Below are positions 1 through 53,684 of a stretch of 53,684 bases of DNA, piece after piece. The position numbers were made by a program, and so were the translations under genes. The notes beneath the pieces were generated by a model. That model made no database searches, was not told the origin of the DNA, and was given only the letters and a program-made list of their open reading frames with translations. Position 1 is the first letter of the stretch. The number at the start of each line of letters is the position of its first letter. The stretch comes from Chitinophagales bacterium (GTDB taxonomy: Bacteria > Bacteroidota > Bacteroidia > Chitinophagales > LD1), in the NCBI GenBank assembly GCA_025057415.1, contig JANWXI010000006.1, forward strand, positions 1 to 53,684, written 5' to 3'.

Positions 1-6
1 GCCTTT

Positions 7-285
7 GGCGCGCGCCCCGAGACATCCACTTAAACATTAGTTTTATTCTTTATATAAATCATCACTGCCATACTGTTCGCCTGTGCCGCTCTGCACAAAA
101 CAAGGGTTGCCGGAGCGCTTGCCCGGGTGAGGGATGCGGAGGGCGCGAGCGAAGCGAAGCGGCCGCGCCCGTACCTTTGATAAACAAAAAATTTACGGGC
201 GCGGCGGGAGCGACAGCGTACCCCGTAGCAAGCCCGACCCCGCTGCTGCGCGCAGCCCCGCGGAGCGCAGCAGCGGGGGCACCCC
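7..285 (-). repeat. GC-rich dispersed repeat, copy A (type I, full length)
   Basis: One of six related intergenic repeats in this window. The head (GGGGTGCCCCC) lies at the right-hand end, so the element reads on the minus strand. Arms at 238-251 and 265-278 form a perfect 14-bp stem with a 13-base loop. A second perfect 11-bp stem (163-173 with 194-204) encloses a 20-base AT-rich loop; this defines type I. The tail holds a conserved stretch around 60-130, an AT-rich box (about 38-62) and ends at the palindrome GGCGCGCGCC (7-16). The window starts just outside it. The next gene's start codon (496) lies about 210 bp beyond the head. The open frames on both strands here have no consistent start or ribosome site and are not called as genes. 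Confidence 0.85.
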
Positions 286-495
286 ATTATATGTAATTAT
301 TGAAATAAGCGTTTAGTTACCCAAGTAAATTTTACATTCATTGTGTCCTAATTTTCCGGAAAGAGCTGCTGAAAAAAAATATCGAAGTGCTTGACGTATG
401 TTAGTTTCACAAAAACTTATTCACAACCCGTTTTAAGTTGATGTTATGTATTTTTTACGATATTTGAATGTTGGTTGCTTTAAGCTTTGCGCGTA

Positions 496-2397
496 ATGGT
501 TCGTGCATTATTATTATTAACGCTCCTGCCTGTTTGTGTTGAGTTATTTGCACAAAATGTGTGTGCATCAAACCGGTATATTTCGCCTGTTTTTGACAGT
601 GTTAAACTCACCTCTGGTATTCAGTACGGCGTGGCCGACCCTTACGGTTTAGACGACCACCAGCAACTGTTCTTAGATATATACGAGCCGTTAAACGATA
701 CGCTCAGTAAGCGTCCTGTGATTGTTTATGCTTATGGTGGGGCTTTTCTTATCGGTACCCGCAATCAACCTCCTATTCCCTATTATGCCGATTTTTTTGC
801 GCGTCATGGTTATGTATTTGTTTCGATTGATTACCGCCTCGGGTTCAATGTTACTACGCCCGGCAGTCCCGAACGGGCGGTGTATCGCGCCGTGCAGGAT
901 TTACGCGCTGCCATACGCCATTTGGCACACCGCGCCCATATTTACCGGATTGATACATCCAAAATCATCCTCTTTGGCAGCAGTGCAGGGTGTTTTATGG
1001 CTCTTCACTCATCGTTTATGGAATACAGCCAGGCGGCGGCTTATGCTGCACCTGTTCCATTGATAGACCCCGAGATTTTGGGAGGCGTGGACTCATCGGG
1101 TAATGCCGATTTCGGGTACCGGTACATTGAACCTTTTGCCATTATTAATCAATGGGGCGCCATAGCAGATACAAACTGGATAGAAGCCGATGAGCGAATA
1201 CCCGTTATTTCGTTTCATGGCGATCAGGATTTAGCTGTACCTTATGTTTACGGTTATCCGTTTTCATATCCCGTGTTTCCGAATGTATATGGCAGCTTGC
1301 CCATTCATCAAAGGTTGAGCAATTTAGGCATTAAAAACAAGTTATATACATTATACGGTTACGGTCATGAACCGGAGTTGCTTGCTCCGCACCTGCGCGA
1401 TACCATCTTGCTCCACACACGCGATTTCCTGTACTCGCTGCTTCAACCTGCCACTGACTTTACCGAAGCTCCTCTTTTGGCTTGTACGCAAAATGAAATG
1501 AAGTATTCCGTATCTGCCAGACCCAGCAGCCGATACTGCTGGCATCTCAACGGCAACGGCATTATTACGCAAAACACCGGACACACCATTAATGTGATTT
1601 GGACAGATACCGGGCAGAAGAGTGTAAGTGTGCAGGAACTCAGTTACTTTCTTGCCGCAGGGGAATTGAAAACAACTTCCACCCATGTTAAATCCAAAGT
1701 AACGGCTGGTTTTGGTTACCAGATCAACGAGCTTCAGGTATCTCTGCTTAATTTCTCGACCGGTGAGGAGTCGCTTGTTTGGTACTTCGGTAATGGTTTC
1801 AGCGACACCGCTCAAAACCCTACTGTGTATTATGCTCAAGGCGGTTCTTACACCATCACGCAAATTGCAGATAATGGAGTTTGTCCCGATACATTTCAAA
1901 CTATTCTTACCGTTGACTCGTGCCCGGTAGCCAGCTTTACGAACACTATTCTCAATGCAAATAGTGTGGTTTTCAATGCACAAGTTACCAACACCACGGT
2001 ATATTTCTGGGATTTCGGCAACGGTTACTCTCTCTCCACTACATCGCCCAACATTCTTTACACCTACCCTCAGCCGGGCGCTTACACCGTAACATTAATG
2101 GTAAAAAATTCGCTGAGTTGTGCAGATACCTTCTCCGCTAATATTTTACTGACTACCTCAACTTACGAGATAAATAACGATGCAGATGTGTGGATCACCG
2201 ACAAGGTACTGCATTTTCATTCATCCGCAGGTAAGGAATTACCATGGCGTATATACTATACCAACGGTCAACTTGTTTACGAAGGCAAATCACAGGATAA
2301 AAACTCAATTCCTCTGCACCATTTGCCGAGCGGTATGTATGTATTTACACTAACCGGCCATAATAACACTATTATCAAACGATTTACGTTGGAGTAG
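496..2397 (+). CDS. secreted carboxylesterase-like alpha/beta hydrolase with PKD domains and T9SS type A tail
   Basis: Predicted exported esterase/lipase. The ATG at 496 is chosen because it is followed at once by a signal peptide (VRALLLLTLLPVCVELFAQ); the same frame also has a TTG nine bases earlier. An alpha/beta-hydrolase domain fills about residues 30-320. It has a YGGAF segment like the oxyanion loop of the carboxylesterase family, a GSSAG nucleophile elbow near residue 163 and a late GYGHE that can supply the catalytic His. Two PKD-like domains follow (YFGNGF and WDFGNG with the typical GSYTIT/GAYTVT ends). The last ~70 residues look like a type A T9SS sorting domain (LPSGMYVF near the end), so the enzyme should be secreted or surface-held. 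Substrate is unknown. Its 3' end overlaps the convergent lpxB gene by 14 bp. Repeat copy A lies upstream. Confidence 0.8.
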   Translation: MVRALLLLTLLPVCVELFAQNVCASNRYISPVFDSVKLTSGIQYGVADPYGLDDHQQLFLDIYEPLNDTLSKRPVIVYAYGGAFLIGTRNQPPIPYYADFFARHGYVFVSIDYRLGFNVTTPGSPERAVYRAVQDLRAAIRHLAHRAHIYRIDTSKIILFGSSAGCFMALHSSFMEYSQAAAYAAPVPLIDPEILGGVDSSGNADFGYRYIEPFAIINQWGAIADTNWIEADERIPVISFHGDQDLAVPYVYGYPFSYPVFPNVYGSLPIHQRLSNLGIKNKLYTLYGYGHEPELLAPHLRDTILLHTRDFLYSLLQPATDFTEAPLLACTQNEMKYSVSARPSSRYCWHLNGNGIITQNTGHTINVIWTDTGQKSVSVQELSYFLAAGELKTTSTHVKSKVTAGFGYQINELQVSLLNFSTGEESLVWYFGNGFSDTAQNPTVYYAQGGSYTITQIADNGVCPDTFQTILTVDSCPVASFTNTILNANSVVFNAQVTNTTVYFWDFGNGYSLSTTSPNILYTYPQPGAYTVTLMVKNSLSCADTFSANILLTTSTYEINNDADVWITDKVLHFHSSAGKELPWRIYYTNGQLVYEGKSQDKNSIPLHHLPSGMYVFTLTGHNNTIIKRFTLE

Positions 2398-3487
2398 AAC
2401 ACCCCGCCAGTTCTACCACACTTGCTGCCGCCCTTTGAGAGGCGCCTCCTTCACCAAGCAGTCCGCGCAGGGAGCGATATTCGTTCAAAATAGAGTTGCG
2501 ATGTTCATAATCAAATAATTTTCGCAATTCATTTGTGAGTGTTGTTTCATTCACCTGATGTTGAATCAACTCAGTAACTATCCGTTTGCCACAAATCAGA
2601 TTTACAATACATATATGTCCGATACTTTTGTCAATCAACAAATGCGCCAGAAAATAGGAAATCCAACTGCCTTTGTAACAAACTACCTGCGGAATGTTAT
2701 GTAGCGCTGCCTCCAGAGTAGCTGTGCCGGACGTAACCAAAGCTGCTGCGGCACGGCGGAGAGTAGGATACGTTTGGTCAATTACTAATTCAACGGGATA
2801 ATCGCGGATGATTCTGTGATAAAAATCTTCACCTATAGTACTCATGCCCGTTACCACAAACTTTTTATCGGGAAAATGTTTTACTACGCGCAAATACTCC
2901 GGCAACAGGTGGGCAATCTCATGCCGGCGGCTGCCGGGCACCAATGCTACGAGGTTCTCATCCTTAGCTTGCATGGCATCAGCGGTATGTATTACATCCA
3001 GCAGCGGATGACCAACGTACTCTGCCGCTACACCGTTTTGTTCATAGAAAGCTTTTTCAAAGGGAAAAATCACCAGCATGCGATTCACGAAACGCTTTAC
3101 TTTTTTCACACGGCCCTTTTTCCATGCCCAAAGCTGGGGTGATATATAATAAACGATTTTAAAGTTATTCCGTTGCAAAAATTCGAGGAGACGAAAATTA
3201 AATCCGGGATAATCTATCAGTACCACTACATGGGGTTTCCAATTAAGGATGTCTGCTTTGCATAGCCGGAGATTGCGTAGGATTTCGGGTAGATGCTTCA
3301 CCACTTCAGCAAAACCCATGAATGCCAAATCGCGAATGTGCCTTACGAGCGTAGCACCCTCGCGTAGCATCAGGTCGCCACCCCAGCAACGAAACTCGGC
3401 TTCAGTATCGCGCTCGCGTATCGCACGGATAAGATTAGAGCCATGCAGATCGCCCGATGCTTCTCCGGCAATTATGTAATAGCGCAT
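2384..3487 (-). CDS. lpxB: lipid-A-disaccharide synthase
   Basis: Glycosyltransferase family 19 enzyme that joins UDP-2,3-diacylglucosamine and lipid X into the lipid A disaccharide, at the inner membrane. Family motifs are clear: GEASGDLHG at residues 8-16, DYPGFN, YISPQLWAWKKGR, FPFE, YVGHPL and PGSRRHE. At 367 residues the length is normal. The ATG at 3487 is chosen over one 39 bases upstream because the conserved N terminus (MRYYIIAGE) begins there and it overlaps the stop of the upstream membrane-protein gene (TAATG), indicating translational coupling. It is the last gene of the surE operon. The 3' end overlaps the convergent esterase by 14 bp, so the two 3' ends share sequence and leave no room for a separate terminator. 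Confidence 0.95.
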   Translation of the reverse strand: MRYYIIAGEASGDLHGSNLIRAIRERDTEAEFRCWGGDLMLREGATLVRHIRDLAFMGFAEVVKHLPEILRNLRLCKADILNWKPHVVVLIDYPGFNFRLLEFLQRNNFKIVYYISPQLWAWKKGRVKKVKRFVNRMLVIFPFEKAFYEQNGVAAEYVGHPLLDVIHTADAMQAKDENLVALVPGSRRHEIAHLLPEYLRVVKHFPDKKFVVTGMSTIGEDFYHRIIRDYPVELVIDQTYPTLRRAAAALVTSGTATLEAALHNIPQVVCYKGSWISYFLAHLLIDKSIGHICIVNLICGKRIVTELIQHQVNETTLTNELRKLFDYEHRNSILNEYRSLRGLLGEGGASQRAAASVVELAGCSTPT

Positions 3488-3810
3488 TACATGAAAAATT
3501 TGGCATATACGATTGGAATGCCCCACAAGATGGTAGCAGCTATTACCCCCCGTGCAGCGTTATAGTAATCACGGCTGATAAACACAAAGAAAACCGCCAG
3601 GTTTAAAATACAACCAAAGCTGGCAATTTTTGCCAGGATGGATGATTGTAAGGCGGTTTGCAAATATGTATCAAAACGCATGTTGCTCATCAGAAACAGA
3701 TAGAAAAAACCAAAAGATAATACAGGTAGAAACAAAGCCGGCAGCAACCCCACAAAAAAACGGTCCCATTTATAGATAGTGGGTGTGGCATTCAGAATAC
3801 GCTCTAACAT
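3487..3810 (-). CDS. small multi-pass membrane protein between surE and lpxB
   Basis: 107 residues with three hydrophobic spans (about 18-41, 60-80 and 86-104), so an inner-membrane protein with little soluble part. I do not recognise a named family. It sits 36 bp after surE, and its stop codon overlaps the lpxB start, so the three genes are almost certainly co-transcribed and the last two translationally coupled. The position suggests an envelope-related role, perhaps linked to lipid A synthesis, but nothing in the sequence states a function. No catalytic or cofactor motif is visible. Confidence 0.8.
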   Translation of the reverse strand: MLERILNATPTIYKWDRFFVGLLPALFLPVLSFGFFYLFLMSNMRFDTYLQTALQSSILAKIASFGCILNLAVFFVFISRDYYNAARGVIAATILWGIPIVYAKFFM

Positions 3811-3846
3811 GTCTTTAAAATATTAGAAATATTTTTTATAAAATTA

Positions 3847-4668
3847 TTACGGGTTGTATGATTCTCCTCCTGCTTCATGTAGCCCTATTTGGCTTACAGC
3901 TTCCAGGTCCCAGGTTTCATTCAAAACGGGAATCACATGGTGCGCAGTTAGGTCATGTTGTACAGGTACTACACTCACGAATCCGTTGGCAAGCGCCCAT
4001 TCATCGGTATCTTCACCCTTATCGTAATTTACAAACTTACCGGTGAGCCAATAGTAAGGTCTTCCCATCGGGTCCAGACGCTCTATGTACTCTTCCTCCC
4101 ATTTTGCATGTGCCTGCCTGCAGATTTTTAAACCTTTCAACTCATGCACCCCTCCTTTAGGAATATTCACATTCAAAAGCGAATGCTTCGGCAACCCGTA
4201 TTTTAGAACCATTTCTGCCACGAAACGCGCATATATCTTAGCCGCGGTAAAATCGGCTGAGTGACTGTAGTCAAGCAGAGAGAATCCCACAGAGGGAATT
4301 CCCTCCAAACTGGCCTCTACTGCGGCGCTCATAGTCCCTGAGTAGATAATGTTTATAGAGGAGTTACTGCCGTGATTGATACCGCTCACACACATATCGG
4401 GTGCGCGATGAAGTACTTTGTCCACTGCAAGCTTAACACAGTCAACAGGTGTGCCGCTGCATTGAAAAGCCCGAATACCTTTCACCAGTTGAATCTCGCG
4501 AAGGCGCAAGGGTTTGTTAATGGTAATTGCATGCCCCATACCGCTCTGAGGTGAATCGGGCGCTACCACAACCACCTCACCCAAGGGCTGCACCGCCTCT
4601 ACCAGAGCGAGTAAGCCAGGGGCAGTAATTCCGTCATCGTTCACAACAAGTATTAAAGGATGATCCAT
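3847..4668 (-). CDS. surE: 5'/3'-nucleotidase SurE
   Basis: Metal-dependent nucleoside 5'/3'-monophosphate phosphatase of the SurE family, cytoplasmic. Seen in the sequence: the metal-binding NDDG at residues 10-13, SGMGHAIT, SGTPVDCVKLA and SGINHGSN, which are the conserved active-site segments. At 273 residues it is normal for Bacteroidota. It is the first gene of the surE-membrane protein-lpxB operon. No other start codon competes; the N terminus begins directly with the conserved strand. A 227-bp gap without genes separates it from the large surface-protein gene at 4896. Confidence 0.95.
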   Translation of the reverse strand: MDHPLILVVNDDGITAPGLLALVEAVQPLGEVVVVAPDSPQSGMGHAITINKPLRLREIQLVKGIRAFQCSGTPVDCVKLAVDKVLHRAPDMCVSGINHGSNSSINIIYSGTMSAAVEASLEGIPSVGFSLLDYSHSADFTAAKIYARFVAEMVLKYGLPKHSLLNVNIPKGGVHELKGLKICRQAHAKWEEEYIERLDPMGRPYYWLTGKFVNYDKGEDTDEWALANGFVSVVPVQHDLTAHHVIPVLNETWDLEAVSQIGLHEAGGESYNP

Positions 4669-4839
4669 GCTGCGAAGTTATCCTTTAATTCCAAGTAAGA
4701 TAATTTTTACATGGACTATCACATCATGCAACTTCACAATTAAATACTTACTTTAAACACCTTTCCTTACATCAGGTAATAGATTTTCCTTGTTAAACAG
4801 TTCGATTAAACATTCCCCGGATATACCCGCCCCAGTCAG

Positions 4840-4876
4840 GTAAAAAATTACCCCTGCCGAAGGAGCAAGGGTAATT
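4840..4876 (-). terminator. intrinsic terminator after the 4896-9185 gene
   Basis: On the minus strand a 12-bp stem (arms 4865-4876 and 4846-4857, one G-T wobble) closes a 7-base loop and runs into a T tract (minus strand of 4842-4847). It starts 20 bp past the stop codon of the large surface protein. This is a textbook rho-independent terminator and the clearest one in the window. Confidence 0.85.
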
Positions 4877-4895
4877 ATATCATTACATAGATTGA

Positions 4896-7800
4896 TTAGC
4901 GAATAAGCGAGAATGACCCGTTGTAGTTCTTATCTTCAAATTGACCCGTTGAGGGATTTAATCCTCTTACAACCAGGTAGTACAAATAAGTACCAGCCGG
5001 CTGGTCTTTACCTTCATATCGTCCGTCCCAACCGGTGGTGTTGTCGTGGATGAGCGCTCCCCAACGGTTGTAAATTCTGAATGTAATTATGGACTTATCG
5101 CCAAAAATATTAACCGGATAAAAGACGTCATTACGCCCATCGCCATTAGGTGTAAACGCGTTGGGAATGGCAATACCGGGGCTTACAACAAAAATCGTAA
5201 CAGAAGCGGAGTCAATACACAAATCATCCCGGTCTGTAACCTTCACGTGATAAGTGGTGGTGTTTTCGGGCTTAGCAATGGGGTCGGCAATAGTGTCGTT
5301 GCTGAGTGTTGACGAGGGAGTCCATACATAAGACAAGTTACCAGAATAAGCAGTGTTTGCCGAAAGTTGCGAGCTTTCTCCAAATTGAATAGTATCCGGT
5401 TCTGCTAAGGCAGTAAGTTGCAAACATTTAATCTGGACGGCTGTGGTATTCGATGCCGTACAACCTACTGCATTAGTGGCTGTAACAGAGTAAGATAAGG
5501 TGTTGTTATTGGTAGAGGTAATAGAGAGTGTAGGACCGTTTGAATTATCGCTCCACTGGAATGTGTAATTAAGGCCCGGGGCAGGATCAAGGGTAACGCT
5601 TTGGCAGCAGGATTTCACCAGAGGAGGTAAGTTGAGCAAAGGCGTATCGGAAGAAAATATCACAATAGAGTCGTAAGCCAAACAGCCGTTGCGGGATGCT
5701 GTAACATAATAGGTGCCCGGGTTGGTAACCTGAATTGTATTGCCGGTAGCGCCGCCGGGTGTCCAGGTGTAAGTTACACCTGTTTCACTGCCTGCATTCA
5801 GTGTAGTGCTGCCTTGTCCGATGCATATTACAGGAGGCGTGGCGATTATATCGGGTAAAGGCAGCGGTATATGTGTAACGGTTGCGGTTGTGGAGGTGAC
5901 TGAACAACCGTTTGCATCGGTAGCCGTGTAACTGTAAGCACCGGCATTCGTTACGGTAATTTGGGAACCTGCAAGTGAGTTATTCCAAACGTAATTTGAG
6001 AATCCCGGCTGCGAAGTAAGTGTAACGGGCTGGCCGGCACACACCGTAGTGTCTTTAAATGCCTGCGGAGTTACCAGCGTGAAATTTGAAAGTGTAAATA
6101 CATCAGATGTGTAAATGCACTGTCCGTCAAATACGGTAACCTGATAGTTGCCGGGTGTGGTAACGGTAATGGTGGGTGTGGTGTTTGAGTTGCTCCAGTT
6201 ATATGAAACGTAGGGCCCTCCACTAACGCTCACGGTCACGGGGCGTCCGGGGCAGACGGTTGTGTCGTTATTTAATAACACCGGAGGGATAGTGTATTGA
6301 TATACCGTAACGGTGTCGCGCTTTTTACAAAGTTGTGCATTGGTGACCTCAACGATGTAAGTTCCGGGAGCGTTTACGGTAATGGTGGGTGTATTTTGTC
6401 CGCCGGGTATCCACAAATAAGTAAGCCCACTACCTGAGGCATTTGCGGTGAGTATTGAGCTTCCGTTAGCGCAAATAGTATCAGGCGATGCGGTTAGATT
6501 AACTGTTGGCGCAGGCCCGGCTGATACATTGGCAGTATCTGATTTAACCAGACATCCGTTTGCATCGGTGGCTGTGTAGTAGTAGTTACCGGGGGTGGTT
6601 ACTGTAATCGTATTCGTGGTAGCGTTATTACTCCAGGTAATGTTGGTTAAACCCGATACTGCGCTGAGCGTAATGGACTGTCCGTCACAAATAGAGTTAT
6701 CGCTGAGTGGGGCAGGCGTTTTTGGATGGAAGGTAATAGCCACTGATGCTGAGCCGGTGCAACCGTTAATACCTGTTACAGTTACGGAATAAGTTCCGCT
6801 GCTATTAACGATGATGCTGGGGGTAGTGCTTTGATTTGACCAGCTGTAAGCGCTGTAAGGTCCCCCTGAAGGAGATAAGGTAACACTACTGGTAATGCTG
6901 GAGCAGTGTGTTTGATTTGGTCCTAAATTGGGTTGTGGTGCAATATGTGAGTAAACCACCACTGTATCGCGGGTTTTGCAATTTTGCGCATTGGTAACTT
7001 CTACAATGTATGTACCCGGTGTACTCACGGTAATCGTGGGGGTGTTTTGGTTACCGGGTATCCAAAGGTAGGTAAGACCTGTGCCGGAGGCATTCGGGTT
7101 CAGCACCGATGTAGCATTGGGGCAAATCGTATCCGGTGATGCCGTCAGGTTAACGATTGGTGAATTCCCCGCTGTGATATTAGCTGTATCAGACCTAACC
7201 AGGCAACCGTTTGCATCGGTGGCGGTATAGTAATAATCGCCCACAGTGTTTACGGTAATAGAGCTGGCATTAGAGTTCGTATTCCACTGGATGTTCGTTA
7301 GTCCTGGCAAGGCATTTAGTGTTATAGATTGACCACTGCACAAAACGGCATCGTTAAGAGGTGCTGATGTAATGGGATGGAAAGTTACGGATACCGAAGC
7401 AGAGCCAGAGCAACCATTTGCATCCGTCACAGTAACAGAATAAGTTCCGGTGGTATTTACGATAATGCTTGGTGCAGTGGAGCTTGTTGACCATGAATAT
7501 GAACTATAAGGCCCACCGGAGGGTGATAGAGTGGCAGATGTAGCTACATTTGGGCAGTAACTTTGGTTGGGACCGAGGTTTGGCTGCGGAGAGGGGTTCA
7601 CATTTACAGTTACACTGCTTGTTGCCGTACAACCGTTAGTGGTTGAAGCTGTAACGGTGTAAGTGGTGGTTGTAGTTGGATTTGCCGTGGTATTTTGAGC
7701 ATTAGGATTGCTCACCGTTCCACCTGACCATGTATAGTTTACATTACCACTACCTCCGGTTAATTGTGCAGAGAGGTTTACAGTGGTACCCGGACATACT

Positions 7801-9185
7801 GGTGTGTTGGGGGATGCAGTAGCCGTTAGATTCAAATTAGTAACATTAACCGTCGTGCTGGCTGTATTTACACAGGTACCAAAGGTTGTTGTTACTGTAT
7901 ATGTAGTGGTTGTTGACGGCTGTGCCGTAGGGTTTGCTATATTAGGGTTACTAACAGTGCCGGACGATGCCGACCAGGCATAAGTACCCCCCCCTGTGGC
8001 TTGTAGTTGCACGGTTTGACCGGCGCATATAGTTGATGGGGTGGCAGTTGCTGTAGTGTTAGGTGCATCGTTGATATTGAGCGTGGCGGATGTGAGAATT
8101 GTACCATCACAAGGGTTAATGATGTTGATGGTAACCGTTTCCTGTCCCTCGGTGATGCCATCGGCAATAGGGTTCACGGTAATGGTAGTAGTGGTATTTC
8201 CGGGGTTTACATGCGCAACACCGGAAAGAGAAGTGTAATCGGTGCCATTGGCGGCGGTACCGGTAAGCGTGTAGTTTATCACGTGTGATGAGGTGGCGGG
8301 CTGCGGGAGAGTTACCGTAAAATACCCTTTTGAGCACCCTTCAAAAGCAGAAGTAAATCCCGGATCGTATGAGGCAGTAACAGTAGTTCCGACAGATGTA
8401 AAAGAGTTTGATTGAATAAACACTCCTGAGTCATAAATACCGTCTCCGGCATCCCCAATTGCCAGTTTCATGGTATATGTGGCACAGGGTACTACCGCGA
8501 TACTTGCTGAAAAAACTGTTGTAAATCCGTCATAAACGATTGTATTACCAAATTGATTATCTATGTAGTAATTTGAATAGGAAAGCGATTGACAGCCACT
8601 GGAAGAATAACCAGAGCCGGGTACTCCCGGGTTAACAGTATTTATTGAAACAGTAGTATTGGTGCCCGGAATGAATGCAATGTTGGCAGAGCTGTATGCC
8701 CCTCCGCCCGGGTTTGGCCCAGTGATAAAAAATCCAAATACATCATTGAATTGTGAACAAACGTATTCGGGATACTCCTCCGAACCAAAAACATACTGAA
8801 ATGTAAGGGTATTACCAACCGGCACAATGTTGAAAGTGAGAATGCAAACATCCTGTGTGGATGCTGCTGATATAAGGTTGAGGTCAGGATCTCCGCCGGT
8901 AGCGTTGTCTGTTGAGGCAAATGCAGTTCCGGGTTGTGGAATTGCAGTGGCAGTACCGGTGGTTAATACAATACCGGAATTAATACCCAAGTTAGTAGTG
9001 TTTCCATTCGTAAAGCTACCATAGCCGTTTGGCCCGCATAAAAGTGTAGCGCCGCTTACCGATACACCGGGTCCGGCCAATATCTGAGCTAACTGGGTTG
9101 GGGTTTGCGAAGTATTGACAATTAACTGCGCTTTCAGATAAACCAACAGGCATGTCAGGGGTATTGTAAATAGAGCTTTTTTCAT
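4896..9185 (-). CDS. T9SS type B (gliding motility-associated C-terminal) surface protein with choice-of-anchor L domain
   Basis: 1429-residue exported protein. Signal peptide at 1-19 (MKKALFTIPLTCLLVYLKA). Residues ~20-265 fit the 'choice-of-anchor L' domain often found at the N terminus of Bacteroidota surface proteins (note FGSEEYPEYV and FGFFITGP). A Calx-beta-like domain follows (~270-375, GTDYTSLSG and ITEGQETV), then about a dozen Ig/PKD-like modules rich in Thr, Ser and Asn. Modules 533-749 recur as 750-966. The C terminus (~1340-1429) carries PNAFTPNGDGRND and YNRWG, the type B T9SS sorting signature. Likely role: surface adhesin or matrix protein; its ligand is unknown. A promoter box lies at 9211-9218 and an intrinsic terminator at 4840-4876, so it is a single-gene unit. 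Confidence 0.88.
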   Translation of the reverse strand: MKKALFTIPLTCLLVYLKAQLIVNTSQTPTQLAQILAGPGVSVSGATLLCGPNGYGSFTNGNTTNLGINSGIVLTTGTATAIPQPGTAFASTDNATGGDPDLNLISAASTQDVCILTFNIVPVGNTLTFQYVFGSEEYPEYVCSQFNDVFGFFITGPNPGGGAYSSANIAFIPGTNTTVSINTVNPGVPGSGYSSSGCQSLSYSNYYIDNQFGNTIVYDGFTTVFSASIAVVPCATYTMKLAIGDAGDGIYDSGVFIQSNSFTSVGTTVTASYDPGFTSAFEGCSKGYFTVTLPQPATSSHVINYTLTGTAANGTDYTSLSGVAHVNPGNTTTTITVNPIADGITEGQETVTINIINPCDGTILTSATLNINDAPNTTATATPSTICAGQTVQLQATGGGTYAWSASSGTVSNPNIANPTAQPSTTTTYTVTTTFGTCVNTASTTVNVTNLNLTATASPNTPVCPGTTVNLSAQLTGGSGNVNYTWSGGTVSNPNAQNTTANPTTTTTYTVTASTTNGCTATSSVTVNVNPSPQPNLGPNQSYCPNVATSATLSPSGGPYSSYSWSTSSTAPSIIVNTTGTYSVTVTDANGCSGSASVSVTFHPITSAPLNDAVLCSGQSITLNALPGLTNIQWNTNSNASSITVNTVGDYYYTATDANGCLVRSDTANITAGNSPIVNLTASPDTICPNATSVLNPNASGTGLTYLWIPGNQNTPTITVSTPGTYIVEVTNAQNCKTRDTVVVYSHIAPQPNLGPNQTHCSSITSSVTLSPSGGPYSAYSWSNQSTTPSIIVNSSGTYSVTVTGINGCTGSASVAITFHPKTPAPLSDNSICDGQSITLSAVSGLTNITWSNNATTNTITVTTPGNYYYTATDANGCLVKSDTANVSAGPAPTVNLTASPDTICANGSSILTANASGSGLTYLWIPGGQNTPTITVNAPGTYIVEVTNAQLCKKRDTVTVYQYTIPPVLLNNDTTVCPGRPVTVSVSGGPYVSYNWSNSNTTPTITVTTPGNYQVTVFDGQCIYTSDVFTLSNFTLVTPQAFKDTTVCAGQPVTLTSQPGFSNYVWNNSLAGSQITVTNAGAYSYTATDANGCSVTSTTATVTHIPLPLPDIIATPPVICIGQGSTTLNAGSETGVTYTWTPGGATGNTIQVTNPGTYYVTASRNGCLAYDSIVIFSSDTPLLNLPPLVKSCCQSVTLDPAPGLNYTFQWSDNSNGPTLSITSTNNNTLSYSVTATNAVGCTASNTTAVQIKCLQLTALAEPDTIQFGESSQLSANTAYSGNLSYVWTPSSTLSNDTIADPIAKPENTTTYHVKVTDRDDLCIDSASVTIFVVSPGIAIPNAFTPNGDGRNDVFYPVNIFGDKSIITFRIYNRWGALIHDNTTGWDGRYEGKDQPAGTYLYYLVVRGLNPSTGQFEDKNYNGSFSLIR
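6288..7589 (-). repeat. tandem 217-residue duplication inside the surface protein gene
   Basis: Codons for residues 533-749 (6939-7589) and 750-966 (6288-6938) encode two adjacent copies of a three-domain block, offset by exactly 217 residues (651 bp). Each block begins with PQPNLGPNQ, contains TFHP...YYYTATDANGCLV in the middle and ends with TYLWIPG...TPGTYIVEVTNAQ or a near match. The two blocks are much more alike than neighbouring modules are, so this is a recent duplication of a three-domain unit. Confidence 0.85.
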
Positions 9186-9210
9186 CTTATTACCGTATGT
9201 GTTATTTGTA

Positions 9211-9218
9211 CAAAAATA
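9211..9218 (-). promoter_or_regulatory. Bacteroidota -7 promoter box for the 4896-9185 gene
   Basis: The minus strand reads TATTTTTG, an exact match to the Bacteroidota -7 consensus TAnnTTTG, 25 bp before the ATG at 9185. A -33 TTG is not evident at standard spacing; the nearest upstream (9242-9244) is about 23 bp away. Confidence 0.5.
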
Positions 9219-9286
9219 CTAACTTTTATGAAACTTAACAGCAATTTAATGACTTCTAAAAAATAATTGGGGTTGCAAAGCTACAG

Positions 9287-10096
9287 CTACCTGCGATAAA
9301 CCTCGTAGTAAAACTTACTAAATCGAGCAGGGTGGTCCGTGTTTATCCAATCTACGTTGCTGTCAAGTAAAACTTTCCACACAGAGGGTTTATCAGGTAT
9401 GTGATAAAAGCGTATGTCTTTGCCGGCACGATGGGCGGCGCTTACAAGAGAGTCCAGTATGGTTTGCTCATGTTTGGGAAATTCCCCTCTCCCTTTCCAT
9501 TTGAAGTATCGTTCCCACGGGCTGCTGTAACGGTTAATGACTTTCGTGTATGTGGTATCGTTTAACAAAGCAACCTGTACATCCGCCATAGCCGGTTGCA
9601 AGGTATCCTCTTTTAGCAATTGTAAAGAAACTTGACCAGAAAGCAACACGCGCACAGGTCCACGGCTCACCTCCACTCCGTCTTTGTACCATGATATCAT
9701 ACTACGATAACGGCACAACAGTTCACGAAGCGCCGGGTATATCTTATCAGCGCGCTGTTTGAGGTCTATCATTAAAACAATCTGAACAGGATAGTTCGGG
9801 TAAACTGTCCCTCCGTTTTGCCAAATGATTTTCTCTAAAGGTTTAAGGTATAAATCTTCCAGGTTTTTACGGCTCGAGAGCGCCAGGGGTAAGTGAGCTA
9901 CTTTTAGTTCACCGCCATGTAAATAAATATCGGCTTCTATACTTGTAAACCCGCTTTCAAGCGCCAAATAGAGCGGTCTGCTGCGCGCGTAATCGTTATG
10001 AGAATGGGCGTGTGGTATAGGCCTTGTCTGCCCTAAAGCACAATTACAAATAATTGCCAATAAAACCAGCGTCAAAATGTGTTGCAGGATACCCAT
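9287..10096 (-). CDS. secreted PI-PLC/glycerophosphodiester phosphodiesterase-like protein (AIM6-like)
   Basis: 269 residues with a signal peptide (ILQHILTLVLLAIICNCALG). Directly after it comes HAHSHNDYARSRPLYLALE and GFTSIEADIYL, the opening of the TIM-barrel family that groups bacterial proteins with eukaryotic AIM6 within the PLC-like phosphodiesterase superfamily. The paired His and the Glu-Ala-Asp (EAD) are the expected metal and acid-base residues. Late segments FYHIPD and VDWINTDHPARF match the barrel's closing strands. Probably a periplasmic or outer-membrane phosphodiester hydrolase; the true substrate is not predictable. It overlaps the upstream small gene by 25 bp, so the two are likely co-expressed. 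Confidence 0.78.
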   Translation of the reverse strand: MGILQHILTLVLLAIICNCALGQTRPIPHAHSHNDYARSRPLYLALESGFTSIEADIYLHGGELKVAHLPLALSSRKNLEDLYLKPLEKIIWQNGGTVYPNYPVQIVLMIDLKQRADKIYPALRELLCRYRSMISWYKDGVEVSRGPVRVLLSGQVSLQLLKEDTLQPAMADVQVALLNDTTYTKVINRYSSPWERYFKWKGRGEFPKHEQTILDSLVSAAHRAGKDIRFYHIPDKPSVWKVLLDSNVDWINTDHPARFSKFYYEVYRR

Positions 10097-10320
10097 TCGT
10101 TATTGCCCGTTTTGCCCCATGCACCGGGAGTATCTGTAGTACTGTCAACCAACGCTTTGTAACACTCGTGGCCGTAGCGAACCACTGCATCTTTAGGATA
10201 GTGGGTGCTGTCGTTCCAGAGCGGCTGTTTTTCACAATCACCGCAAGGTTTATGGCAATCTGAAAGTGAAATTGCCAAAAAGGTAAACAGCACGTAAAGA
10301 GAAATACTGTATTTAAACAT
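10072..10320 (-). CDS. small secreted protein with a carbohydrate-binding-like motif
   Basis: 82 residues. A hydrophobic signal (SLYVLFTFLAISLSDC) ends in a possible lipobox, LSDC, so it may be a lipoprotein. The mature part has the spacing W...Y...DAVVRYGHECYKAL...TPGAWGKT..NEW. This resembles the small chitin-binding domains of the CBM5/12 type, in which a first Trp, an invariant 'Y.G..Y.A' and a last Trp recur. Four Cys could form two disulfides. It overlaps the phosphodiesterase gene downstream by 25 bp. The binding role is an inference from pattern only. Confidence 0.65.
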   Translation of the reverse strand: MFKYSISLYVLFTFLAISLSDCHKPCGDCEKQPLWNDSTHYPKDAVVRYGHECYKALVDSTTDTPGAWGKTGNNEWVSCNTF

Positions 10321-10324
10321 GGCC

Positions 10325-10332
10325 CAAATATA
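10325..10332 (-). promoter_or_regulatory. Bacteroidota -7 promoter box for the 10072-10320 gene
   Basis: The minus strand reads TATATTTG, an exact TAnnTTTG match, ending only 4 bp before the ATG at 10320. A transcript starting at the usual distance would begin at or just before the start codon, implying a leaderless or near-leaderless message. Confidence 0.5.
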
Positions 10333-10580
10333 GTGATATCCCTATCGTATTGACAGAGCAGCAAAATGAAATTCATTTCTTAAATAAGGCACAAAAACAC
10401 TTCGCAACTACTCCAACCACGCAAATACAATACATTAAAACTGAATAATTTGGCAGCTAAAAATGTCACGTGCATTCCGGACACTATAAATATTGTTTTC
10501 AGAATCACTATTCAAATAATCAGAATGTATCAGGAATTAAACTCATATAAATAAACCACTGCTTAAATCATTTTTATTCT

Positions 10581-10856
10581 GGGGGTGCCCCCGCTGCCAA
10601 GCGCTGCAAGGCAGCGGGGTCGGGCTTGCTACGGGGTACGCTGTCGCTTCCGCCGCGCCCGTAAATTTTTTAGATTTTTCAATGGTACGGGCACGGCCGC
10701 TTCGCTGCGCTCGCGCCCTTCGCATCCCTCACCCAAACAAACGCTGCGGCAACCCTTGTTTTGTGCAGAGCAGCACAGGCATGCTGGTGTTGCCGCGATA
10801 ATTTATATTAAGAATTAATTTAATGAGGTAAGTGTGTGCCTCGTGGCGCGCGCCGC
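10581..10856 (+). repeat. GC-rich dispersed repeat, copy B (type I, full length)
   Basis: Head GGGGGTGCCCCC at 10581. Perfect 10-bp head stem (10589-10598 with 10610-10619), loop of 11 bases. The second, type I, hairpin pairs 10653-10663 with 10686-10696 with one mismatch around a 22-base AT-rich loop. The tail hairpin is a perfect 8-bp stem (10746-10753 with 10789-10796). An AT-rich box follows (about 10797-10825) and the copy ends at the palindrome GGCGCGCGCC (10845-10854). A T-rich run precedes the head. It lies between divergent genes, 260 bp from the start at 10320 on its head side. Confidence 0.87.
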
Positions 10857-10890
10857 GTGAACTCCATCCAATCAAACTTCACAGCAATAG

Positions 10891-11046
10891 CCCTGCGTTC
10901 CGCCTGCGGCGGCACACAGGGTTACAACACAAATACCCACATTCCCACGTAGCGCGCATCTGAGCCATTGGCACGGGTGCAGAAACATATTGCCTCTGTG
11001 AAATTCCACATAATCTCGCGGGTCGCCTGCCTGCGGCAGGCGACCC
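10891..11046. repeat. pair of GC-rich hairpins sharing the loop TGC
   Basis: A perfect 12-bp inverted repeat (11020-11031 with 11035-11046, loop TGC) and, 107 bp before it, a 5-bp one (10900-10904 with 10908-10912, also loop TGC) nested inside CCCTG/CAGGG arms. No T tract follows either, so they are not ordinary terminators. They do not resemble the dispersed repeat family in sequence. Confidence 0.6.
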
Positions 11047-11286
11047 CGCATAAAACAACATTCAGTAAGCTCTTAACCGCTTACTATAATTCTATACTTC
11101 CACACTCTCCTACATCGGTAATCCTTTCCAAATCATCAGGGTTTATCACGAAGGAAATTTCACCTGCGTAACCAAACGCCTGCTTCAATCACTTCTATAA
11201 ACTGAAATATTGGTAGTTAAAAAACTACTTTTCACCTGTTATGAAATTAACCAACCTTTGCCATACATTCGCGCGCTGATTTTACC

Positions 11287-11733
11287 ATGCGAAATATTGA
11301 TTTGCCGGAAGAGCGCAAAAAGTACCGCTTCAGAATGCAACTGGATATCCGGTGGAGCGATATGGATGAAATGCGCCACGTTAACAATGCAGTTTACCTC
11401 ACGTATTTTGAACAGGCACGGGTATATTATTTTCATGAAGCTTGTCATTGGAACTGGCAGGAAATTGGTGTTATATTAGCTAATGCACACGTGGAGTATA
11501 TTCGTCCGGTGGTATTTCCAAACCCGACTTTCGTGCATGTGCGCACCAGCCGGCTGGGTAACAAAAGTTTTGAGTTGCAGTATCTGATTACCAGCCAGGT
11601 AAACGGAGAGGAACAACTAACCACCACCGGTTATACCACCATGGTAATGTACGACTATGTCTCCGGAAAAAGCGTACCCATGCCCGAGCATATCCGCGAG
11701 CGATTAAGAGCTTACGAACCTGAAAATATTTAA
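11287..11733 (+). CDS. acyl-CoA thioesterase, YbgC-like hotdog fold
   Basis: 148 residues, the size of a single hotdog-fold 4HBT thioesterase. The segment DMDEMRHVNNAVYLTYFEQAR (from residue 25) carries the 'D-x-D..-x-x-H-x-N-N-x-x-Y' pattern in which the Asp and His line the active site, followed by the FPNP and GYTTMVMYD strands. It should hydrolyse acyl-CoA thioesters in the cytoplasm; chain preference cannot be read. The gene downstream begins 2 bp after its stop, so the two are an operon. Upstream is the long gene-free stretch with repeat copy B. Confidence 0.85.
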   Translation: MRNIDLPEERKKYRFRMQLDIRWSDMDEMRHVNNAVYLTYFEQARVYYFHEACHWNWQEIGVILANAHVEYIRPVVFPNPTFVHVRTSRLGNKSFELQYLITSQVNGEEQLTTTGYTTMVMYDYVSGKSVPMPEHIRERLRAYEPENI

Positions 11734-11735
11734 CC

Positions 11736-12350
11736 GTGTTACTGCGCATCAATCCTGATAATATTGACGACCGCCTGATATGGCAGGTTGTGAATTGCCT
11801 GAAAAGGGGCGGTGTAATCATCTATCCCACCGATACGGTTTACACCCTCGGCTGCGACCTTACGCACCCGGAGGCATACGAGCGGGTGTGCAAACTGAAA
11901 GGTGTAAAACCCAACAAGGCAAACTTTTCTATGGTGTGTTATGACTTAAGCCACATTAGCGATTTTACTACTAACGTACCTACACCGGTTTATAAGATGA
12001 TGAAGCGGTGCCTGCCGGGGCCCTATACATTTATTTTAAATGGCAATAACCAACTTTCCAAAATATTCGGTTACAACAAAAAAACTATCGGCATACGGGT
12101 ACCCGACCACCCCATAGCCCGTGCCATTGTGGATGAATTGGGCGCACCAATCCTCTCAGCATCTATTAAAAACGAAGACACAATTTTGGAGTATATCACG
12201 GACCCTGAGGAGATTTACGCAGTTTACGAAAAACTGGTTGACATCGTAATTGACGGTGGCGCAGGCGGTAATGTTCCCTCTACTATCATTGACTATACCG
12301 GCAGTGAACCGGTGCTGGTGCGCAGTGGAGCAGGACCCTTTCCTGTCTGA
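11736..12350 (+). CDS. Sua5/YciO/YrdC-family protein (L-threonylcarbamoyladenylate synthase-like)
   Basis: 204 residues of YrdC fold, the enzyme class that makes threonylcarbamoyl-AMP for tRNA t6A37 modification. Visible motifs: PTDTVYTLGCD near residue 30, KGVKPNK, IGIRVPDHP, APILSASIKNED and PSTIIDYTG. It is of the short YciO-like subtype without a Sua5 C-terminal domain, so a role in t6A is likely but not certain. The start is GTG at 11736, 2 bp after the thioesterase stop; no ATG exists before the conserved region. It ends convergent to the surface-protein gene at 12470. Confidence 0.87.
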   Translation: MLLRINPDNIDDRLIWQVVNCLKRGGVIIYPTDTVYTLGCDLTHPEAYERVCKLKGVKPNKANFSMVCYDLSHISDFTTNVPTPVYKMMKRCLPGPYTFILNGNNQLSKIFGYNKKTIGIRVPDHPIARAIVDELGAPILSASIKNEDTILEYITDPEEIYAVYEKLVDIVIDGGAGGNVPSTIIDYTGSEPVLVRSGAGPFPV

Positions 12351-12387
12351 TTAAACATCGTCAATACGGGAGCTACTCAAACAAATG

Positions 12388-12412
12388 GCAACTCATTATT
12401 ATGAGTTTGCTG
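12388..12412. terminator. possible hairpin between convergent genes
   Basis: Arms AACTCAT (12390-12396) and ATGAGTT (12401-12407) form a 7-bp stem with a 4-base loop, extended by GC pairs past a one-base bulge. No strong T tract follows on either strand. Its place between two convergent genes (12350 and 12470) is the main reason to suspect a terminator. Confidence 0.35.
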
Positions 12413-12469
12413 CACCCGACAACCGTATGCCACTGATTGGTCGGATTGCTCCATACACATACCGGATAA

Positions 12470-15412
12470 TCAACGCAACAAACAAACGGTACCACGGTAA
12501 TTGTATGTAACATTTTTATTACTTACGGTTCTGACAACGTAAACGTAATTGTCTGCAGGACATTCACGGCCGCGATACGAGCCATCCCATGCTTTATTGA
12601 TGTTGTTGGTTTCAAACACTTTTTCTCCCCAACGATTAAAAACTTTTATATCTGCATAGATGATTCCAGACCCGTAAATGAGCCAACCGTCGTTGTTGCC
12701 GTCTCCATTGGGACTAAAGGCATTAGGAATAAAAATAATGTAGGGAATATCCGGCTCACATTCTTCAAACGTAACGAATATGCTTGCTGTTCCGGTACAT
12801 CCGTTCACATCGGTTACGGTAACAGAATAATCCCCGGAAGCGGTAGCTTGAATTGTTGAGGTTGTCTCCCCGGTATTCCACTGATACACCGCATAACTGC
12901 CGGGGTTCAATAACACTGTACTATCTGCGCATACTGAGATGTTACTACCGAGGTTTACAGGGGTAACTGTAAAAAGCTGCACCGTAACGGAAGCAGAGCC
13001 GGTGCAATTTCCGTCCGAAACTGTTACCTGATAGGGTCCTGGCGTTTGCACGGAAATTTGCGCAGAGGTAGAGCCGTTGCTCCATACGTAACTAATTCCT
13101 CCATTTGCCGTGAGGGTAGTGCTGCCTCCCGGGCAAAATGAAGTGTTGCCGGAGATTCCCGCCACCACAGGAGGTAATTCTGTTACGGTAGCTGAGGCGC
13201 TGCCCGTGCAACCTGCATCTGAAGCAGTGACACTGTACGTACCCCCTGATGTTACAGTAACATAGGCAGAATTATTACCGGTGTTCCAAACATAAGATGT
13301 ACCTCCGGTGGCCGTGAGCGTGGTACTGCCGCCCTGGCATATACTCAGGTTGCCGTTAATGCTTACATTAAGTTGCATAAGTTCCGTAACAACTACCGTT
13401 GCAGTGGCGCTGCAACCGTTTGCATCGGTGCCGGTAACCGTGTAATTTCCTTGCGTAAGAGTTACAGAAGCCGTGTTTTGACCGGTGCTCCACTGATAGG
13501 AATTCGCTCCGGTGGCTGTTAGTGTAGTGTTACCACCTGTGCAATATGTAAGTTGACCATTGATTTGCACCGAAGGTAAAGAGTTCTCACTTACTGTGAC
13601 GGATGCCGATGCCGTACAGTTGTTAATGTCTGTACCGGTAACCGAATAACCGCCTTGGGTAACGGTAACAGAAGGCGTATTTTGCCCGCTGCTCCATTGA
13701 TACGTATTAGCCCCTGAAGCAGTAAGAATGGTATTGCTACCCGCACAATAGGTCAGATTACCGGAAATACTCACGGTCGGTGCGCTGTGAGCGCTCACAG
13801 TAGCCGACGCTGCGCCGGTACAACCATTTGCATCGGTAACGGTTACAGTGTAACTACCTACACCCACGGTAACAGAAGCCGTGTTATCACCGGTATTCCA
13901 GATGTAAGTAGTGCCGCCATTTGCTGTGAGCGTTGTGGTACTTCCCGGACAAACTGTAAAATTACCGGTGATATTAGCCGGTGCTACGGCAATCTCGGTT
14001 ACAGCGGCAAGGGCTGTATCACTGCAATTTTGTGTATTGGTCACTACTACAGCGTAACTCCCCTGTGTTAATACTATCTGAGGGTTGTTACCTATCAAAT
14101 TTCCGGTAGAAAGGTCATACCACGAATACGCTGTCCCTCCCGATGCTGTGAGCGTAGTGTTTTCTCCAACACAATAAGTGATGTTCCCCTGAATAACAGC
14201 CACAGGTACAGGCAAAGGCGCCTGAATAGAGAAGGGTGCACTGGAACCTGACTGGCAGGTGCCGTCTATCGCCTCTACGGTATAAACGGTGCCCGGAGTA
14301 AGCCCGCTGATGTTACCGCCTGCACTCACGGTAGGCCCCGCCGGCTGAAACTGATACGTGTATGCGGCGTTGTAATTAGCAATAACGGCACTGCCGGATG
14401 TGCCACATCCCGGTGGACTGGTGTTTATTACGGGCGCTGCCGGGTTTCCTGTTGCAGGGTCAATGCTGAAGGGGTTACTGGGCGGAGAGGCGCAGGGTCC
14501 GGTGCCTGACGTTATTGTATAGGAAGTACCGGGTGTGAGTCCGTTTATTACGCCACCGGCGCCTACGGTCGGTCCAGGAGGGTTAAAAGAATATACTCCG
14601 CCTGACTGATAATTAGCAATGGTAGCAGTACCGTTATTGGTGCATGTAGGTGATGTGACATTGATGACAGGACTGGTTGGGGCAGGTATGGTAGAAGTGT
14701 AAGTTATCAGTATGCCTCCCGGCGCCCCGTTTCCACCGTCAGAGTTGCCGCCTCCTGCCCCACCCCCGCCATAAGTAGAACCATTGGCGCTGGTAGTGGG
14801 ACCTCCCGCGCCTCCTGCAGGACCTGCGCCATTGCCCCCCGCGCCTCCGTTACCACCGCTACCATTATTACCGGATGCTCCATTGTTATTTGTGCTTCCA
14901 CCGCTTGCCGAGCCACCCGCTCCACCGTTGCCGGGGCTACCGCCGGTACCTGAGCCCCCCGTTCCTTGAGCGCCACCATTCGCTACAAGGTTTACCGGAT
15001 TTCCATTCGCGTCTGTACCGGTGAATGAGCTGCTGCCTCCCGGTGAACCCGGGCTACCCGATACTCCGTCCGGCCCGCCATCACCACCGCATCCACCAGC
15101 CCCGACAGAATAATTGAATGAGCTGCCGGGCGTTACATTAATGGTTATCGTAGTGTAACCACCTCCACCACCACCGCCCCCACCGCGGGTATTAAAAAGT
15201 CCGCCGTTGCTACCTCCTCCGCCCCCTCCTCCACCACCGCCTCCACCATACACCTGCACCGTAATACCGGTTACTGTACAAGGCACCACCCATGTACCAG
15301 TGGATGCCCCACCGTTGCAACCGCTTGGGCCGGAGAGTGTTACATCCTGTGCATGGATCGCAGCACATATAATGACAAATAATATAAATATTGTATATTT
15401 TTTACTTACCAT
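12470..15412 (-). CDS. T9SS type B surface protein with glycine-rich domain and seven Ig-like repeats
   Basis: 980 residues from the ATG at 15412. That start is preferred to one 36 bp upstream because it opens a clean signal peptide (VSKKYTIFILFVIICAAIHA) and because a -7 promoter box (15442-15449) lies inside the longer frame. An unusual domain follows (~30-260) with runs of 12 and 9 glycines and then GG-x-GG and NGG-type repeats. Two similar modules with SFDP-like ends follow, then seven Ig-like repeats of ~64 residues, each with a 'C.G..TTLTA.GG..Y.W..G' core. The end carries PNAFSPNGDGNND and FNRWG, the type B T9SS sorting signature. Probably a secreted fibre or adhesin. The glycine-rich coding DNA yields a proline-rich antisense frame that is not a gene. 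Confidence 0.87.
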   Translation of the reverse strand: MVSKKYTIFILFVIICAAIHAQDVTLSGPSGCNGGASTGTWVVPCTVTGITVQVYGGGGGGGGGGGGSNGGLFNTRGGGGGGGGGYTTITINVTPGSSFNYSVGAGGCGGDGGPDGVSGSPGSPGGSSSFTGTDANGNPVNLVANGGAQGTGGSGTGGSPGNGGAGGSASGGSTNNNGASGNNGSGGNGGAGGNGAGPAGGAGGPTTSANGSTYGGGGAGGGNSDGGNGAPGGILITYTSTIPAPTSPVINVTSPTCTNNGTATIANYQSGGVYSFNPPGPTVGAGGVINGLTPGTSYTITSGTGPCASPPSNPFSIDPATGNPAAPVINTSPPGCGTSGSAVIANYNAAYTYQFQPAGPTVSAGGNISGLTPGTVYTVEAIDGTCQSGSSAPFSIQAPLPVPVAVIQGNITYCVGENTTLTASGGTAYSWYDLSTGNLIGNNPQIVLTQGSYAVVVTNTQNCSDTALAAVTEIAVAPANITGNFTVCPGSTTTLTANGGTTYIWNTGDNTASVTVGVGSYTVTVTDANGCTGAASATVSAHSAPTVSISGNLTYCAGSNTILTASGANTYQWSSGQNTPSVTVTQGGYSVTGTDINNCTASASVTVSENSLPSVQINGQLTYCTGGNTTLTATGANSYQWSTGQNTASVTLTQGNYTVTGTDANGCSATATVVVTELMQLNVSINGNLSICQGGSTTLTATGGTSYVWNTGNNSAYVTVTSGGTYSVTASDAGCTGSASATVTELPPVVAGISGNTSFCPGGSTTLTANGGISYVWSNGSTSAQISVQTPGPYQVTVSDGNCTGSASVTVQLFTVTPVNLGSNISVCADSTVLLNPGSYAVYQWNTGETTSTIQATASGDYSVTVTDVNGCTGTASIFVTFEECEPDIPYIIFIPNAFSPNGDGNNDGWLIYGSGIIYADIKVFNRWGEKVFETNNINKAWDGSYRGRECPADNYVYVVRTVSNKNVTYNYRGTVCLLR

Positions 15413-15441
15413 ATATACCTTGAAACAATTAGTAGTCCATG

Positions 15442-15449
15442 CAAACATA
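15442..15449 (-). promoter_or_regulatory. Bacteroidota -7 promoter box for the 12470-15412 gene
   Basis: The minus strand reads TATGTTTG, an exact TAnnTTTG match, 29 bp before the ATG at 15412. This gives a short leader of about 20 bases and supports 15412 as the start. It lies in the 82-bp space shared with the divergent hydrolase gene. Confidence 0.5.
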
Positions 15450-15494
15450 CGGATAAATAAGATTTATTCGCGCCGCTTACTCCCTGAAATTTTC

Positions 15495-16391
15495 ATGACA
15501 ACCAAGCGCTCTGATAACAAGATACCCGAAAAACTTAAGTGGTTGCAACGTTTCTTTGCTGTGGCTGGCCGCATTGCACCGCTACCCGCTATCCACCTGA
15601 TGGTGCGGGTGGTTTTTACCCCCAAGCGTCGCGCATTGCGTCCCCCTCACCGCGAGCTGTTGAGCCAAGCTGTAAAACATACCCTGACGGTAAATGAGTT
15701 TTTAGAACCGAAAAAATATATTAAAATAAAATATTATACATGGGGCAAAGGCAAACGCACGGTAATGCTGGCACATGGTTGGGAAGCCATGGCGTTGGAT
15801 TATTATAAGATGATTCCCCACTTACTGAAAGCAGGATACAGGGTGCTTGCCTTTGACGGGCCAGCCCATGGCGGTTCGGAGGGAAAGAACACAAACCTTT
15901 TACATTTCCGCGATGTAATGTATGAAATCATACAAAAGGAGGGTGTTCCCTATGCCCTCATCGGGCACTCTATGGGCGGGGGCGCTTCGTGTTACCTGCT
16001 CATGGAAAAACCCGTCAGGGTAACCAAGCTGGTATTGATTGCCATACCCATCAATTCGCGCAGGTTTTTTGATGAAACATTCGCGTTGCTCCGTATTCCC
16101 CGCAAAATGCAGCAAATATTTTTCAAGACCATGGAAGAAGAACTGCGTTACAGTATAGACCGCATGAATTTAATCACCAGAGAGGAGCCGATAAAGGCAG
16201 AAGATATACTGTTGCTGTACGACCCTGAAGATGAGGTTATCTCTGTAAATGACCTGCAGGTATTTGCGTCAAAACATCCTGAGATAAAAACGGTAATCAT
16301 CCCCGATAGCGGCCACCATCAAATTTTACGAAAACGCTATACGATTGAAGAAGTGTTGCGGTTCTTGGATGATGGAGTACAATTGGATTGA
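15495..16391 (+). CDS. alpha/beta-fold hydrolase
   Basis: 298 residues, no signal peptide, so cytoplasmic. Sequence order fits the fold: MLAHGW (oxyanion strand, ~91-96), FDGPAHGGSEG, the nucleophile elbow GHSMGG with Ser159, YDPEDEV with the acid near residue 243-246, and DSGHH with His274/275. The basic N terminus (residues 1-50) may be membrane-associated. The ATG at 15495 is chosen because the longer frame upstream runs antisense through the glycine-rich gene and encodes only a proline run. Substrate unknown; the family includes esterases, peptidases and C-C hydrolases. It is transcribed divergently from the surface-protein gene. Confidence 0.85.
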   Translation: MTTKRSDNKIPEKLKWLQRFFAVAGRIAPLPAIHLMVRVVFTPKRRALRPPHRELLSQAVKHTLTVNEFLEPKKYIKIKYYTWGKGKRTVMLAHGWEAMALDYYKMIPHLLKAGYRVLAFDGPAHGGSEGKNTNLLHFRDVMYEIIQKEGVPYALIGHSMGGGASCYLLMEKPVRVTKLVLIAIPINSRRFFDETFALLRIPRKMQQIFFKTMEEELRYSIDRMNLITREEPIKAEDILLLYDPEDEVISVNDLQVFASKHPEIKTVIIPDSGHHQILRKRYTIEEVLRFLDDGVQLD

Positions 16392-16402
16392 TTTTCACCT
16401 TG

Positions 16403-16420
16403 GTCAGACCTTGGTCTGAC
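16403..16420. promoter_or_regulatory. perfect inverted repeat upstream of trmD
   Basis: GTCAGACC TT GGTCTGAC: 8-bp arms around a TT centre, starting 11 bp after the hydrolase stop and about 127 bp before trmD. There is no T tract after it. It could be an operator, a transcript 3'-end stem or an mRNA-stabilising hairpin. Confidence 0.4.
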
Positions 16421-16546
16421 TAAACTACCCCACCCACTCTCCGCCGCTTACCCGCGTTAAACTCTCTGCAACGTAAACCGCTACCTTTTTTTAACTCAAC
16501 TAAGCTGTGTTATTGGTATATTGCAGCCCCAATCGGAGGCATCGCG

Positions 16547-17224
16547 ATGCGCATTGATGTTATTACAGTTCATCCGGAATTACTTGCCAGTCCTTTCAGT
16601 CACTCCATACTGAAAAGAGCCAGGCAAAAGGGATTATTGGAAATAAATCTCATCAACCTGCGGGATTTCGCTAAGAATAAACACCGCACTACAGATGATT
16701 ATCAATATGGTGGCGGCGCGGGCATGGTGATGCTGTGCGAGCCGATTGCAAACTGCCTGGACCACCTGCTCAGCGAACGCAACTATGATGAAATTATCTA
16801 CATGACCCCCGATGGAGAAACCCTTCAACAACAAACCGTTAACCAACTCTCACTAAAGCAAAACATCATCATTCTTTGCGGTCACTACAAAGGAGTTGAT
16901 GAACGTATCCGCCAGTTATACATCACCAAAGAAATTTCTATTGGCGACTACGTGTTGAGTGGGGGTGAATTACCTGCGGCTGTACTGATTGATGCCATCG
17001 GGCGGCTGATACCGGGCGTCCTGAATGATGAAACGAGTGCGCTGTTTGACTCTTTTCAGGACGGGCTGCTCTCCTACCCGGTTTATTCAAGGCCCGAAGT
17101 ATTCCGCGGTTTGAAAGTGCCCGATGTATTGCTTTCGGGCAATGAAAAGCTGATACGGGAGTGGCGTTACGAAAAGGCGCTCGAGCGCACCCGCGCGCGC
17201 CGTCCCGATTTGCTGAAAGAATAA
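16547..17224 (+). CDS. trmD: tRNA (guanine-N1)-methyltransferase
   Basis: SPOUT-class enzyme that methylates G37 at N1 in tRNAs, using S-adenosylmethionine; it protects the reading frame in translation. Full length at 225 residues. Family motifs: DVITVHPE at the start, YGGGAGMVM (~54-62), [10 protein letters not shown] and the SAM-binding knot segment [15 protein letters not shown], followed by [14 protein letters not shown]. It is followed after 8 bp by the M1 peptidase gene on the same strand. Unlike the usual rpsP-rimM-trmD-rplS arrangement of many bacteria, no ribosomal-protein gene is adjacent. Confidence 0.96.
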
Positions 17225-17232
17225 TCTTATAT

Positions 17233-19647
17233 ATGAAGTATTTTTTGAATATATTTGTTTTATTATGTTTTTTTACGGCAGGGGCGCATACTCCTGACCT
17301 GCGCTCTGACACCATTGATGTACGCACCTACTACCTCAAAATTGACCTTAGCGATTTCACCAATAAAATACTGCGGGGCGAGGCGCGCCTGGGCATCAAG
17401 TCAAAAATGAACGGTGTGCAGGGCATTCGTTTAGATCTGCTCAAACTCACCGTAGATTCTGTTCGCGTTGATTATTACCAGGTACCCTTTACCCACAACG
17501 ACACTTTGCTTGACATCAACCTCCTCACCACCCTCAACACAGGCGACAGCATAACCGTAACGGTATTTTACCGCGGTAAGCCGCTTCAGGTAAGTGGTGA
17601 TTTTGGTGGATTCTACTGGAACAATATGTATGCTTTCAACATCGGGGTGAGCTTTTTATCAGAGCCGCACAACTACGGGCGGGTTTGGTTTCCATGTATT
17701 GACAATTTCCGCCAGCGCAGTTACTACGAATTTGAAATTACCACAAAAAACATCCACAAGGCATTTTGCAATGGGGTACTCATCAGCGAAACCAACGCCG
17801 GCCCCAACAAAGTGTGGCGATGGAAGTTGCACCAACCCATCCCTACCTATTTAGCCAGTGTAGCGGTGAGCCAGTATGAAACCGTAAAAGATACCGTTCA
17901 GGGCTTGCAAGGTGTAAAAGAAATTATTCTGGCGGCACGCGCCTCAGATACATTTTCCATGAAAAATTTATTCGTGCATCTGCCTGATGCTTTTCACTTG
18001 TATGAGGAATTATTTGGGCCTTACCAGTGGGATAGGGTAGGATATTGTATCGTACCTTTTTCAGCAGGAGCTATGGAGCACGCTACTAATATTGCTTTCA
18101 TGCAGTTGTATCTCAACTTAGCTTCAGCATATTGCGAAGAATCCATGGCGCATGAACTCTCTCACCACTGGTTCGGGAACCTGGTCACCTGCGACTCTGC
18201 CAGTGAAATGTGGCTCAACGAGGGCTGGGCGCGATACTGTGAAAAACTTTTCCTGGAGCGGTTGTATGGCGATTCGGTTTACCGGCAGAGCATGCGCACG
18301 ATGCATGAAGACATCCTGCGCCGTACACATCTTCGCGATGGCGGTTATTACCCCGTGAGCGGTGTCCCCTCAGCAAAAACATACTCCTCTACCGTGTATG
18401 ACAAGGGGGCTGACGTTATCCATACGCTGCGATGGTATATGGGCGATAGCATGTTTTTCAAATGTATTAAAAGTTATTTAAATGCGTATCAGTGGAGCAC
18501 AGTTAGCACCGCAAACCTTCGCGATTACCTGATGCAGTGCAGTGGTTACAACCTGCAGGATTACTTTAACGATTGGGTATATCAGAAAGGGTTTACTCAC
18601 TTTAGTATTGAAAACCTCACTATCAACACAACCGGTGCCGATGCCGAATACGCCACGTTCAACATCCGCCAGCGATTGCTGCAAGCCGATCACTACTACC
18701 GAGCAGTTCCCGTCAAAATTACTTACGTATCGCGCGCGGGGTTACCCTTACACAACGAAACTGTATGGGTAAGCGGAGAATGCACCGGACACCGCTCTCC
18801 CGACCTTAGTTCCTTTCAGGGAATAGGCATGGTGGTACTGGATATGGACGAAAAACTGCAGGATGCCATTACGGACTACTACTATCGCATAACCTCCGAT
18901 GGTAATTACGATTTTAAAGTGGCAAGAGCAAGTTTGCATATCTCGTCAGTAACGCAGCCCGTTTTAGTCAGAGCTGAACACCACTGGATACACCCCGAGC
19001 CAATGCAAAACAAAATACCGGGTGTACGCCTGAACCCCCGCAGGCACTGGACAATTGATGCCTCGCAACCGCTCAGTACCGGGCAACAATTTGTTGCCCG
19101 CCTTACATTTCCTTACGATGGTACAGACCCCGGTTTGGATAAGGATTTCATCACACAGCCCGAGGATAGCTTGCTTATCTTTTACCGCCCCAACGCAGAG
19201 GCGGACTGGCAACCTGCCGATTCGTTTTATGTGGACATGAAAAACAATAACACCGACAAAAAAGGGGAGATTATCGTTTATAATGCAAGGAAAGGACAGT
19301 ACGCCATGGGGATTCGCCTCGGCGCCTACACCGATACTTCCGGCGTTTTTACCGATTGTCCTTATCAGTTTAGCGCTACGCAAAATGTGCATGCCGGGGA
19401 ATCAATTCACATTTACCCCAACCCGGCCGATGATGTGCTGCATCTGCGTATGCCGCCTTACACATTCAATAAAATAGTCATACATGATATTACCGGGAAA
19501 ATGATTTGGACCGGTAACCTCACCTACCCTGAACAAAACCTAACCCTTGATACACACGCCTGGGCAAGCGGTTTGTATTTCGTTACCTGGCAATGCCCGG
19601 GCGTAAATCACACATACAAAATTTGGATACAACGCGATGCCCCCTAA
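17233..19647 (+). CDS. secreted M1-family metallopeptidase with T9SS type A tail
   Basis: 804 residues; the ATG at 17233 is followed by a signal peptide (KYFLNIFVLLCFFTAGA). The longer in-frame start upstream lies inside trmD and is rejected. Zinc site: HELSH at 307-311 with Glu308 as catalytic acid, and NEG with Glu330 as third ligand. The substrate-binding motif reads GAMEH (279-283), where classic M1 aminopeptidases have GAMEN. The N-terminal beta saddle, catalytic core to ~500 and C-terminal region are all present. The final ~75 residues (IYPNPADDVL...GLYFVTW) are a type A T9SS sorting domain. Expected role: extracellular or surface peptide breakdown. It shares a strand and close spacing with trmD, the TPR protein and secG. 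Confidence 0.9.
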   Translation: MKYFLNIFVLLCFFTAGAHTPDLRSDTIDVRTYYLKIDLSDFTNKILRGEARLGIKSKMNGVQGIRLDLLKLTVDSVRVDYYQVPFTHNDTLLDINLLTTLNTGDSITVTVFYRGKPLQVSGDFGGFYWNNMYAFNIGVSFLSEPHNYGRVWFPCIDNFRQRSYYEFEITTKNIHKAFCNGVLISETNAGPNKVWRWKLHQPIPTYLASVAVSQYETVKDTVQGLQGVKEIILAARASDTFSMKNLFVHLPDAFHLYEELFGPYQWDRVGYCIVPFSAGAMEHATNIAFMQLYLNLASAYCEESMAHELSHHWFGNLVTCDSASEMWLNEGWARYCEKLFLERLYGDSVYRQSMRTMHEDILRRTHLRDGGYYPVSGVPSAKTYSSTVYDKGADVIHTLRWYMGDSMFFKCIKSYLNAYQWSTVSTANLRDYLMQCSGYNLQDYFNDWVYQKGFTHFSIENLTINTTGADAEYATFNIRQRLLQADHYYRAVPVKITYVSRAGLPLHNETVWVSGECTGHRSPDLSSFQGIGMVVLDMDEKLQDAITDYYYRITSDGNYDFKVARASLHISSVTQPVLVRAEHHWIHPEPMQNKIPGVRLNPRRHWTIDASQPLSTGQQFVARLTFPYDGTDPGLDKDFITQPEDSLLIFYRPNAEADWQPADSFYVDMKNNNTDKKGEIIVYNARKGQYAMGIRLGAYTDTSGVFTDCPYQFSATQNVHAGESIHIYPNPADDVLHLRMPPYTFNKIVIHDITGKMIWTGNLTYPEQNLTLDTHAWASGLYFVTWQCPGVNHTYKIWIQRDAP

Positions 19648-19662
19648 AAATCGCAACCCGAT

Positions 19663-20610
19663 ATGCTCAACATTACGAAACACAACATTCGCGAATTACT
19701 GCAGCGTTACTCCACCTCACAATTAGAAGAAATGGTGAGGCGATACCCGTATTTTCATCAGGCGCATTTGCTTTTAGCTGTCAAATATCAATCAGAAAAA
19801 GATCCGCGTTTTGACGAACAATTACAGTTGGCGGCTCTTTACTCCCAAAACCGCGAGGGTTTGTTTGAACTATTCGTACAAAGAGAAAGCCCGTTTGTGC
19901 AAACTGAGATTTCGCCAAAAGAATTAACCGCTTACAACCCGGTAGAAATTCAGCGGGAAATTACATCCGATTTTAAGCAAGAGGAGAAACCTTTGGCAGA
20001 AGAGGTCACCCCTGCGGCAGAAATTAACCCGGCTGCCGATACACCGCCATACGAGAACCCGGAAATTGACGTGCAAGCATCCGATGAACAGATTGCGGAT
20101 AGCACAACCGCTGCGGACACCGCTGCTGCAAGCTCCGGGGACTCTGAAAATAACATTGAAAATCAAACACAGGATTTTCGGCAAGCCCCCCATACGTTTG
20201 AAGAATGGCTACAATACTTCAGCGGGTCAAAAACCGGCAACACCGTGCACAATGCGTCACAAACCGAAATTACCAATACCGATGCCGACAAGGAACTGGA
20301 AAACCTCTATGCTGCAAACATAAATTCTGAATATCTCCACGAACTGGTAAAAGAAGAAACCCACTACGCTAAGGGTTTGGAAGAATTCATAGCCGAACAA
20401 ATCAAAAAACATAAACCCTCAGACAGCAAGTTAAACGTACCGGATAACGACATTTCGCCCGACATGGTAACAGAAACCCTTGCGCGCATATATGAAAAAC
20501 AGCGCAAGTATCAACGGGCTATTAAGGCGTACGAGGTGCTCGCTTTGAAATATCCGGCAAAAAGTGATTTATTTGCCGCCCAAATTGAACGTATAAAAAA
20601 ATTACTTTGA
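19663..20610 (+). CDS. TPR-tail hypothetical protein upstream of secG
   Basis: 315 residues without signal peptide or membrane span. The N-terminal ~70 residues are helical (QLEEMVRRYPYFHQAHLLLAVKY). The middle (~90-180) is acidic and rich in Ala, Glu and Pro, probably disordered. The C terminus contains a TPR-like pair ending in TLARIYEKQRKYQRAIKAYE...LKYP. I know such proteins only as conserved hypotheticals next to secG in Bacteroidota. The stop is 1 bp before the secG start, so the two are coupled. A scaffold role in the cytoplasm is plausible; no enzyme motif is seen. Confidence 0.8.
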   Translation: MLNITKHNIRELLQRYSTSQLEEMVRRYPYFHQAHLLLAVKYQSEKDPRFDEQLQLAALYSQNREGLFELFVQRESPFVQTEISPKELTAYNPVEIQREITSDFKQEEKPLAEEVTPAAEINPAADTPPYENPEIDVQASDEQIADSTTAADTAAASSGDSENNIENQTQDFRQAPHTFEEWLQYFSGSKTGNTVHNASQTEITNTDADKELENLYAANINSEYLHELVKEETHYAKGLEEFIAEQIKKHKPSDSKLNVPDNDISPDMVTETLARIYEKQRKYQRAIKAYEVLALKYPAKSDLFAAQIERIKKLL

Positions 20611-20611
20611 A

Positions 20612-21001
20612 ATGCTTTATACCATCATCACCATATTAGCCATCATCGTTGCGGTGCTCCTGATAGCCATTGTGCTGATACAAAATCCCAAAGGGGGTGG
20701 TTTAAACTCTATTGCCGGGGGCTTAGGTCAGCAAATTCTGGGGGCACGCGGCAGCACTGATGTAGTGGAAAAACTCACCTGGGGTTTTGCTTCCGCGCTC
20801 CTGTTACTTTGTTTCAGCACAGCATTTTTTGTGGATAGAAACAGCTCAAGCGCCAACAATCCGTCCGTTCAACAGTCAGAAGTTGAAAAACGCCAGAAGG
20901 AAACCGGCGGCTCCTTGCCTCTGGGCGCACCTGCTGCAACCGGTCTGGGAGCGCAACCCTCTCCGGGCACACAACCCAATACCCCGGCTAACCCTCAGTA
21001 A
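20612..21001 (+). CDS. secG: preprotein translocase subunit SecG
   Basis: Small membrane subunit of the SecYEG channel that exports unfolded proteins. Two membrane spans (~3-22 and ~52-73) flank the conserved IQNPKGGGL loop and a Gly-rich cytoplasmic segment with GLGQQILGARGS. The C-terminal ~50 residues are hydrophilic and rich in Pro, Ala and Gly, a common extension in this phylum. At 129 residues it is longer than the E. coli protein (110). It begins 1 bp after the preceding stop. A 140-bp gap follows before mnmA. Confidence 0.93.
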   Translation: MLYTIITILAIIVAVLLIAIVLIQNPKGGGLNSIAGGLGQQILGARGSTDVVEKLTWGFASALLLLCFSTAFFVDRNSSSANNPSVQQSEVEKRQKETGGSLPLGAPAATGLGAQPSPGTQPNTPANPQ

Positions 21002-21141
21002 GGTTCTTCTCGGAATTACTGCCCCGTCCAAAATAACTTCAGCCACATTTGTCGTACTTCTGAGGCAGGGCGCAACTTTTCGCCATACGCCCGGTTTTTC
21101 GGATATTTGCAGAGTAAGTACCTTTTGAAGTAAAACCGCCA

Positions 21142-22281
21142 ATGAGCAAAAAAGGAAGAGTGTTGGTAGCTATGAGCGGTGGTATTGACTCCACCGTCAG
21201 CGCCGTAATGCTGCACGAGCAGGGTTACGAGGTGGTAGGTATTACAATGAAAACCTGGGATTACGCCTCCAGTGGCGGGAGTAAAAAAGAAACCGGTTGT
21301 TGCTCGCTCGACTCCATTAACGATGCTCGCCAGGTAGCTGTTGACCTCGGCTTTCATCACTTCATTATTGACATACGAGAGGAATTTGGCGATTTTGTTA
21401 TTAAAAACTTTGTAGAGGAGTATCTGGCGGGCCGCACGCCAAACCCTTGTGTATTGTGCAACACACACATTAAGTGGGAGGCGCTGCTTCGCAGGGCCGA
21501 TATGCTTGACTGTGAATACATTGCCACCGGTCACTATGCGCAGCTACGCTGTGAAAATGACCGTATGGTGATTAGCAAAGGGTTGGACGAAAACAAAGAC
21601 CAAAGCTATGTACTGTGGGGCGTTAGTCAGCAATGCCTGCGCAGGACCATATTTCCGGTGGGTAGCTACCGCAAGAGTGTCATCCGGCAAATGGCACGCG
21701 AAATGGGTTATGTGGCGCTTGCCAATAAACCCGAGAGCTACGAGATATGCTTTGTTCCCGACAACGATTACCGCGGTTTCCTGAAACGGCAATCGCCCGG
21801 TTTAGAGGAGCAACTCAGCGGTGGAAATTTTGTTGATGTACACGGTAATGTGCTTGGCAAGCATCGCGGCTACCCGTTTTACACCATCGGACAGCGCAAA
21901 GGACTGGGAGTGGCTTTTGGCAAACCGATGTATGTGGTACAAATCATTCCCGAAACTAACACCGTGGTGTTGGGTGAAGAGCGCGATTTGGAACGCAACG
22001 GCATGTGGGTGGGTAACTTCAACTTACAGAAATATGAAACACTGCCAGGGCGTGTTAATGCTATCACCAAAGTGCGCTACAAACATGAGGGAGAAAGCAG
22101 TGTGATTGAACAGCAGGGCGATAAAATCCGTGTGGAGTTCATGGCTCCGGTGAGCGCTATCGCGCCCGGGCAAAGCGCAGTGTTTTACGAGAATAATGAT
22201 GTAATTGGCGGTGGCATAATATTTTCAAGTTTCAATATCCATGCTCCTGTTAAAACCAATCAACAAGCTGTGCATGTATAA
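21142..22281 (+). CDS. mnmA: tRNA-specific 2-thiouridylase
   Basis: Adenylates and thiolates U34 in the anticodon of tRNA-Lys, -Glu and -Gln. The PP-loop SGGIDS is at residues 12-17. The two catalytic cysteines are visible: Cys106 in NPCVLCN and Cys203 in YEICFVPD. GHYAQL and YTIGQRKGLG, typical of the tRNA-binding and central domains, are also present. 379 residues is a normal length. The 3' end overlaps the start of the lipoprotein gene by 8 bp. Confidence 0.96.
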   Translation: MSKKGRVLVAMSGGIDSTVSAVMLHEQGYEVVGITMKTWDYASSGGSKKETGCCSLDSINDARQVAVDLGFHHFIIDIREEFGDFVIKNFVEEYLAGRTPNPCVLCNTHIKWEALLRRADMLDCEYIATGHYAQLRCENDRMVISKGLDENKDQSYVLWGVSQQCLRRTIFPVGSYRKSVIRQMAREMGYVALANKPESYEICFVPDNDYRGFLKRQSPGLEEQLSGGNFVDVHGNVLGKHRGYPFYTIGQRKGLGVAFGKPMYVVQIIPETNTVVLGEERDLERNGMWVGNFNLQKYETLPGRVNAITKVRYKHEGESSVIEQQGDKIRVEFMAPVSAIAPGQSAVFYENNDVIGGGIIFSSFNIHAPVKTNQQAVHV

Positions 22282-22996
22282 AGAATTTTTTTCACGTTTA
22301 ATTTTTCTTTTCGCACCGCTTGTTTTCTGGAGCGGTTGCAAGGATGACGAAACCCCCGCTATCCGGGAATGGAGAGAGTATTACCCGATAAAACCCGGCA
22401 GTTATATCACCTATCAGGTTGACTCTGTTACCTACCGTTACATAGAGGGAGGGTTGCCCCAACGCGATACAGTCCGTTACCAACTCAAAGAAATGGTTTC
22501 TGATACCTTCTACGATAATCAAAACGACCTGAACTATCGCCTGGAGATTTTCAAGCGCTATTCCCCTAACGAGCCATGGGCTATCTGGAAGGTTTGGTCA
22601 ATCAAAGAAAAAGGTAACCAGATACAGAAAGATGAAGATGAACTGCGGTTTATTAAAATGGTGTTCCCGCTCAAAAACGGGGTGAAGTGGAAAGGCAACC
22701 TGTATATACCCGACACCGGACCCTACCGTTTGTTCCGAAACTGGGAATACACTTACAACAACGCTCACCAGCCCCATACAGTTGGCAGCTTTACGTTTGA
22801 CAGCACTGTTACGGTCCTTCAGGTGGACAAAGAAATAGCCATTGAAAAAACCTACCGGAAAGAGATTTACGCCAAAGACGTAGGGCCTGTAGAAATACAC
22901 TGGGAACACCTCACTACCCAAGCAGTACCCCCCAACTACGTGAATGGTAAGCTCAACGGTTTTCGCATCCGGATGCAGGTGATAGATTACCAATAA
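22274..22996 (+). CDS. predicted lipoprotein downstream of mnmA
   Basis: 240 residues from the ATG at 22274, which overlaps the end of mnmA by 8 bp. It is preferred to one 33 bp upstream because it opens a short lipoprotein signal (YKEFFSRLIFLFAPLVFWSGC) with lipobox WSGC and Cys22. The mature part is beta-rich (YYPIKPGSYITYQVDSVTYR, KYSPNEPW-like and IHWEHL segments) with no catalytic motif. I do not recognise a named family. Likely anchored in the outer membrane or periplasm. It converges on the gene at 23040. Confidence 0.8.
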   Translation: MYKEFFSRLIFLFAPLVFWSGCKDDETPAIREWREYYPIKPGSYITYQVDSVTYRYIEGGLPQRDTVRYQLKEMVSDTFYDNQNDLNYRLEIFKRYSPNEPWAIWKVWSIKEKGNQIQKDEDELRFIKMVFPLKNGVKWKGNLYIPDTGPYRLFRNWEYTYNNAHQPHTVGSFTFDSTVTVLQVDKEIAIEKTYRKEIYAKDVGPVEIHWEHLTTQAVPPNYVNGKLNGFRIRMQVIDYQ

Positions 22997-23039
22997 AAAT
23001 GGCAGCTCAAATAATTTGTTTGCTTGCCGTATTTCCCCC

Positions 23040-23861
23040 TTACCAACCGCTCACCAAAAGATTTGTGGCAGCACGTACACTACAACGCTGATAAGCAGCA
23101 TACGCCCTGGCGGCACGGGCGCGAATTTGCTGGGGGCTTTCGCCCGCTATATAACCGCTAATGGCATCATGTAAGGTATATGCCTCGGGCGACATAAGGC
23201 CCGTTGTCCACACCAAGGGCTGCACGCGCGCATTATTCAAAAAGTTGCCAAAGTAATGTTTGCTGTAACAGGCAAGCACTATCAAATCGCGGCGGCTGGT
23301 GTCGCGCTGTATAAAGCTCTTATCTAAAGTAAAATCCATCAAACCATCGTGTCCGATATATGCCAGCAGCGAGGCGCTGCCGCACACACCCAAACTCTGA
23401 TGACCGATAGTTACCGTATCCTTCAACATGCCATGAGCACTACTGAGAAATTTTTCGATACACTCGCGGATATGACGGCCATCATACGCATCCGCTATCA
23501 AATAATAATTTTTATGGATGTGTTTAAACACCAACCTCTCCAGTACCACATTATCGGGTCTTAACTTCGCAACAAGTTTCCATTCTTTGCTCTGCAAAAA
23601 ATAAGTGCGCACGCCATACCTGGCTCCCCAGTACAAATTCGCATCGGGCTCTTGACCATTGCCGAGGGATGCAGGCACCGGCACTATTCCCTGGTGCTTA
23701 TTGTCACACAGCGCAACAAAAACGTGAATAGTGCGAAAGGTGTTATCGGGTTTGTTTTGCGCACCTGCAGCGCTACTTGCATATTGATAAGGGGGGCGCG
23801 TATGCGCAAAAAGTAAACAGACAGTAGCGAATATCAGCAGTAAACTGCGTCTTGTAAACAC
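23040..23861 (-). CDS. secreted hypothetical protein, possible caspase-like fold
   Basis: 273 residues starting with GTG at 23861 (no ATG is available before the signal peptide FTRRSLLLIFATVCLLFAH). The mature protein opens with IHVFVALCDNKHQGIVPVP, a conserved-looking strand. Two later segments resemble the His and Cys strands of the caspase/CHAT clan: LLAYIGHDGLMDF (~180) and LIVLACYSKHYF (~205), each a hydrophobic strand ending in the candidate residue. TTGLMSPEAYTLHDAISGY follows. No named family is assigned. If the fold is right, a Cys peptidase or an inactive relative is possible. It is a single gene, convergent to the lipoprotein. Confidence 0.72.
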   Translation of the reverse strand: MFTRRSLLLIFATVCLLFAHTRPPYQYASSAAGAQNKPDNTFRTIHVFVALCDNKHQGIVPVPASLGNGQEPDANLYWGARYGVRTYFLQSKEWKLVAKLRPDNVVLERLVFKHIHKNYYLIADAYDGRHIRECIEKFLSSAHGMLKDTVTIGHQSLGVCGSASLLAYIGHDGLMDFTLDKSFIQRDTSRRDLIVLACYSKHYFGNFLNNARVQPLVWTTGLMSPEAYTLHDAISGYIAGESPQQIRARAARAYAAYQRCSVRAATNLLVSGW

Positions 23862-23935
23862 GGGCTGAACGGCTGGTGACGTTTTAACGCAAAAGCCAAC
23901 AAAGTATTGTTCACGGAGTACAGAAGGAGTTTCTG

Positions 23936-24592
23936 CTAACCGTTCAGTTTGCGGTAATCGGCTAAAAATTTCTCAAGACCTATATCGGTAAGCGGATGAT
24001 TAAATAAGCCGAGTATGGATGAAAGCGGACAGGTAACAATGTCTGCCCCTGCTTCGGCACAGCGTACGATGTGCATGGAATTGCGGATAGAAGCCGCCAA
24101 TACTTCCGTTTTAAATCCATACAGGTTATAGATGTGCACTATCTGCTCTATGAGTTGTACACCGTCCCAGTTGCTATCATCAATGCGTCCGATAAACGGG
24201 GAAACCATAGTGGCGCCCGCTTTAGCAGCCAGGATAGCTTGCGCTGCGCTGAATACAAGCGTGCAGTTGGTTTTGATGCCCTCATCTGCGAAATGTCTGA
24301 TGGCCTTTATGCCGTCTTTAATCATCGGTACCTTCACCACGATATTCGGATGCAGTGCCGCCAGTTTTTTCCCTTCGGCCACAATAGCGCTGTACTCCGT
24401 AGATATGACCTCAGCGCTTACCGGCCCGTTAACAATATTGCAGATATCCACGTAATGCTTTAATATGTTTTCCTCCCCCTTAATGCCCTCTTTCGCCATC
24501 AGGGAAGGATTGGTGGTTACCCCGTCTAAAATGCCCAGCGAGGCGGCCTCGCGGATATCGTTCAGGTTTGCGGTATCAATAAAAAATTTCAT
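23936..24592 (-). CDS. transaldolase, short TalC/FSA type
   Basis: 218 residues, the small decameric transaldolase/fructose-6-phosphate aldolase subfamily of the non-oxidative pentose phosphate pathway. The Schiff-base lysine is in NIVVKVPM (Lys87), after the opening FFIDTANLNDI and GVTTNPSLMAKEG. AGATMVSPFIGRIDD and CAEAGADIVTCP also fit. Transaldolase and FSA activity in this family cannot be told apart from this reading alone. The SRP RNA gene lies about 95 bp upstream on the same strand. Confidence 0.92.
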   Translation of the reverse strand: MKFFIDTANLNDIREAASLGILDGVTTNPSLMAKEGIKGEENILKHYVDICNIVNGPVSAEVISTEYSAIVAEGKKLAALHPNIVVKVPMIKDGIKAIRHFADEGIKTNCTLVFSAAQAILAAKAGATMVSPFIGRIDDSNWDGVQLIEQIVHIYNLYGFKTEVLAASIRNSMHIVRCAEAGADIVTCPLSSILGLFNHPLTDIGLEKFLADYRKLNG

Positions 24593-24674
24593 GAAGAGTT
24601 GGTTATGCCTTTACGGTAGCGAAAATGCGGCAGCGGTTGTGAACGGACAAAACAAATAATACACAACCTGTGCA

Positions 24675-24699
24675 CGAAATAAAGAAGGGCAAGCCCTTC
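24675..24699 (-). terminator. intrinsic terminator of the SRP RNA gene
   Basis: On the minus strand GAAGGGC and GCCCTTC (24693-24699 and 24684-24690) form a 7-bp stem and are followed by a T-rich run (TTTATTT). Its 5' half overlaps the 3' end of the RNA, which can instead pair with the RNA's own 5' end. Confidence 0.6.
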
Positions 24700-24781
24700 A
24701 TATCGCACCGCTACAACCGTGTACCTTTGCTCGGTTTCCCGCCTGGAGGAGTAACGGGAGCTGGTCGTATGACACTTGCCC
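24687..24781 (-). ncRNA. ffs: small signal recognition particle RNA (4.5S-type)
   Basis: On the minus strand the sequence contains CCAGGCGGGAAACCGAGCAAAGG. This has the diagnostic SRP domain IV layout: CAGG on the 5' side, a short GC stem, a purine-rich GGAA(AC) apical loop, then AGCA on the 3' side, where protein Ffh binds. The ends GGGCAAG (24781-24775) and CTTGCCC (24693-24687) are perfectly complementary over 7 bp, giving one long hairpin of 95 nt, normal for the small bacterial form. A -7 promoter box lies 5 bp upstream and an intrinsic terminator overlaps the 3' end. With Ffh it would target nascent membrane proteins to SecYEG. The exact 5' and 3' ends are estimates. Confidence 0.85.
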
Positions 24782-24785
24782 ACTG

Positions 24786-24793
24786 CAAATATA
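24786..24793 (-). promoter_or_regulatory. Bacteroidota -7 promoter box for the SRP RNA
   Basis: The minus strand reads TATATTTG, an exact TAnnTTTG match, whose last base is 5 bp from the predicted first base of the RNA (24781). This is the spacing expected for this promoter class. Confidence 0.65.
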
Positions 24794-25008
24794 AAACAAA
24801 CCTAACGTATGTAAAACACGAAAAAACGCGCTCATTCGCGCCTTGGCGCTAAATCAGCGCCTGCACCACAATGTATTCGTTCACGCATCTAATCAACCTG
24901 ACATGATTCATACATGGTTCAGCAACCCGACATCGCCATGTATGTGGCAATTGCCGTTGCGCGGCGTATTATTCAGAAAGAGCGATAACGTATAGTTAAA
25001 ATCTATCG

Positions 25009-25893
25009 TCAGGACTGTGCCTGCTCATCTTTCTTTTTTCCGGTAAAAAACTTGACGATGGCAGCAATTATTATGGCAGCCCCGGCTATGATTACTTTAG
25101 CAAATTTTGCGAAGATGATACCGATTTTGGCGAGTAGGCCGGTTTTGGCAAGAACACCGCCGGCAATTAACCCTCCGATACCATACGCGGCTACTTTGTC
25201 TATGTTTGAGTCAAAATCTTCGTAGCGATTGCCCGGCGTAAAATTGATGGAATTGAGAATGGCGGGAACGTGTTTTTTAATTTCCTCTAACTGCTCTACC
25301 TGCCCGATGACATTGAGCACTAGCACTCCTTTGCGACCGAGTACACGTATGTTGTAATTGAGAGTTTCCTCTGAATCTCCTTCAAACAACAATCGCTTAG
25401 CCCAGTGCAGTTTTTTTGCTTTTTCATCATAATACGGAGCCGAAGCCCAACCCAATAACTGATAGGTCGGAAAGCCCAACTCTTTGCGCTTCTGATTGGA
25501 TTGTTCGGCAGACTCCTGCATCTGTTTGAGCAAATCATCATAGTTAATATTACGCGCATCGTCATCTTTCACGTGTCCGTCTTCCTCGTATGAAATCTCA
25601 ACGGCCCAGGTATCGGGAATGGTATCGCCTGCCTCGCCGGGGAATATCATGCCGAGTGTTTCAGAGGGCGGATTACCCCAAAGTTCGGTCAAAACATACT
25701 GGCTCTGCTCGGCATCTAAGTACTTGAAACCCGCAGGGATTGCAAATACAGCCAGATTGTTTCTAAGGGGTATATTCCCGCTGGTAACGTATTCCAGGCG
25801 TTTGAATGTAAAAGAGGTTATAGAGTCGCTTTCGGCTGCCACAAACAAATTAGTTTGTGCCAGAAAGATGATAAAGAGCAAATGTTTTTTCAC
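25009..25893 (-). CDS. DUF2167 family membrane protein
   Basis: 294 residues from a GTG at 25893, which gives a compact signal peptide (KKHLLFIIFLAQTNLFVAA). An ATG at 25950 would add 19 polar residues before it and is the alternative. The family (DUF2167) is recognised from the N-terminal beta region (FAIPAGFKYLDAEQSQYVL, GMIFPG), the 'WAVEISYEEDGHVKDDDA' segment, the LGWASAPYYD motif and the C-terminal hydrophobic helices (~225-285) before a short basic tail. Function is unknown. It appears to be a single gene. Confidence 0.85.
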   Translation of the reverse strand: MKKHLLFIIFLAQTNLFVAAESDSITSFTFKRLEYVTSGNIPLRNNLAVFAIPAGFKYLDAEQSQYVLTELWGNPPSETLGMIFPGEAGDTIPDTWAVEISYEEDGHVKDDDARNINYDDLLKQMQESAEQSNQKRKELGFPTYQLLGWASAPYYDEKAKKLHWAKRLLFEGDSEETLNYNIRVLGRKGVLVLNVIGQVEQLEEIKKHVPAILNSINFTPGNRYEDFDSNIDKVAAYGIGGLIAGGVLAKTGLLAKIGIIFAKFAKVIIAGAAIIIAAIVKFFTGKKKDEQAQS

Positions 25894-26149
25894 TAAAATA
25901 TGTTTTAAAGTGTTGTAAATGACTGAACATTTGAATCGGTCACGATACAATAGTCAGGGGTTTAGGGTATATTTTTACAAAGCTATTTACTTTATTGAAA
26001 AATGCAAATTATTCGCAGCGGTGAGAATAATCTTCCGCTGATAATGCGGGGGCGTTGGGGAAAATTCATCCTTTGCGGAAGTTTTAATAATAAAAGTAGG
26101 ATTTGGGTAGTAGCAATATCAGCCAGATTTAATTAAACCTGTTCAATCG

Positions 26150-27808
26150 TCACGTAGCTATTTTTTGGTTTACGATATGCAGCACTTCCTCTTCTAATTT
26201 TTTTGCAAGCTGAAGCACTTCCTCTGCCCGCGAGAGTGTCTGCTGCACAAACGTTTTATCCTCACAGCCGCCGGCGTTGATTTTCACGTTCAGGTATGCT
26301 CCGTACACCGCACCACGGGCACAGATGGCGCCCACGCCGGCATCGCTCACCGAGTTGGGATTTCCGATTTCAGCCATGGCTTTTATCACTTCAAAGCTTT
26401 GCAGCGAAAGCTCCATCACCTGCAGGGGTGTTTCTATTGCGTAACGCACTGCCTGCTGTATGGCTTGTTGACGCGCTGCTTTCTCCGCATCGGTGTTTTT
26501 GGGCAGCGCGTATGCTTCCATAATGCGGTTGAAGGCGCGGGTATCTTCATCTACCAGTGACAATAGACGGTCTTTGATGCGTTGTCCTTTTTCGGCATAA
26601 TCAGAAAACTCTTTCCAACGTTCATCCCAGCCGCGCTTATGTGAAGAAAGGTTGGCCACCATGGTACCCAGCGCTATGCCCAGCGCTCCCACGTAAGCAG
26701 CCACAGACCCACCACCCGGAGCGGGGCTTTCGCTCGCAGTTTCATTGGCAAATTCGCGCAGGTTCATTTTCACTAACCTCTGTGCGTTTGCATCCTCGAT
26801 AAGGTATTCAATTACTCGTTCGCGCGGATGAAAAGGCGCCAAATCATCTAACCCCAAACTTTTGATAGCAATGTGAATTAACTCTTCCTCACTTACGCCT
26901 GTGCTGCGCTGTTGTTTTTCCAAAAAGTAACGGCCTGCATCTAACAATGCCTGTTTGGGTATTAAGCCCACCAGTTCGCTGCCGGTAACGCGCATGCCCC
27001 TGCGGGTAGCGCTCTTTACACACTCTTCAAATGCTATGTGCACGGGCGTTACCTGTATGTTGGTGAGGTTCATGCTCACCTGCGCTATTTTATATTCGGG
27101 GATGTACCATCCAATGCCCTTTACCGCTTTGCAGGCGCCCGGTTGTACAACTTCCTCTCCTTTTTCGTTTTTCACTTTGCGCCCCTGCTCCCTTACATCA
27201 AACGCCACAGCGTTGGCGCGCCGGGTAGAAGTGGTATTCAGGTTCACATTATAGGCAATCAGAATGTTGCGCGCACCGATGGCGATGTTACCGCTCTTTT
27301 CGTTGAATTGCGCTGGGCCATAGTCGGGTTTCCACTCCGGCAGGATGATTTTCCGGGGAATACCCTCGTACTCGCCCGCCCGCACATCTGCCAGGTTTTT
27401 GCGATGCGGTGCCGTGGCGGCATATTCGTACAGGTAAACCGGAATGCCCAACTCCCTGCCTACGCGCTCTCCCAACCGGTGTGCGCAGGCGATACAATCC
27501 TCCATGGTAGCGTTGGCTATCGGTATAAACGGACACACATCCGTAGCGCCAAAGCGCGGGTGGGCGCCCGTGTGATGGCGCATGTCTATCAACTCCGTAG
27601 CCACGCATATTGCCCGGTATGCCGCCTCTACTACACTGTTATCATCGCCTACAAACGTCACTACCGTGCGGTTGGTGCCTTTGCCCGGATCTACGTGCAG
27701 AAGTTTTACGCCCTCTGTCCGCTCAATGGCATCAGTGATCCGGCGTATCACATCCATGTTTCGGCCCTCGCTGAAATTCGGTACACACTCTATGATTTTA
27801 TTGCTCAT
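26150..27808 (-). CDS. ftcD: bifunctional glutamate formimidoyltransferase / formimidoyltetrahydrofolate cyclodeaminase
   Basis: 552 residues joining two enzymes of the histidine-degradation and one-carbon pathway. Residues 1-~330 are the formiminotransferase domain (IIECVPNFSEGRN, DPGKGTNRTVVTFVG, HTGAHPRFGATDVCPF). Residues ~340-552 are the cyclodeaminase (SPAPGGGSVAAYVGALG, GNPNSVSDAGVGA). The start at 27808 follows the family N terminus (MSNKIIECVP) and leaves a 9-bp upstream extension unused. The fusion matches the mammalian FTCD layout. No other hut gene is nearby in the window. Confidence 0.94.
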   Translation of the reverse strand: MSNKIIECVPNFSEGRNMDVIRRITDAIERTEGVKLLHVDPGKGTNRTVVTFVGDDNSVVEAAYRAICVATELIDMRHHTGAHPRFGATDVCPFIPIANATMEDCIACAHRLGERVGRELGIPVYLYEYAATAPHRKNLADVRAGEYEGIPRKIILPEWKPDYGPAQFNEKSGNIAIGARNILIAYNVNLNTTSTRRANAVAFDVREQGRKVKNEKGEEVVQPGACKAVKGIGWYIPEYKIAQVSMNLTNIQVTPVHIAFEECVKSATRRGMRVTGSELVGLIPKQALLDAGRYFLEKQQRSTGVSEEELIHIAIKSLGLDDLAPFHPRERVIEYLIEDANAQRLVKMNLREFANETASESPAPGGGSVAAYVGALGIALGTMVANLSSHKRGWDERWKEFSDYAEKGQRIKDRLLSLVDEDTRAFNRIMEAYALPKNTDAEKAARQQAIQQAVRYAIETPLQVMELSLQSFEVIKAMAEIGNPNSVSDAGVGAICARGAVYGAYLNVKINAGGCEDKTFVQQTLSRAEEVLQLAKKLEEEVLHIVNQKIAT

Positions 27809-27951
27809 ACATCTCAATTACAGTGCGAGAATATGAAAACCGGCGCAAAACAGCCCAACAAAAGGTTGACCGGTTGATTTGCAATTTTCAAACCCGCCGG
27901 CGTTGATTTTTGTAAATGATAAAAGTTGAGCTTCCTTTGCGGGCTTTTCGG

Positions 27952-29100
27952 ATGATGCTCCGGTGTTATTTTTCAAATCTTCAGATGTGTTGGGCGCTTA
28001 TTTGTGTGCTCACCCTTTGCGCCTGCGAAACGCCCGAAAAAGTGCTCAAAAGCACAAACATTGACTACAAAAAGTCAAAAGCCATACACTGGTACAACAA
28101 GAAAGAGTACGTAAAGTGCATTCCGGTACTGGAAGAACTAATCGGTTTGCTCAAAGGGCGCGAATCCGTAGAGGAGTTTTACTATATGTACTGCATGGCC
28201 AACTACAAACAGGGCGACTACCTCATCGCTGCCTATCACTTTAAGAATTTTTTTGACCAATATCCCAACGGCTCACATGCCGAAGAGTGCTTGTACATGT
28301 ATGCCAAAAGCAATCTGCAACTATCGCCCAAGCCCGAATTAGACCAAACTTATACGCTCAAAGCGTTGGAAGCATACCAGTATTTCTTCAATATGTTTCC
28401 GGACAGTCGCTATACAGCCGAGTGCAACGAAGCTGTGAGCAAACTGCGCAAGAAATTAGAGAAAAAGGTGCTCAACGCTGCCGAACTCTACTACCGTACC
28501 CAAAACTACAAAGCCGCAGCTACTTCTTACGAAAACCTCCTTATTGACTATCCCGATATTGACGACAACGAGAAAATCAGTTTCATGATTGTGAAGTCAA
28601 ACTACAAGTATGCCGAAAACTCCATTTACGAAAAGCGCGTGGAGCGTTTCAAACACGTCATTGAAAGTTACAACGCTTTTAAATACAAATTCCCGCAGAG
28701 CCGGTATTTAGCCGAAGCCACCCGGCTCAAGCAATCTGCCCATTATCAGATAGTAAAAAGCGCCTTTGACTGGGCAGATGCCTGCCCCCTGGCTGACAAA
28801 GAGAAAAACTACCGCGCCGCATTTACCGAAGCTGCCCAGCAACTGCCCAACATCACCGATGAGCGACAAAAACAGGAAATAAGCGAGTGGACAGAGCGCG
28901 GATACTTTATGATTATTAAAAACTATTACCTGTTCAGCGAAACCCGCAAGGGCAGCGAGCGCGAAAGCGCCTTGCAGAAAACTATCCAAAATTATTATAC
29001 ATTTGCCGACCTTTACCCGAAGAGCAAATACCTCCGCGAGGCGGAAAAACTCTTTTACCAATGCACCGAACAACTGAAAAAACTAAAGACCAATGGATAA
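27952..29100 (+). CDS. bamD: outer membrane protein assembly factor BamD (lipoprotein)
   Basis: 382 residues from the ATG at 27952. An upstream ATG at 27916 would add 12 residues before the signal. The lipobox LCAC places the lipid on Cys25, followed by TPEKVLKSTNIDYK. The body is a string of TPR-like helical repeats (AIHWYNKKEYVKCIPVLEEL, AAYHFKNFFDQYPNG, AYQYFFNMFPDSRY), the BamD layout, part of the beta-barrel assembly machine on the periplasmic face of the outer membrane. It overlaps rpoZ by 8 bp and starts the bamD-rpoZ-coaC operon. Confidence 0.9.
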   Translation: MMLRCYFSNLQMCWALICVLTLCACETPEKVLKSTNIDYKKSKAIHWYNKKEYVKCIPVLEELIGLLKGRESVEEFYYMYCMANYKQGDYLIAAYHFKNFFDQYPNGSHAEECLYMYAKSNLQLSPKPELDQTYTLKALEAYQYFFNMFPDSRYTAECNEAVSKLRKKLEKKVLNAAELYYRTQNYKAAATSYENLLIDYPDIDDNEKISFMIVKSNYKYAENSIYEKRVERFKHVIESYNAFKYKFPQSRYLAEATRLKQSAHYQIVKSAFDWADACPLADKEKNYRAAFTEAAQQLPNITDERQKQEISEWTERGYFMIIKNYYLFSETRKGSERESALQKTIQNYYTFADLYPKSKYLREAEKLFYQCTEQLKKLKTNG

Positions 29101-29431
29101 GTCAAAACGCATGAAACTCACCCAGATTTCTCCGGTGTTGGACACCCAAAATCTGGAAGCCATCGGCAAAAAAACCGGTAACCTGTACGAGGCGCTCTAC
29201 ATCATTTCGTGCCGCGCCAACCAGATTTCCCGCGAACTGAAAGAGGAACTTCACGCCAAGCTCGAGGATTTTGCCTCTCACAGCGACAGCTACGAAGAGG
29301 TTCAGGAAAACCGCGAACAGATAGAAATTTCGCGCTTCTACGAGCGCCTGCCCCACCCCACTATCATCGCTACCAAAGAGTTTATGAACGATGAGCTGAC
29401 TTACCGCTACGAAGAGGAAAGAACCGAGTAA
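29093..29431 (+). CDS. rpoZ: RNA polymerase omega subunit, Bacteroidota type
   Basis: 112 residues. Core segments fit the omega fold: NLYEALYIISCRANQI (the conserved 'A...I...RA.Q' helix), RELKEELHAKLEDFAS, then PTIIATKEFMNDELTYRYEE, the tail typical of Bacteroidota omega proteins. Its place between bamD and coaC is the usual one in this phylum. It overlaps bamD by 8 bp, and coaC begins 23 bp later. It assists RNA polymerase assembly in the cytoplasm. Confidence 0.88.
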   Translation: MDKSKRMKLTQISPVLDTQNLEAIGKKTGNLYEALYIISCRANQISRELKEELHAKLEDFASHSDSYEEVQENREQIEISRFYERLPHPTIIATKEFMNDELTYRYEEERTE

Positions 29432-29454
29432 GTCGCCCACTTCGCCTTTAAGCC

Positions 29455-30003
29455 ATGAACTACCTGCAGCATAAAAAAATCGTACTGGGTGTTTGTGGCT
29501 CTATTGCCGCGTACAAAGCCGCATTTCTCACTCGGCTGCTCATTAAGCATCAGGCAGAGGTGCGCGTCATCATGACCCGCTCTGCTGCCGAGTTTATCAC
29601 GCCGCTCACTTTCTCTACGCTCAGCCGCAACGAAGTTTACACCGATTTCACCAACGGCGCTCACGCCTGGCACAGTCACGTTGAAATGGGCTTGTGGGCC
29701 GATGCCATGGTAATAGCGCCTGCCAGCGCTAACACCATTGCCAAAATGGCTCAGGCAGTATGCGACAATCTGCTCTTAGCCACCTACCTCTCAGCCCGTT
29801 GCCCTGTATTTTTCGCCCCTGCTATGGACCTTGACATGTGGAAGCACAAAGCGGTGCGGCGCAACATTGAGTTGCTACACTCCTACGGCAACATCCTTAT
29901 TCCGGTCGAAGACGGTGAGTTAGCCAGCGGCTTATCGGGTGAAGGACGCATGGCAGAACCCGAGCACATCATTCAGCACCTGCAGGAGTATTTCCGCATA
30001 TAA
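29455..30003 (+). CDS. coaC: phosphopantothenoylcysteine decarboxylase domain protein, CoaC half only
   Basis: Flavoprotein that decarboxylates 4'-phosphopantothenoylcysteine in coenzyme A synthesis. The HFCD-fold motifs are present: GVCGSIAAYKA near residue 15, VIMTRSAAEFITPLTF, HVEMGLWADAMVIAPASANTIAKMAQ and the substrate-binding APAMDLDMW. The usual bacterial CoaBC fusion is ~400 residues. This protein stops at 182, after GELASGLSGEGRMAEP, and lacks the CoaB ligase half. Two bases separate its stop from that of the convergent pyruvate kinase gene. The ligase must be elsewhere in the genome or its absence marks a real split. Confidence 0.9.
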   Translation: MNYLQHKKIVLGVCGSIAAYKAAFLTRLLIKHQAEVRVIMTRSAAEFITPLTFSTLSRNEVYTDFTNGAHAWHSHVEMGLWADAMVIAPASANTIAKMAQAVCDNLLLATYLSARCPVFFAPAMDLDMWKHKAVRRNIELLHSYGNILIPVEDGELASGLSGEGRMAEPEHIIQHLQEYFRI

Positions 30004-30005
30004 AT

Positions 30006-31436
30006 TCACTCCACTATCGTAACCTTCATCATGTTGGCGCGGCCTTTGTTTGCCAACGGCATGCTCCCAACGTTTACCACCAAATCGCCCGGCTTCAAAA
30101 AGTTATTTTCTTTCAGTATGCGGATTACATCCCGTATGGTGGTATCGGTGCCAATAAATTTATCGTAGTAAAATGCGCGCACTCCCCAACACAAACTCAA
30201 AGCATTGAGCAAATCGCGGTTTTCGGTAAAGATGAAAATATTTGCCTTGGGGCGATAGCTGCTCAGCATAAAAGCGGTATAGCCCGAAAACGTCATACCG
30301 ATAATCGCTTTGGCGCCCAACTCGCTGCTCATGCGCGCGGCATTGTAGCATATCGCATCGCTCACAAAAGTGCTTGAGCTTTTTTCGGCACGCAGGTCTT
30401 TGTCGTATATCATGCCGGAGTGCTCAACATTACTCAGTATTTTTTCCATCACCTCAATCACGCGCACCGGGTATTTGCCTGTGCTGGTTTCACCGCTCAG
30501 CATCACAGCATCGGCTCCGTCAATCACCGCATTGGCTACATCTGTTATTTCAGCACGCGTCGGGTTCGGATTTTCCATCATGCTGTCCATCATCTGCGTT
30601 GCCACCACCACCGGCTTGGCATAGCGAATGCAACGGTTGATAATATCTTTTTGTATCAGCGGCATCCGTTCCTGCGGCACTTCCACCGCCAGGTCGCCAC
30701 GCGCTATCATAATGCCATCGCTCACTTTAATAATTTCATCTATATCGCGCAGCGCCTCGGGTTTCTCAATTTTTGCCATCACTTTCAAAAAACTGTTCTT
30801 CTTACCGATGATTTTTTTCAGCTCCAGCACATCATTAGGCGAGCGTACAAACGACAGCGCTATCCAGTTAGCTCCGTTGGCGATGGCAAACTTCAAATCC
30901 TTGCGGTCTTTATCGGTTAGCGCCGGGATTGACGTTTTCGTATCCGGAAGGTTCACCCCTTTGTTACTGCTTATTTTACCACCCGTTACCACCTTAGCTT
31001 TTATGGTGTCGCGCCCATTGGTGCTGATAACTTTCAGCTCAATCTTACCGTCATCTATCAAAATCGCATCGCCCGGTAATACCTCCTGCGGTAGTCGCGA
31101 ATAGTTGATAAATATTTTTTTAAAGGTACTCACACACTCTTTGTTGGTGATTTCCACCTCGCGCCCTTGCTCCAGTACCTCCATGTTATCGCGCACCTCG
31201 CCCAGCCGTATTTTCGGACCCTGCAAATCAACCAGTATCGCAATGTTGAGTTGATGCTCCTTATTGATTTGCTGTACTTTCCTGAAACCCTCCAAATGCA
31301 GCGCATGATTGCCGTGGCTCATATTGAAGCGAAACACATCCAGCCCGTTTCGCACCATGGCTTCCATCACTTCAATGCGGCTGCACGCCGGGCCGTACGT
31401 AGCAATGATTTTGGTTTTATTTACTCGGATACGCAT
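30006..31436 (-). CDS. pyk: pyruvate kinase
   Basis: Transfers phosphate from phosphoenolpyruvate to ADP in glycolysis. 476 residues with the whole barrel: KTKIIATYGPAC near the start, NMSHGNH, the active-site segment VMAKIEKPEALRDIDEI, MIARGDLAVEVP, ATQMMDSMMENPNPTRAEITD and MLSGETSTGKYPV. The C-terminal allosteric domain is present. It follows the IPExxxVDY-family gene by 9 bp, a conserved pairing in Bacteroidota, and converges on coaC. Confidence 0.95.
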   Translation of the reverse strand: MRIRVNKTKIIATYGPACSRIEVMEAMVRNGLDVFRFNMSHGNHALHLEGFRKVQQINKEHQLNIAILVDLQGPKIRLGEVRDNMEVLEQGREVEITNKECVSTFKKIFINYSRLPQEVLPGDAILIDDGKIELKVISTNGRDTIKAKVVTGGKISSNKGVNLPDTKTSIPALTDKDRKDLKFAIANGANWIALSFVRSPNDVLELKKIIGKKNSFLKVMAKIEKPEALRDIDEIIKVSDGIMIARGDLAVEVPQERMPLIQKDIINRCIRYAKPVVVATQMMDSMMENPNPTRAEITDVANAVIDGADAVMLSGETSTGKYPVRVIEVMEKILSNVEHSGMIYDKDLRAEKSSSTFVSDAICYNAARMSSELGAKAIIGMTFSGYTAFMLSSYRPKANIFIFTENRDLLNALSLCWGVRAFYYDKFIGTDTTIRDVIRILKENNFLKPGDLVVNVGSMPLANKGRANMMKVTIVE

Positions 31437-31445
31437 AAGTAGGTA

Positions 31446-31913
31446 TTACCGAAAATTTCTTTTAAAAATGGGACGCACAGATTTTAGTTCTTCCTCATAT
31501 ATAAGACGTTCTTTATTCTTTACACGCTCCAGCGGTATCTCACAACACATCACCACTTCCTCCCATTGCTGTACCTGTGTACATACAGCGTGTATGTGCT
31601 CATCGCTGCACTCTCCTTGCAGCTTCAGCAGATAGTCAAAGGTACCTGCCTCCGGCAGCAACACATCCGTGCCGTTTTTGTTCGCAAAAAAAACATAAAT
31701 CGTTTTGCCGTAATTCCCCTCTGCTTTCATAACACTGAAAAACACATTTCGTTCGCGCGCAGCGCTCTCAAAAATGATGTCCTTGATTTTTCGGAAATCA
31801 CACCCGAGCAGCTCATTCAGCAAATACGCAAGGCGGTACTCTTTCAGCGTGGTTGCTATGCCAATCAGGCGGTAGTCATCCTCAAACCTGTTTTGTATTG
31901 TTCGGGCGCTCAT
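31446..31913 (-). CDS. IPExxxVDY family protein beside pyruvate kinase
   Basis: Small soluble protein of the IPExxxVDY family, a Bacteroidota family of unknown function usually encoded next to pyruvate kinase. The signature here reads LPEAGTFDY, with FFANKNG just before. The conserved N-terminal stretch is FEDDYRLIGIATTLKEYRLAYLLNELLG. The ATG at 31913 (155 residues) places that stretch at the distance seen in the family; upstream ATGs at 31961 and 31973 would add 16-20 residues and are possible. It heads the pyruvate kinase operon. Repeat copy C has its head about 120 bp from this start. Confidence 0.8.
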   Translation of the reverse strand: MSARTIQNRFEDDYRLIGIATTLKEYRLAYLLNELLGCDFRKIKDIIFESAARERNVFFSVMKAEGNYGKTIYVFFANKNGTDVLLPEAGTFDYLLKLQGECSDEHIHAVCTQVQQWEEVVMCCEIPLERVKNKERLIYEEELKSVRPIFKRNFR

Positions 31914-31973
31914 GCGTTTGCTAAGATAATCGTAATTCCCCAAACGGAGTGCCACCCCCATGCAGATGTTCAA

Positions 31974-32430
31974 AAAAAATCTCTGAGCCGGCCAACTGCC
32001 CGATACATATAATAAATATTTTTACTATTTGGGGGTGCCCCCGCTGCTTCGCTCCGCGCGGCTCCGCTTCGCAGCGGGGTCGGGCTGGCTACGGGGTACG
32101 CTGCCGCTCCCGTGCTCCACTGCGTTACGCACCGCTCCCTACGGTCGCGCCCTTCGCATCCCTAACCCGGCTTGCGCATCCTTATGCAAATATGCGATAT
32201 TGAATTGCTGAACTTTCATACCTTCTTTACATCATCCGGTTTTCACAAAACCGTATTTGCGAAAATTCATCCGGGGCAATGCCATAATACAGCACATGTA
32301 CAAATGAATATACTTTTTTAATACCACCTTGTGAAAGTTGCGTTCGTCTCAAAGAAATAATGCGATACTATTGTATTATTAACAACGAATATTTTCGGGT
32401 TGATTAAACTTTTAATAAATTGTTAATTCT
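31974..32430. other. gene-free stretch between divergent genes
   Basis: It contains repeat copy C (32031-32180) and an AT-rich remainder. The remainder holds a perfect 7-bp hairpin CGGTTTT/AAAACCG (32237-32253, loop of 3). No protein or RNA gene is supported. Confidence 0.55.
32031..32180 (+). repeat. GC-rich dispersed repeat, copy C (type II, truncated)
   Basis: Head GGGGGTGCCCCC at 32031 preceded by a T-rich run. The 9-bp CCCCGCTGC/GCAGCGGGG head stem is kept. The middle is type II: instead of the AT-looped hairpin it has CGTGCTCCACTGCGTTACGC and CCCTACGGTCGCG. The copy breaks off after the TCGCATCCCTAACCC box and lacks the tail hairpin and AT-rich box of full copies. It lies between divergent genes. 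Confidence 0.85.
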
Positions 32431-32850
32431 ATGTATTTACGCGCTGTGATTTCCGCTTGTAGCATACCCCGTTTTTTGCTTTGCATGGCTATGCCCCTGA
32501 GCTTGATATGCGGCTGTAAAAAACAACCCGGTACCGGTGGACTGGCTACCATCTCCGGCAGAGTGTATGCCTATGAATACAACAATTTCGGTCTGCTGGT
32601 CGACTCCGGCTACGTAGCCGATGAGCGGGTGTATATCTCCTATGGCGGGGGCAATGCTGCCGATGATAACGTGCGAACAGGCATCGGGGGAGAGTTCAGA
32701 TTCGAATGGCTGCAAAAAGGCGACTATGCCGTGTGGGTTATCAGCGAATGTGACACCTGCCCGCTCAGGCAACAAATCATCAAACAACACGTAACCATAA
32801 CCGGTAAAAAGCAAAACCTCACGCTGCCCGATTTCGTCATCCGTATCTGA
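32431..32850 (+). CDS. predicted lipoprotein with a carboxypeptidase-regulatory-like domain
   Basis: 139 residues. The signal ends in a lipobox around LICGC (Cys29, or Cys27), followed by KKQPGTGG. The mature part looks like a single beta-sandwich (ISGRVYAYEYNNFG...DERVYISYGGG...FRFEWLQKGDYAVWVI), the layout of regulatory-like (Cna-B/carboxypeptidase D) domains, with a CxxC-like DTCP segment. Outer-membrane anchoring is likely. Its stop is 1 bp before the VTC-domain gene, so it belongs to that operon and may be its envelope part. Confidence 0.75.
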   Translation: MYLRAVISACSIPRFLLCMAMPLSLICGCKKQPGTGGLATISGRVYAYEYNNFGLLVDSGYVADERVYISYGGGNAADDNVRTGIGGEFRFEWLQKGDYAVWVISECDTCPLRQQIIKQHVTITGKKQNLTLPDFVIRI

Positions 32851-32851
32851 A

Positions 32852-33631
32852 ATGCAACCCGACACCACACCATATCATTTGTTGATTGACAGCCGGCTGG
32901 CTGAAATGAAGCCGATTACCCTCGAGGAGTTGGACCGCGTGGAAATGCTCAACCGCATTGACACAAAATTCGTTTTTCACATAAAATACCTGGAGCAAAT
33001 TCTCCAGGAAATAACCCCCCACTATTACGTGCTCGAGATTGACGGCAAACGCAAATTTCAGTATGAGAGTTTGTATTTCGATACAGACGACTACCTGCTG
33101 TACCGCTTCCACCACAACGGCAAATTTAACCGCCTCAAAGTCCGCTACCGCAAATACCTCGACTCCGGCCTCTGTTACTTTGAAGTGAAATACAAAGTAA
33201 AGGGAACGCGCACCGATAAGCGCCGCATACGTGAAGACGACATACACCACCACCTGAGCACGCGCGAAATGGCGCTCATTGAACACGACTACCTCGATGC
33301 AAACTCACTGAAAGAAAAAATGGCAATCTGCTTTACCCGAATAACCCTTGCTAACAGTAACTTCCGCGAGCGGCTCACAATTGATACCGATGTGCTGTTT
33401 GATAATTTCAGAGAGAAAAAAACTTTCCCTGAGCTGGTGGTAGCCGAGGTAAAATCTGACAAGTACTCCAGCGGCAGCCCCATGATACATGCGCTGAAAA
33501 AACGCCACATTGACGAGCTGCCCTTCAGCAAATACGCCACAGCAGTTGCCATGCTCGAAGATGTAAAGAACAACAACTTTAAACCCAATTTTCTGAAAAT
33601 TAACCGCATACTTCATGGAAACCGCACCTGA
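32852..33631 (+). CDS. polyphosphate polymerase (VTC) domain protein
   Basis: 259 residues of the VTC domain, the catalytic tunnel fold of yeast polyphosphate polymerase and its bacterial relatives. Seen: ETxxRVEMLNRIDTKFVFH (~24-44), the basic strand RLKVRYRKY (~95-103), FEVKYKVKG and the acidic pair AEVKSDKYS near residue 205. These line the tunnel in the family: basic residues bind phosphate and Glu binds metal. Many bacterial members sit next to a DUF4956 gene, as here. Whether it makes polyphosphate is untested. It overlaps the next gene by 17 bp. Confidence 0.88.
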   Translation: MQPDTTPYHLLIDSRLAEMKPITLEELDRVEMLNRIDTKFVFHIKYLEQILQEITPHYYVLEIDGKRKFQYESLYFDTDDYLLYRFHHNGKFNRLKVRYRKYLDSGLCYFEVKYKVKGTRTDKRRIREDDIHHHLSTREMALIEHDYLDANSLKEKMAICFTRITLANSNFRERLTIDTDVLFDNFREKKTFPELVVAEVKSDKYSSGSPMIHALKKRHIDELPFSKYATAVAMLEDVKNNNFKPNFLKINRILHGNRT

Positions 33632-34280
33632 CACCCAAAATTTGATTAAAGAGTTTTTTAATGCGTACCCGTACATGGATTTCTTCATCCGGTACGTATG
33701 GAACCTGCTGGTAATTTTTTGGGTGGTGGGTTTTATTTACTATCCGCGCCACAAAAACAAAGATTTTCTCTTCACGTTTTTGCTGTTCAATACCGTCATT
33801 TTCCTGATATGTTACCTGCTTAGCTCCGAAAAAATCAAAATAGGTTTTGCACTCGGCTTGTTTGCCGTGTTTTCCATACTGCGCTACCGCACCGTTACGG
33901 TGCCCGTTCGCGAGATGGGATACTTTTTTGTATCCATCACATTAGGCCTCATCAACTCTCTTTCGCAAATGAACGACCCATCGTCCATCACGGTGCTGGT
34001 AGTGGCTAATCTCATCGTAGTAGCCATGGTGTGGTTACTGGACCGCCAGATGGGCCTGGAGCACGAAAATTTCAAAACCATCAACTACGAGCGCATAGAC
34101 CTCATTAAACCCGAGCTGCGCGAAGAAATGCTCGAAGACCTCCGCAAACGAACCGGTTTGCCCATACACCGCGTTGAAATTGTGCGGATAGATTTCCTGC
34201 GCGATGTGGCGCGCGTTAATGCGTTTTATTATTCTCTCGAAAACGAAACCAGCAGCTACGTACTCACTGAAGACGATTAA
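33615..34280 (+). CDS. DUF4956 integral membrane protein
   Basis: 221 residues, recognised as DUF4956 from three or four hydrophobic spans (~20-45, ~52-70, ~75-92 and ~110-145) with the conserved loop ILRYRTVTVPVREMGYFFV. A soluble C-terminal part (~150-221) follows. In many bacteria this family is coupled to VTC-domain proteins, and it may be the membrane part of a polyphosphate- or exopolymer-linked complex. It overlaps the VTC gene by 17 bp, and the frame of the next gene's upstream ATG overlaps its stop. Function is not known. Confidence 0.87.
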   Translation: METAPDTQNLIKEFFNAYPYMDFFIRYVWNLLVIFWVVGFIYYPRHKNKDFLFTFLLFNTVIFLICYLLSSEKIKIGFALGLFAVFSILRYRTVTVPVREMGYFFVSITLGLINSLSQMNDPSSITVLVVANLIVVAMVWLLDRQMGLEHENFKTINYERIDLIKPELREEMLEDLRKRTGLPIHRVEIVRIDFLRDVARVNAFYYSLENETSSYVLTEDD

Positions 34281-34318
34281 TGATACTCTACTTACGTTTT
34301 AACCTCTTACACATACGA

Positions 34319-37189
34319 ATGAAAATCTTGTGTCATCTTATGTTACTGCTGGCGCTCACCGTTGCCGGCACAGCAAACGGTCAACTGCAACTTGCCTGGG
34401 CTAACATCTACAACGGCACAGGCGACTTTACCGATAAAATTAAATGCGCTGTGCGCGACCCCGCAGGCAATTTGTACCTGGGTGGCTACACCTCTACCAC
34501 CGGCAATCATGATTTTCTGGTAGTAAAACTAAACCCCGCGGGCGATACACTCTGGACACGCACCTACGATGGTCTGGAAAAAGGCGAAGATGAAGTAAAC
34601 GACATTGCCGTTGACGCCTCGGGTAATGTGTATGTAACGGGCTATGCCGATAACGACATTGCAAAAGATGATTACGTAACCATAAAGTACAATGCCAACG
34701 GCGCAGTGCAGTGGATAGCGGTTTACAACAGCCCGTACAGCCAAAACGATGAAGCGGTCTCTATTGCTGTAGATGCCTCCGGCAATGTGTTCGTAACCGG
34801 TGAAAGCGAAGTAAACGATGCCGGTACCAACGAAGATTACATTACAATAAAATATAATGCAACGGGCGCAGTACAATGGATAAAGCGCTACAACGGCCCC
34901 GGCAACTCGGTAGATAGAGCGGTAAAACTTGTGCTGGATAATGCCGGCAATCCCGTAGTGACCGGCAGAGCTTACAATGGCGCCTCTGATGATTGGGTTA
35001 CCCTCAAGTACCTGAGCGCTGACGGCTCTTTGTTGTGGACTAACGTGCTGGACTATGCGGAGAACGACCGCCCGGGTGATATGGCCATTGACGCTGCCGG
35101 AAACATCTATATCACCGGGCGCGCCCGCTCTACTTCTTACGACATCGCCACCCGTAAAATAGACCCCAACGGCAACACCTTATGGACCAAATTCTACCTC
35201 GGCACTTATGATGACCGCGGCATTGCTATCGCCCTTAGCCCCTCCGGCAATGTTTACGTTGCGGGCTTAAACGGCACAAGCCCTACCGATTACGATGTGG
35301 TAACTATCGCATATAACAGCTCCGGCACACAGCTATGGGCCAAAACCTACAACGGCTCAGCTAACGGCAACGATGAAGCCGAAGACATCACCCTCACCCC
35401 GGGCGGAGAAATAGTTGTGGCGGGCATTACGGATACAGACCCTACCAACGGTATCAATTACGACTATCTGGCGCTTAAGTATTCCGCAACGGGTAACCTG
35501 GTTTATGCCCAAAGTATCAATGGCACCGGTAACGGTTCTGACGATGCACGGGTAGTATTGCCTGTGTCATCTGCCGATGTTATAGTTACCGGCGGTATGT
35601 TCGTTACCCTCAATAATATGAATGCCGCTACCGTAAAACTCGACAGCGCCGGTCAAACCCTTTGGACAAAATATGTTGACGGCACAGGCGATAACAACGA
35701 TGTGAGCCGGAAAATCCTCCTCGATGCCTCAGGTAATTGCTACGTAGCCGGCTATACGGTGCAATACAATGAAGACAAAAACATACTGCTCCACCACATC
35801 AACAGCGCGGGCACATCGGTATTTACCAAAACCATCACCGGCACTTCGGGTGTAAGCGCTGATGACGCCACGGGGCTTACCACCGATGCAACCGGAAACA
35901 TTTACCTCTGCGGTCATGTGCGCGATGCTAACCAGGGTCACAACTACTACGCAGCCAAATTCGACCCCACCGGCAATTTGCTCTGGGAATACAAATACAA
36001 CTACCTCGGCAAATCAGACCGCGCAGCAGCCATTGCTCTTGATGCAGCCGGCAACGTGTTCATTACCGGCAAGAGCAACTCCATCCCCAGCGATAGTGTT
36101 GACTTTGACGTGCAAACCATAAAACTCAACAACAACGGCGTGTTAATTGCCGATGTGCGCTACCAAAGCGGAAGTAAAGAAGATGAAGCCGTTGATGTAA
36201 AAGTATCTGCCGCAGGCAATGTGTATGTGGCAGGGCGAGCAAGCGTGGGCAGCGATGAAAACATCGTCACAATCAAATACAGCAATAACCTTTCGCAGCT
36301 ATGGGTAAAAACCTTTGACCGCGGCCGTGACGACCGCAACGAAGCCATCCTCACCGATGCTGCCGACAACGTGTACGTATGCGGGCGCTCCGAAAATCAG
36401 CAAGGTGTTTTTGACGCGCTGCTCATAAAATACAACAGCGCCGGTGATACAGTGTGGACTCGCCTCTACAACGGCGCCGGCAATGGCGAAGACCGCTTCA
36501 ATGCCATGTGCTTTGATGCTGCCGGCAATATCTGGCTAACCGGCAAAACAGACCCCGACAGCGACTCGCTGAATAACAACTACGATATCCTCATCGCTAA
36601 ATACAACCCCAACGGCACATTTTTGTGGGATACTGCATGGAGTTTTTCGGCAAACTCCAGCGAAACTGCCAACGCCATTACATTCAACGGCGCTGACAAA
36701 ATATTCGTAGCCGGTGAAACCGACAAAGCAGGCAACCACACCGATTTTGTAACCCTTCAGATAAACGTAAACGGAAAGTTGGAAACCTACGCCACTTTTG
36801 ACCGCGCAGGCGCTGAAGACAAGGCATGGGGCATAGCTGCCCGCGCAAACAGTGTTTACGTAACCGGAGCTTCTACCGGCAACGGCACCCGCTACGATGC
36901 CACCACTCTATGTTATGAAATAACCTCATCCATCACACACGGGCTCCTGCCTGATAACTCATGGCATATTTTCCCAAACCCTGCTGGTGATTTTTTGTAC
37001 GTAACCTCACTACAAACTTTTTCTGCACACATTACTGTTACTGACGCAACCGGGCGCGTGCTCTATACAGGCGATACAGATGGCAAATCAACATGCATCA
37101 AACTACCGGATTTGCCACAGGGCTTGTATTTCATTTCCCTGTGGTATGATGACCAACTTCTCGGCACAAAAAAATTTGTAGTCAACTGA
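34319..37189 (+). CDS. giant SBBP-repeat protein with T9SS type A tail
   Basis: 956 residues from the ATG at 34319; the signal peptide KILCHLMLLLALTVAGTANG begins there, whereas an ATG at 34280 adds 13 residues. The body is about fifteen repeats of ~50-60 residues of the type 'DASGNVYVTGY...DYVTIKYNANGAVQW', the SBBP/beta-propeller class of secreted proteins. The last ~80 residues (IFPNPAGDFLYV, LPQGLYFISLWY) are a type A sorting domain. It is therefore a T9SS cargo. It is the last gene of the lipoprotein-VTC-DUF4956 cluster and is separated from the convergent redoxin gene by 7 bp. Confidence 0.87.
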   Translation: MKILCHLMLLLALTVAGTANGQLQLAWANIYNGTGDFTDKIKCAVRDPAGNLYLGGYTSTTGNHDFLVVKLNPAGDTLWTRTYDGLEKGEDEVNDIAVDASGNVYVTGYADNDIAKDDYVTIKYNANGAVQWIAVYNSPYSQNDEAVSIAVDASGNVFVTGESEVNDAGTNEDYITIKYNATGAVQWIKRYNGPGNSVDRAVKLVLDNAGNPVVTGRAYNGASDDWVTLKYLSADGSLLWTNVLDYAENDRPGDMAIDAAGNIYITGRARSTSYDIATRKIDPNGNTLWTKFYLGTYDDRGIAIALSPSGNVYVAGLNGTSPTDYDVVTIAYNSSGTQLWAKTYNGSANGNDEAEDITLTPGGEIVVAGITDTDPTNGINYDYLALKYSATGNLVYAQSINGTGNGSDDARVVLPVSSADVIVTGGMFVTLNNMNAATVKLDSAGQTLWTKYVDGTGDNNDVSRKILLDASGNCYVAGYTVQYNEDKNILLHHINSAGTSVFTKTITGTSGVSADDATGLTTDATGNIYLCGHVRDANQGHNYYAAKFDPTGNLLWEYKYNYLGKSDRAAAIALDAAGNVFITGKSNSIPSDSVDFDVQTIKLNNNGVLIADVRYQSGSKEDEAVDVKVSAAGNVYVAGRASVGSDENIVTIKYSNNLSQLWVKTFDRGRDDRNEAILTDAADNVYVCGRSENQQGVFDALLIKYNSAGDTVWTRLYNGAGNGEDRFNAMCFDAAGNIWLTGKTDPDSDSLNNNYDILIAKYNPNGTFLWDTAWSFSANSSETANAITFNGADKIFVAGETDKAGNHTDFVTLQINVNGKLETYATFDRAGAEDKAWGIAARANSVYVTGASTGNGTRYDATTLCYEITSSITHGLLPDNSWHIFPNPAGDFLYVTSLQTFSAHITVTDATGRVLYTGDTDGKSTCIKLPDLPQGLYFISLWYDDQLLGTKKFVVN

Positions 37190-37196
37190 TGCTCAA

Positions 37197-37760
37197 CTAC
37201 CCGCCGCTTTTCCACTTGATATTGCACCCTATGCTCGGTCGTTGGTTTTCGCTCACCGGTTTTCCGCTCAGTAGTGCGTCCAGTGCAGCGCGAAGGTCTC
37301 TTCCGGTCACCGGAATATCATTTGACGGGCGCGAGTCATCTAACTGCCCGCGATATACCAGGCGCAGGTCTTTGTCAAAAACATAAAAATCGGGCGTACA
37401 GGCGGCATCGTATTTTTTTGCCACCTCCTGTGTTTCGTCATACAAATACGGAAAAGGATAACCGAGCGCCAGCGCAACCTCACGCATTTTATCGGGCGCA
37501 TCATCCGGATAATTCACCACATCGTTTGAACTAATTGCTACAAATGAAATGCCCTTTTGCCGGTAATCGTTCCCCAGTCGCACCAACTCGTGATTGACAT
37601 GCTTCACATACGGGCAATGATTGCAAATAAACATCACTACGGTAGCCACCTCGCCTTTCAGTTCACCAAGCGTAAAAGTTTTCCCGCTCACCGTGTCGGG
37701 TAGTGCAAAATCAGGTGCTTGCATCCCCAGCGGCACCATATTAGAAGGAGTACGCGCCAT
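37197..37760 (-). CDS. thioredoxin-fold redoxin (AhpC/TSA-like)
   Basis: 187 residues, no signal peptide. The peroxiredoxin/TlpA-type fold is visible: MVPLGMQAPDFALPDTVSGK, then the active-site helix CNHCPYVKHV with Cys46 and Cys49, then FVAISSNDVVNYPDDAP. The CxxC suggests a thiol-disulfide oxidoreductase. Such proteins are annotated 'thioredoxin family' in Bacteroidota; the partner is unknown. Its 3' end lies 7 bp from that of the SBBP gene. Repeat copy D lies about 130 bp upstream of its start. Confidence 0.87.
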   Translation of the reverse strand: MARTPSNMVPLGMQAPDFALPDTVSGKTFTLGELKGEVATVVMFICNHCPYVKHVNHELVRLGNDYRQKGISFVAISSNDVVNYPDDAPDKMREVALALGYPFPYLYDETQEVAKKYDAACTPDFYVFDKDLRLVYRGQLDDSRPSNDIPVTGRDLRAALDALLSGKPVSENQRPSIGCNIKWKSGG

Positions 37761-38160
37761 CGCATTCAGATTTTATTTTAAATAAAACAATCGCTGACTC
37801 ACAGCAATTATGTGATTACCCTTGTAAAGAACAAATATCCGAAACGCAACCCATCAAAGCAACAATCCATTACGGGATTTTTTGTTTTCAGGGGGTGCCC
37901 CCGCTGCTTCGCTCCGCGCGGCTGCGCTCCGCAGCGGGGTCGGGCTGGCTTCGGGGTGCGCTTCGCTCCCGTGCTCCACTGCGTTACGCACCGCTCCCTG
38001 CGGTCGCGCCCTACGCATCCCTCACCCGGCCGGCAAACACACTTCTACTTGCTAATGGCTAAACACGAGTGTATAATACAATTTCTTCATCCATCTTCTG
38101 CCTACCATGTTGCGTAACTCCTGCAACAAGTTCACTGATTTCTTATCCGCTTACGACCCA
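37761..38160. other. gene-free stretch holding repeat copy D
   Basis: 400 bp between the redoxin start and the PorP gene end. It contains repeat copy D (37891-38036). The open frames in it are the repeat read through. Confidence 0.5.
37891..38036 (+). repeat. GC-rich dispersed repeat, copy D (type II, truncated)
   Basis: Head GGGGGTGCCCCC at 37891 after a T-rich run. The 9-bp CCCCGCTGC/GCAGCGGGG stem is kept. The middle is type II, as in copies C and E (CGTGCTCCACTGCGTTACGC). It ends after CGCATCCCTCACCCGGCCGGC; the tail hairpin is not recognisable. It stands in the upstream region of the redoxin gene, on the side away from the PorP gene. Confidence 0.84.
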
Positions 38161-39084
38161 TCACCCCTGCACATACCTCGGGCTTTTAATAAATACCGGC
38201 TTGGGTTTAGGGAGCGATATGCGGTATTGTAATTGTATTTCGTGGCTGCCCGTTTGGTGCTTGCGTAGTTCACCAAATCCAAAATCGTAAGCGTAGCTCG
38301 CCAGCAGGTTTTTGGTGATGTACCCGCCCAATATCAGACCGGCGGCATCGGTACTACGGTAAAGCGCTCCAAGCAATATTCGCTTGCGTATGGTAAACAA
38401 CATGTTGGCTTCGGCCTGAGCTATAAATTCAATGAAGCGCACAAACACTGCCGGAGTAAAGCGCAGCCGCTCATTAATATCCCAGTCGTACCGTGCATAG
38501 GTAAAGTAATGGCGCGGTACGCGAAACGGTGTGGCGCGGCCTATGCCCTGGTCGAGGTTGTTCACGGCAAATCCCACCGTGGCGTTATATCCGCTGAACT
38601 CAACTCCTGTAGCCAGAAAAACTTTGAAACGGTTTGTGTTGGTGAGGACCGCGCTCTGGTCCATGCTGTACGGCAATGTCTGGTAAATCAATTCAGTGCC
38701 TTTAACAAACGCATTGAACATGCCGATACTCAACCCCAGCGAAATGCGCGCGCGGTCGTTGAGCCGCTGTGCATAAGCATAGGAACCACGAACCGTGGTA
38801 AAACGCTGCTTGCCGAGCATATCGTTTGTAATCACCAAACCCACCCCGCCGTATGCTTTGGGTATATATCCATGCGCATTGACCAGCAAGGTACCGGGTG
38901 CCTCGCGAAACCCTATCCATTGCTGACGATACAACGCACCCAGATATATATCGCGCGCATTACCGCTCACTGCAGGATTAAACACATGCCCGTGATATAC
39001 AAAGTGAGCAATCACCGGTTCGTTTTGCGCTAATGAGGCAACACCCCAACCTGCCAGCATGACTAAATATAGTATCTTATTCAT
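38161..39084 (-). CDS. T9SS-associated PorP/SprF family outer membrane protein
   Basis: 307 residues with signal peptide (NKILYLVMLAGWGVASLA). PorP/SprF-family features: HVFNPAVSGNARDIYLGALYRQQWIGFREAPGTLLVNAH near the N terminus, repeated amphipathic strands, and a C-terminal aromatic-rich end. Family members sit with adhesins of the SprB type and are needed for their secretion or attachment at the cell surface. It is the last gene of an operon running 46103 to 38161, starting 21 bp after the OmpA gene. Confidence 0.9.
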   Translation of the reverse strand: MNKILYLVMLAGWGVASLAQNEPVIAHFVYHGHVFNPAVSGNARDIYLGALYRQQWIGFREAPGTLLVNAHGYIPKAYGGVGLVITNDMLGKQRFTTVRGSYAYAQRLNDRARISLGLSIGMFNAFVKGTELIYQTLPYSMDQSAVLTNTNRFKVFLATGVEFSGYNATVGFAVNNLDQGIGRATPFRVPRHYFTYARYDWDINERLRFTPAVFVRFIEFIAQAEANMLFTIRKRILLGALYRSTDAAGLILGGYITKNLLASYAYDFGFGELRKHQTGSHEIQLQYRISLPKPKPVFIKSPRYVQG

Positions 39085-39105
39085 ATATGTAATATTTTAT
39101 ATGTT

Positions 39106-41001
39106 TTATTTTTGTTGTATTACCTGAAATGCGGTTCTGCGGTTGCGCTGGTGTTCTTCTTCGGTTTTGGCGCCTTTCACCACCGGTTGTGTAAACCCGA
39201 AACCTTTATAGCGCAGACGGCCTTCACTGATGCCTTTGCTCACCAGGTATTCCACTACGCTGCGCGCGCGGTTTTCCGAAAGTTTCTGGTTGTACTCGGC
39301 GCTGCCCCGCTCATCAGTATGGGAATTAATTTGCACAATGGCATCGGGGGTATCTTCCAGTATTTTCACTAATTTGTCTAACTCGGGCTTGGATTCTTCG
39401 CGCAGTACGTAACTATCCAGGTCGTAGTATATGTTATCAATGCGAATCTCTTCTTTGGGGATACGCTTGATGGCAAAATCGTAGTTGTGGCCGGTAGCTC
39501 TCGAAAATTCTTTGCTGAATTTTTCACCCGCTGTGCTCAGCTTGCGCGAATCGCCAAAATACCCAGGCTGTTGTACATTAATTTTGTAATTTTTGTCTTT
39601 CTCTAATGCAAAAGAGTACTCTCCATCGGCATTGGTTTTTACGGAGTCGGTCCACCCGTCTGCTGCAGTAAGGATAACTGTAGCGCCTGCGAGCGGCTGA
39701 CCGGTCTCCTGGTCAGTAATGCGGCCCTTTACGGTAAGTTGTATGGGTGTGAGGTAAAAGGAATAAATATCATCTCCCCCTGCCCCTCCCGGGCGGTTGC
39801 TGGTAAAGTATCCGCCTTTGCCGTCCGGCTGCCAAAAAAGATAAAAATCATCTGCACTGCTGTTAAACGGGGGCTTCATGTTAACCGGCCGCGTCCATCC
39901 ATCCGCTCCTTGTATGCTGTAAAAAATATCTAATGCGCCATACCCGGGATGACCGTCACTGGCAAATATTAACAGCGAATCGTAAAGTGTAGGAAATACT
40001 TCATCCCACTCAGTATTAACAACGCTGCCAAGGTTGACAGGTTCTCCCCATACATCACCGCTGCGGCGCATAAACCAGATGTCTGCCCCTCCCATTCCGC
40101 CATCGGCACGGGCGCTGAAATACAACTTGCTCCCATCGGCACTTATAGCAGGGTGTTGCATGTCGTATTTCTGTGTAAACGATAGCGAAATGGGTTTGGG
40201 CGTCTGAAAGGTGTTGGTGTTTTCATCATAAACAGCTTCGTAAATTTTACACAGTCCGTCTTTACTTTTTTTGTCATTGCATCGCGTAAAATACACTGTC
40301 CTGGTTTTTTCACACCAACTCATCACTCCTTCATTTACCTCAGGCACAGAGATGGCAGGCACCCTGCGCGGCTTGCTCCACGTTTTGTCTTCTTTGAAAA
40401 ATGCCGTTACATATATATCCGAGAACCCCTGCCCGTCAAATGTGTAAACCGGTTCACTTTTATCTTCTATTCGCGAAGAACTTAAAAACGTGAGCAGTTT
40501 GATACGCAACGCCGCATAATCGTTGTACGCACTATTAATGGCTTGTTCATTCCGGATTGTAAACACAGATGAATCAGGTGTAGCAGTCATAGCAAAACGG
40601 CATATTTCGCGCAGGCGCAGTGCATCCTTATCGCCCGGTTGTGTGCTGAGAAAACTCTCTATCTTTTGCAGCGCCTGTTCGTATTTTCCCTGTTTGATGT
40701 ACAGGTTGGCCTGGTGGTACAGGTAGTTGGGTTGGTTGTAACCTTCTGCTTTGGCTTGATTGTACCAGGTGATAGCATCCTCGTACCTGCCTGTATAGCG
40801 GTAACACTCCGCCACGTTGTATTTTACAAGCGATAAATCTGTCTTTTTATCGGGCTTTTCGAGCACTTTACGGTAATACGTGAGCGCACCCACATAGTCG
40901 CGGTTTTGAAATGCTTCATTTGCTAATTCTAAGTTGGTTTGCGCCTGCACGCAAAACATGGTTAACCATGCGGCTGTAAGCGTATATGCGTATTTCTTCA
41001 T
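39106..41001 (-). CDS. OmpA-family protein with TPR, WD40-like and peptidoglycan-binding domains
   Basis: 631 residues with signal peptide (MKKYAYTLTAAWLTMFCVQA). Domains in order: TPR-like repeats (~20-130), a PD40/WD40-like propeller (~190-420, with HPAISADGSKLYFSARADGG and VFPTLYDSLLIFASDGHPGYG), a carboxypeptidase-regulatory-like domain (~425-495), and the OmpA domain (~515-631; INSHTDERGSAEYNQKLSENRA). It likely ties the cell wall to the outer membrane and forms part of the PorP/SprF-linked surface system, as with PorE/SprE-type proteins. Located between the adhesin and PorP genes with gaps of about 20 bp on both sides, so one operon. Confidence 0.9.
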   Translation of the reverse strand: MKKYAYTLTAAWLTMFCVQAQTNLELANEAFQNRDYVGALTYYRKVLEKPDKKTDLSLVKYNVAECYRYTGRYEDAITWYNQAKAEGYNQPNYLYHQANLYIKQGKYEQALQKIESFLSTQPGDKDALRLREICRFAMTATPDSSVFTIRNEQAINSAYNDYAALRIKLLTFLSSSRIEDKSEPVYTFDGQGFSDIYVTAFFKEDKTWSKPRRVPAISVPEVNEGVMSWCEKTRTVYFTRCNDKKSKDGLCKIYEAVYDENTNTFQTPKPISLSFTQKYDMQHPAISADGSKLYFSARADGGMGGADIWFMRRSGDVWGEPVNLGSVVNTEWDEVFPTLYDSLLIFASDGHPGYGALDIFYSIQGADGWTRPVNMKPPFNSSADDFYLFWQPDGKGGYFTSNRPGGAGGDDIYSFYLTPIQLTVKGRITDQETGQPLAGATVILTAADGWTDSVKTNADGEYSFALEKDKNYKINVQQPGYFGDSRKLSTAGEKFSKEFSRATGHNYDFAIKRIPKEEIRIDNIYYDLDSYVLREESKPELDKLVKILEDTPDAIVQINSHTDERGSAEYNQKLSENRARSVVEYLVSKGISEGRLRYKGFGFTQPVVKGAKTEEEHQRNRRTAFQVIQQK

Positions 41002-41021
41002 GCCGTCTGTAGCTTGGTTTT

Positions 41022-44000
41022 CTAATCTTCTATGAGCAATACATTGCCTTTGATGGTAGTGAGGCGGTCGGTTATATCAGGCAGTTGCACTACATAGTAG
41101 TATGTACCCGGAGAAACTTTTTTGCCATTGAACCGGCCGTCCCACCCATCGGTGCCCCTGTACAGCTCCTGCCCCCAGCGATTAAGGATTACCAAATCAT
41201 ACCCCTTCAGGAATAAGTCATTTACACCATCACCATTGGGAGTAAAAGCATTCGGAAATTCCACCACCTTCACATAACCGATACTTTTGTTAGTAACGCA
41301 ACCCGCATGGGTAGCAATCACCCACACCGAGTCCCCATCCTGAAAGTTGCTGCCGGCAAACGTGTGTAGTGAGTCGCTTTGAGCCAGGTTGCCGTTCCAA
41401 TAAAACTCGTAGTGTTCAAACGTATCCGGCACTGCTATCCATACCAGCACTTCGTTTTGGAAAATGATATTACCCGGGTGGTCGCTCGTTAACTGCACCA
41501 CAGGCCGCGGACGCACTGTTACCGTAACATGCACTCGCCCCTGCAAGTTTGAACAACCGCCCGTGGAGACAGCTTCGGCATAAAAGATTGTCGTTTGCGT
41601 AAGTGTATCTGTGGTAAAGGTGTTTCCTGTACCAAGCAAAGTGCCGCCTGCGGGGGCGCTCCACCAGTTAACGGTAGTGCCGGCGGGAGTTACCAGCGCA
41701 GTGAGGGTCGTATTTTGTCCGTAACATATCGTATCGTCTGCAGCAGTAACAGATAATACGGTAGGTACATCCACCACTACCTGCAGGGTGGCAGCAGGGC
41801 TGTTGCCACATTCATTGTTGGCAGTAACCGATACCGTATAAATGCCGGCAGTACCACCCCAGGTTATCGTCACATTGGGGGTACCTTGCCCGGCAGTAAT
41901 ACTACCTCCCCCACTTAGCGCCCAGGTGTAAGAAGTTGCATCACCGGTTGCCGCTGCGTTGTAAACTGCGGCAGTATTACCGCAAGGCGAAGGATTGCCG
42001 TTGATAACTGCAGGAAGCGCCGGTACATTTTTCACGTAAACATACACGGATGTATTAACCGACCCGCAGGCGTTTGTGGCCGTGAGAACATACGTGCCGG
42101 TAGCCGATGGTTGCGCGTTGTTGATAGTAGCGTTTTGTTGATTTGCCTGAAAACCTCCCGGTCCGCTCCAGTTCCAGGTGTCAACATTCACGCCGTTGCC
42201 ATTTAGTTGAAGGGTACCGCCTACACAAATAGTATCATTCGGTGAAGCAAGCGCGGTGAGTGAATGAATGAACGTATCAACCTGCACACTCACACTGGCT
42301 GTTTGGCTGCCGCAAGCGTTCGTAGCAGTGACGGTGTATGTGCCGCTGCCCGCCAACGTGATGGGTACGATTACCGGGTTTTGTAGCGATGACTGAAAGC
42401 CGTGTGGTCCGCTCCAGCTCCACGAGCTTACGCCACTGCCCGAGGCGCTCAGGGTCAAAGCGCTGCCGCTGCATACCGAGCCGTTTTGAGTAGCCGTAGC
42501 CGAAATATTTTGCAGAGGCGATTGCACTAACAGCGATACAAATGCCGATAATGCGTTGCAGGCATTACTGCCTATCACATTGTATGTACCGCTGTTAGAT
42601 GGGTTAACGTTGTTAAGCGTAACGGAAGATTGGGATGAGGTAAATCCACCGGGGCCATTCCATAACCATGTACTTACATTTGACCCGGTTGCACTGAACG
42701 ACACTGTGCTTCCGGCGCAAACCGTATCATCGGGAGCAGCATTAACGGAGATAGCAGTGATGGTTGTATCTACCTGCACCGATACAGAGGCGGTTTGTAC
42801 ACCGCATGCGTTGGTGGCGGTTACGGTATAGGTTCCTGAGTTTACTGTGTACACAGGATTCAACACCGGATTTTGCAGATTAGAACTGAAACCACCCGGC
42901 CCGCTCCATTGCCAGTGGTTTACGCCTGAGCCGCTGGCAATCAGAGATATGCTGCCTCCGGCACATACATTTGAACCGACGGCAGAGGATGCTGTAATGT
43001 TACCCAACGTGTTATTGACTAACATTTGTAATCCGGCCGACTGACTGCCACAAGCATTGCTGGCCGTAACGGTATAAGTACCACTGTTCGCCAATGTAAC
43101 ATTGGGTATAGCAGGATTGGGCAAAGCTGATGTGAAGCCATTGGGTCCCGCCCACGCCCAGGTATCTACGGAGTTGCCCGCAGCTTGCAGTTGTATGTTG
43201 GCTCCGGCACAAACTGTATCATTCGGATTTGCTGAAACACTGATGCTTTGTATGGGTATATCTACATCCACATTCACAGTAGCGCTGGCGGAGCCGCAGG
43301 CATTAGTAGCTGTTAGTGTGTATAGGCCGCTATCAGCGGGGGTGGCGTTAGCAATTACGGGGTTTTGAAGCGAAGAGCTGAAGCCATTGGGGCCGGTCCA
43401 GGAAAAAGAAGACGCACCGTTAGCATTGCCGAGTAACGAGATAGATGAATTGGCGCATACATCAGCGGATGTTGCATTGGCTGTAACATTGGTTGGAGCT
43501 GTTGCTAAATTTACCAACACACTGCTTTGCGAAGAGCCGCAGGCGTTGAGGGCTGTAAGTGTGTAAGTGCCGGCATTGATTTGCTGAAAATTGGTAATGG
43601 TGTTGTTTAGTTGATTAGATGTGTAATTATTAGGGCCAGACCAACTGTAGGATGTAGCGCCCACTGCACCCCCGCCCAAGGTGAGGGTTCCTCCCGCACA
43701 AACGGGGCTTGGGTTTGCGGTGGCATTGACTGAGATAGGCGCAGCATTAACGGTTATCTGCACACTTGCCGTACTGTTTCCACAGGCGTTGCCCGCGGTA
43801 AGGGTATAAGTACCAGTGGCTGCAAGTTGAACATTGGTGATAGAGGTGTTTTGTGTGTTGGCGGTAAAACCGTTTGGTCCGCTCCAACTCCATGAGGTGG
43901 CATTGGTGGCGCTGCCCGTTAGGTTGATAGTATTGCCTACACACGCCGTGCTGGGGTTGGCAGAAGCGCTTACGTTTTGCGGAACGTTGTTTACGGTCAC

Positions 44001-46103
44001 TGTTACACTGGCAGAACCACTACCGCATGCACTGCTGGCTGTAAGGTTGTAAGTGCCGGCATTAGCCGGAGTGACATTTGTAATTTGGGGGCTTTGCGAG
44101 TTGGATGTAAAACCATTCGGCCCGCTCCAACTCCATGTATTTACCCCGTTACCGCTGCCTACTAATGTAAGGGTACCGCCCACACATACCGGATTGGGAT
44201 TGGCAGATGCAGATACGTTGCTGACACCGGCTACTACGTTAACCTGTAGTGTTCTGCTCACACTGCCGCAGGCATTTGCCACTACTACCGAAACCGTGTA
44301 AGGCCCGCCTGACGAGGTCCAGTTTATAGTAATGTTGGGTGTGTTTTGTCCTGAGGTGATAGTGCCTCCGCCGCTCACGCTCCAATTGTATGAAGTAGCC
44401 CCCGCAGCTGTTATTGAGTAATTTGCGTTGCCCAGGCAAGGCGCATTACTTCCGGTGATATTGCCTACCGATGAGGGGGGCTGTATCACCGTAAGGGTGA
44501 TGCTGGCGCGTTGGCTTACACATCCGGGGTTTGAGTTATCATCAGCTTCTACGTAGTAGGTGGTGGTGCTGCCAGGCGAAACTGTCATGGGTGCATTGCC
44601 AATGGGGGTTCCTCCTGTAGGTTGAGTGTAAACTTTGTATGTGACGTTGCTGCCGCCGGTAGCGCTGAGCGTTACCGGAGTGCCGGGGCATACGTTGTTA
44701 TTGCTGAGCGATGGCGTAGGTGTAGGTGGCGGATTGCAAGCTACATTTAAACAAATTACCGAGGTGCCCGGGTTTACGTTGATAGCTGTTAGAGTAACAC
44801 TGCTGCCTGTGCCGGTAGTAACAAGGGTAGGTGTAAAAGAACTGAGCGATGGAGAATAATTGCTGCGGGTAAAAGCAGGTGAACCGGGAGCACACGCTGC
44901 GCTGTTTTGCAATCCATCTTTATCGGTTTTTACTACTCCGTAATCATAGCTGGAGGGAGTTTGTGTGGCGGAAATGGAGTTCATGATGTAACCCGTGTCA
45001 CTCACTTGCAAACCCACGGGGAGTATGGATACAAAACCCGAGTTGTAGGTACGGCTAAACATTACCGCTCCGCTGGACGAGTTGGTTTTTAATATGAAAG
45101 AGCTGTAATCCAGGAAGGGCGGAGTAAAAATTGCACCGATACGCGTTCCGAAAATAGTGTTATGTCCATCAATGGTGCGCACCAGGCTGGAGCCAAGTGC
45201 TGAAAAACCCGCAGTGGTGTATAAACTATTAGTGCCTGTAACAGACGGACCTGTGTTGGGTACATTCAGATTTAACAGGAATGCCCGACCGTTGTCATCA
45301 CCGCTCAACATCACGGCGCTTGTGCCGGTGCTTATGATAGAGTATGCTCCCTCGCTGTTGCTGTTGCCCCATCGGTAAGCCCATTGTAAAGCGCCGTTTG
45401 TGTTTGTTTTCAGAATAACTGCATCGCTGTGTCCGTCACCTGCCACCATGGTTACCGAGCCGACAAACACGTAGCCATCGTTTACTTCTGCCACATCGTA
45501 TAGGAAGTCGTCATCATCATAGGCGGTGGTGTAAAAGAACACGCGCATCCACTGCAGGTTGCCGTTGCCGTCAATTTTCAAGGCAAACATTTTTGAGGAG
45601 TCCTGCCGGACAATGGGGCCGGCACCATCGGGGTCCACGCGTTCTACGCTTCCTGCCACTACGTAACCGCCATCGGTGGTAGGTAATATCCGGTTACCGT
45701 ATTCAATGCTGCCAGTTGAGGCAGATACTCTATACCGGTTTGCCCAAACAACATTACCGTTGGCATCCACACGCGCTACCAAACAGCCCGAGCCCGTTCC
45801 GCCCGTTACCACATAACCTCCTCCGCTTACACGTTTCACATCCGAAAACTGTGTGCTGATGCCGCTTGCCGAATACGCTTTTGCCCATTGTACCGCACCG
45901 TTTTGCGAGATTTGTATCAGGTTGCCTACGGTGCCCAGTGTGGCGTTAGTGCCCGAAAGCACATAACTGCCCGAAGTACTTTGCGCTAAGCCACCCGGTA
46001 AATCAAAAATGGCAAGGTCGTATTGAATACGAAAAGTAGTTTGCTGTGCAAAAAGTATAAAAGAGGATAGTAGAACTAACGGTAATGTAAATATCCTAAT
46101 CAT
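41022..46103 (-). CDS. T9SS type B adhesin-like protein with nine Ig-like repeats
   Basis: 1693 residues, the largest gene here. Signal peptide 1-19 (IRIFTLPLVLLSSFILFA). An N-terminal region of ~430 residues repeats the pattern 'GGYVVTGG/GNLQWMRVF', a beta-propeller-like surface domain. Then come two PKD-like modules and nine Ig-like repeats of ~80 residues with 'VCAGGTLTL...WSWSGPNGF...TYTVTA.NACG', two more modules and a C-terminal PNAFTPNGDGVND, LNRWGQELYRG segment, the type B sorting signature. It heads an operon with an OmpA protein and PorP/SprF, so it is the likely cargo of that set. It may be a gliding or attachment adhesin; the ligand is unknown. Confidence 0.9.
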   Translation of the reverse strand: MIRIFTLPLVLLSSFILFAQQTTFRIQYDLAIFDLPGGLAQSTSGSYVLSGTNATLGTVGNLIQISQNGAVQWAKAYSASGISTQFSDVKRVSGGGYVVTGGTGSGCLVARVDANGNVVWANRYRVSASTGSIEYGNRILPTTDGGYVVAGSVERVDPDGAGPIVRQDSSKMFALKIDGNGNLQWMRVFFYTTAYDDDDFLYDVAEVNDGYVFVGSVTMVAGDGHSDAVILKTNTNGALQWAYRWGNSNSEGAYSIISTGTSAVMLSGDDNGRAFLLNLNVPNTGPSVTGTNSLYTTAGFSALGSSLVRTIDGHNTIFGTRIGAIFTPPFLDYSSFILKTNSSSGAVMFSRTYNSGFVSILPVGLQVSDTGYIMNSISATQTPSSYDYGVVKTDKDGLQNSAACAPGSPAFTRSNYSPSLSSFTPTLVTTGTGSSVTLTAINVNPGTSVICLNVACNPPPTPTPSLSNNNVCPGTPVTLSATGGSNVTYKVYTQPTGGTPIGNAPMTVSPGSTTTYYVEADDNSNPGCVSQRASITLTVIQPPSSVGNITGSNAPCLGNANYSITAAGATSYNWSVSGGGTITSGQNTPNITINWTSSGGPYTVSVVVANACGSVSRTLQVNVVAGVSNVSASANPNPVCVGGTLTLVGSGNGVNTWSWSGPNGFTSNSQSPQITNVTPANAGTYNLTASSACGSGSASVTVTVNNVPQNVSASANPSTACVGNTINLTGSATNATSWSWSGPNGFTANTQNTSITNVQLAATGTYTLTAGNACGNSTASVQITVNAAPISVNATANPSPVCAGGTLTLGGGAVGATSYSWSGPNNYTSNQLNNTITNFQQINAGTYTLTALNACGSSQSSVLVNLATAPTNVTANATSADVCANSSISLLGNANGASSFSWTGPNGFSSSLQNPVIANATPADSGLYTLTATNACGSASATVNVDVDIPIQSISVSANPNDTVCAGANIQLQAAGNSVDTWAWAGPNGFTSALPNPAIPNVTLANSGTYTVTASNACGSQSAGLQMLVNNTLGNITASSAVGSNVCAGGSISLIASGSGVNHWQWSGPGGFSSNLQNPVLNPVYTVNSGTYTVTATNACGVQTASVSVQVDTTITAISVNAAPDDTVCAGSTVSFSATGSNVSTWLWNGPGGFTSSQSSVTLNNVNPSNSGTYNVIGSNACNALSAFVSLLVQSPLQNISATATQNGSVCSGSALTLSASGSGVSSWSWSGPHGFQSSLQNPVIVPITLAGSGTYTVTATNACGSQTASVSVQVDTFIHSLTALASPNDTICVGGTLQLNGNGVNVDTWNWSGPGGFQANQQNATINNAQPSATGTYVLTATNACGSVNTSVYVYVKNVPALPAVINGNPSPCGNTAAVYNAAATGDATSYTWALSGGGSITAGQGTPNVTITWGGTAGIYTVSVTANNECGNSPAATLQVVVDVPTVLSVTAADDTICYGQNTTLTALVTPAGTTVNWWSAPAGGTLLGTGNTFTTDTLTQTTIFYAEAVSTGGCSNLQGRVHVTVTVRPRPVVQLTSDHPGNIIFQNEVLVWIAVPDTFEHYEFYWNGNLAQSDSLHTFAGSNFQDGDSVWVIATHAGCVTNKSIGYVKVVEFPNAFTPNGDGVNDLFLKGYDLVILNRWGQELYRGTDGWDGRFNGKKVSPGTYYYVVQLPDITDRLTTIKGNVLLIED

Positions 46104-47294
46104 TTCAGGGGTGTGTTAGTGTGTGCCGTAAATATACAAGACCTGCACAAACGCGCGAAACTGTTTGCAATGAATATTCCGGAGATTACTAATGCCTTGA
46201 ATTACAAATCATTTACCGGCTACTGATTTATCAGACAATTTTTCACGGTGCCGGCAACCCACGTTCGGGTAATCACTTTTCAATACTCTGCTACTGCATG
46301 AGCAATAAACGGGTACGGCTATACATCTAATTCAAATAAAAATGTTTAATAATGCATACGTTTAGTCATCCTGATACAGTATTATTTTTTTTAATATATA
46401 TCAGGGGTGCAGTTGCAAATCCTGATGAATTGTGTTTAGCACCTACCCTGTGTTGGCTGCGAGGGTAATGGGTAATCTATTACCAACATAAACGATACAA
46501 GTACCCGTAGCATGCTTGTCAGTTTGAAAAGTGTTGCAGTAAAATAAAAATGTTGTATTGCCTGAACAAAAAACAGCAGTTTTAGCTGTAGTATTGCTCA
46601 GCTTAAATGCAGTGTGTTCGGGTGGCAGGTAGTTTAAAGGGTAATTATCTGGTTATTTGAATGAAGTTATTTGCGGGGCGCGTGCCCCGTGACATACATT
46701 CATCATATTAAATTTATTCTTTATACAAATTATCACGGCAACACCTGCTTACCTGAGCTGCTTGGCACAATACAGGAGATGCCGGAGCGCTTGCCCGGGT
46801 GAGGGATGCGAAGGGCGCGAGCGCAGCGAAGCGGTGCGTAACGCAGTGGAGCACGGGAGCGGCAGCGTACCCCGTAGCAAGCCCGACCCCGCTGCTGCGC
46901 GTAGCCCTGCGAAGCGCAGCGGCGGGGGCACCCTATATTAATTAACTCCTTGTCGCGGTTTGAATTTTTGAAGTAAAACACAAAGCAGATGTGATAAGTA
47001 ATTTGGCATTACCCGGTATTTTATTTTATGTGCCCACTTCAATATATGACTTGAAAACTTTGTTGCGTGGCGCTTTGCGGATACTTTTTCGGTGTATCTT
47101 TTACGCAACTCAAACCGGATGAGCGTTAATGGATAATGGTGTGAACGTGTGTGGTGTGCACCGCACCGTGGCGTGAAAACTTACTTTGTAATTTTTATTT
47201 ATGTTAGCAACATTCCGGCAGGTAATTATCCTATTAAAGGACGATAATTTTCGCTTTTAATATCTTACCCGCCAGTATTGATTATAAATACAAG
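46104..47294. other. gene-free stretch of 1191 bp
   Basis: Mostly AT-rich sequence between divergent genes. It holds repeat copy E (46674-46933), an AT-rich inverted repeat CCTGATA/TATCAGG (46370-46376 and 46399-46405) and a small GGTAAT/ATTACC stem near 46470-46490. The longest gene-free region in the window; no protein or RNA gene is recognised. Confidence 0.6.
46674..46933 (-). repeat. GC-rich dispersed repeat, copy E (type II, full length)
   Basis: The head is at the right end (GGGGGCACCC on plus). The head stem pairs 46887-46900 with 46914-46927, 14 bp including one T-G wobble, loop 13. The middle is type II, yet the copy keeps the full tail, showing that the middle type and the tail vary independently. 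The tail hairpin pairs 46736-46740 and 46744-46747 with 46780-46784 and 46773-46776. An AT-rich box (about 46707-46733) follows, and the copy ends in a 6-bp hairpin, CGGGGC/GCCCCG (46674-46689). The head points toward the deacetylase start at 47295. Confidence 0.86.
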
Positions 47295-48281
47295 ATGCAA
47301 CACGGCAAGTTTGTCATTTCGTTGGACTTTGAATTGCTATGGGGTGTACGCGATAAAAAAAGTATAGCCGATTACGGGGAGAATATCCGCGCGGTGCATG
47401 AGGTAGTTCCGCGATTACTTGATACGTTTGATAAATACGCGGTGAGCGCCACATTCAGCACGGTAGGTTTTCTGTTTTTCGAGAGCAAAGAGGAACTGCT
47501 CCGCTCAATACCAGAAAAGTTACCCACCTATAAACATGCGGAGCTTTCGCCTTACAACGGTCACTTCCGGCTTTTAGGAACGCGCTACCCCGAAGACCCG
47601 TATCACTTTGCTTCACACCTGATTGAAAAAATCAAATCGCGCCCGCAACATGAAATCGGTACGCACACTTTTTCGCATTATTACTGCCTTGAGGAAGGAC
47701 AAACAACCGAGCAATTTCGCGCGGATATTGAGCAGGCAATAAAAATAGCAGCCCGCAAGGGTGTAACTATTACCTCGCTCGTTTTTCCGCGCAATCAGTT
47801 TAATGATGAGTATCTGGAAGTATGCAGGCAACTCGGTATAATATGCTATCGCGGTAATGAACACTCCTGGCTTTATGAGGCGCGCAATAAAGATGATGAG
47901 CAACTGCACCGCAGGGCTTTGCGCCTGATTGATGCTTACTTCAATATTTCGGGTCACCACACTTACCCCGATGCGTATTTGCGCAGCAAATTCCCCGTAG
48001 ATATTCCGAGTAGTCGTTTTCTCCGTCCGTACAATGCTGCATTATCCTTTTTAGAGCCGTTGAAAATCAGCCGGATAACACGCGCCATGACCCACGCAGC
48101 CATACACCACCACACGTTTCATCTGTGGTGGCATCCGCACAATTTTGGAGACCATACGGATGAGAATTTCCGATGTTTGGAGAAGATACTACAACATTAC
48201 CGACACTTGCACGATAAATACGCTTTTCAAAGTTATACCATGAGCGGACTTGCCCGTAAACTGATGTACGATGTCAAATAG
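47295..48281 (+). CDS. polysaccharide deacetylase family protein (NodB type)
   Basis: 328 residues, no signal peptide. NodB fold: SLDFELLWG at residues 9-17 supplies the first Asp, and HTFSH (His124 and His128) is the metal pair. FPRNQFNDEYLEVCRQLG and the WWHPHNFG segment near residue 275 also fit. It should remove an acyl group from an amino sugar in the cytoplasm or at the membrane. The overlap of 11 bp with the following formyltransferase gene argues that the two act on the same substrate. It is headed by a long upstream region with repeat copy E. Confidence 0.87.
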   Translation: MQHGKFVISLDFELLWGVRDKKSIADYGENIRAVHEVVPRLLDTFDKYAVSATFSTVGFLFFESKEELLRSIPEKLPTYKHAELSPYNGHFRLLGTRYPEDPYHFASHLIEKIKSRPQHEIGTHTFSHYYCLEEGQTTEQFRADIEQAIKIAARKGVTITSLVFPRNQFNDEYLEVCRQLGIICYRGNEHSWLYEARNKDDEQLHRRALRLIDAYFNISGHHTYPDAYLRSKFPVDIPSSRFLRPYNAALSFLEPLKISRITRAMTHAAIHHHTFHLWWHPHNFGDHTDENFRCLEKILQHYRHLHDKYAFQSYTMSGLARKLMYDVK

Positions 48282-49044
48282 TAAAGTTGTATTGCTTGCC
48301 GGCAAAGGAATGTCAACGCACATAGTTTACCATGCGTTGGCTGCTCGGTTTGACGTGGCGGCTGTTATATTAGAGGAGAAAGAGAGCGCATGGAAATTTA
48401 TCAGGCGGAGGGCTTCAAAATTGGGTTGGTTTACTGCCATTAGCCAGGTGTTATTTCAGGTAATTATCGCACGCATTTTAGCAACCACATCCGCCGGCAG
48501 GCGCAAGGAGATTTTGCAACAGTACCAACTGAATACCGATGAAATACCCGGCTCGCTTATCCGGCACGTTACATCCGTAAATACTCCTGCGTGCATAGAT
48601 TTACTTCGCGAACTTTCACCGGCGGTGGTAGTGGTGAACGGCACACGTATCATTTCGGGAAAGGTGTTGCGTGCCGTGCCAGTTCCTTTTATCAACATGC
48701 ACGCAGGCATTACGCCCCGTTACCGCGGCGTGCACGGCGGGTACTGGGCTCTCGTAAACCGCGACCCGGAACGATGCGGTGTAACGGTCCACCTGGTTGA
48801 TACAGGAGTTGATACCGGCAATATCCTCTATCAGGAACTTATCCGCATTACCGATAAGGACAACTTTACTACTTACCCGCTTTTGCAGTTAGCTGCCGGA
48901 CTGCCGCGCTTGTGCGATGCCGTAAGAGATGCCTTGCAACAACGCCTGCAACCCATCACTTCCGCTGAGACCGAGAGCAAACAGTGGTATCATCCTACAT
49001 TATGTGAATACCTTCGCCATCGGTTAATTTCAGGCGTAAAGTAG
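48271..49044 (+). CDS. formyltransferase family protein
   Basis: 257 residues of the 10-formyltetrahydrofolate-dependent formyltransferase fold. Core: INMHAGITPRYRGVHGGYWA carries Asn142 and His144, and GVTVHLVDTGVDTG (170-183) carries the conserved Asp. Unlike Fmt (tRNA-Met) or PurN it has an ~80-residue N-terminal part without clear motifs. It overlaps the deacetylase gene by 11 bp. Together they resemble the ArnA (formyltransferase)/ArnD (deformylase) logic in lipid A amino-sugar handling, and probably modify a surface amino sugar. The exact substrate is unknown. Confidence 0.85.
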   Translation: MSNSKVVLLAGKGMSTHIVYHALAARFDVAAVILEEKESAWKFIRRRASKLGWFTAISQVLFQVIIARILATTSAGRRKEILQQYQLNTDEIPGSLIRHVTSVNTPACIDLLRELSPAVVVVNGTRIISGKVLRAVPVPFINMHAGITPRYRGVHGGYWALVNRDPERCGVTVHLVDTGVDTGNILYQELIRITDKDNFTTYPLLQLAAGLPRLCDAVRDALQQRLQPITSAETESKQWYHPTLCEYLRHRLISGVK

Positions 49045-49079
49045 CACTCAGAACTCTTTGTAATCACGCAAACTACTTT

Positions 49080-49116
49080 TAAAAAAAATAGCGCAGACAA
49101 GTAACCTGTCTGCGCT
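49080..49116 (-). terminator. intrinsic terminator after the 49136-50698 gene
   Basis: A perfect 10-bp stem (49090-49099 with 49107-49116) with a 7-base loop. On the minus strand it is followed by a run of T residues (minus strand of 49081-49088). It lies 20 bp past the stop of the Trp-rich protein gene. On the plus strand no T tract follows, so it serves the minus-strand gene, though the stem could also end the formyltransferase transcript. Confidence 0.85.
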
Positions 49117-49135
49117 TAGTGTTAGAGGAAGTTTA

Positions 49136-50698
49136 TCAGTTCACCCTGCGCGGGCCGTTAAAATTGCGCTCAGCAGGAGGGTTAATGGGATGTGCGCGGT
49201 GGTTCATTTCGCGCTGCGGTGTGAACTGTGGGCTGCGTTCAGACGGGCTGAAACGCGGAGTGTTGTCGGGGCGGCTGTACTCACGCGGAGCGTTGAATGA
49301 GCCGCCTCTCTGGGGTGATACCGGCGGTTGTGAATGTTCGTAGTGTTGCCGGGGCGACACTTGCGGTGACGGTCTGCTGTGTTCGCGCGGTTCGCGGTAA
49401 GGTTGCGCCGGTTGATATTCTCTTACAGGAGGCGCGGGTCTTACACGGCTTTCGCGGTATTCATCGGCTGGCGGAGCCGGAGTATGCGGTCTGGGTACAG
49501 AGGGTTGCTGAGGAGCTACAGGCGTTTGCGGCATCCGCGTAGCGGGAGAGCTAGCCGAGGGAGCGCGTTGCTCATAATCGGGTGCGCTTGTGGCAGGAGG
49601 GAGTACGGTTTGCGGATTACGTACATGCTCCTGCGCGTTTTGACGTTGTGCATCAACCGGTTTGTTGGATGGTCCGCTGTATTGGTATGCAGGATTAGAC
49701 GGCTTTGTTGCCTCTTGCATGTTGTTGCGGCTCTCTGAGAAACTGTAAGGAGTTTTGAAGGGTTTGTCGTCTAACTGAGGATTATCGTTAACGCGTACTT
49801 CACTCTTGTTTGTATTTTGCAGAGACGGTTTAAAAGGTCGGGTGATGCCCTCGGGGGGTATGTCGGCTACACTGTTTGAATTGCTGTTTTGTAACGACAC
49901 GTTTAACATTCCGTTGTTGCGATTGATAGATACCCCATTGGCAGCAGGTGTTTGAGTGCTATTACCATCAGGACCTTGCCGGTAAAATCCCCCCCACCAT
50001 CCGCCACCGGCAAACGGGCTGTTCCACCATCCGTTGTAGTAACCATCCCAGTAGCCCTGGTTGTAGCCGTTCCAATATCCGTTCCAATAATTGTTGCCCC
50101 AACCGCACCATCCGTTGTTCCACGCCCAGGCGTTACAACCCCAGGTGTTCCAAAAACAAGGACTAGTGTAGAATGAATTCCACGCGCACCAGGGTGAATA
50201 CCAGGGTCCGAAAAAGCTGCAACTATTCCAACCCCAGCCCCATCCCCAAAAGGGGCTATCCCACCACGGGTCGTAAAACACAACGGTGACGCCCGGCCGC
50301 CATGCCCACCACCTGTTCCAGGGGCGCGGCCACCAGCCGGCATTCCAGCCCCAGAAATTTGTGTTCCAGTTGCTCCAACCAAAGTAAAACGAAGGGGTAA
50401 ACCAGTAACTGTAAAACCCTACTCCCCAGTTTGGAGTATAAAACCTGCGCAGGCGACTGGTGTAGTAGAAATCGTCCCAGTCGTCATCGTAGTAATAGTT
50501 ATTGGTGATGTAAGTATTGCCGTTTTGCGTGTATGAAGTGGTCTCGTCCGGCGCATCATATTGATATGCCGGATGATTTACGCTGTTGAAACCTTTGTCT
50601 TTGTCGGGGTCATAGTAGTAATCGTCTTGAGCTACCGCAGAGAACCAAAGCCCCGCCAATGTAAAAGTGGTAAGTACAAAACGGAGGATGGGTTTCAT
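49136..50698 (-). CDS. secreted tryptophan-rich protein of unknown function
   Basis: 520 residues with a signal peptide (LRFVLTTFTLAGLWFSAVA). Residues ~25-70 are rich in Asp and Tyr (DDYYYDPDKD; NYYYDDDWDDFYY). Residues ~85-255 are an extraordinary run of Trp, Gly, Asn and Tyr, over thirty Trp in ~170 residues (WNRWWAWRPG, WDSPFWGWGWGW, NNYWNGYWNGYNQ). Residues ~330-520 are rich in Pro, Arg, Gln and Ser. Four Cys lie in the Trp part. No known domain is recognised. It is probably secreted and may act in surface adhesion or as a structural or cell-wall protein. It is transcribed divergently from proS and ends at a strong terminator. Confidence 0.8.
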   Translation of the reverse strand: MKPILRFVLTTFTLAGLWFSAVAQDDYYYDPDKDKGFNSVNHPAYQYDAPDETTSYTQNGNTYITNNYYYDDDWDDFYYTSRLRRFYTPNWGVGFYSYWFTPSFYFGWSNWNTNFWGWNAGWWPRPWNRWWAWRPGVTVVFYDPWWDSPFWGWGWGWNSCSFFGPWYSPWCAWNSFYTSPCFWNTWGCNAWAWNNGWCGWGNNYWNGYWNGYNQGYWDGYYNGWWNSPFAGGGWWGGFYRQGPDGNSTQTPAANGVSINRNNGMLNVSLQNSNSNSVADIPPEGITRPFKPSLQNTNKSEVRVNDNPQLDDKPFKTPYSFSESRNNMQEATKPSNPAYQYSGPSNKPVDAQRQNAQEHVRNPQTVLPPATSAPDYEQRAPSASSPATRMPQTPVAPQQPSVPRPHTPAPPADEYRESRVRPAPPVREYQPAQPYREPREHSRPSPQVSPRQHYEHSQPPVSPQRGGSFNAPREYSRPDNTPRFSPSERSPQFTPQREMNHRAHPINPPAERNFNGPRRVN

Positions 50699-50811
50699 GG
50701 TGAGGTGTTTTATGGTTAAGACAAAAATTTAATTCGTAAGTTTAATGATAGCGGTTTTCCTATTTTAGCCCGCTCTAATTTCAATGACTAAATAACGTAC
50801 CATATATTGTT

Positions 50812-52284
50812 ATGGCTAAAGAATTAACAAGCCGTGTTAACGATTATTCACAATGGTATAACGACCTTGTTATCAAAGGAGGGTTGGCAGATTACAGCAG
50901 TGTGCGCGGATGTATGGTAATAAAACCCTATGGTTATGCAATTTGGGAAAAAATGCGCGATGCACTGGATAAAATGTTTAAAGACACCGGGCATGTAAAC
51001 GCGTACTTCCCGCTGTTTATACCCAAAAGTTTTTTGAGCCGCGAGGCGGCACACGTAGAGGGATTTGCCAAAGAGTGTGCAGTGGTAACACATTACCGGC
51101 TGAAAACCTCGCCCGATGGTAAGGGCGTAGTGGTGGATCCTGAAGCCAGGTTAGAAGAAGAGTTAATCGTACGCCCCACATCCGAAACCATCATCTGGAA
51201 CTCCTACAAAAACTGGATACAGAGTTACCGCGATTTGCCGATACTCATCAACCAATGGGCAAATGTAGTACGCTGGGAAATGCGCACGCGGTTGTTTTTG
51301 CGCACTGCCGAGTTTTTGTGGCAAGAGGGGCACACCGCGCACGCCACTGCTCAGGAGGCCATTGAAGAAACGGAACGCATGCTGGAGGTTTACGCTGCCT
51401 TTGCAGAGCAGTACATGGCTTTGCCGGTCATTCGGGGTAAAAAAACACCCAATGAGCGTTTTGCCGGCGCGCTGGAGACCTACTGCATTGAAGCCATGAT
51501 GCAGGACGGTCAGGCGCTTCAGGCGGGCACTTCGCATTTTCTGGGTCAGAATTTTGCCAAAGCATTTGACGTGCAATTTCTCAACAAAGAAGGAAAGCTC
51601 GAGTACGTATGGGCAACTTCGTGGGGTGTATCCACGCGGCTCATCGGTGCGCTCATCATGGCACACAGCGATGATGACGGATTGATTTTGCCTCCAAAAC
51701 TCGCTCCGCTACAGGTAGTGGTAGTACCCATTACCCGCGGCGAGGATGACATGAAAAAAATATGCGAGCGCGTAGAACCGCTCATCCGCGAACTGAAAGC
51801 CAAGGGCATCAGCGTATCGTTAGATGATGATGACACCAAACGCCCGGGGTTTAAATTTGCGGAGTATGAACTGAGGGGCGTACCTGTGCGCCTTGCCATG
51901 GGCATGCGCGACTACGAAAATAATACGATTGAAATAGCCCGCCGCGATACGAAAGAAAAAAGTGTGCAACCCCTGGATGGCGCTGCATCATATATTGAAA
52001 ATTTATTATCCGAAATTCAACGGAATATTTTTGAAAGAGCAAAGCAATTTCGCGATAGTCATATACGTGAAGCGAACTCGTGGGAAGAGTTTCAGCAACT
52101 GATAGAACAGCCCGGCTTTATCCGCGCCCACTGGGACGGCACCCCCGAAACCGAAGAAAAAATCAAAGAGCTTACCAAGGCCACCATTCGTTGCATTCCG
52201 TTGAATAACCCCACCGAGCAGGGCAAATGCGTATTCAGCGGCAATCCGAGCCGCGAACGCGTAATCTTTGCAAGAGCGTACTGA
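50812..52284 (+). CDS. proS: prolyl-tRNA synthetase, archaeal/eukaryotic-like type 3
   Basis: Class II synthetase that charges tRNA-Pro. 490 residues without the ~180-residue editing insertion of the E. coli type, and with the eukaryote-like C-terminal extension ending in a Tyr. Motifs: [15 protein letters not shown] (motif 1), RPTSETIIW and [17 protein letters not shown] (motif 2), then the [12 protein letters not shown] segment (motif 3). Bacteroidota commonly carry this type. It starts at ATG 50812, 113 bp from the divergent Trp-rich gene, and ends 15 bp from the convergent nucleotidyltransferase. Confidence 0.95.
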
Positions 52285-52299
52285 TGTAACAAATTCCCC

Positions 52300-53193
52300 T
52301 TACGTCCACAACGAAGCGGGGTACTCACCCTTGGCTATCAGGTTAGCAATACTTTGCCGCACATGTCCGGCGTCTTCGCGGTAAGTAACCCCAAACCAGT
52401 CAGCCGATGAGGGCAACACTTCAAAAACGGCAGCGCCGCATTTTATCATAGCATCCGCAACAATCGGAATAAAAAACTCGGATTTGGGGTTCAGGTGGTT
52501 TTGCGACAAAAAACGATGAAACTCCTTTTCAAACACCGGATATACTGCGGGGTGCATACACCAGAAATTCATACTTACGCGCTTATCGCCCAGCGGGTGA
52601 ATGCCGGTATCATCTTCATAAACAATTTCTGCTTCATGCCTGTAAACCTTTGTTCGTTCGGTTATACCGCTCAGTCGCCCTTGTTCATCTACATCGCACA
52701 CGCCGCGGCTAACACTGCCGTGAGCCGAAAGGGTTCTCGCCAGTTCATATCCAATGAGCGCCATGCGCTGAGGACTGCACACATCGCGCAGGAATGTTGC
52801 CGCGCGTACAAAGGCATCGCGCCCGTAAAAATCATCGGCATTGATAACAGCAAAAGGTTCTCTTACCACCGGCTGCGAACACAGCACCGCATGTGCCGTG
52901 CCCCAGGGTTTTACGCGCTCTGCCGGCCATGTGTAGCCGTTCATGTACGCGTCTTTGTCCTGAAACGCGTAAGCAACGTTGATGCGCCCGCGAAGCTTCG
53001 GCTCAAACATGCTGCGGAAAGCATCCTCATGTTGACGCTGAATGATAAAGACCACCTGTCCGAAACCCGCCTGTATTGCATCGTAAATGCTGTACTCCAG
53101 CAGGGTCTCGCCAGAGGGGCCAAAGCCCTCAGTTTGTTTCATACTGCCGTAGCGGCTCGCCATACCTGCCGCCAGTATCACTAATGATGCCAT
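52300..53193 (-). CDS. sugar-phosphate nucleotidyltransferase family protein
   Basis: 297 residues of the GT-A-like NTP transferase fold. VILAAGMASRYGSMKQ (5-20) is the nucleotide-binding loop of G-x-G-x-R type. FAVINADDFYGRDAF contains the metal-binding Asp pair, and TERTKVYR and MNFWCMHPAVY fit the later core. It probably makes a nucleotide sugar for cell-surface glycans. The ATG at 53193 is chosen because an upstream frame adds 83 residues with no family resemblance. Two palindromes (53203-53214 and 53265-53274) lie just upstream. Confidence 0.85.
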   Translation of the reverse strand: MASLVILAAGMASRYGSMKQTEGFGPSGETLLEYSIYDAIQAGFGQVVFIIQRQHEDAFRSMFEPKLRGRINVAYAFQDKDAYMNGYTWPAERVKPWGTAHAVLCSQPVVREPFAVINADDFYGRDAFVRAATFLRDVCSPQRMALIGYELARTLSAHGSVSRGVCDVDEQGRLSGITERTKVYRHEAEIVYEDDTGIHPLGDKRVSMNFWCMHPAVYPVFEKEFHRFLSQNHLNPKSEFFIPIVADAMIKCGAAVFEVLPSSADWFGVTYREDAGHVRQSIANLIAKGEYPASLWT

Positions 53194-53576
53194 TGTGCCG
53201 TGTTTGCCGGCAAATAAAACACTTGCCCTGTGGTCTGCAAACTTCGCAAACAATGGAAATTGGCTTGCCGGCAACTGATGTTGACTGCCGTAAAACTTAT
53301 ACAAATTACTCCACGTACCCGGGTGAAAATTACTTACCACAAAAAACTTTGCGCCACTCATACCAGTATAACCGGCAATAATTTCGTTGAAACAGGCGCA
53401 TAAATACCCTGTAAGAAAACCAACAGCGCATATACACCGCATTAATATTTAGCGGCTAATGCTGTTAACATTCGTTCAAGCACAAAGGATTTTCTCTTAT
53501 CACAAACACTAAATATATCAAGAATGTAAGTTATACCCAGATTACTGAACGACTACTTCAATCATTTTTTTATTGT
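53194..53576. other. gene-free stretch upstream of the nucleotidyltransferase
   Basis: 383 bp. It holds two palindromes (53203-53214 and 53265-53274) and otherwise AT-rich sequence up to repeat copy F. The longer minus-strand frame through it has no recognised domain. Confidence 0.5.
53203..53274. promoter_or_regulatory. two copies of the palindrome TTGCCGGCAA
   Basis: TTTGCCGGCAAA (53203-53214, 12-bp perfect palindrome) and TTGCCGGCAA (53265-53274), centred about 61 bp apart, 10 and 72 bp upstream of the nucleotidyltransferase start. A pair of identical palindromes at such positions suggests a two-site operator, but a regulator is not identified. Confidence 0.35.
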
Positions 53577-53684
53577 GGGGTGCCCCCGCTGCTCCGCTCC
53601 GCGCGGCTCCGCTCCGCAGCGGGGTCGGGCTTGCTACGGGGTACGCTTTCGCTCCCGCCGCGCCCGCGCATTATTTGTTTTTCA
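53577..53684 (+). repeat. GC-rich dispersed repeat, copy F (type I, cut by window end)
   Basis: Head GGGGTGCCCCC at 53577 after a T-rich run. The head stem CCCCGCTGC/GCAGCGGGG is kept. The middle starts the type I hairpin (CCGCCGCGCCCG then an AT-rich loop) but the window ends inside it. The head points toward the nucleotidyltransferase start at 53193, about 380 bp away. Confidence 0.83.

Follow-up and report, generated by a model that had tools for sequence, protein, structure and literature searches.

The window, meaning the whole stretch of 53,684 nt from a Chitinophagales bacterium that was analyzed here, carries six copies of a GC-rich dispersed repeat. All six had been reported by the first-pass annotation, and all are present and can be aligned with one another. 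Five have complete cores and copy 6 is incomplete at the window end; core length is 135-160 nt. Their design, common to related elements in the same class, comprises an outer stem (P1), a hairpin (P2) and an arm (P3), and some copies have an attached tail (T1). Alignment of the cores gave the following features.

Copy 1 T1 tail, 7-124, minus strand: adjoins the copy 1 core
Copy 1 core, 125-284, minus strand: P1 GGGTG/CACCC, P2 hairpin, TCGGGCT junction, P3 arm, hairpin 2 of type A
Copy 2 core, 10583-10734, plus strand: complete, hairpin 2 of type A
Copy 2 T1 tail, 10735-10856, plus strand: aligned with those of copies 1 and 5
Copy 3 core, 32033-32168, plus strand: complete, hairpin 2 of type B, 3' end CTAACCC
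Copy 4 core, 37893-38027, plus strand: complete, hairpin 2 of type B
Copy 5 T1 tail, 46674-46796, minus strand: query and best match (46674-46792) in the T1 search
Copy 5 core, 46797-46933, minus strand: complete, hairpin 2 of type B
Copy 6, 53578-53684, plus strand: ends inside hairpin 2 at the window end, which is also the contig end

Longer spans had been assigned to three copies (7-285, 10581-10856 and 46674-46933); these copies are real, but the core alone is shorter and the rest is T1 tail. Copies 3 and 4 have no T1, and copy 6 ends before the T1 position. As had been claimed, the repeat is richer in GC than its surroundings (0.66-0.76 in the five complete cores versus 0.38-0.41 in flanks of up to 150 nt on each side).

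Copy number and genomic setting

Copies were counted with a 32-nt core pattern allowing up to 3 mismatches, with the reversed pattern as control. This pattern had 201 matches in the 3.2-Mb genome of origin and none in the control, which excludes chance. The prediction of hundreds of genomic copies, made from the density in the window, thus fits a count of about 200, and the repeat is not confined to a few copies. A DNA search found no window-type matches in any of 17 congeners, though a looser pattern gave 1-10 matches in 10 of them. The looser pattern also had 218 matches in a second genome (G079), and in a survey by pattern the copies per genome varied from 0 to more than 200. These counts support an expansion of the window-type repeat in this lineage (about 200 copies versus 0/17 congeners). 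A search for the end that tolerated up to 2 mismatches gave exactly CGCATCCCTCACCC in 82 of the 86 collected own-genome copies having both ends. At least 15 of the own-genome places listed begin no further than 105 nt from a contig start. A blastn search of phages and plasmids with window copy 2 gave no match; in 2.9 million viral contigs, 87 stretches were retrieved by pattern and used for the pair counts below (L380 among them).

The intergenic position claimed for the repeat was borne out both in the window, where copies are overlapped only by ORFs of at most 101 aa, and genome-wide, where a simple ORF call placed 1 of 86 copies inside an ORF of at least 100 aa. Ten of the longer window ORFs around the copies were scanned, a set that did not extend to two shorter ones closer to copy 2; none matched a mobile-element family and three matched nothing. 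Across 139 flanking ORFs, the 25 commonest of 269 Pfam families were housekeeping, TPR or secretion domains, with no mobile-element family among them. The window ORFs and these 25 families support the earlier view that the repeat is non-autonomous, with no transposase, integrase or reverse transcriptase nearby. Elsewhere in the genome of origin, a 512-aa reverse-transcriptase gene lies about 0.3 kb from one copy; G079 has no such gene, so a reverse transcriptase is not required.

Orientation relative to genes is mixed and follows no rule: between tandem genes, the element was sense in 19 and antisense in 14 of 48 loci, and in a second set in 18 and 8 of 61. An intrinsic terminator was rejected, as no T-run follows the 3' stem in the copies listed and, by eye, a T-run precedes the head. 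Direct repeats flanking the core were found at 0/67 loci versus 2/67 mismatched pairs, and were rejected.

A three-armed design kept by compensatory change

P1 reads GGCGTG..CACGC in the relatives and GGGGTG..CACCC in the window type, P2 is a hairpin CCC..GGG, and P3 is an arm GGGCTX..YATCCC. Base pairs were counted over 178 distinct elements, 24 of which, lacking the 5' anchor, were omitted from the P1 counts. Pair 3 of P1 was paired in 154/154 elements and pair 5 in 152/154; the CTAACCC end of window copy 3 breaks this fifth pair. GGGTG/CACCC of the window is replaced in other elements by GCGTG/CACGC and GCGTT/AACGC, which is compensatory change. The X-Y pair of P3 was paired in 166/178 elements, with all four Watson-Crick types seen. 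The elements also share a C/T mismatch in P3 and the letters TC and T at the junction, but the search pattern fixed these and they are not independent evidence. Across genomes, compensatory changes thus maintain the pairing of the free positions in P1 and P3.

A 20-pair structure was 96.3% paired and 10 pairs had double-sided changes (1 of 500 shuffles), and its covariation score was reached by none of 500 shuffles. RNAalifold with RNA energies recovered the identical three arms unprompted. The counts of one alignment (A2) contain a few misaligned P1 rows, and another (A4) was built to avoid these. In type A hairpins, pair 11, nearest the loop, pairs inconsistently. Over 26 loci, mean pairwise identity was 96% and 87% in the core versus 74% in the attached T1 tail; this better conservation of the core also fits a resident functional element.

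DNA energy parameters predicted no structure for the consensus read on the TCGGGCT strand (0.0) and only -1.56 kcal/mol for its reverse complement. The signals as to which strand folds conflict. G.T pairs outnumbered A.C on the TCGGGCT strand in the own copies (249 versus 69) and in the superfamily (146 versus 112). On the other hand, the lower-stem exceptions were 0 G.T versus 6 A.C, and the TCGGGCT strand folded better in only 15/85 relatives and 31/86 own copies.

Relationship to other elements and to Flavo-1

A covariance model (R1, with rough E-values) was trained without own-genome or window-type sequences. On the window, at E<=10, it gave four matches, which all fell on the repeat and were individually weak apart from the best: copy 2 (10582-10734) at 0.001, copy 1 (125-285) at 0.85, copy 5 at 3.8 and copy 3 at 5.6. 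Copy 4 and the incomplete copy 6 were not recovered at that threshold. R1 matched 17/17 other loci at E<=10, two of them weakly, with scores graded from 59 to 7 bits through intermediates. The window repeat thus has the P1, P2 and P3 of a model derived from other genomes, and two own-genome loci (L211 and L212) combine window-type P1/P2 modules with a classical P3. On these comparisons we assign the window repeat to a class-wide three-way-junction superfamily, as a diverged, GC-rich and highly amplified branch.

Flavo-1 (RF01705) was published in 2010 as a candidate RNA (Weinberg et al., PMC2864571), whereas here it appears as a single arm within a DNA repeat with dispersed copies. A Flavo-1 match at E<=1 overlapped the element in 19 of 20 sampled loci, and 5 of the 19 reached the gathering score; the sole locus without a match was L061, the G039 copy nearest the window type. 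Of classical members, the 76-position model covers the P3 region alone, without P1 and P2, and its strand is opposite to the element strand in 19/19 matching loci. At the gathering score (42 bits) the window had no Rfam match, and relaxing the threshold to E<=10 gave no match to Flavo-1 in copy 2. Matches at E<=1 were likewise absent from L197 and L198 (G079), L211-L213 (own classical elements) and L001 and L041 (window type). The description of the family as undescribed was therefore half right: the window variant lies below all Rfam gathering scores, but it branches from a superfamily whose P3 is Flavo-1. The common P3 variant, AAGTCCTCGC, contains GUCCY; the GUCCY-hairpin that PMC2864571 lists for Bacteroidetes is thereby a lead, from its name alone.

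Occupied and empty sites

At one site in genus g143, the element was present in 11 of the 20 loci with both flanks (query locus counted) and absent in 9; site and orientation were kept in the 11, while the P3 hairpins differed between occupied loci. At a second site, where G605 carries the element, the two genes adjoin or overlap in five relatives. One occupied/empty comparison left an ambiguous overlap of 3-6 nt, with the 5-bp P1 as the terminal inverted ends, and neither a target-site duplication nor a cut site was clearly seen. The g143 pattern could also reflect losses, and the shared site is old rather than the product of fresh jumping. For the one window site compared, synteny with the congeners was lost, as the ortholog of the neighboring gene was not beside the query gene in the 10 congener loci; the element pattern used there covered one strand only and missed the window's own copy too. 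Mobility of the window copies themselves is plausible.

Discussion

We give about an even chance to the reading that the repeat is a non-autonomous, REP-like mobile DNA element of a class-wide three-way-junction family, acted on while folded by a putative enzyme. One strand (or a cruciform) would fold when the DNA is single-stranded, and the folded form would be the recognition structure of a putative trans-acting strand-transfer enzyme encoded elsewhere. Copies would spread into T-rich intergenic DNA, sometimes together with flanking sequence attached to them (T1); uniformity of the core would then be maintained by selection or by copy-to-copy conversion. The enzyme is probably other than a Y1/RAYT transposase. 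More tentatively, and short of an even chance, the mobile DNA may be recognized as a three-way junction by a class-wide enzyme that is neither Y1/RAYT nor repeat-adjacent, with P2 and P3 swapped in place and Flavo-1 being an arm and no RNA. Like this repeat, REP/REPIN sequences are short, folded and intergenic, show copy-number bursts and have no gene of their own, but they are single hairpins and not three-way junctions. GC-rich hairpins in AT-rich DNA and exchange of hairpin modules also characterize the GC clusters and double-hairpin elements of fungal mitochondria, a likeness by description only.

A protein-bound DNA-site role has been proposed for some REP/BIME elements, and the repeat might similarly be a chromosomal site at which a protein of the nucleoid or of replication, repair or topology binds a cruciform, its amplification being incidental. 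The intergenic placement without orientation rule, the structure kept after amplification and the retained g143 site agree with such a role; we consider it unlikely, however, in view of the lack of window-type matches in all 17 congeners (looser matches in 10 notwithstanding) and of the varying presence at a site between species. We also doubt that the repeat is a structured non-coding RNA family, as in the Rfam view, whose transcribed copies act as sRNAs or mRNA parts. Strong covariation with RNA energies, against little or no structure with DNA energies, points to RNA, as do the better folding of Rfam's strand in most elements, the high conservation of the core relative to T1 and several 5' transcribed regions of F. 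psychrophilum that coincide with Flavo-1 matches in the account of PMC9723704. The same account, however, describes Flavo-1 matches as sense or antisense to transcribed regions indistinctly, with many outside them; moreover, both orientations, sense and antisense, are frequent here between tandem genes, copies range from none to over 200 per genome, and no constant neighbor appears among the 25 commonest families.

That the repeats are REP sequences moved by a Y1/RAYT (TnpA-REP) transposase would suit short, imperfect, intergenic palindromes in many copies, and a Y1 match (PF01797) was found in 19/20 element-bearing genomes searched; PMC6006769 also describes, for the Bacteroidetes TnpA-REP subclass 2.6, flanking atypical secondary structures. 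Yet the same search found only a 20.8-bit IS200-like remnant in the genome of origin (assembly 93.85% complete) and no match in G079, so that the two richest genomes have no intact Y1 gene. In a loose search of 32 Y1 loci the element occurred at three places, 1.2-3.7 kb from Y1 and not as flanking repeats, and at least 8 of 17 RAYT-like loci viewed by eye have palindromes of other kinds next to the gene. Neither in these two genomes nor at the 32 loci was a RAYT gene found with the repeat on its flanks, which makes RAYT/IS200 an unlikely partner and this origin very improbable. Hardly more credence is due to an ordinary MITE of a DDE transposase: the repeat is non-autonomous and dispersed, but it lacks classic long terminal inverted repeats (its inverted ends are the 5-bp P1), conserves an internal junction and not its ends alone, and shows no clear constant duplication at an occupied/empty site. 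Integron attC sites were rejected as well; the GCGTT/AACGC-like ends are suggestive, but the core-site order is reversed relative to the attC motif.

Flavo-1, a candidate RNA since 2010 without known function, now appears as an arm within a larger three-way junction, in a dispersed repeat with bursts in particular lineages. The near-perfect covariation provides a model for re-annotating related genomes, whose assemblies the repeats may also break. If the folded mobile DNA element is the true reading, the search target for Flavo-1 would be a DNA-acting enzyme and not an RNA target, and the high-copy genomes, with about 200 copies, would make that search practical.

Repeat copies in the window and the genome

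The window contains five complete copies of the GC-rich core and one cut copy; the six copies reported in the first-pass annotation are real. The contig (C163 of an assembly of 3.22 Mb, 196 contigs and 93.85% completeness) starts and finishes in repeat or in T1, a tail attached 3' of some cores (window 1-285 and 53578-53684). Across the genome, a 32-nt core pattern with up to three mismatches was found at 201 places (89 + 112), as against none for the reversed pattern, which bears out the earlier estimate of hundreds of copies. A total of 98 distinct copies were collected, and the 86 with both ends present measured 126-184 nt. The assembly was probably broken by the repeat, since at least 15 of the listed places begin no more than 105 nt from the start of a contig. 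Other features of the window were the following:

24683-24788, minus strand: Bacteroidales small SRP RNA (RF04183), 86.3 bits
41022-46103, minus strand: long ORF with repeated coding units, PKD/Ig domains and a CHU_C type IX secretion signal
4896-9185, minus strand: long ORF with repeated coding units
12470-15448, minus strand: long ORF with repeated coding units

The core is ordered as GGGGTG, hairpin 1, GGGTCGGGCT-NGCTACGGGGTRCGCT, hairpin 2 and CGCATCCCTCACCC. Hairpin 2 occurs in two interchangeable types, A (57/86 own-genome copies) and B (20/86), and fits neither expression in the remaining 9/86. Stem positions of type A covary among these copies (n = 57): pair 3 is G-C in 39, C-G in 7, A-T in 1 and other in 10, and pair 10 is C-G in 33, T-A in 20 and other in 4; pairing is inconsistent at pair 11, which adjoins the loop. 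Larger repeated flanks accompany a subset of copies, upstream in 34/94 and downstream in 53/85. The T1 tail had 37 own-genome matches, and in all 30 that were fetched it was preceded by a core (29 by script and one, L298, from inspection of the 20 bases available there). Mean pairwise identity over 26 T1 loci was 87% at the 3' core end, 74% in T1, 48% in the upstream 60 nt and 96% at the junction, the last biased upward by the tolerant pattern used to find it. Downstream of the core, own-genome loci such as L029, L095 and L084 showed composite arrays between genes, in which additional GC palindromes (e.g., GGGGCGCGCGCCCC and CGGGTCGCCCGCC..GGCGGGCGACCCG) sit among AT-rich spacers, with a frequent ending ..GGTAACTAAACGACTACTTCAA; these are probably other repeat families nested with the window repeat.

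Relatives and covariation of the three-armed structure

In a blastn-type search, none of 17 congeners yielded a window-type copy, and G039, a genome of another family, was the only one of 98 relatives with a diverged copy. A looser two-block pattern, GGTCGGGCT..ATCCCT(A/C)AC(C/G)C, matched 47/298 genomes of the order and 54/392 of a phylum sample (own genome included in both; one match per listing for the reversed control), and 50 of these 54 belonged to the same class and 4 lay outside it. Matches to this pattern numbered 218 in genome G079 and 158 in the own genome, as against 0-10 in the congeners (at least one in 10/17). The class is probably Bacteroidia, to judge from the Bacteroidales-type SRP RNA in the window. 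Relatives share the design GGCGT(G/T) - NCCC..GGG - TC - GGGCTX..YATCCC - T - (C/A)ACGC, which comprises an outer stem (P1), a hairpin (P2) and an arm (P3).

The search pattern fixes many P3 letters, the junction letters and a C/T mismatch, which are thus uninformative, while variable P1 positions and the X-Y pair are free. Of 98 elements, 13 lacked a 5' anchor and were dropped; among the other 85, P1 pair 3 was C-G in 77 and G-C in 8, P1 pair 5 was G-C in 51, T-A in 33 and A-C in 1, and X-Y was A-T in 39, T-A in 26, G-C in 17 and other in 3. A separate viral-contig set (80 of the 87 stretches were fetched and gave 81 matches, of which 14 lacked an anchor) was paired in 67/67, 65/67 and 71/81 at P1 pair 3, P1 pair 5 and X-Y, respectively, with all four Watson-Crick types at X-Y. 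When the sets were pooled and identical elements counted once (n = 178), X-Y was paired in 166/178, and P1 pairs 3 and 5 in 154/154 and 152/154 anchored elements. L380, a short viral-catalogue contig (IMG/VR, 9169 bases), carries two inverted copies near its ends, found in the pattern search of viral contigs:

L380 443-512, minus strand: element copy
L380 9069-9138, plus strand: element copy

In alignment A4 (40 elements, own-genome and window-type elements excluded), a 20-pair structure was 96.3% paired, and slid structures dropped to 36-57%. Double-sided changes occurred in 10 pairs, as many as in 1/500 shuffles, and no shuffle attained the covariation score (0/500); the count of additional pair types was not unusual (78/500). 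RNAalifold with RNA energies recovered the same three-way junction unprompted from an earlier alignment of 53 elements (A2). The repeat is real, strongly structured and lineage-amplified.

RNA or DNA, and mobility

Among 48/85 elements of relatives, those with long enough loci, 19 stood in tandem with gene neighbours in the element's sense, 14 in tandem antisense, 6 between convergent and 3 between divergent genes, with 3 inside an ORF and 3 without a called neighbour. The corresponding own-genome figures, from simple ORF calls in the 61/86 copies with both neighbours called, were 18, 8, 13 and 22. Signals as to which strand folds were in conflict. On the TCGGGCT strand, G.T exceeded A.C clearly in own copies, which are not independent (249 vs 69), and slightly in relatives (146 vs 112), compared with 170 vs 211 in flanking DNA and 0 vs 6 among lower-stem exceptions. 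The TCGGGCT strand gave the better fold in only 15/85 relatives and 31/86 own copies. With RNA parameters its consensus energy was -7.24 kcal/mol and that of the reverse complement -9.25 kcal/mol; with DNA parameters the two values were 0.0 and -1.56 kcal/mol. The energies from DNA parameters are evidence against a stable DNA fold of the consensus and count against reading the repeat as a mobile DNA element.

A DNA-mobility mechanism is nevertheless the leading, though unproven, reading. In genus g143, genome G605 carries an element between two genes, as do G780 and G766 at the same site; the gene pair adjoins or overlaps with no insert in five listed relatives (G681, G704, G744, G703 and G698). 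At a site in G602 (148/150 genomes with a match, 30 loci fetched), 20 loci had both flanks, with an element in 11 (the query's own included), all in one orientation, and none in 9. The empty sites in g143 may also have originated by loss of the element. Resident P3 hairpins at the G602 site vary between species, so the site is either a hotspot or one at which arms are swapped in situ. In the own genome, the one window site compared with congeners had lost synteny and yielded no empty site.

Y1 transposases, considered as partners of a mobile repeat, were matched in 19/20 element-bearing genomes searched, the exception being G079, the richest in copies; the own genome holds only a 20.8-bit remnant. 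Among 32 fetched Y1 loci, the element lay 1.2-3.7 kb from the Y1 match at three places and in none formed repeats flanking the gene. At least 8/17 RAYT-like loci, read by eye, carried other palindromes. RAYT-like genes in L174-L193, YIHNNP type included, were flanked by their own palindromes (e.g., GATAGCGCGGATTTGCAATCCGTGCC or GCTAGCGCGAGC..GCTCGTGCC). A reverse transcriptase is encoded once in the own genome, some 0.3 kb away from repeat copy G000:C119:66211-66362, and not at all in G079:

L344 (G000:C119) 1066-2604, plus strand: reverse transcriptase gene, 512 aa

No mobile-element family was among the 25 commonest families of repeat-flanking genes.

Flavo-1 and the place of the window repeat

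Matches to the Rfam family Flavo-1 (RF01705; E<=1) overlapped the element in 19/20 sampled loci, five above the gathering score, always on the strand opposite to TCGGGCT. Flavo-1 covers one arm of the element. The window had no gathering-score match; copy 2 had none at E<=10, and L211-L213, L197, L198, L001 and L041 had none at E<=1. Passages on Flavo-1 in PMC2864571, PMC9723704 and PMC9029176 describe neither P1/P2 nor a mobile repeat, and PMC9723704 places Flavo-1 hits in sense or antisense to transcribed regions without distinction, with many outside them. A literature search, with subscription papers mostly outside its reach, turned up no account of a repeat of this kind in Bacteroidetes.

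R1, a covariance model built from A4, was run on the 53.7-kb window with a cut-off of E<=10. Its four matches there all fell on the repeat (E = 0.001, 0.85, 3.8 and 5.6 for copies 2, 1, 5 and 3); copies 4 and 6 were missed at this threshold. Among 17 other loci, G079 copies scored 42-59 bits and that of G039 28, the classical own-genome copies L211 and L212 scored 43 and 35 bits, and six window-type loci fell from 23 to 7 bits, the last two not significant. L211 and L212 join a classical P3 arm to P1/P2 modules of window type. The first-pass view of an undescribed family thus holds in that Flavo-1 misses the window variant, but not in that the family stands apart: the window repeat forms a new branch, rich in GC, within a superfamily that has Flavo-1 as one arm.
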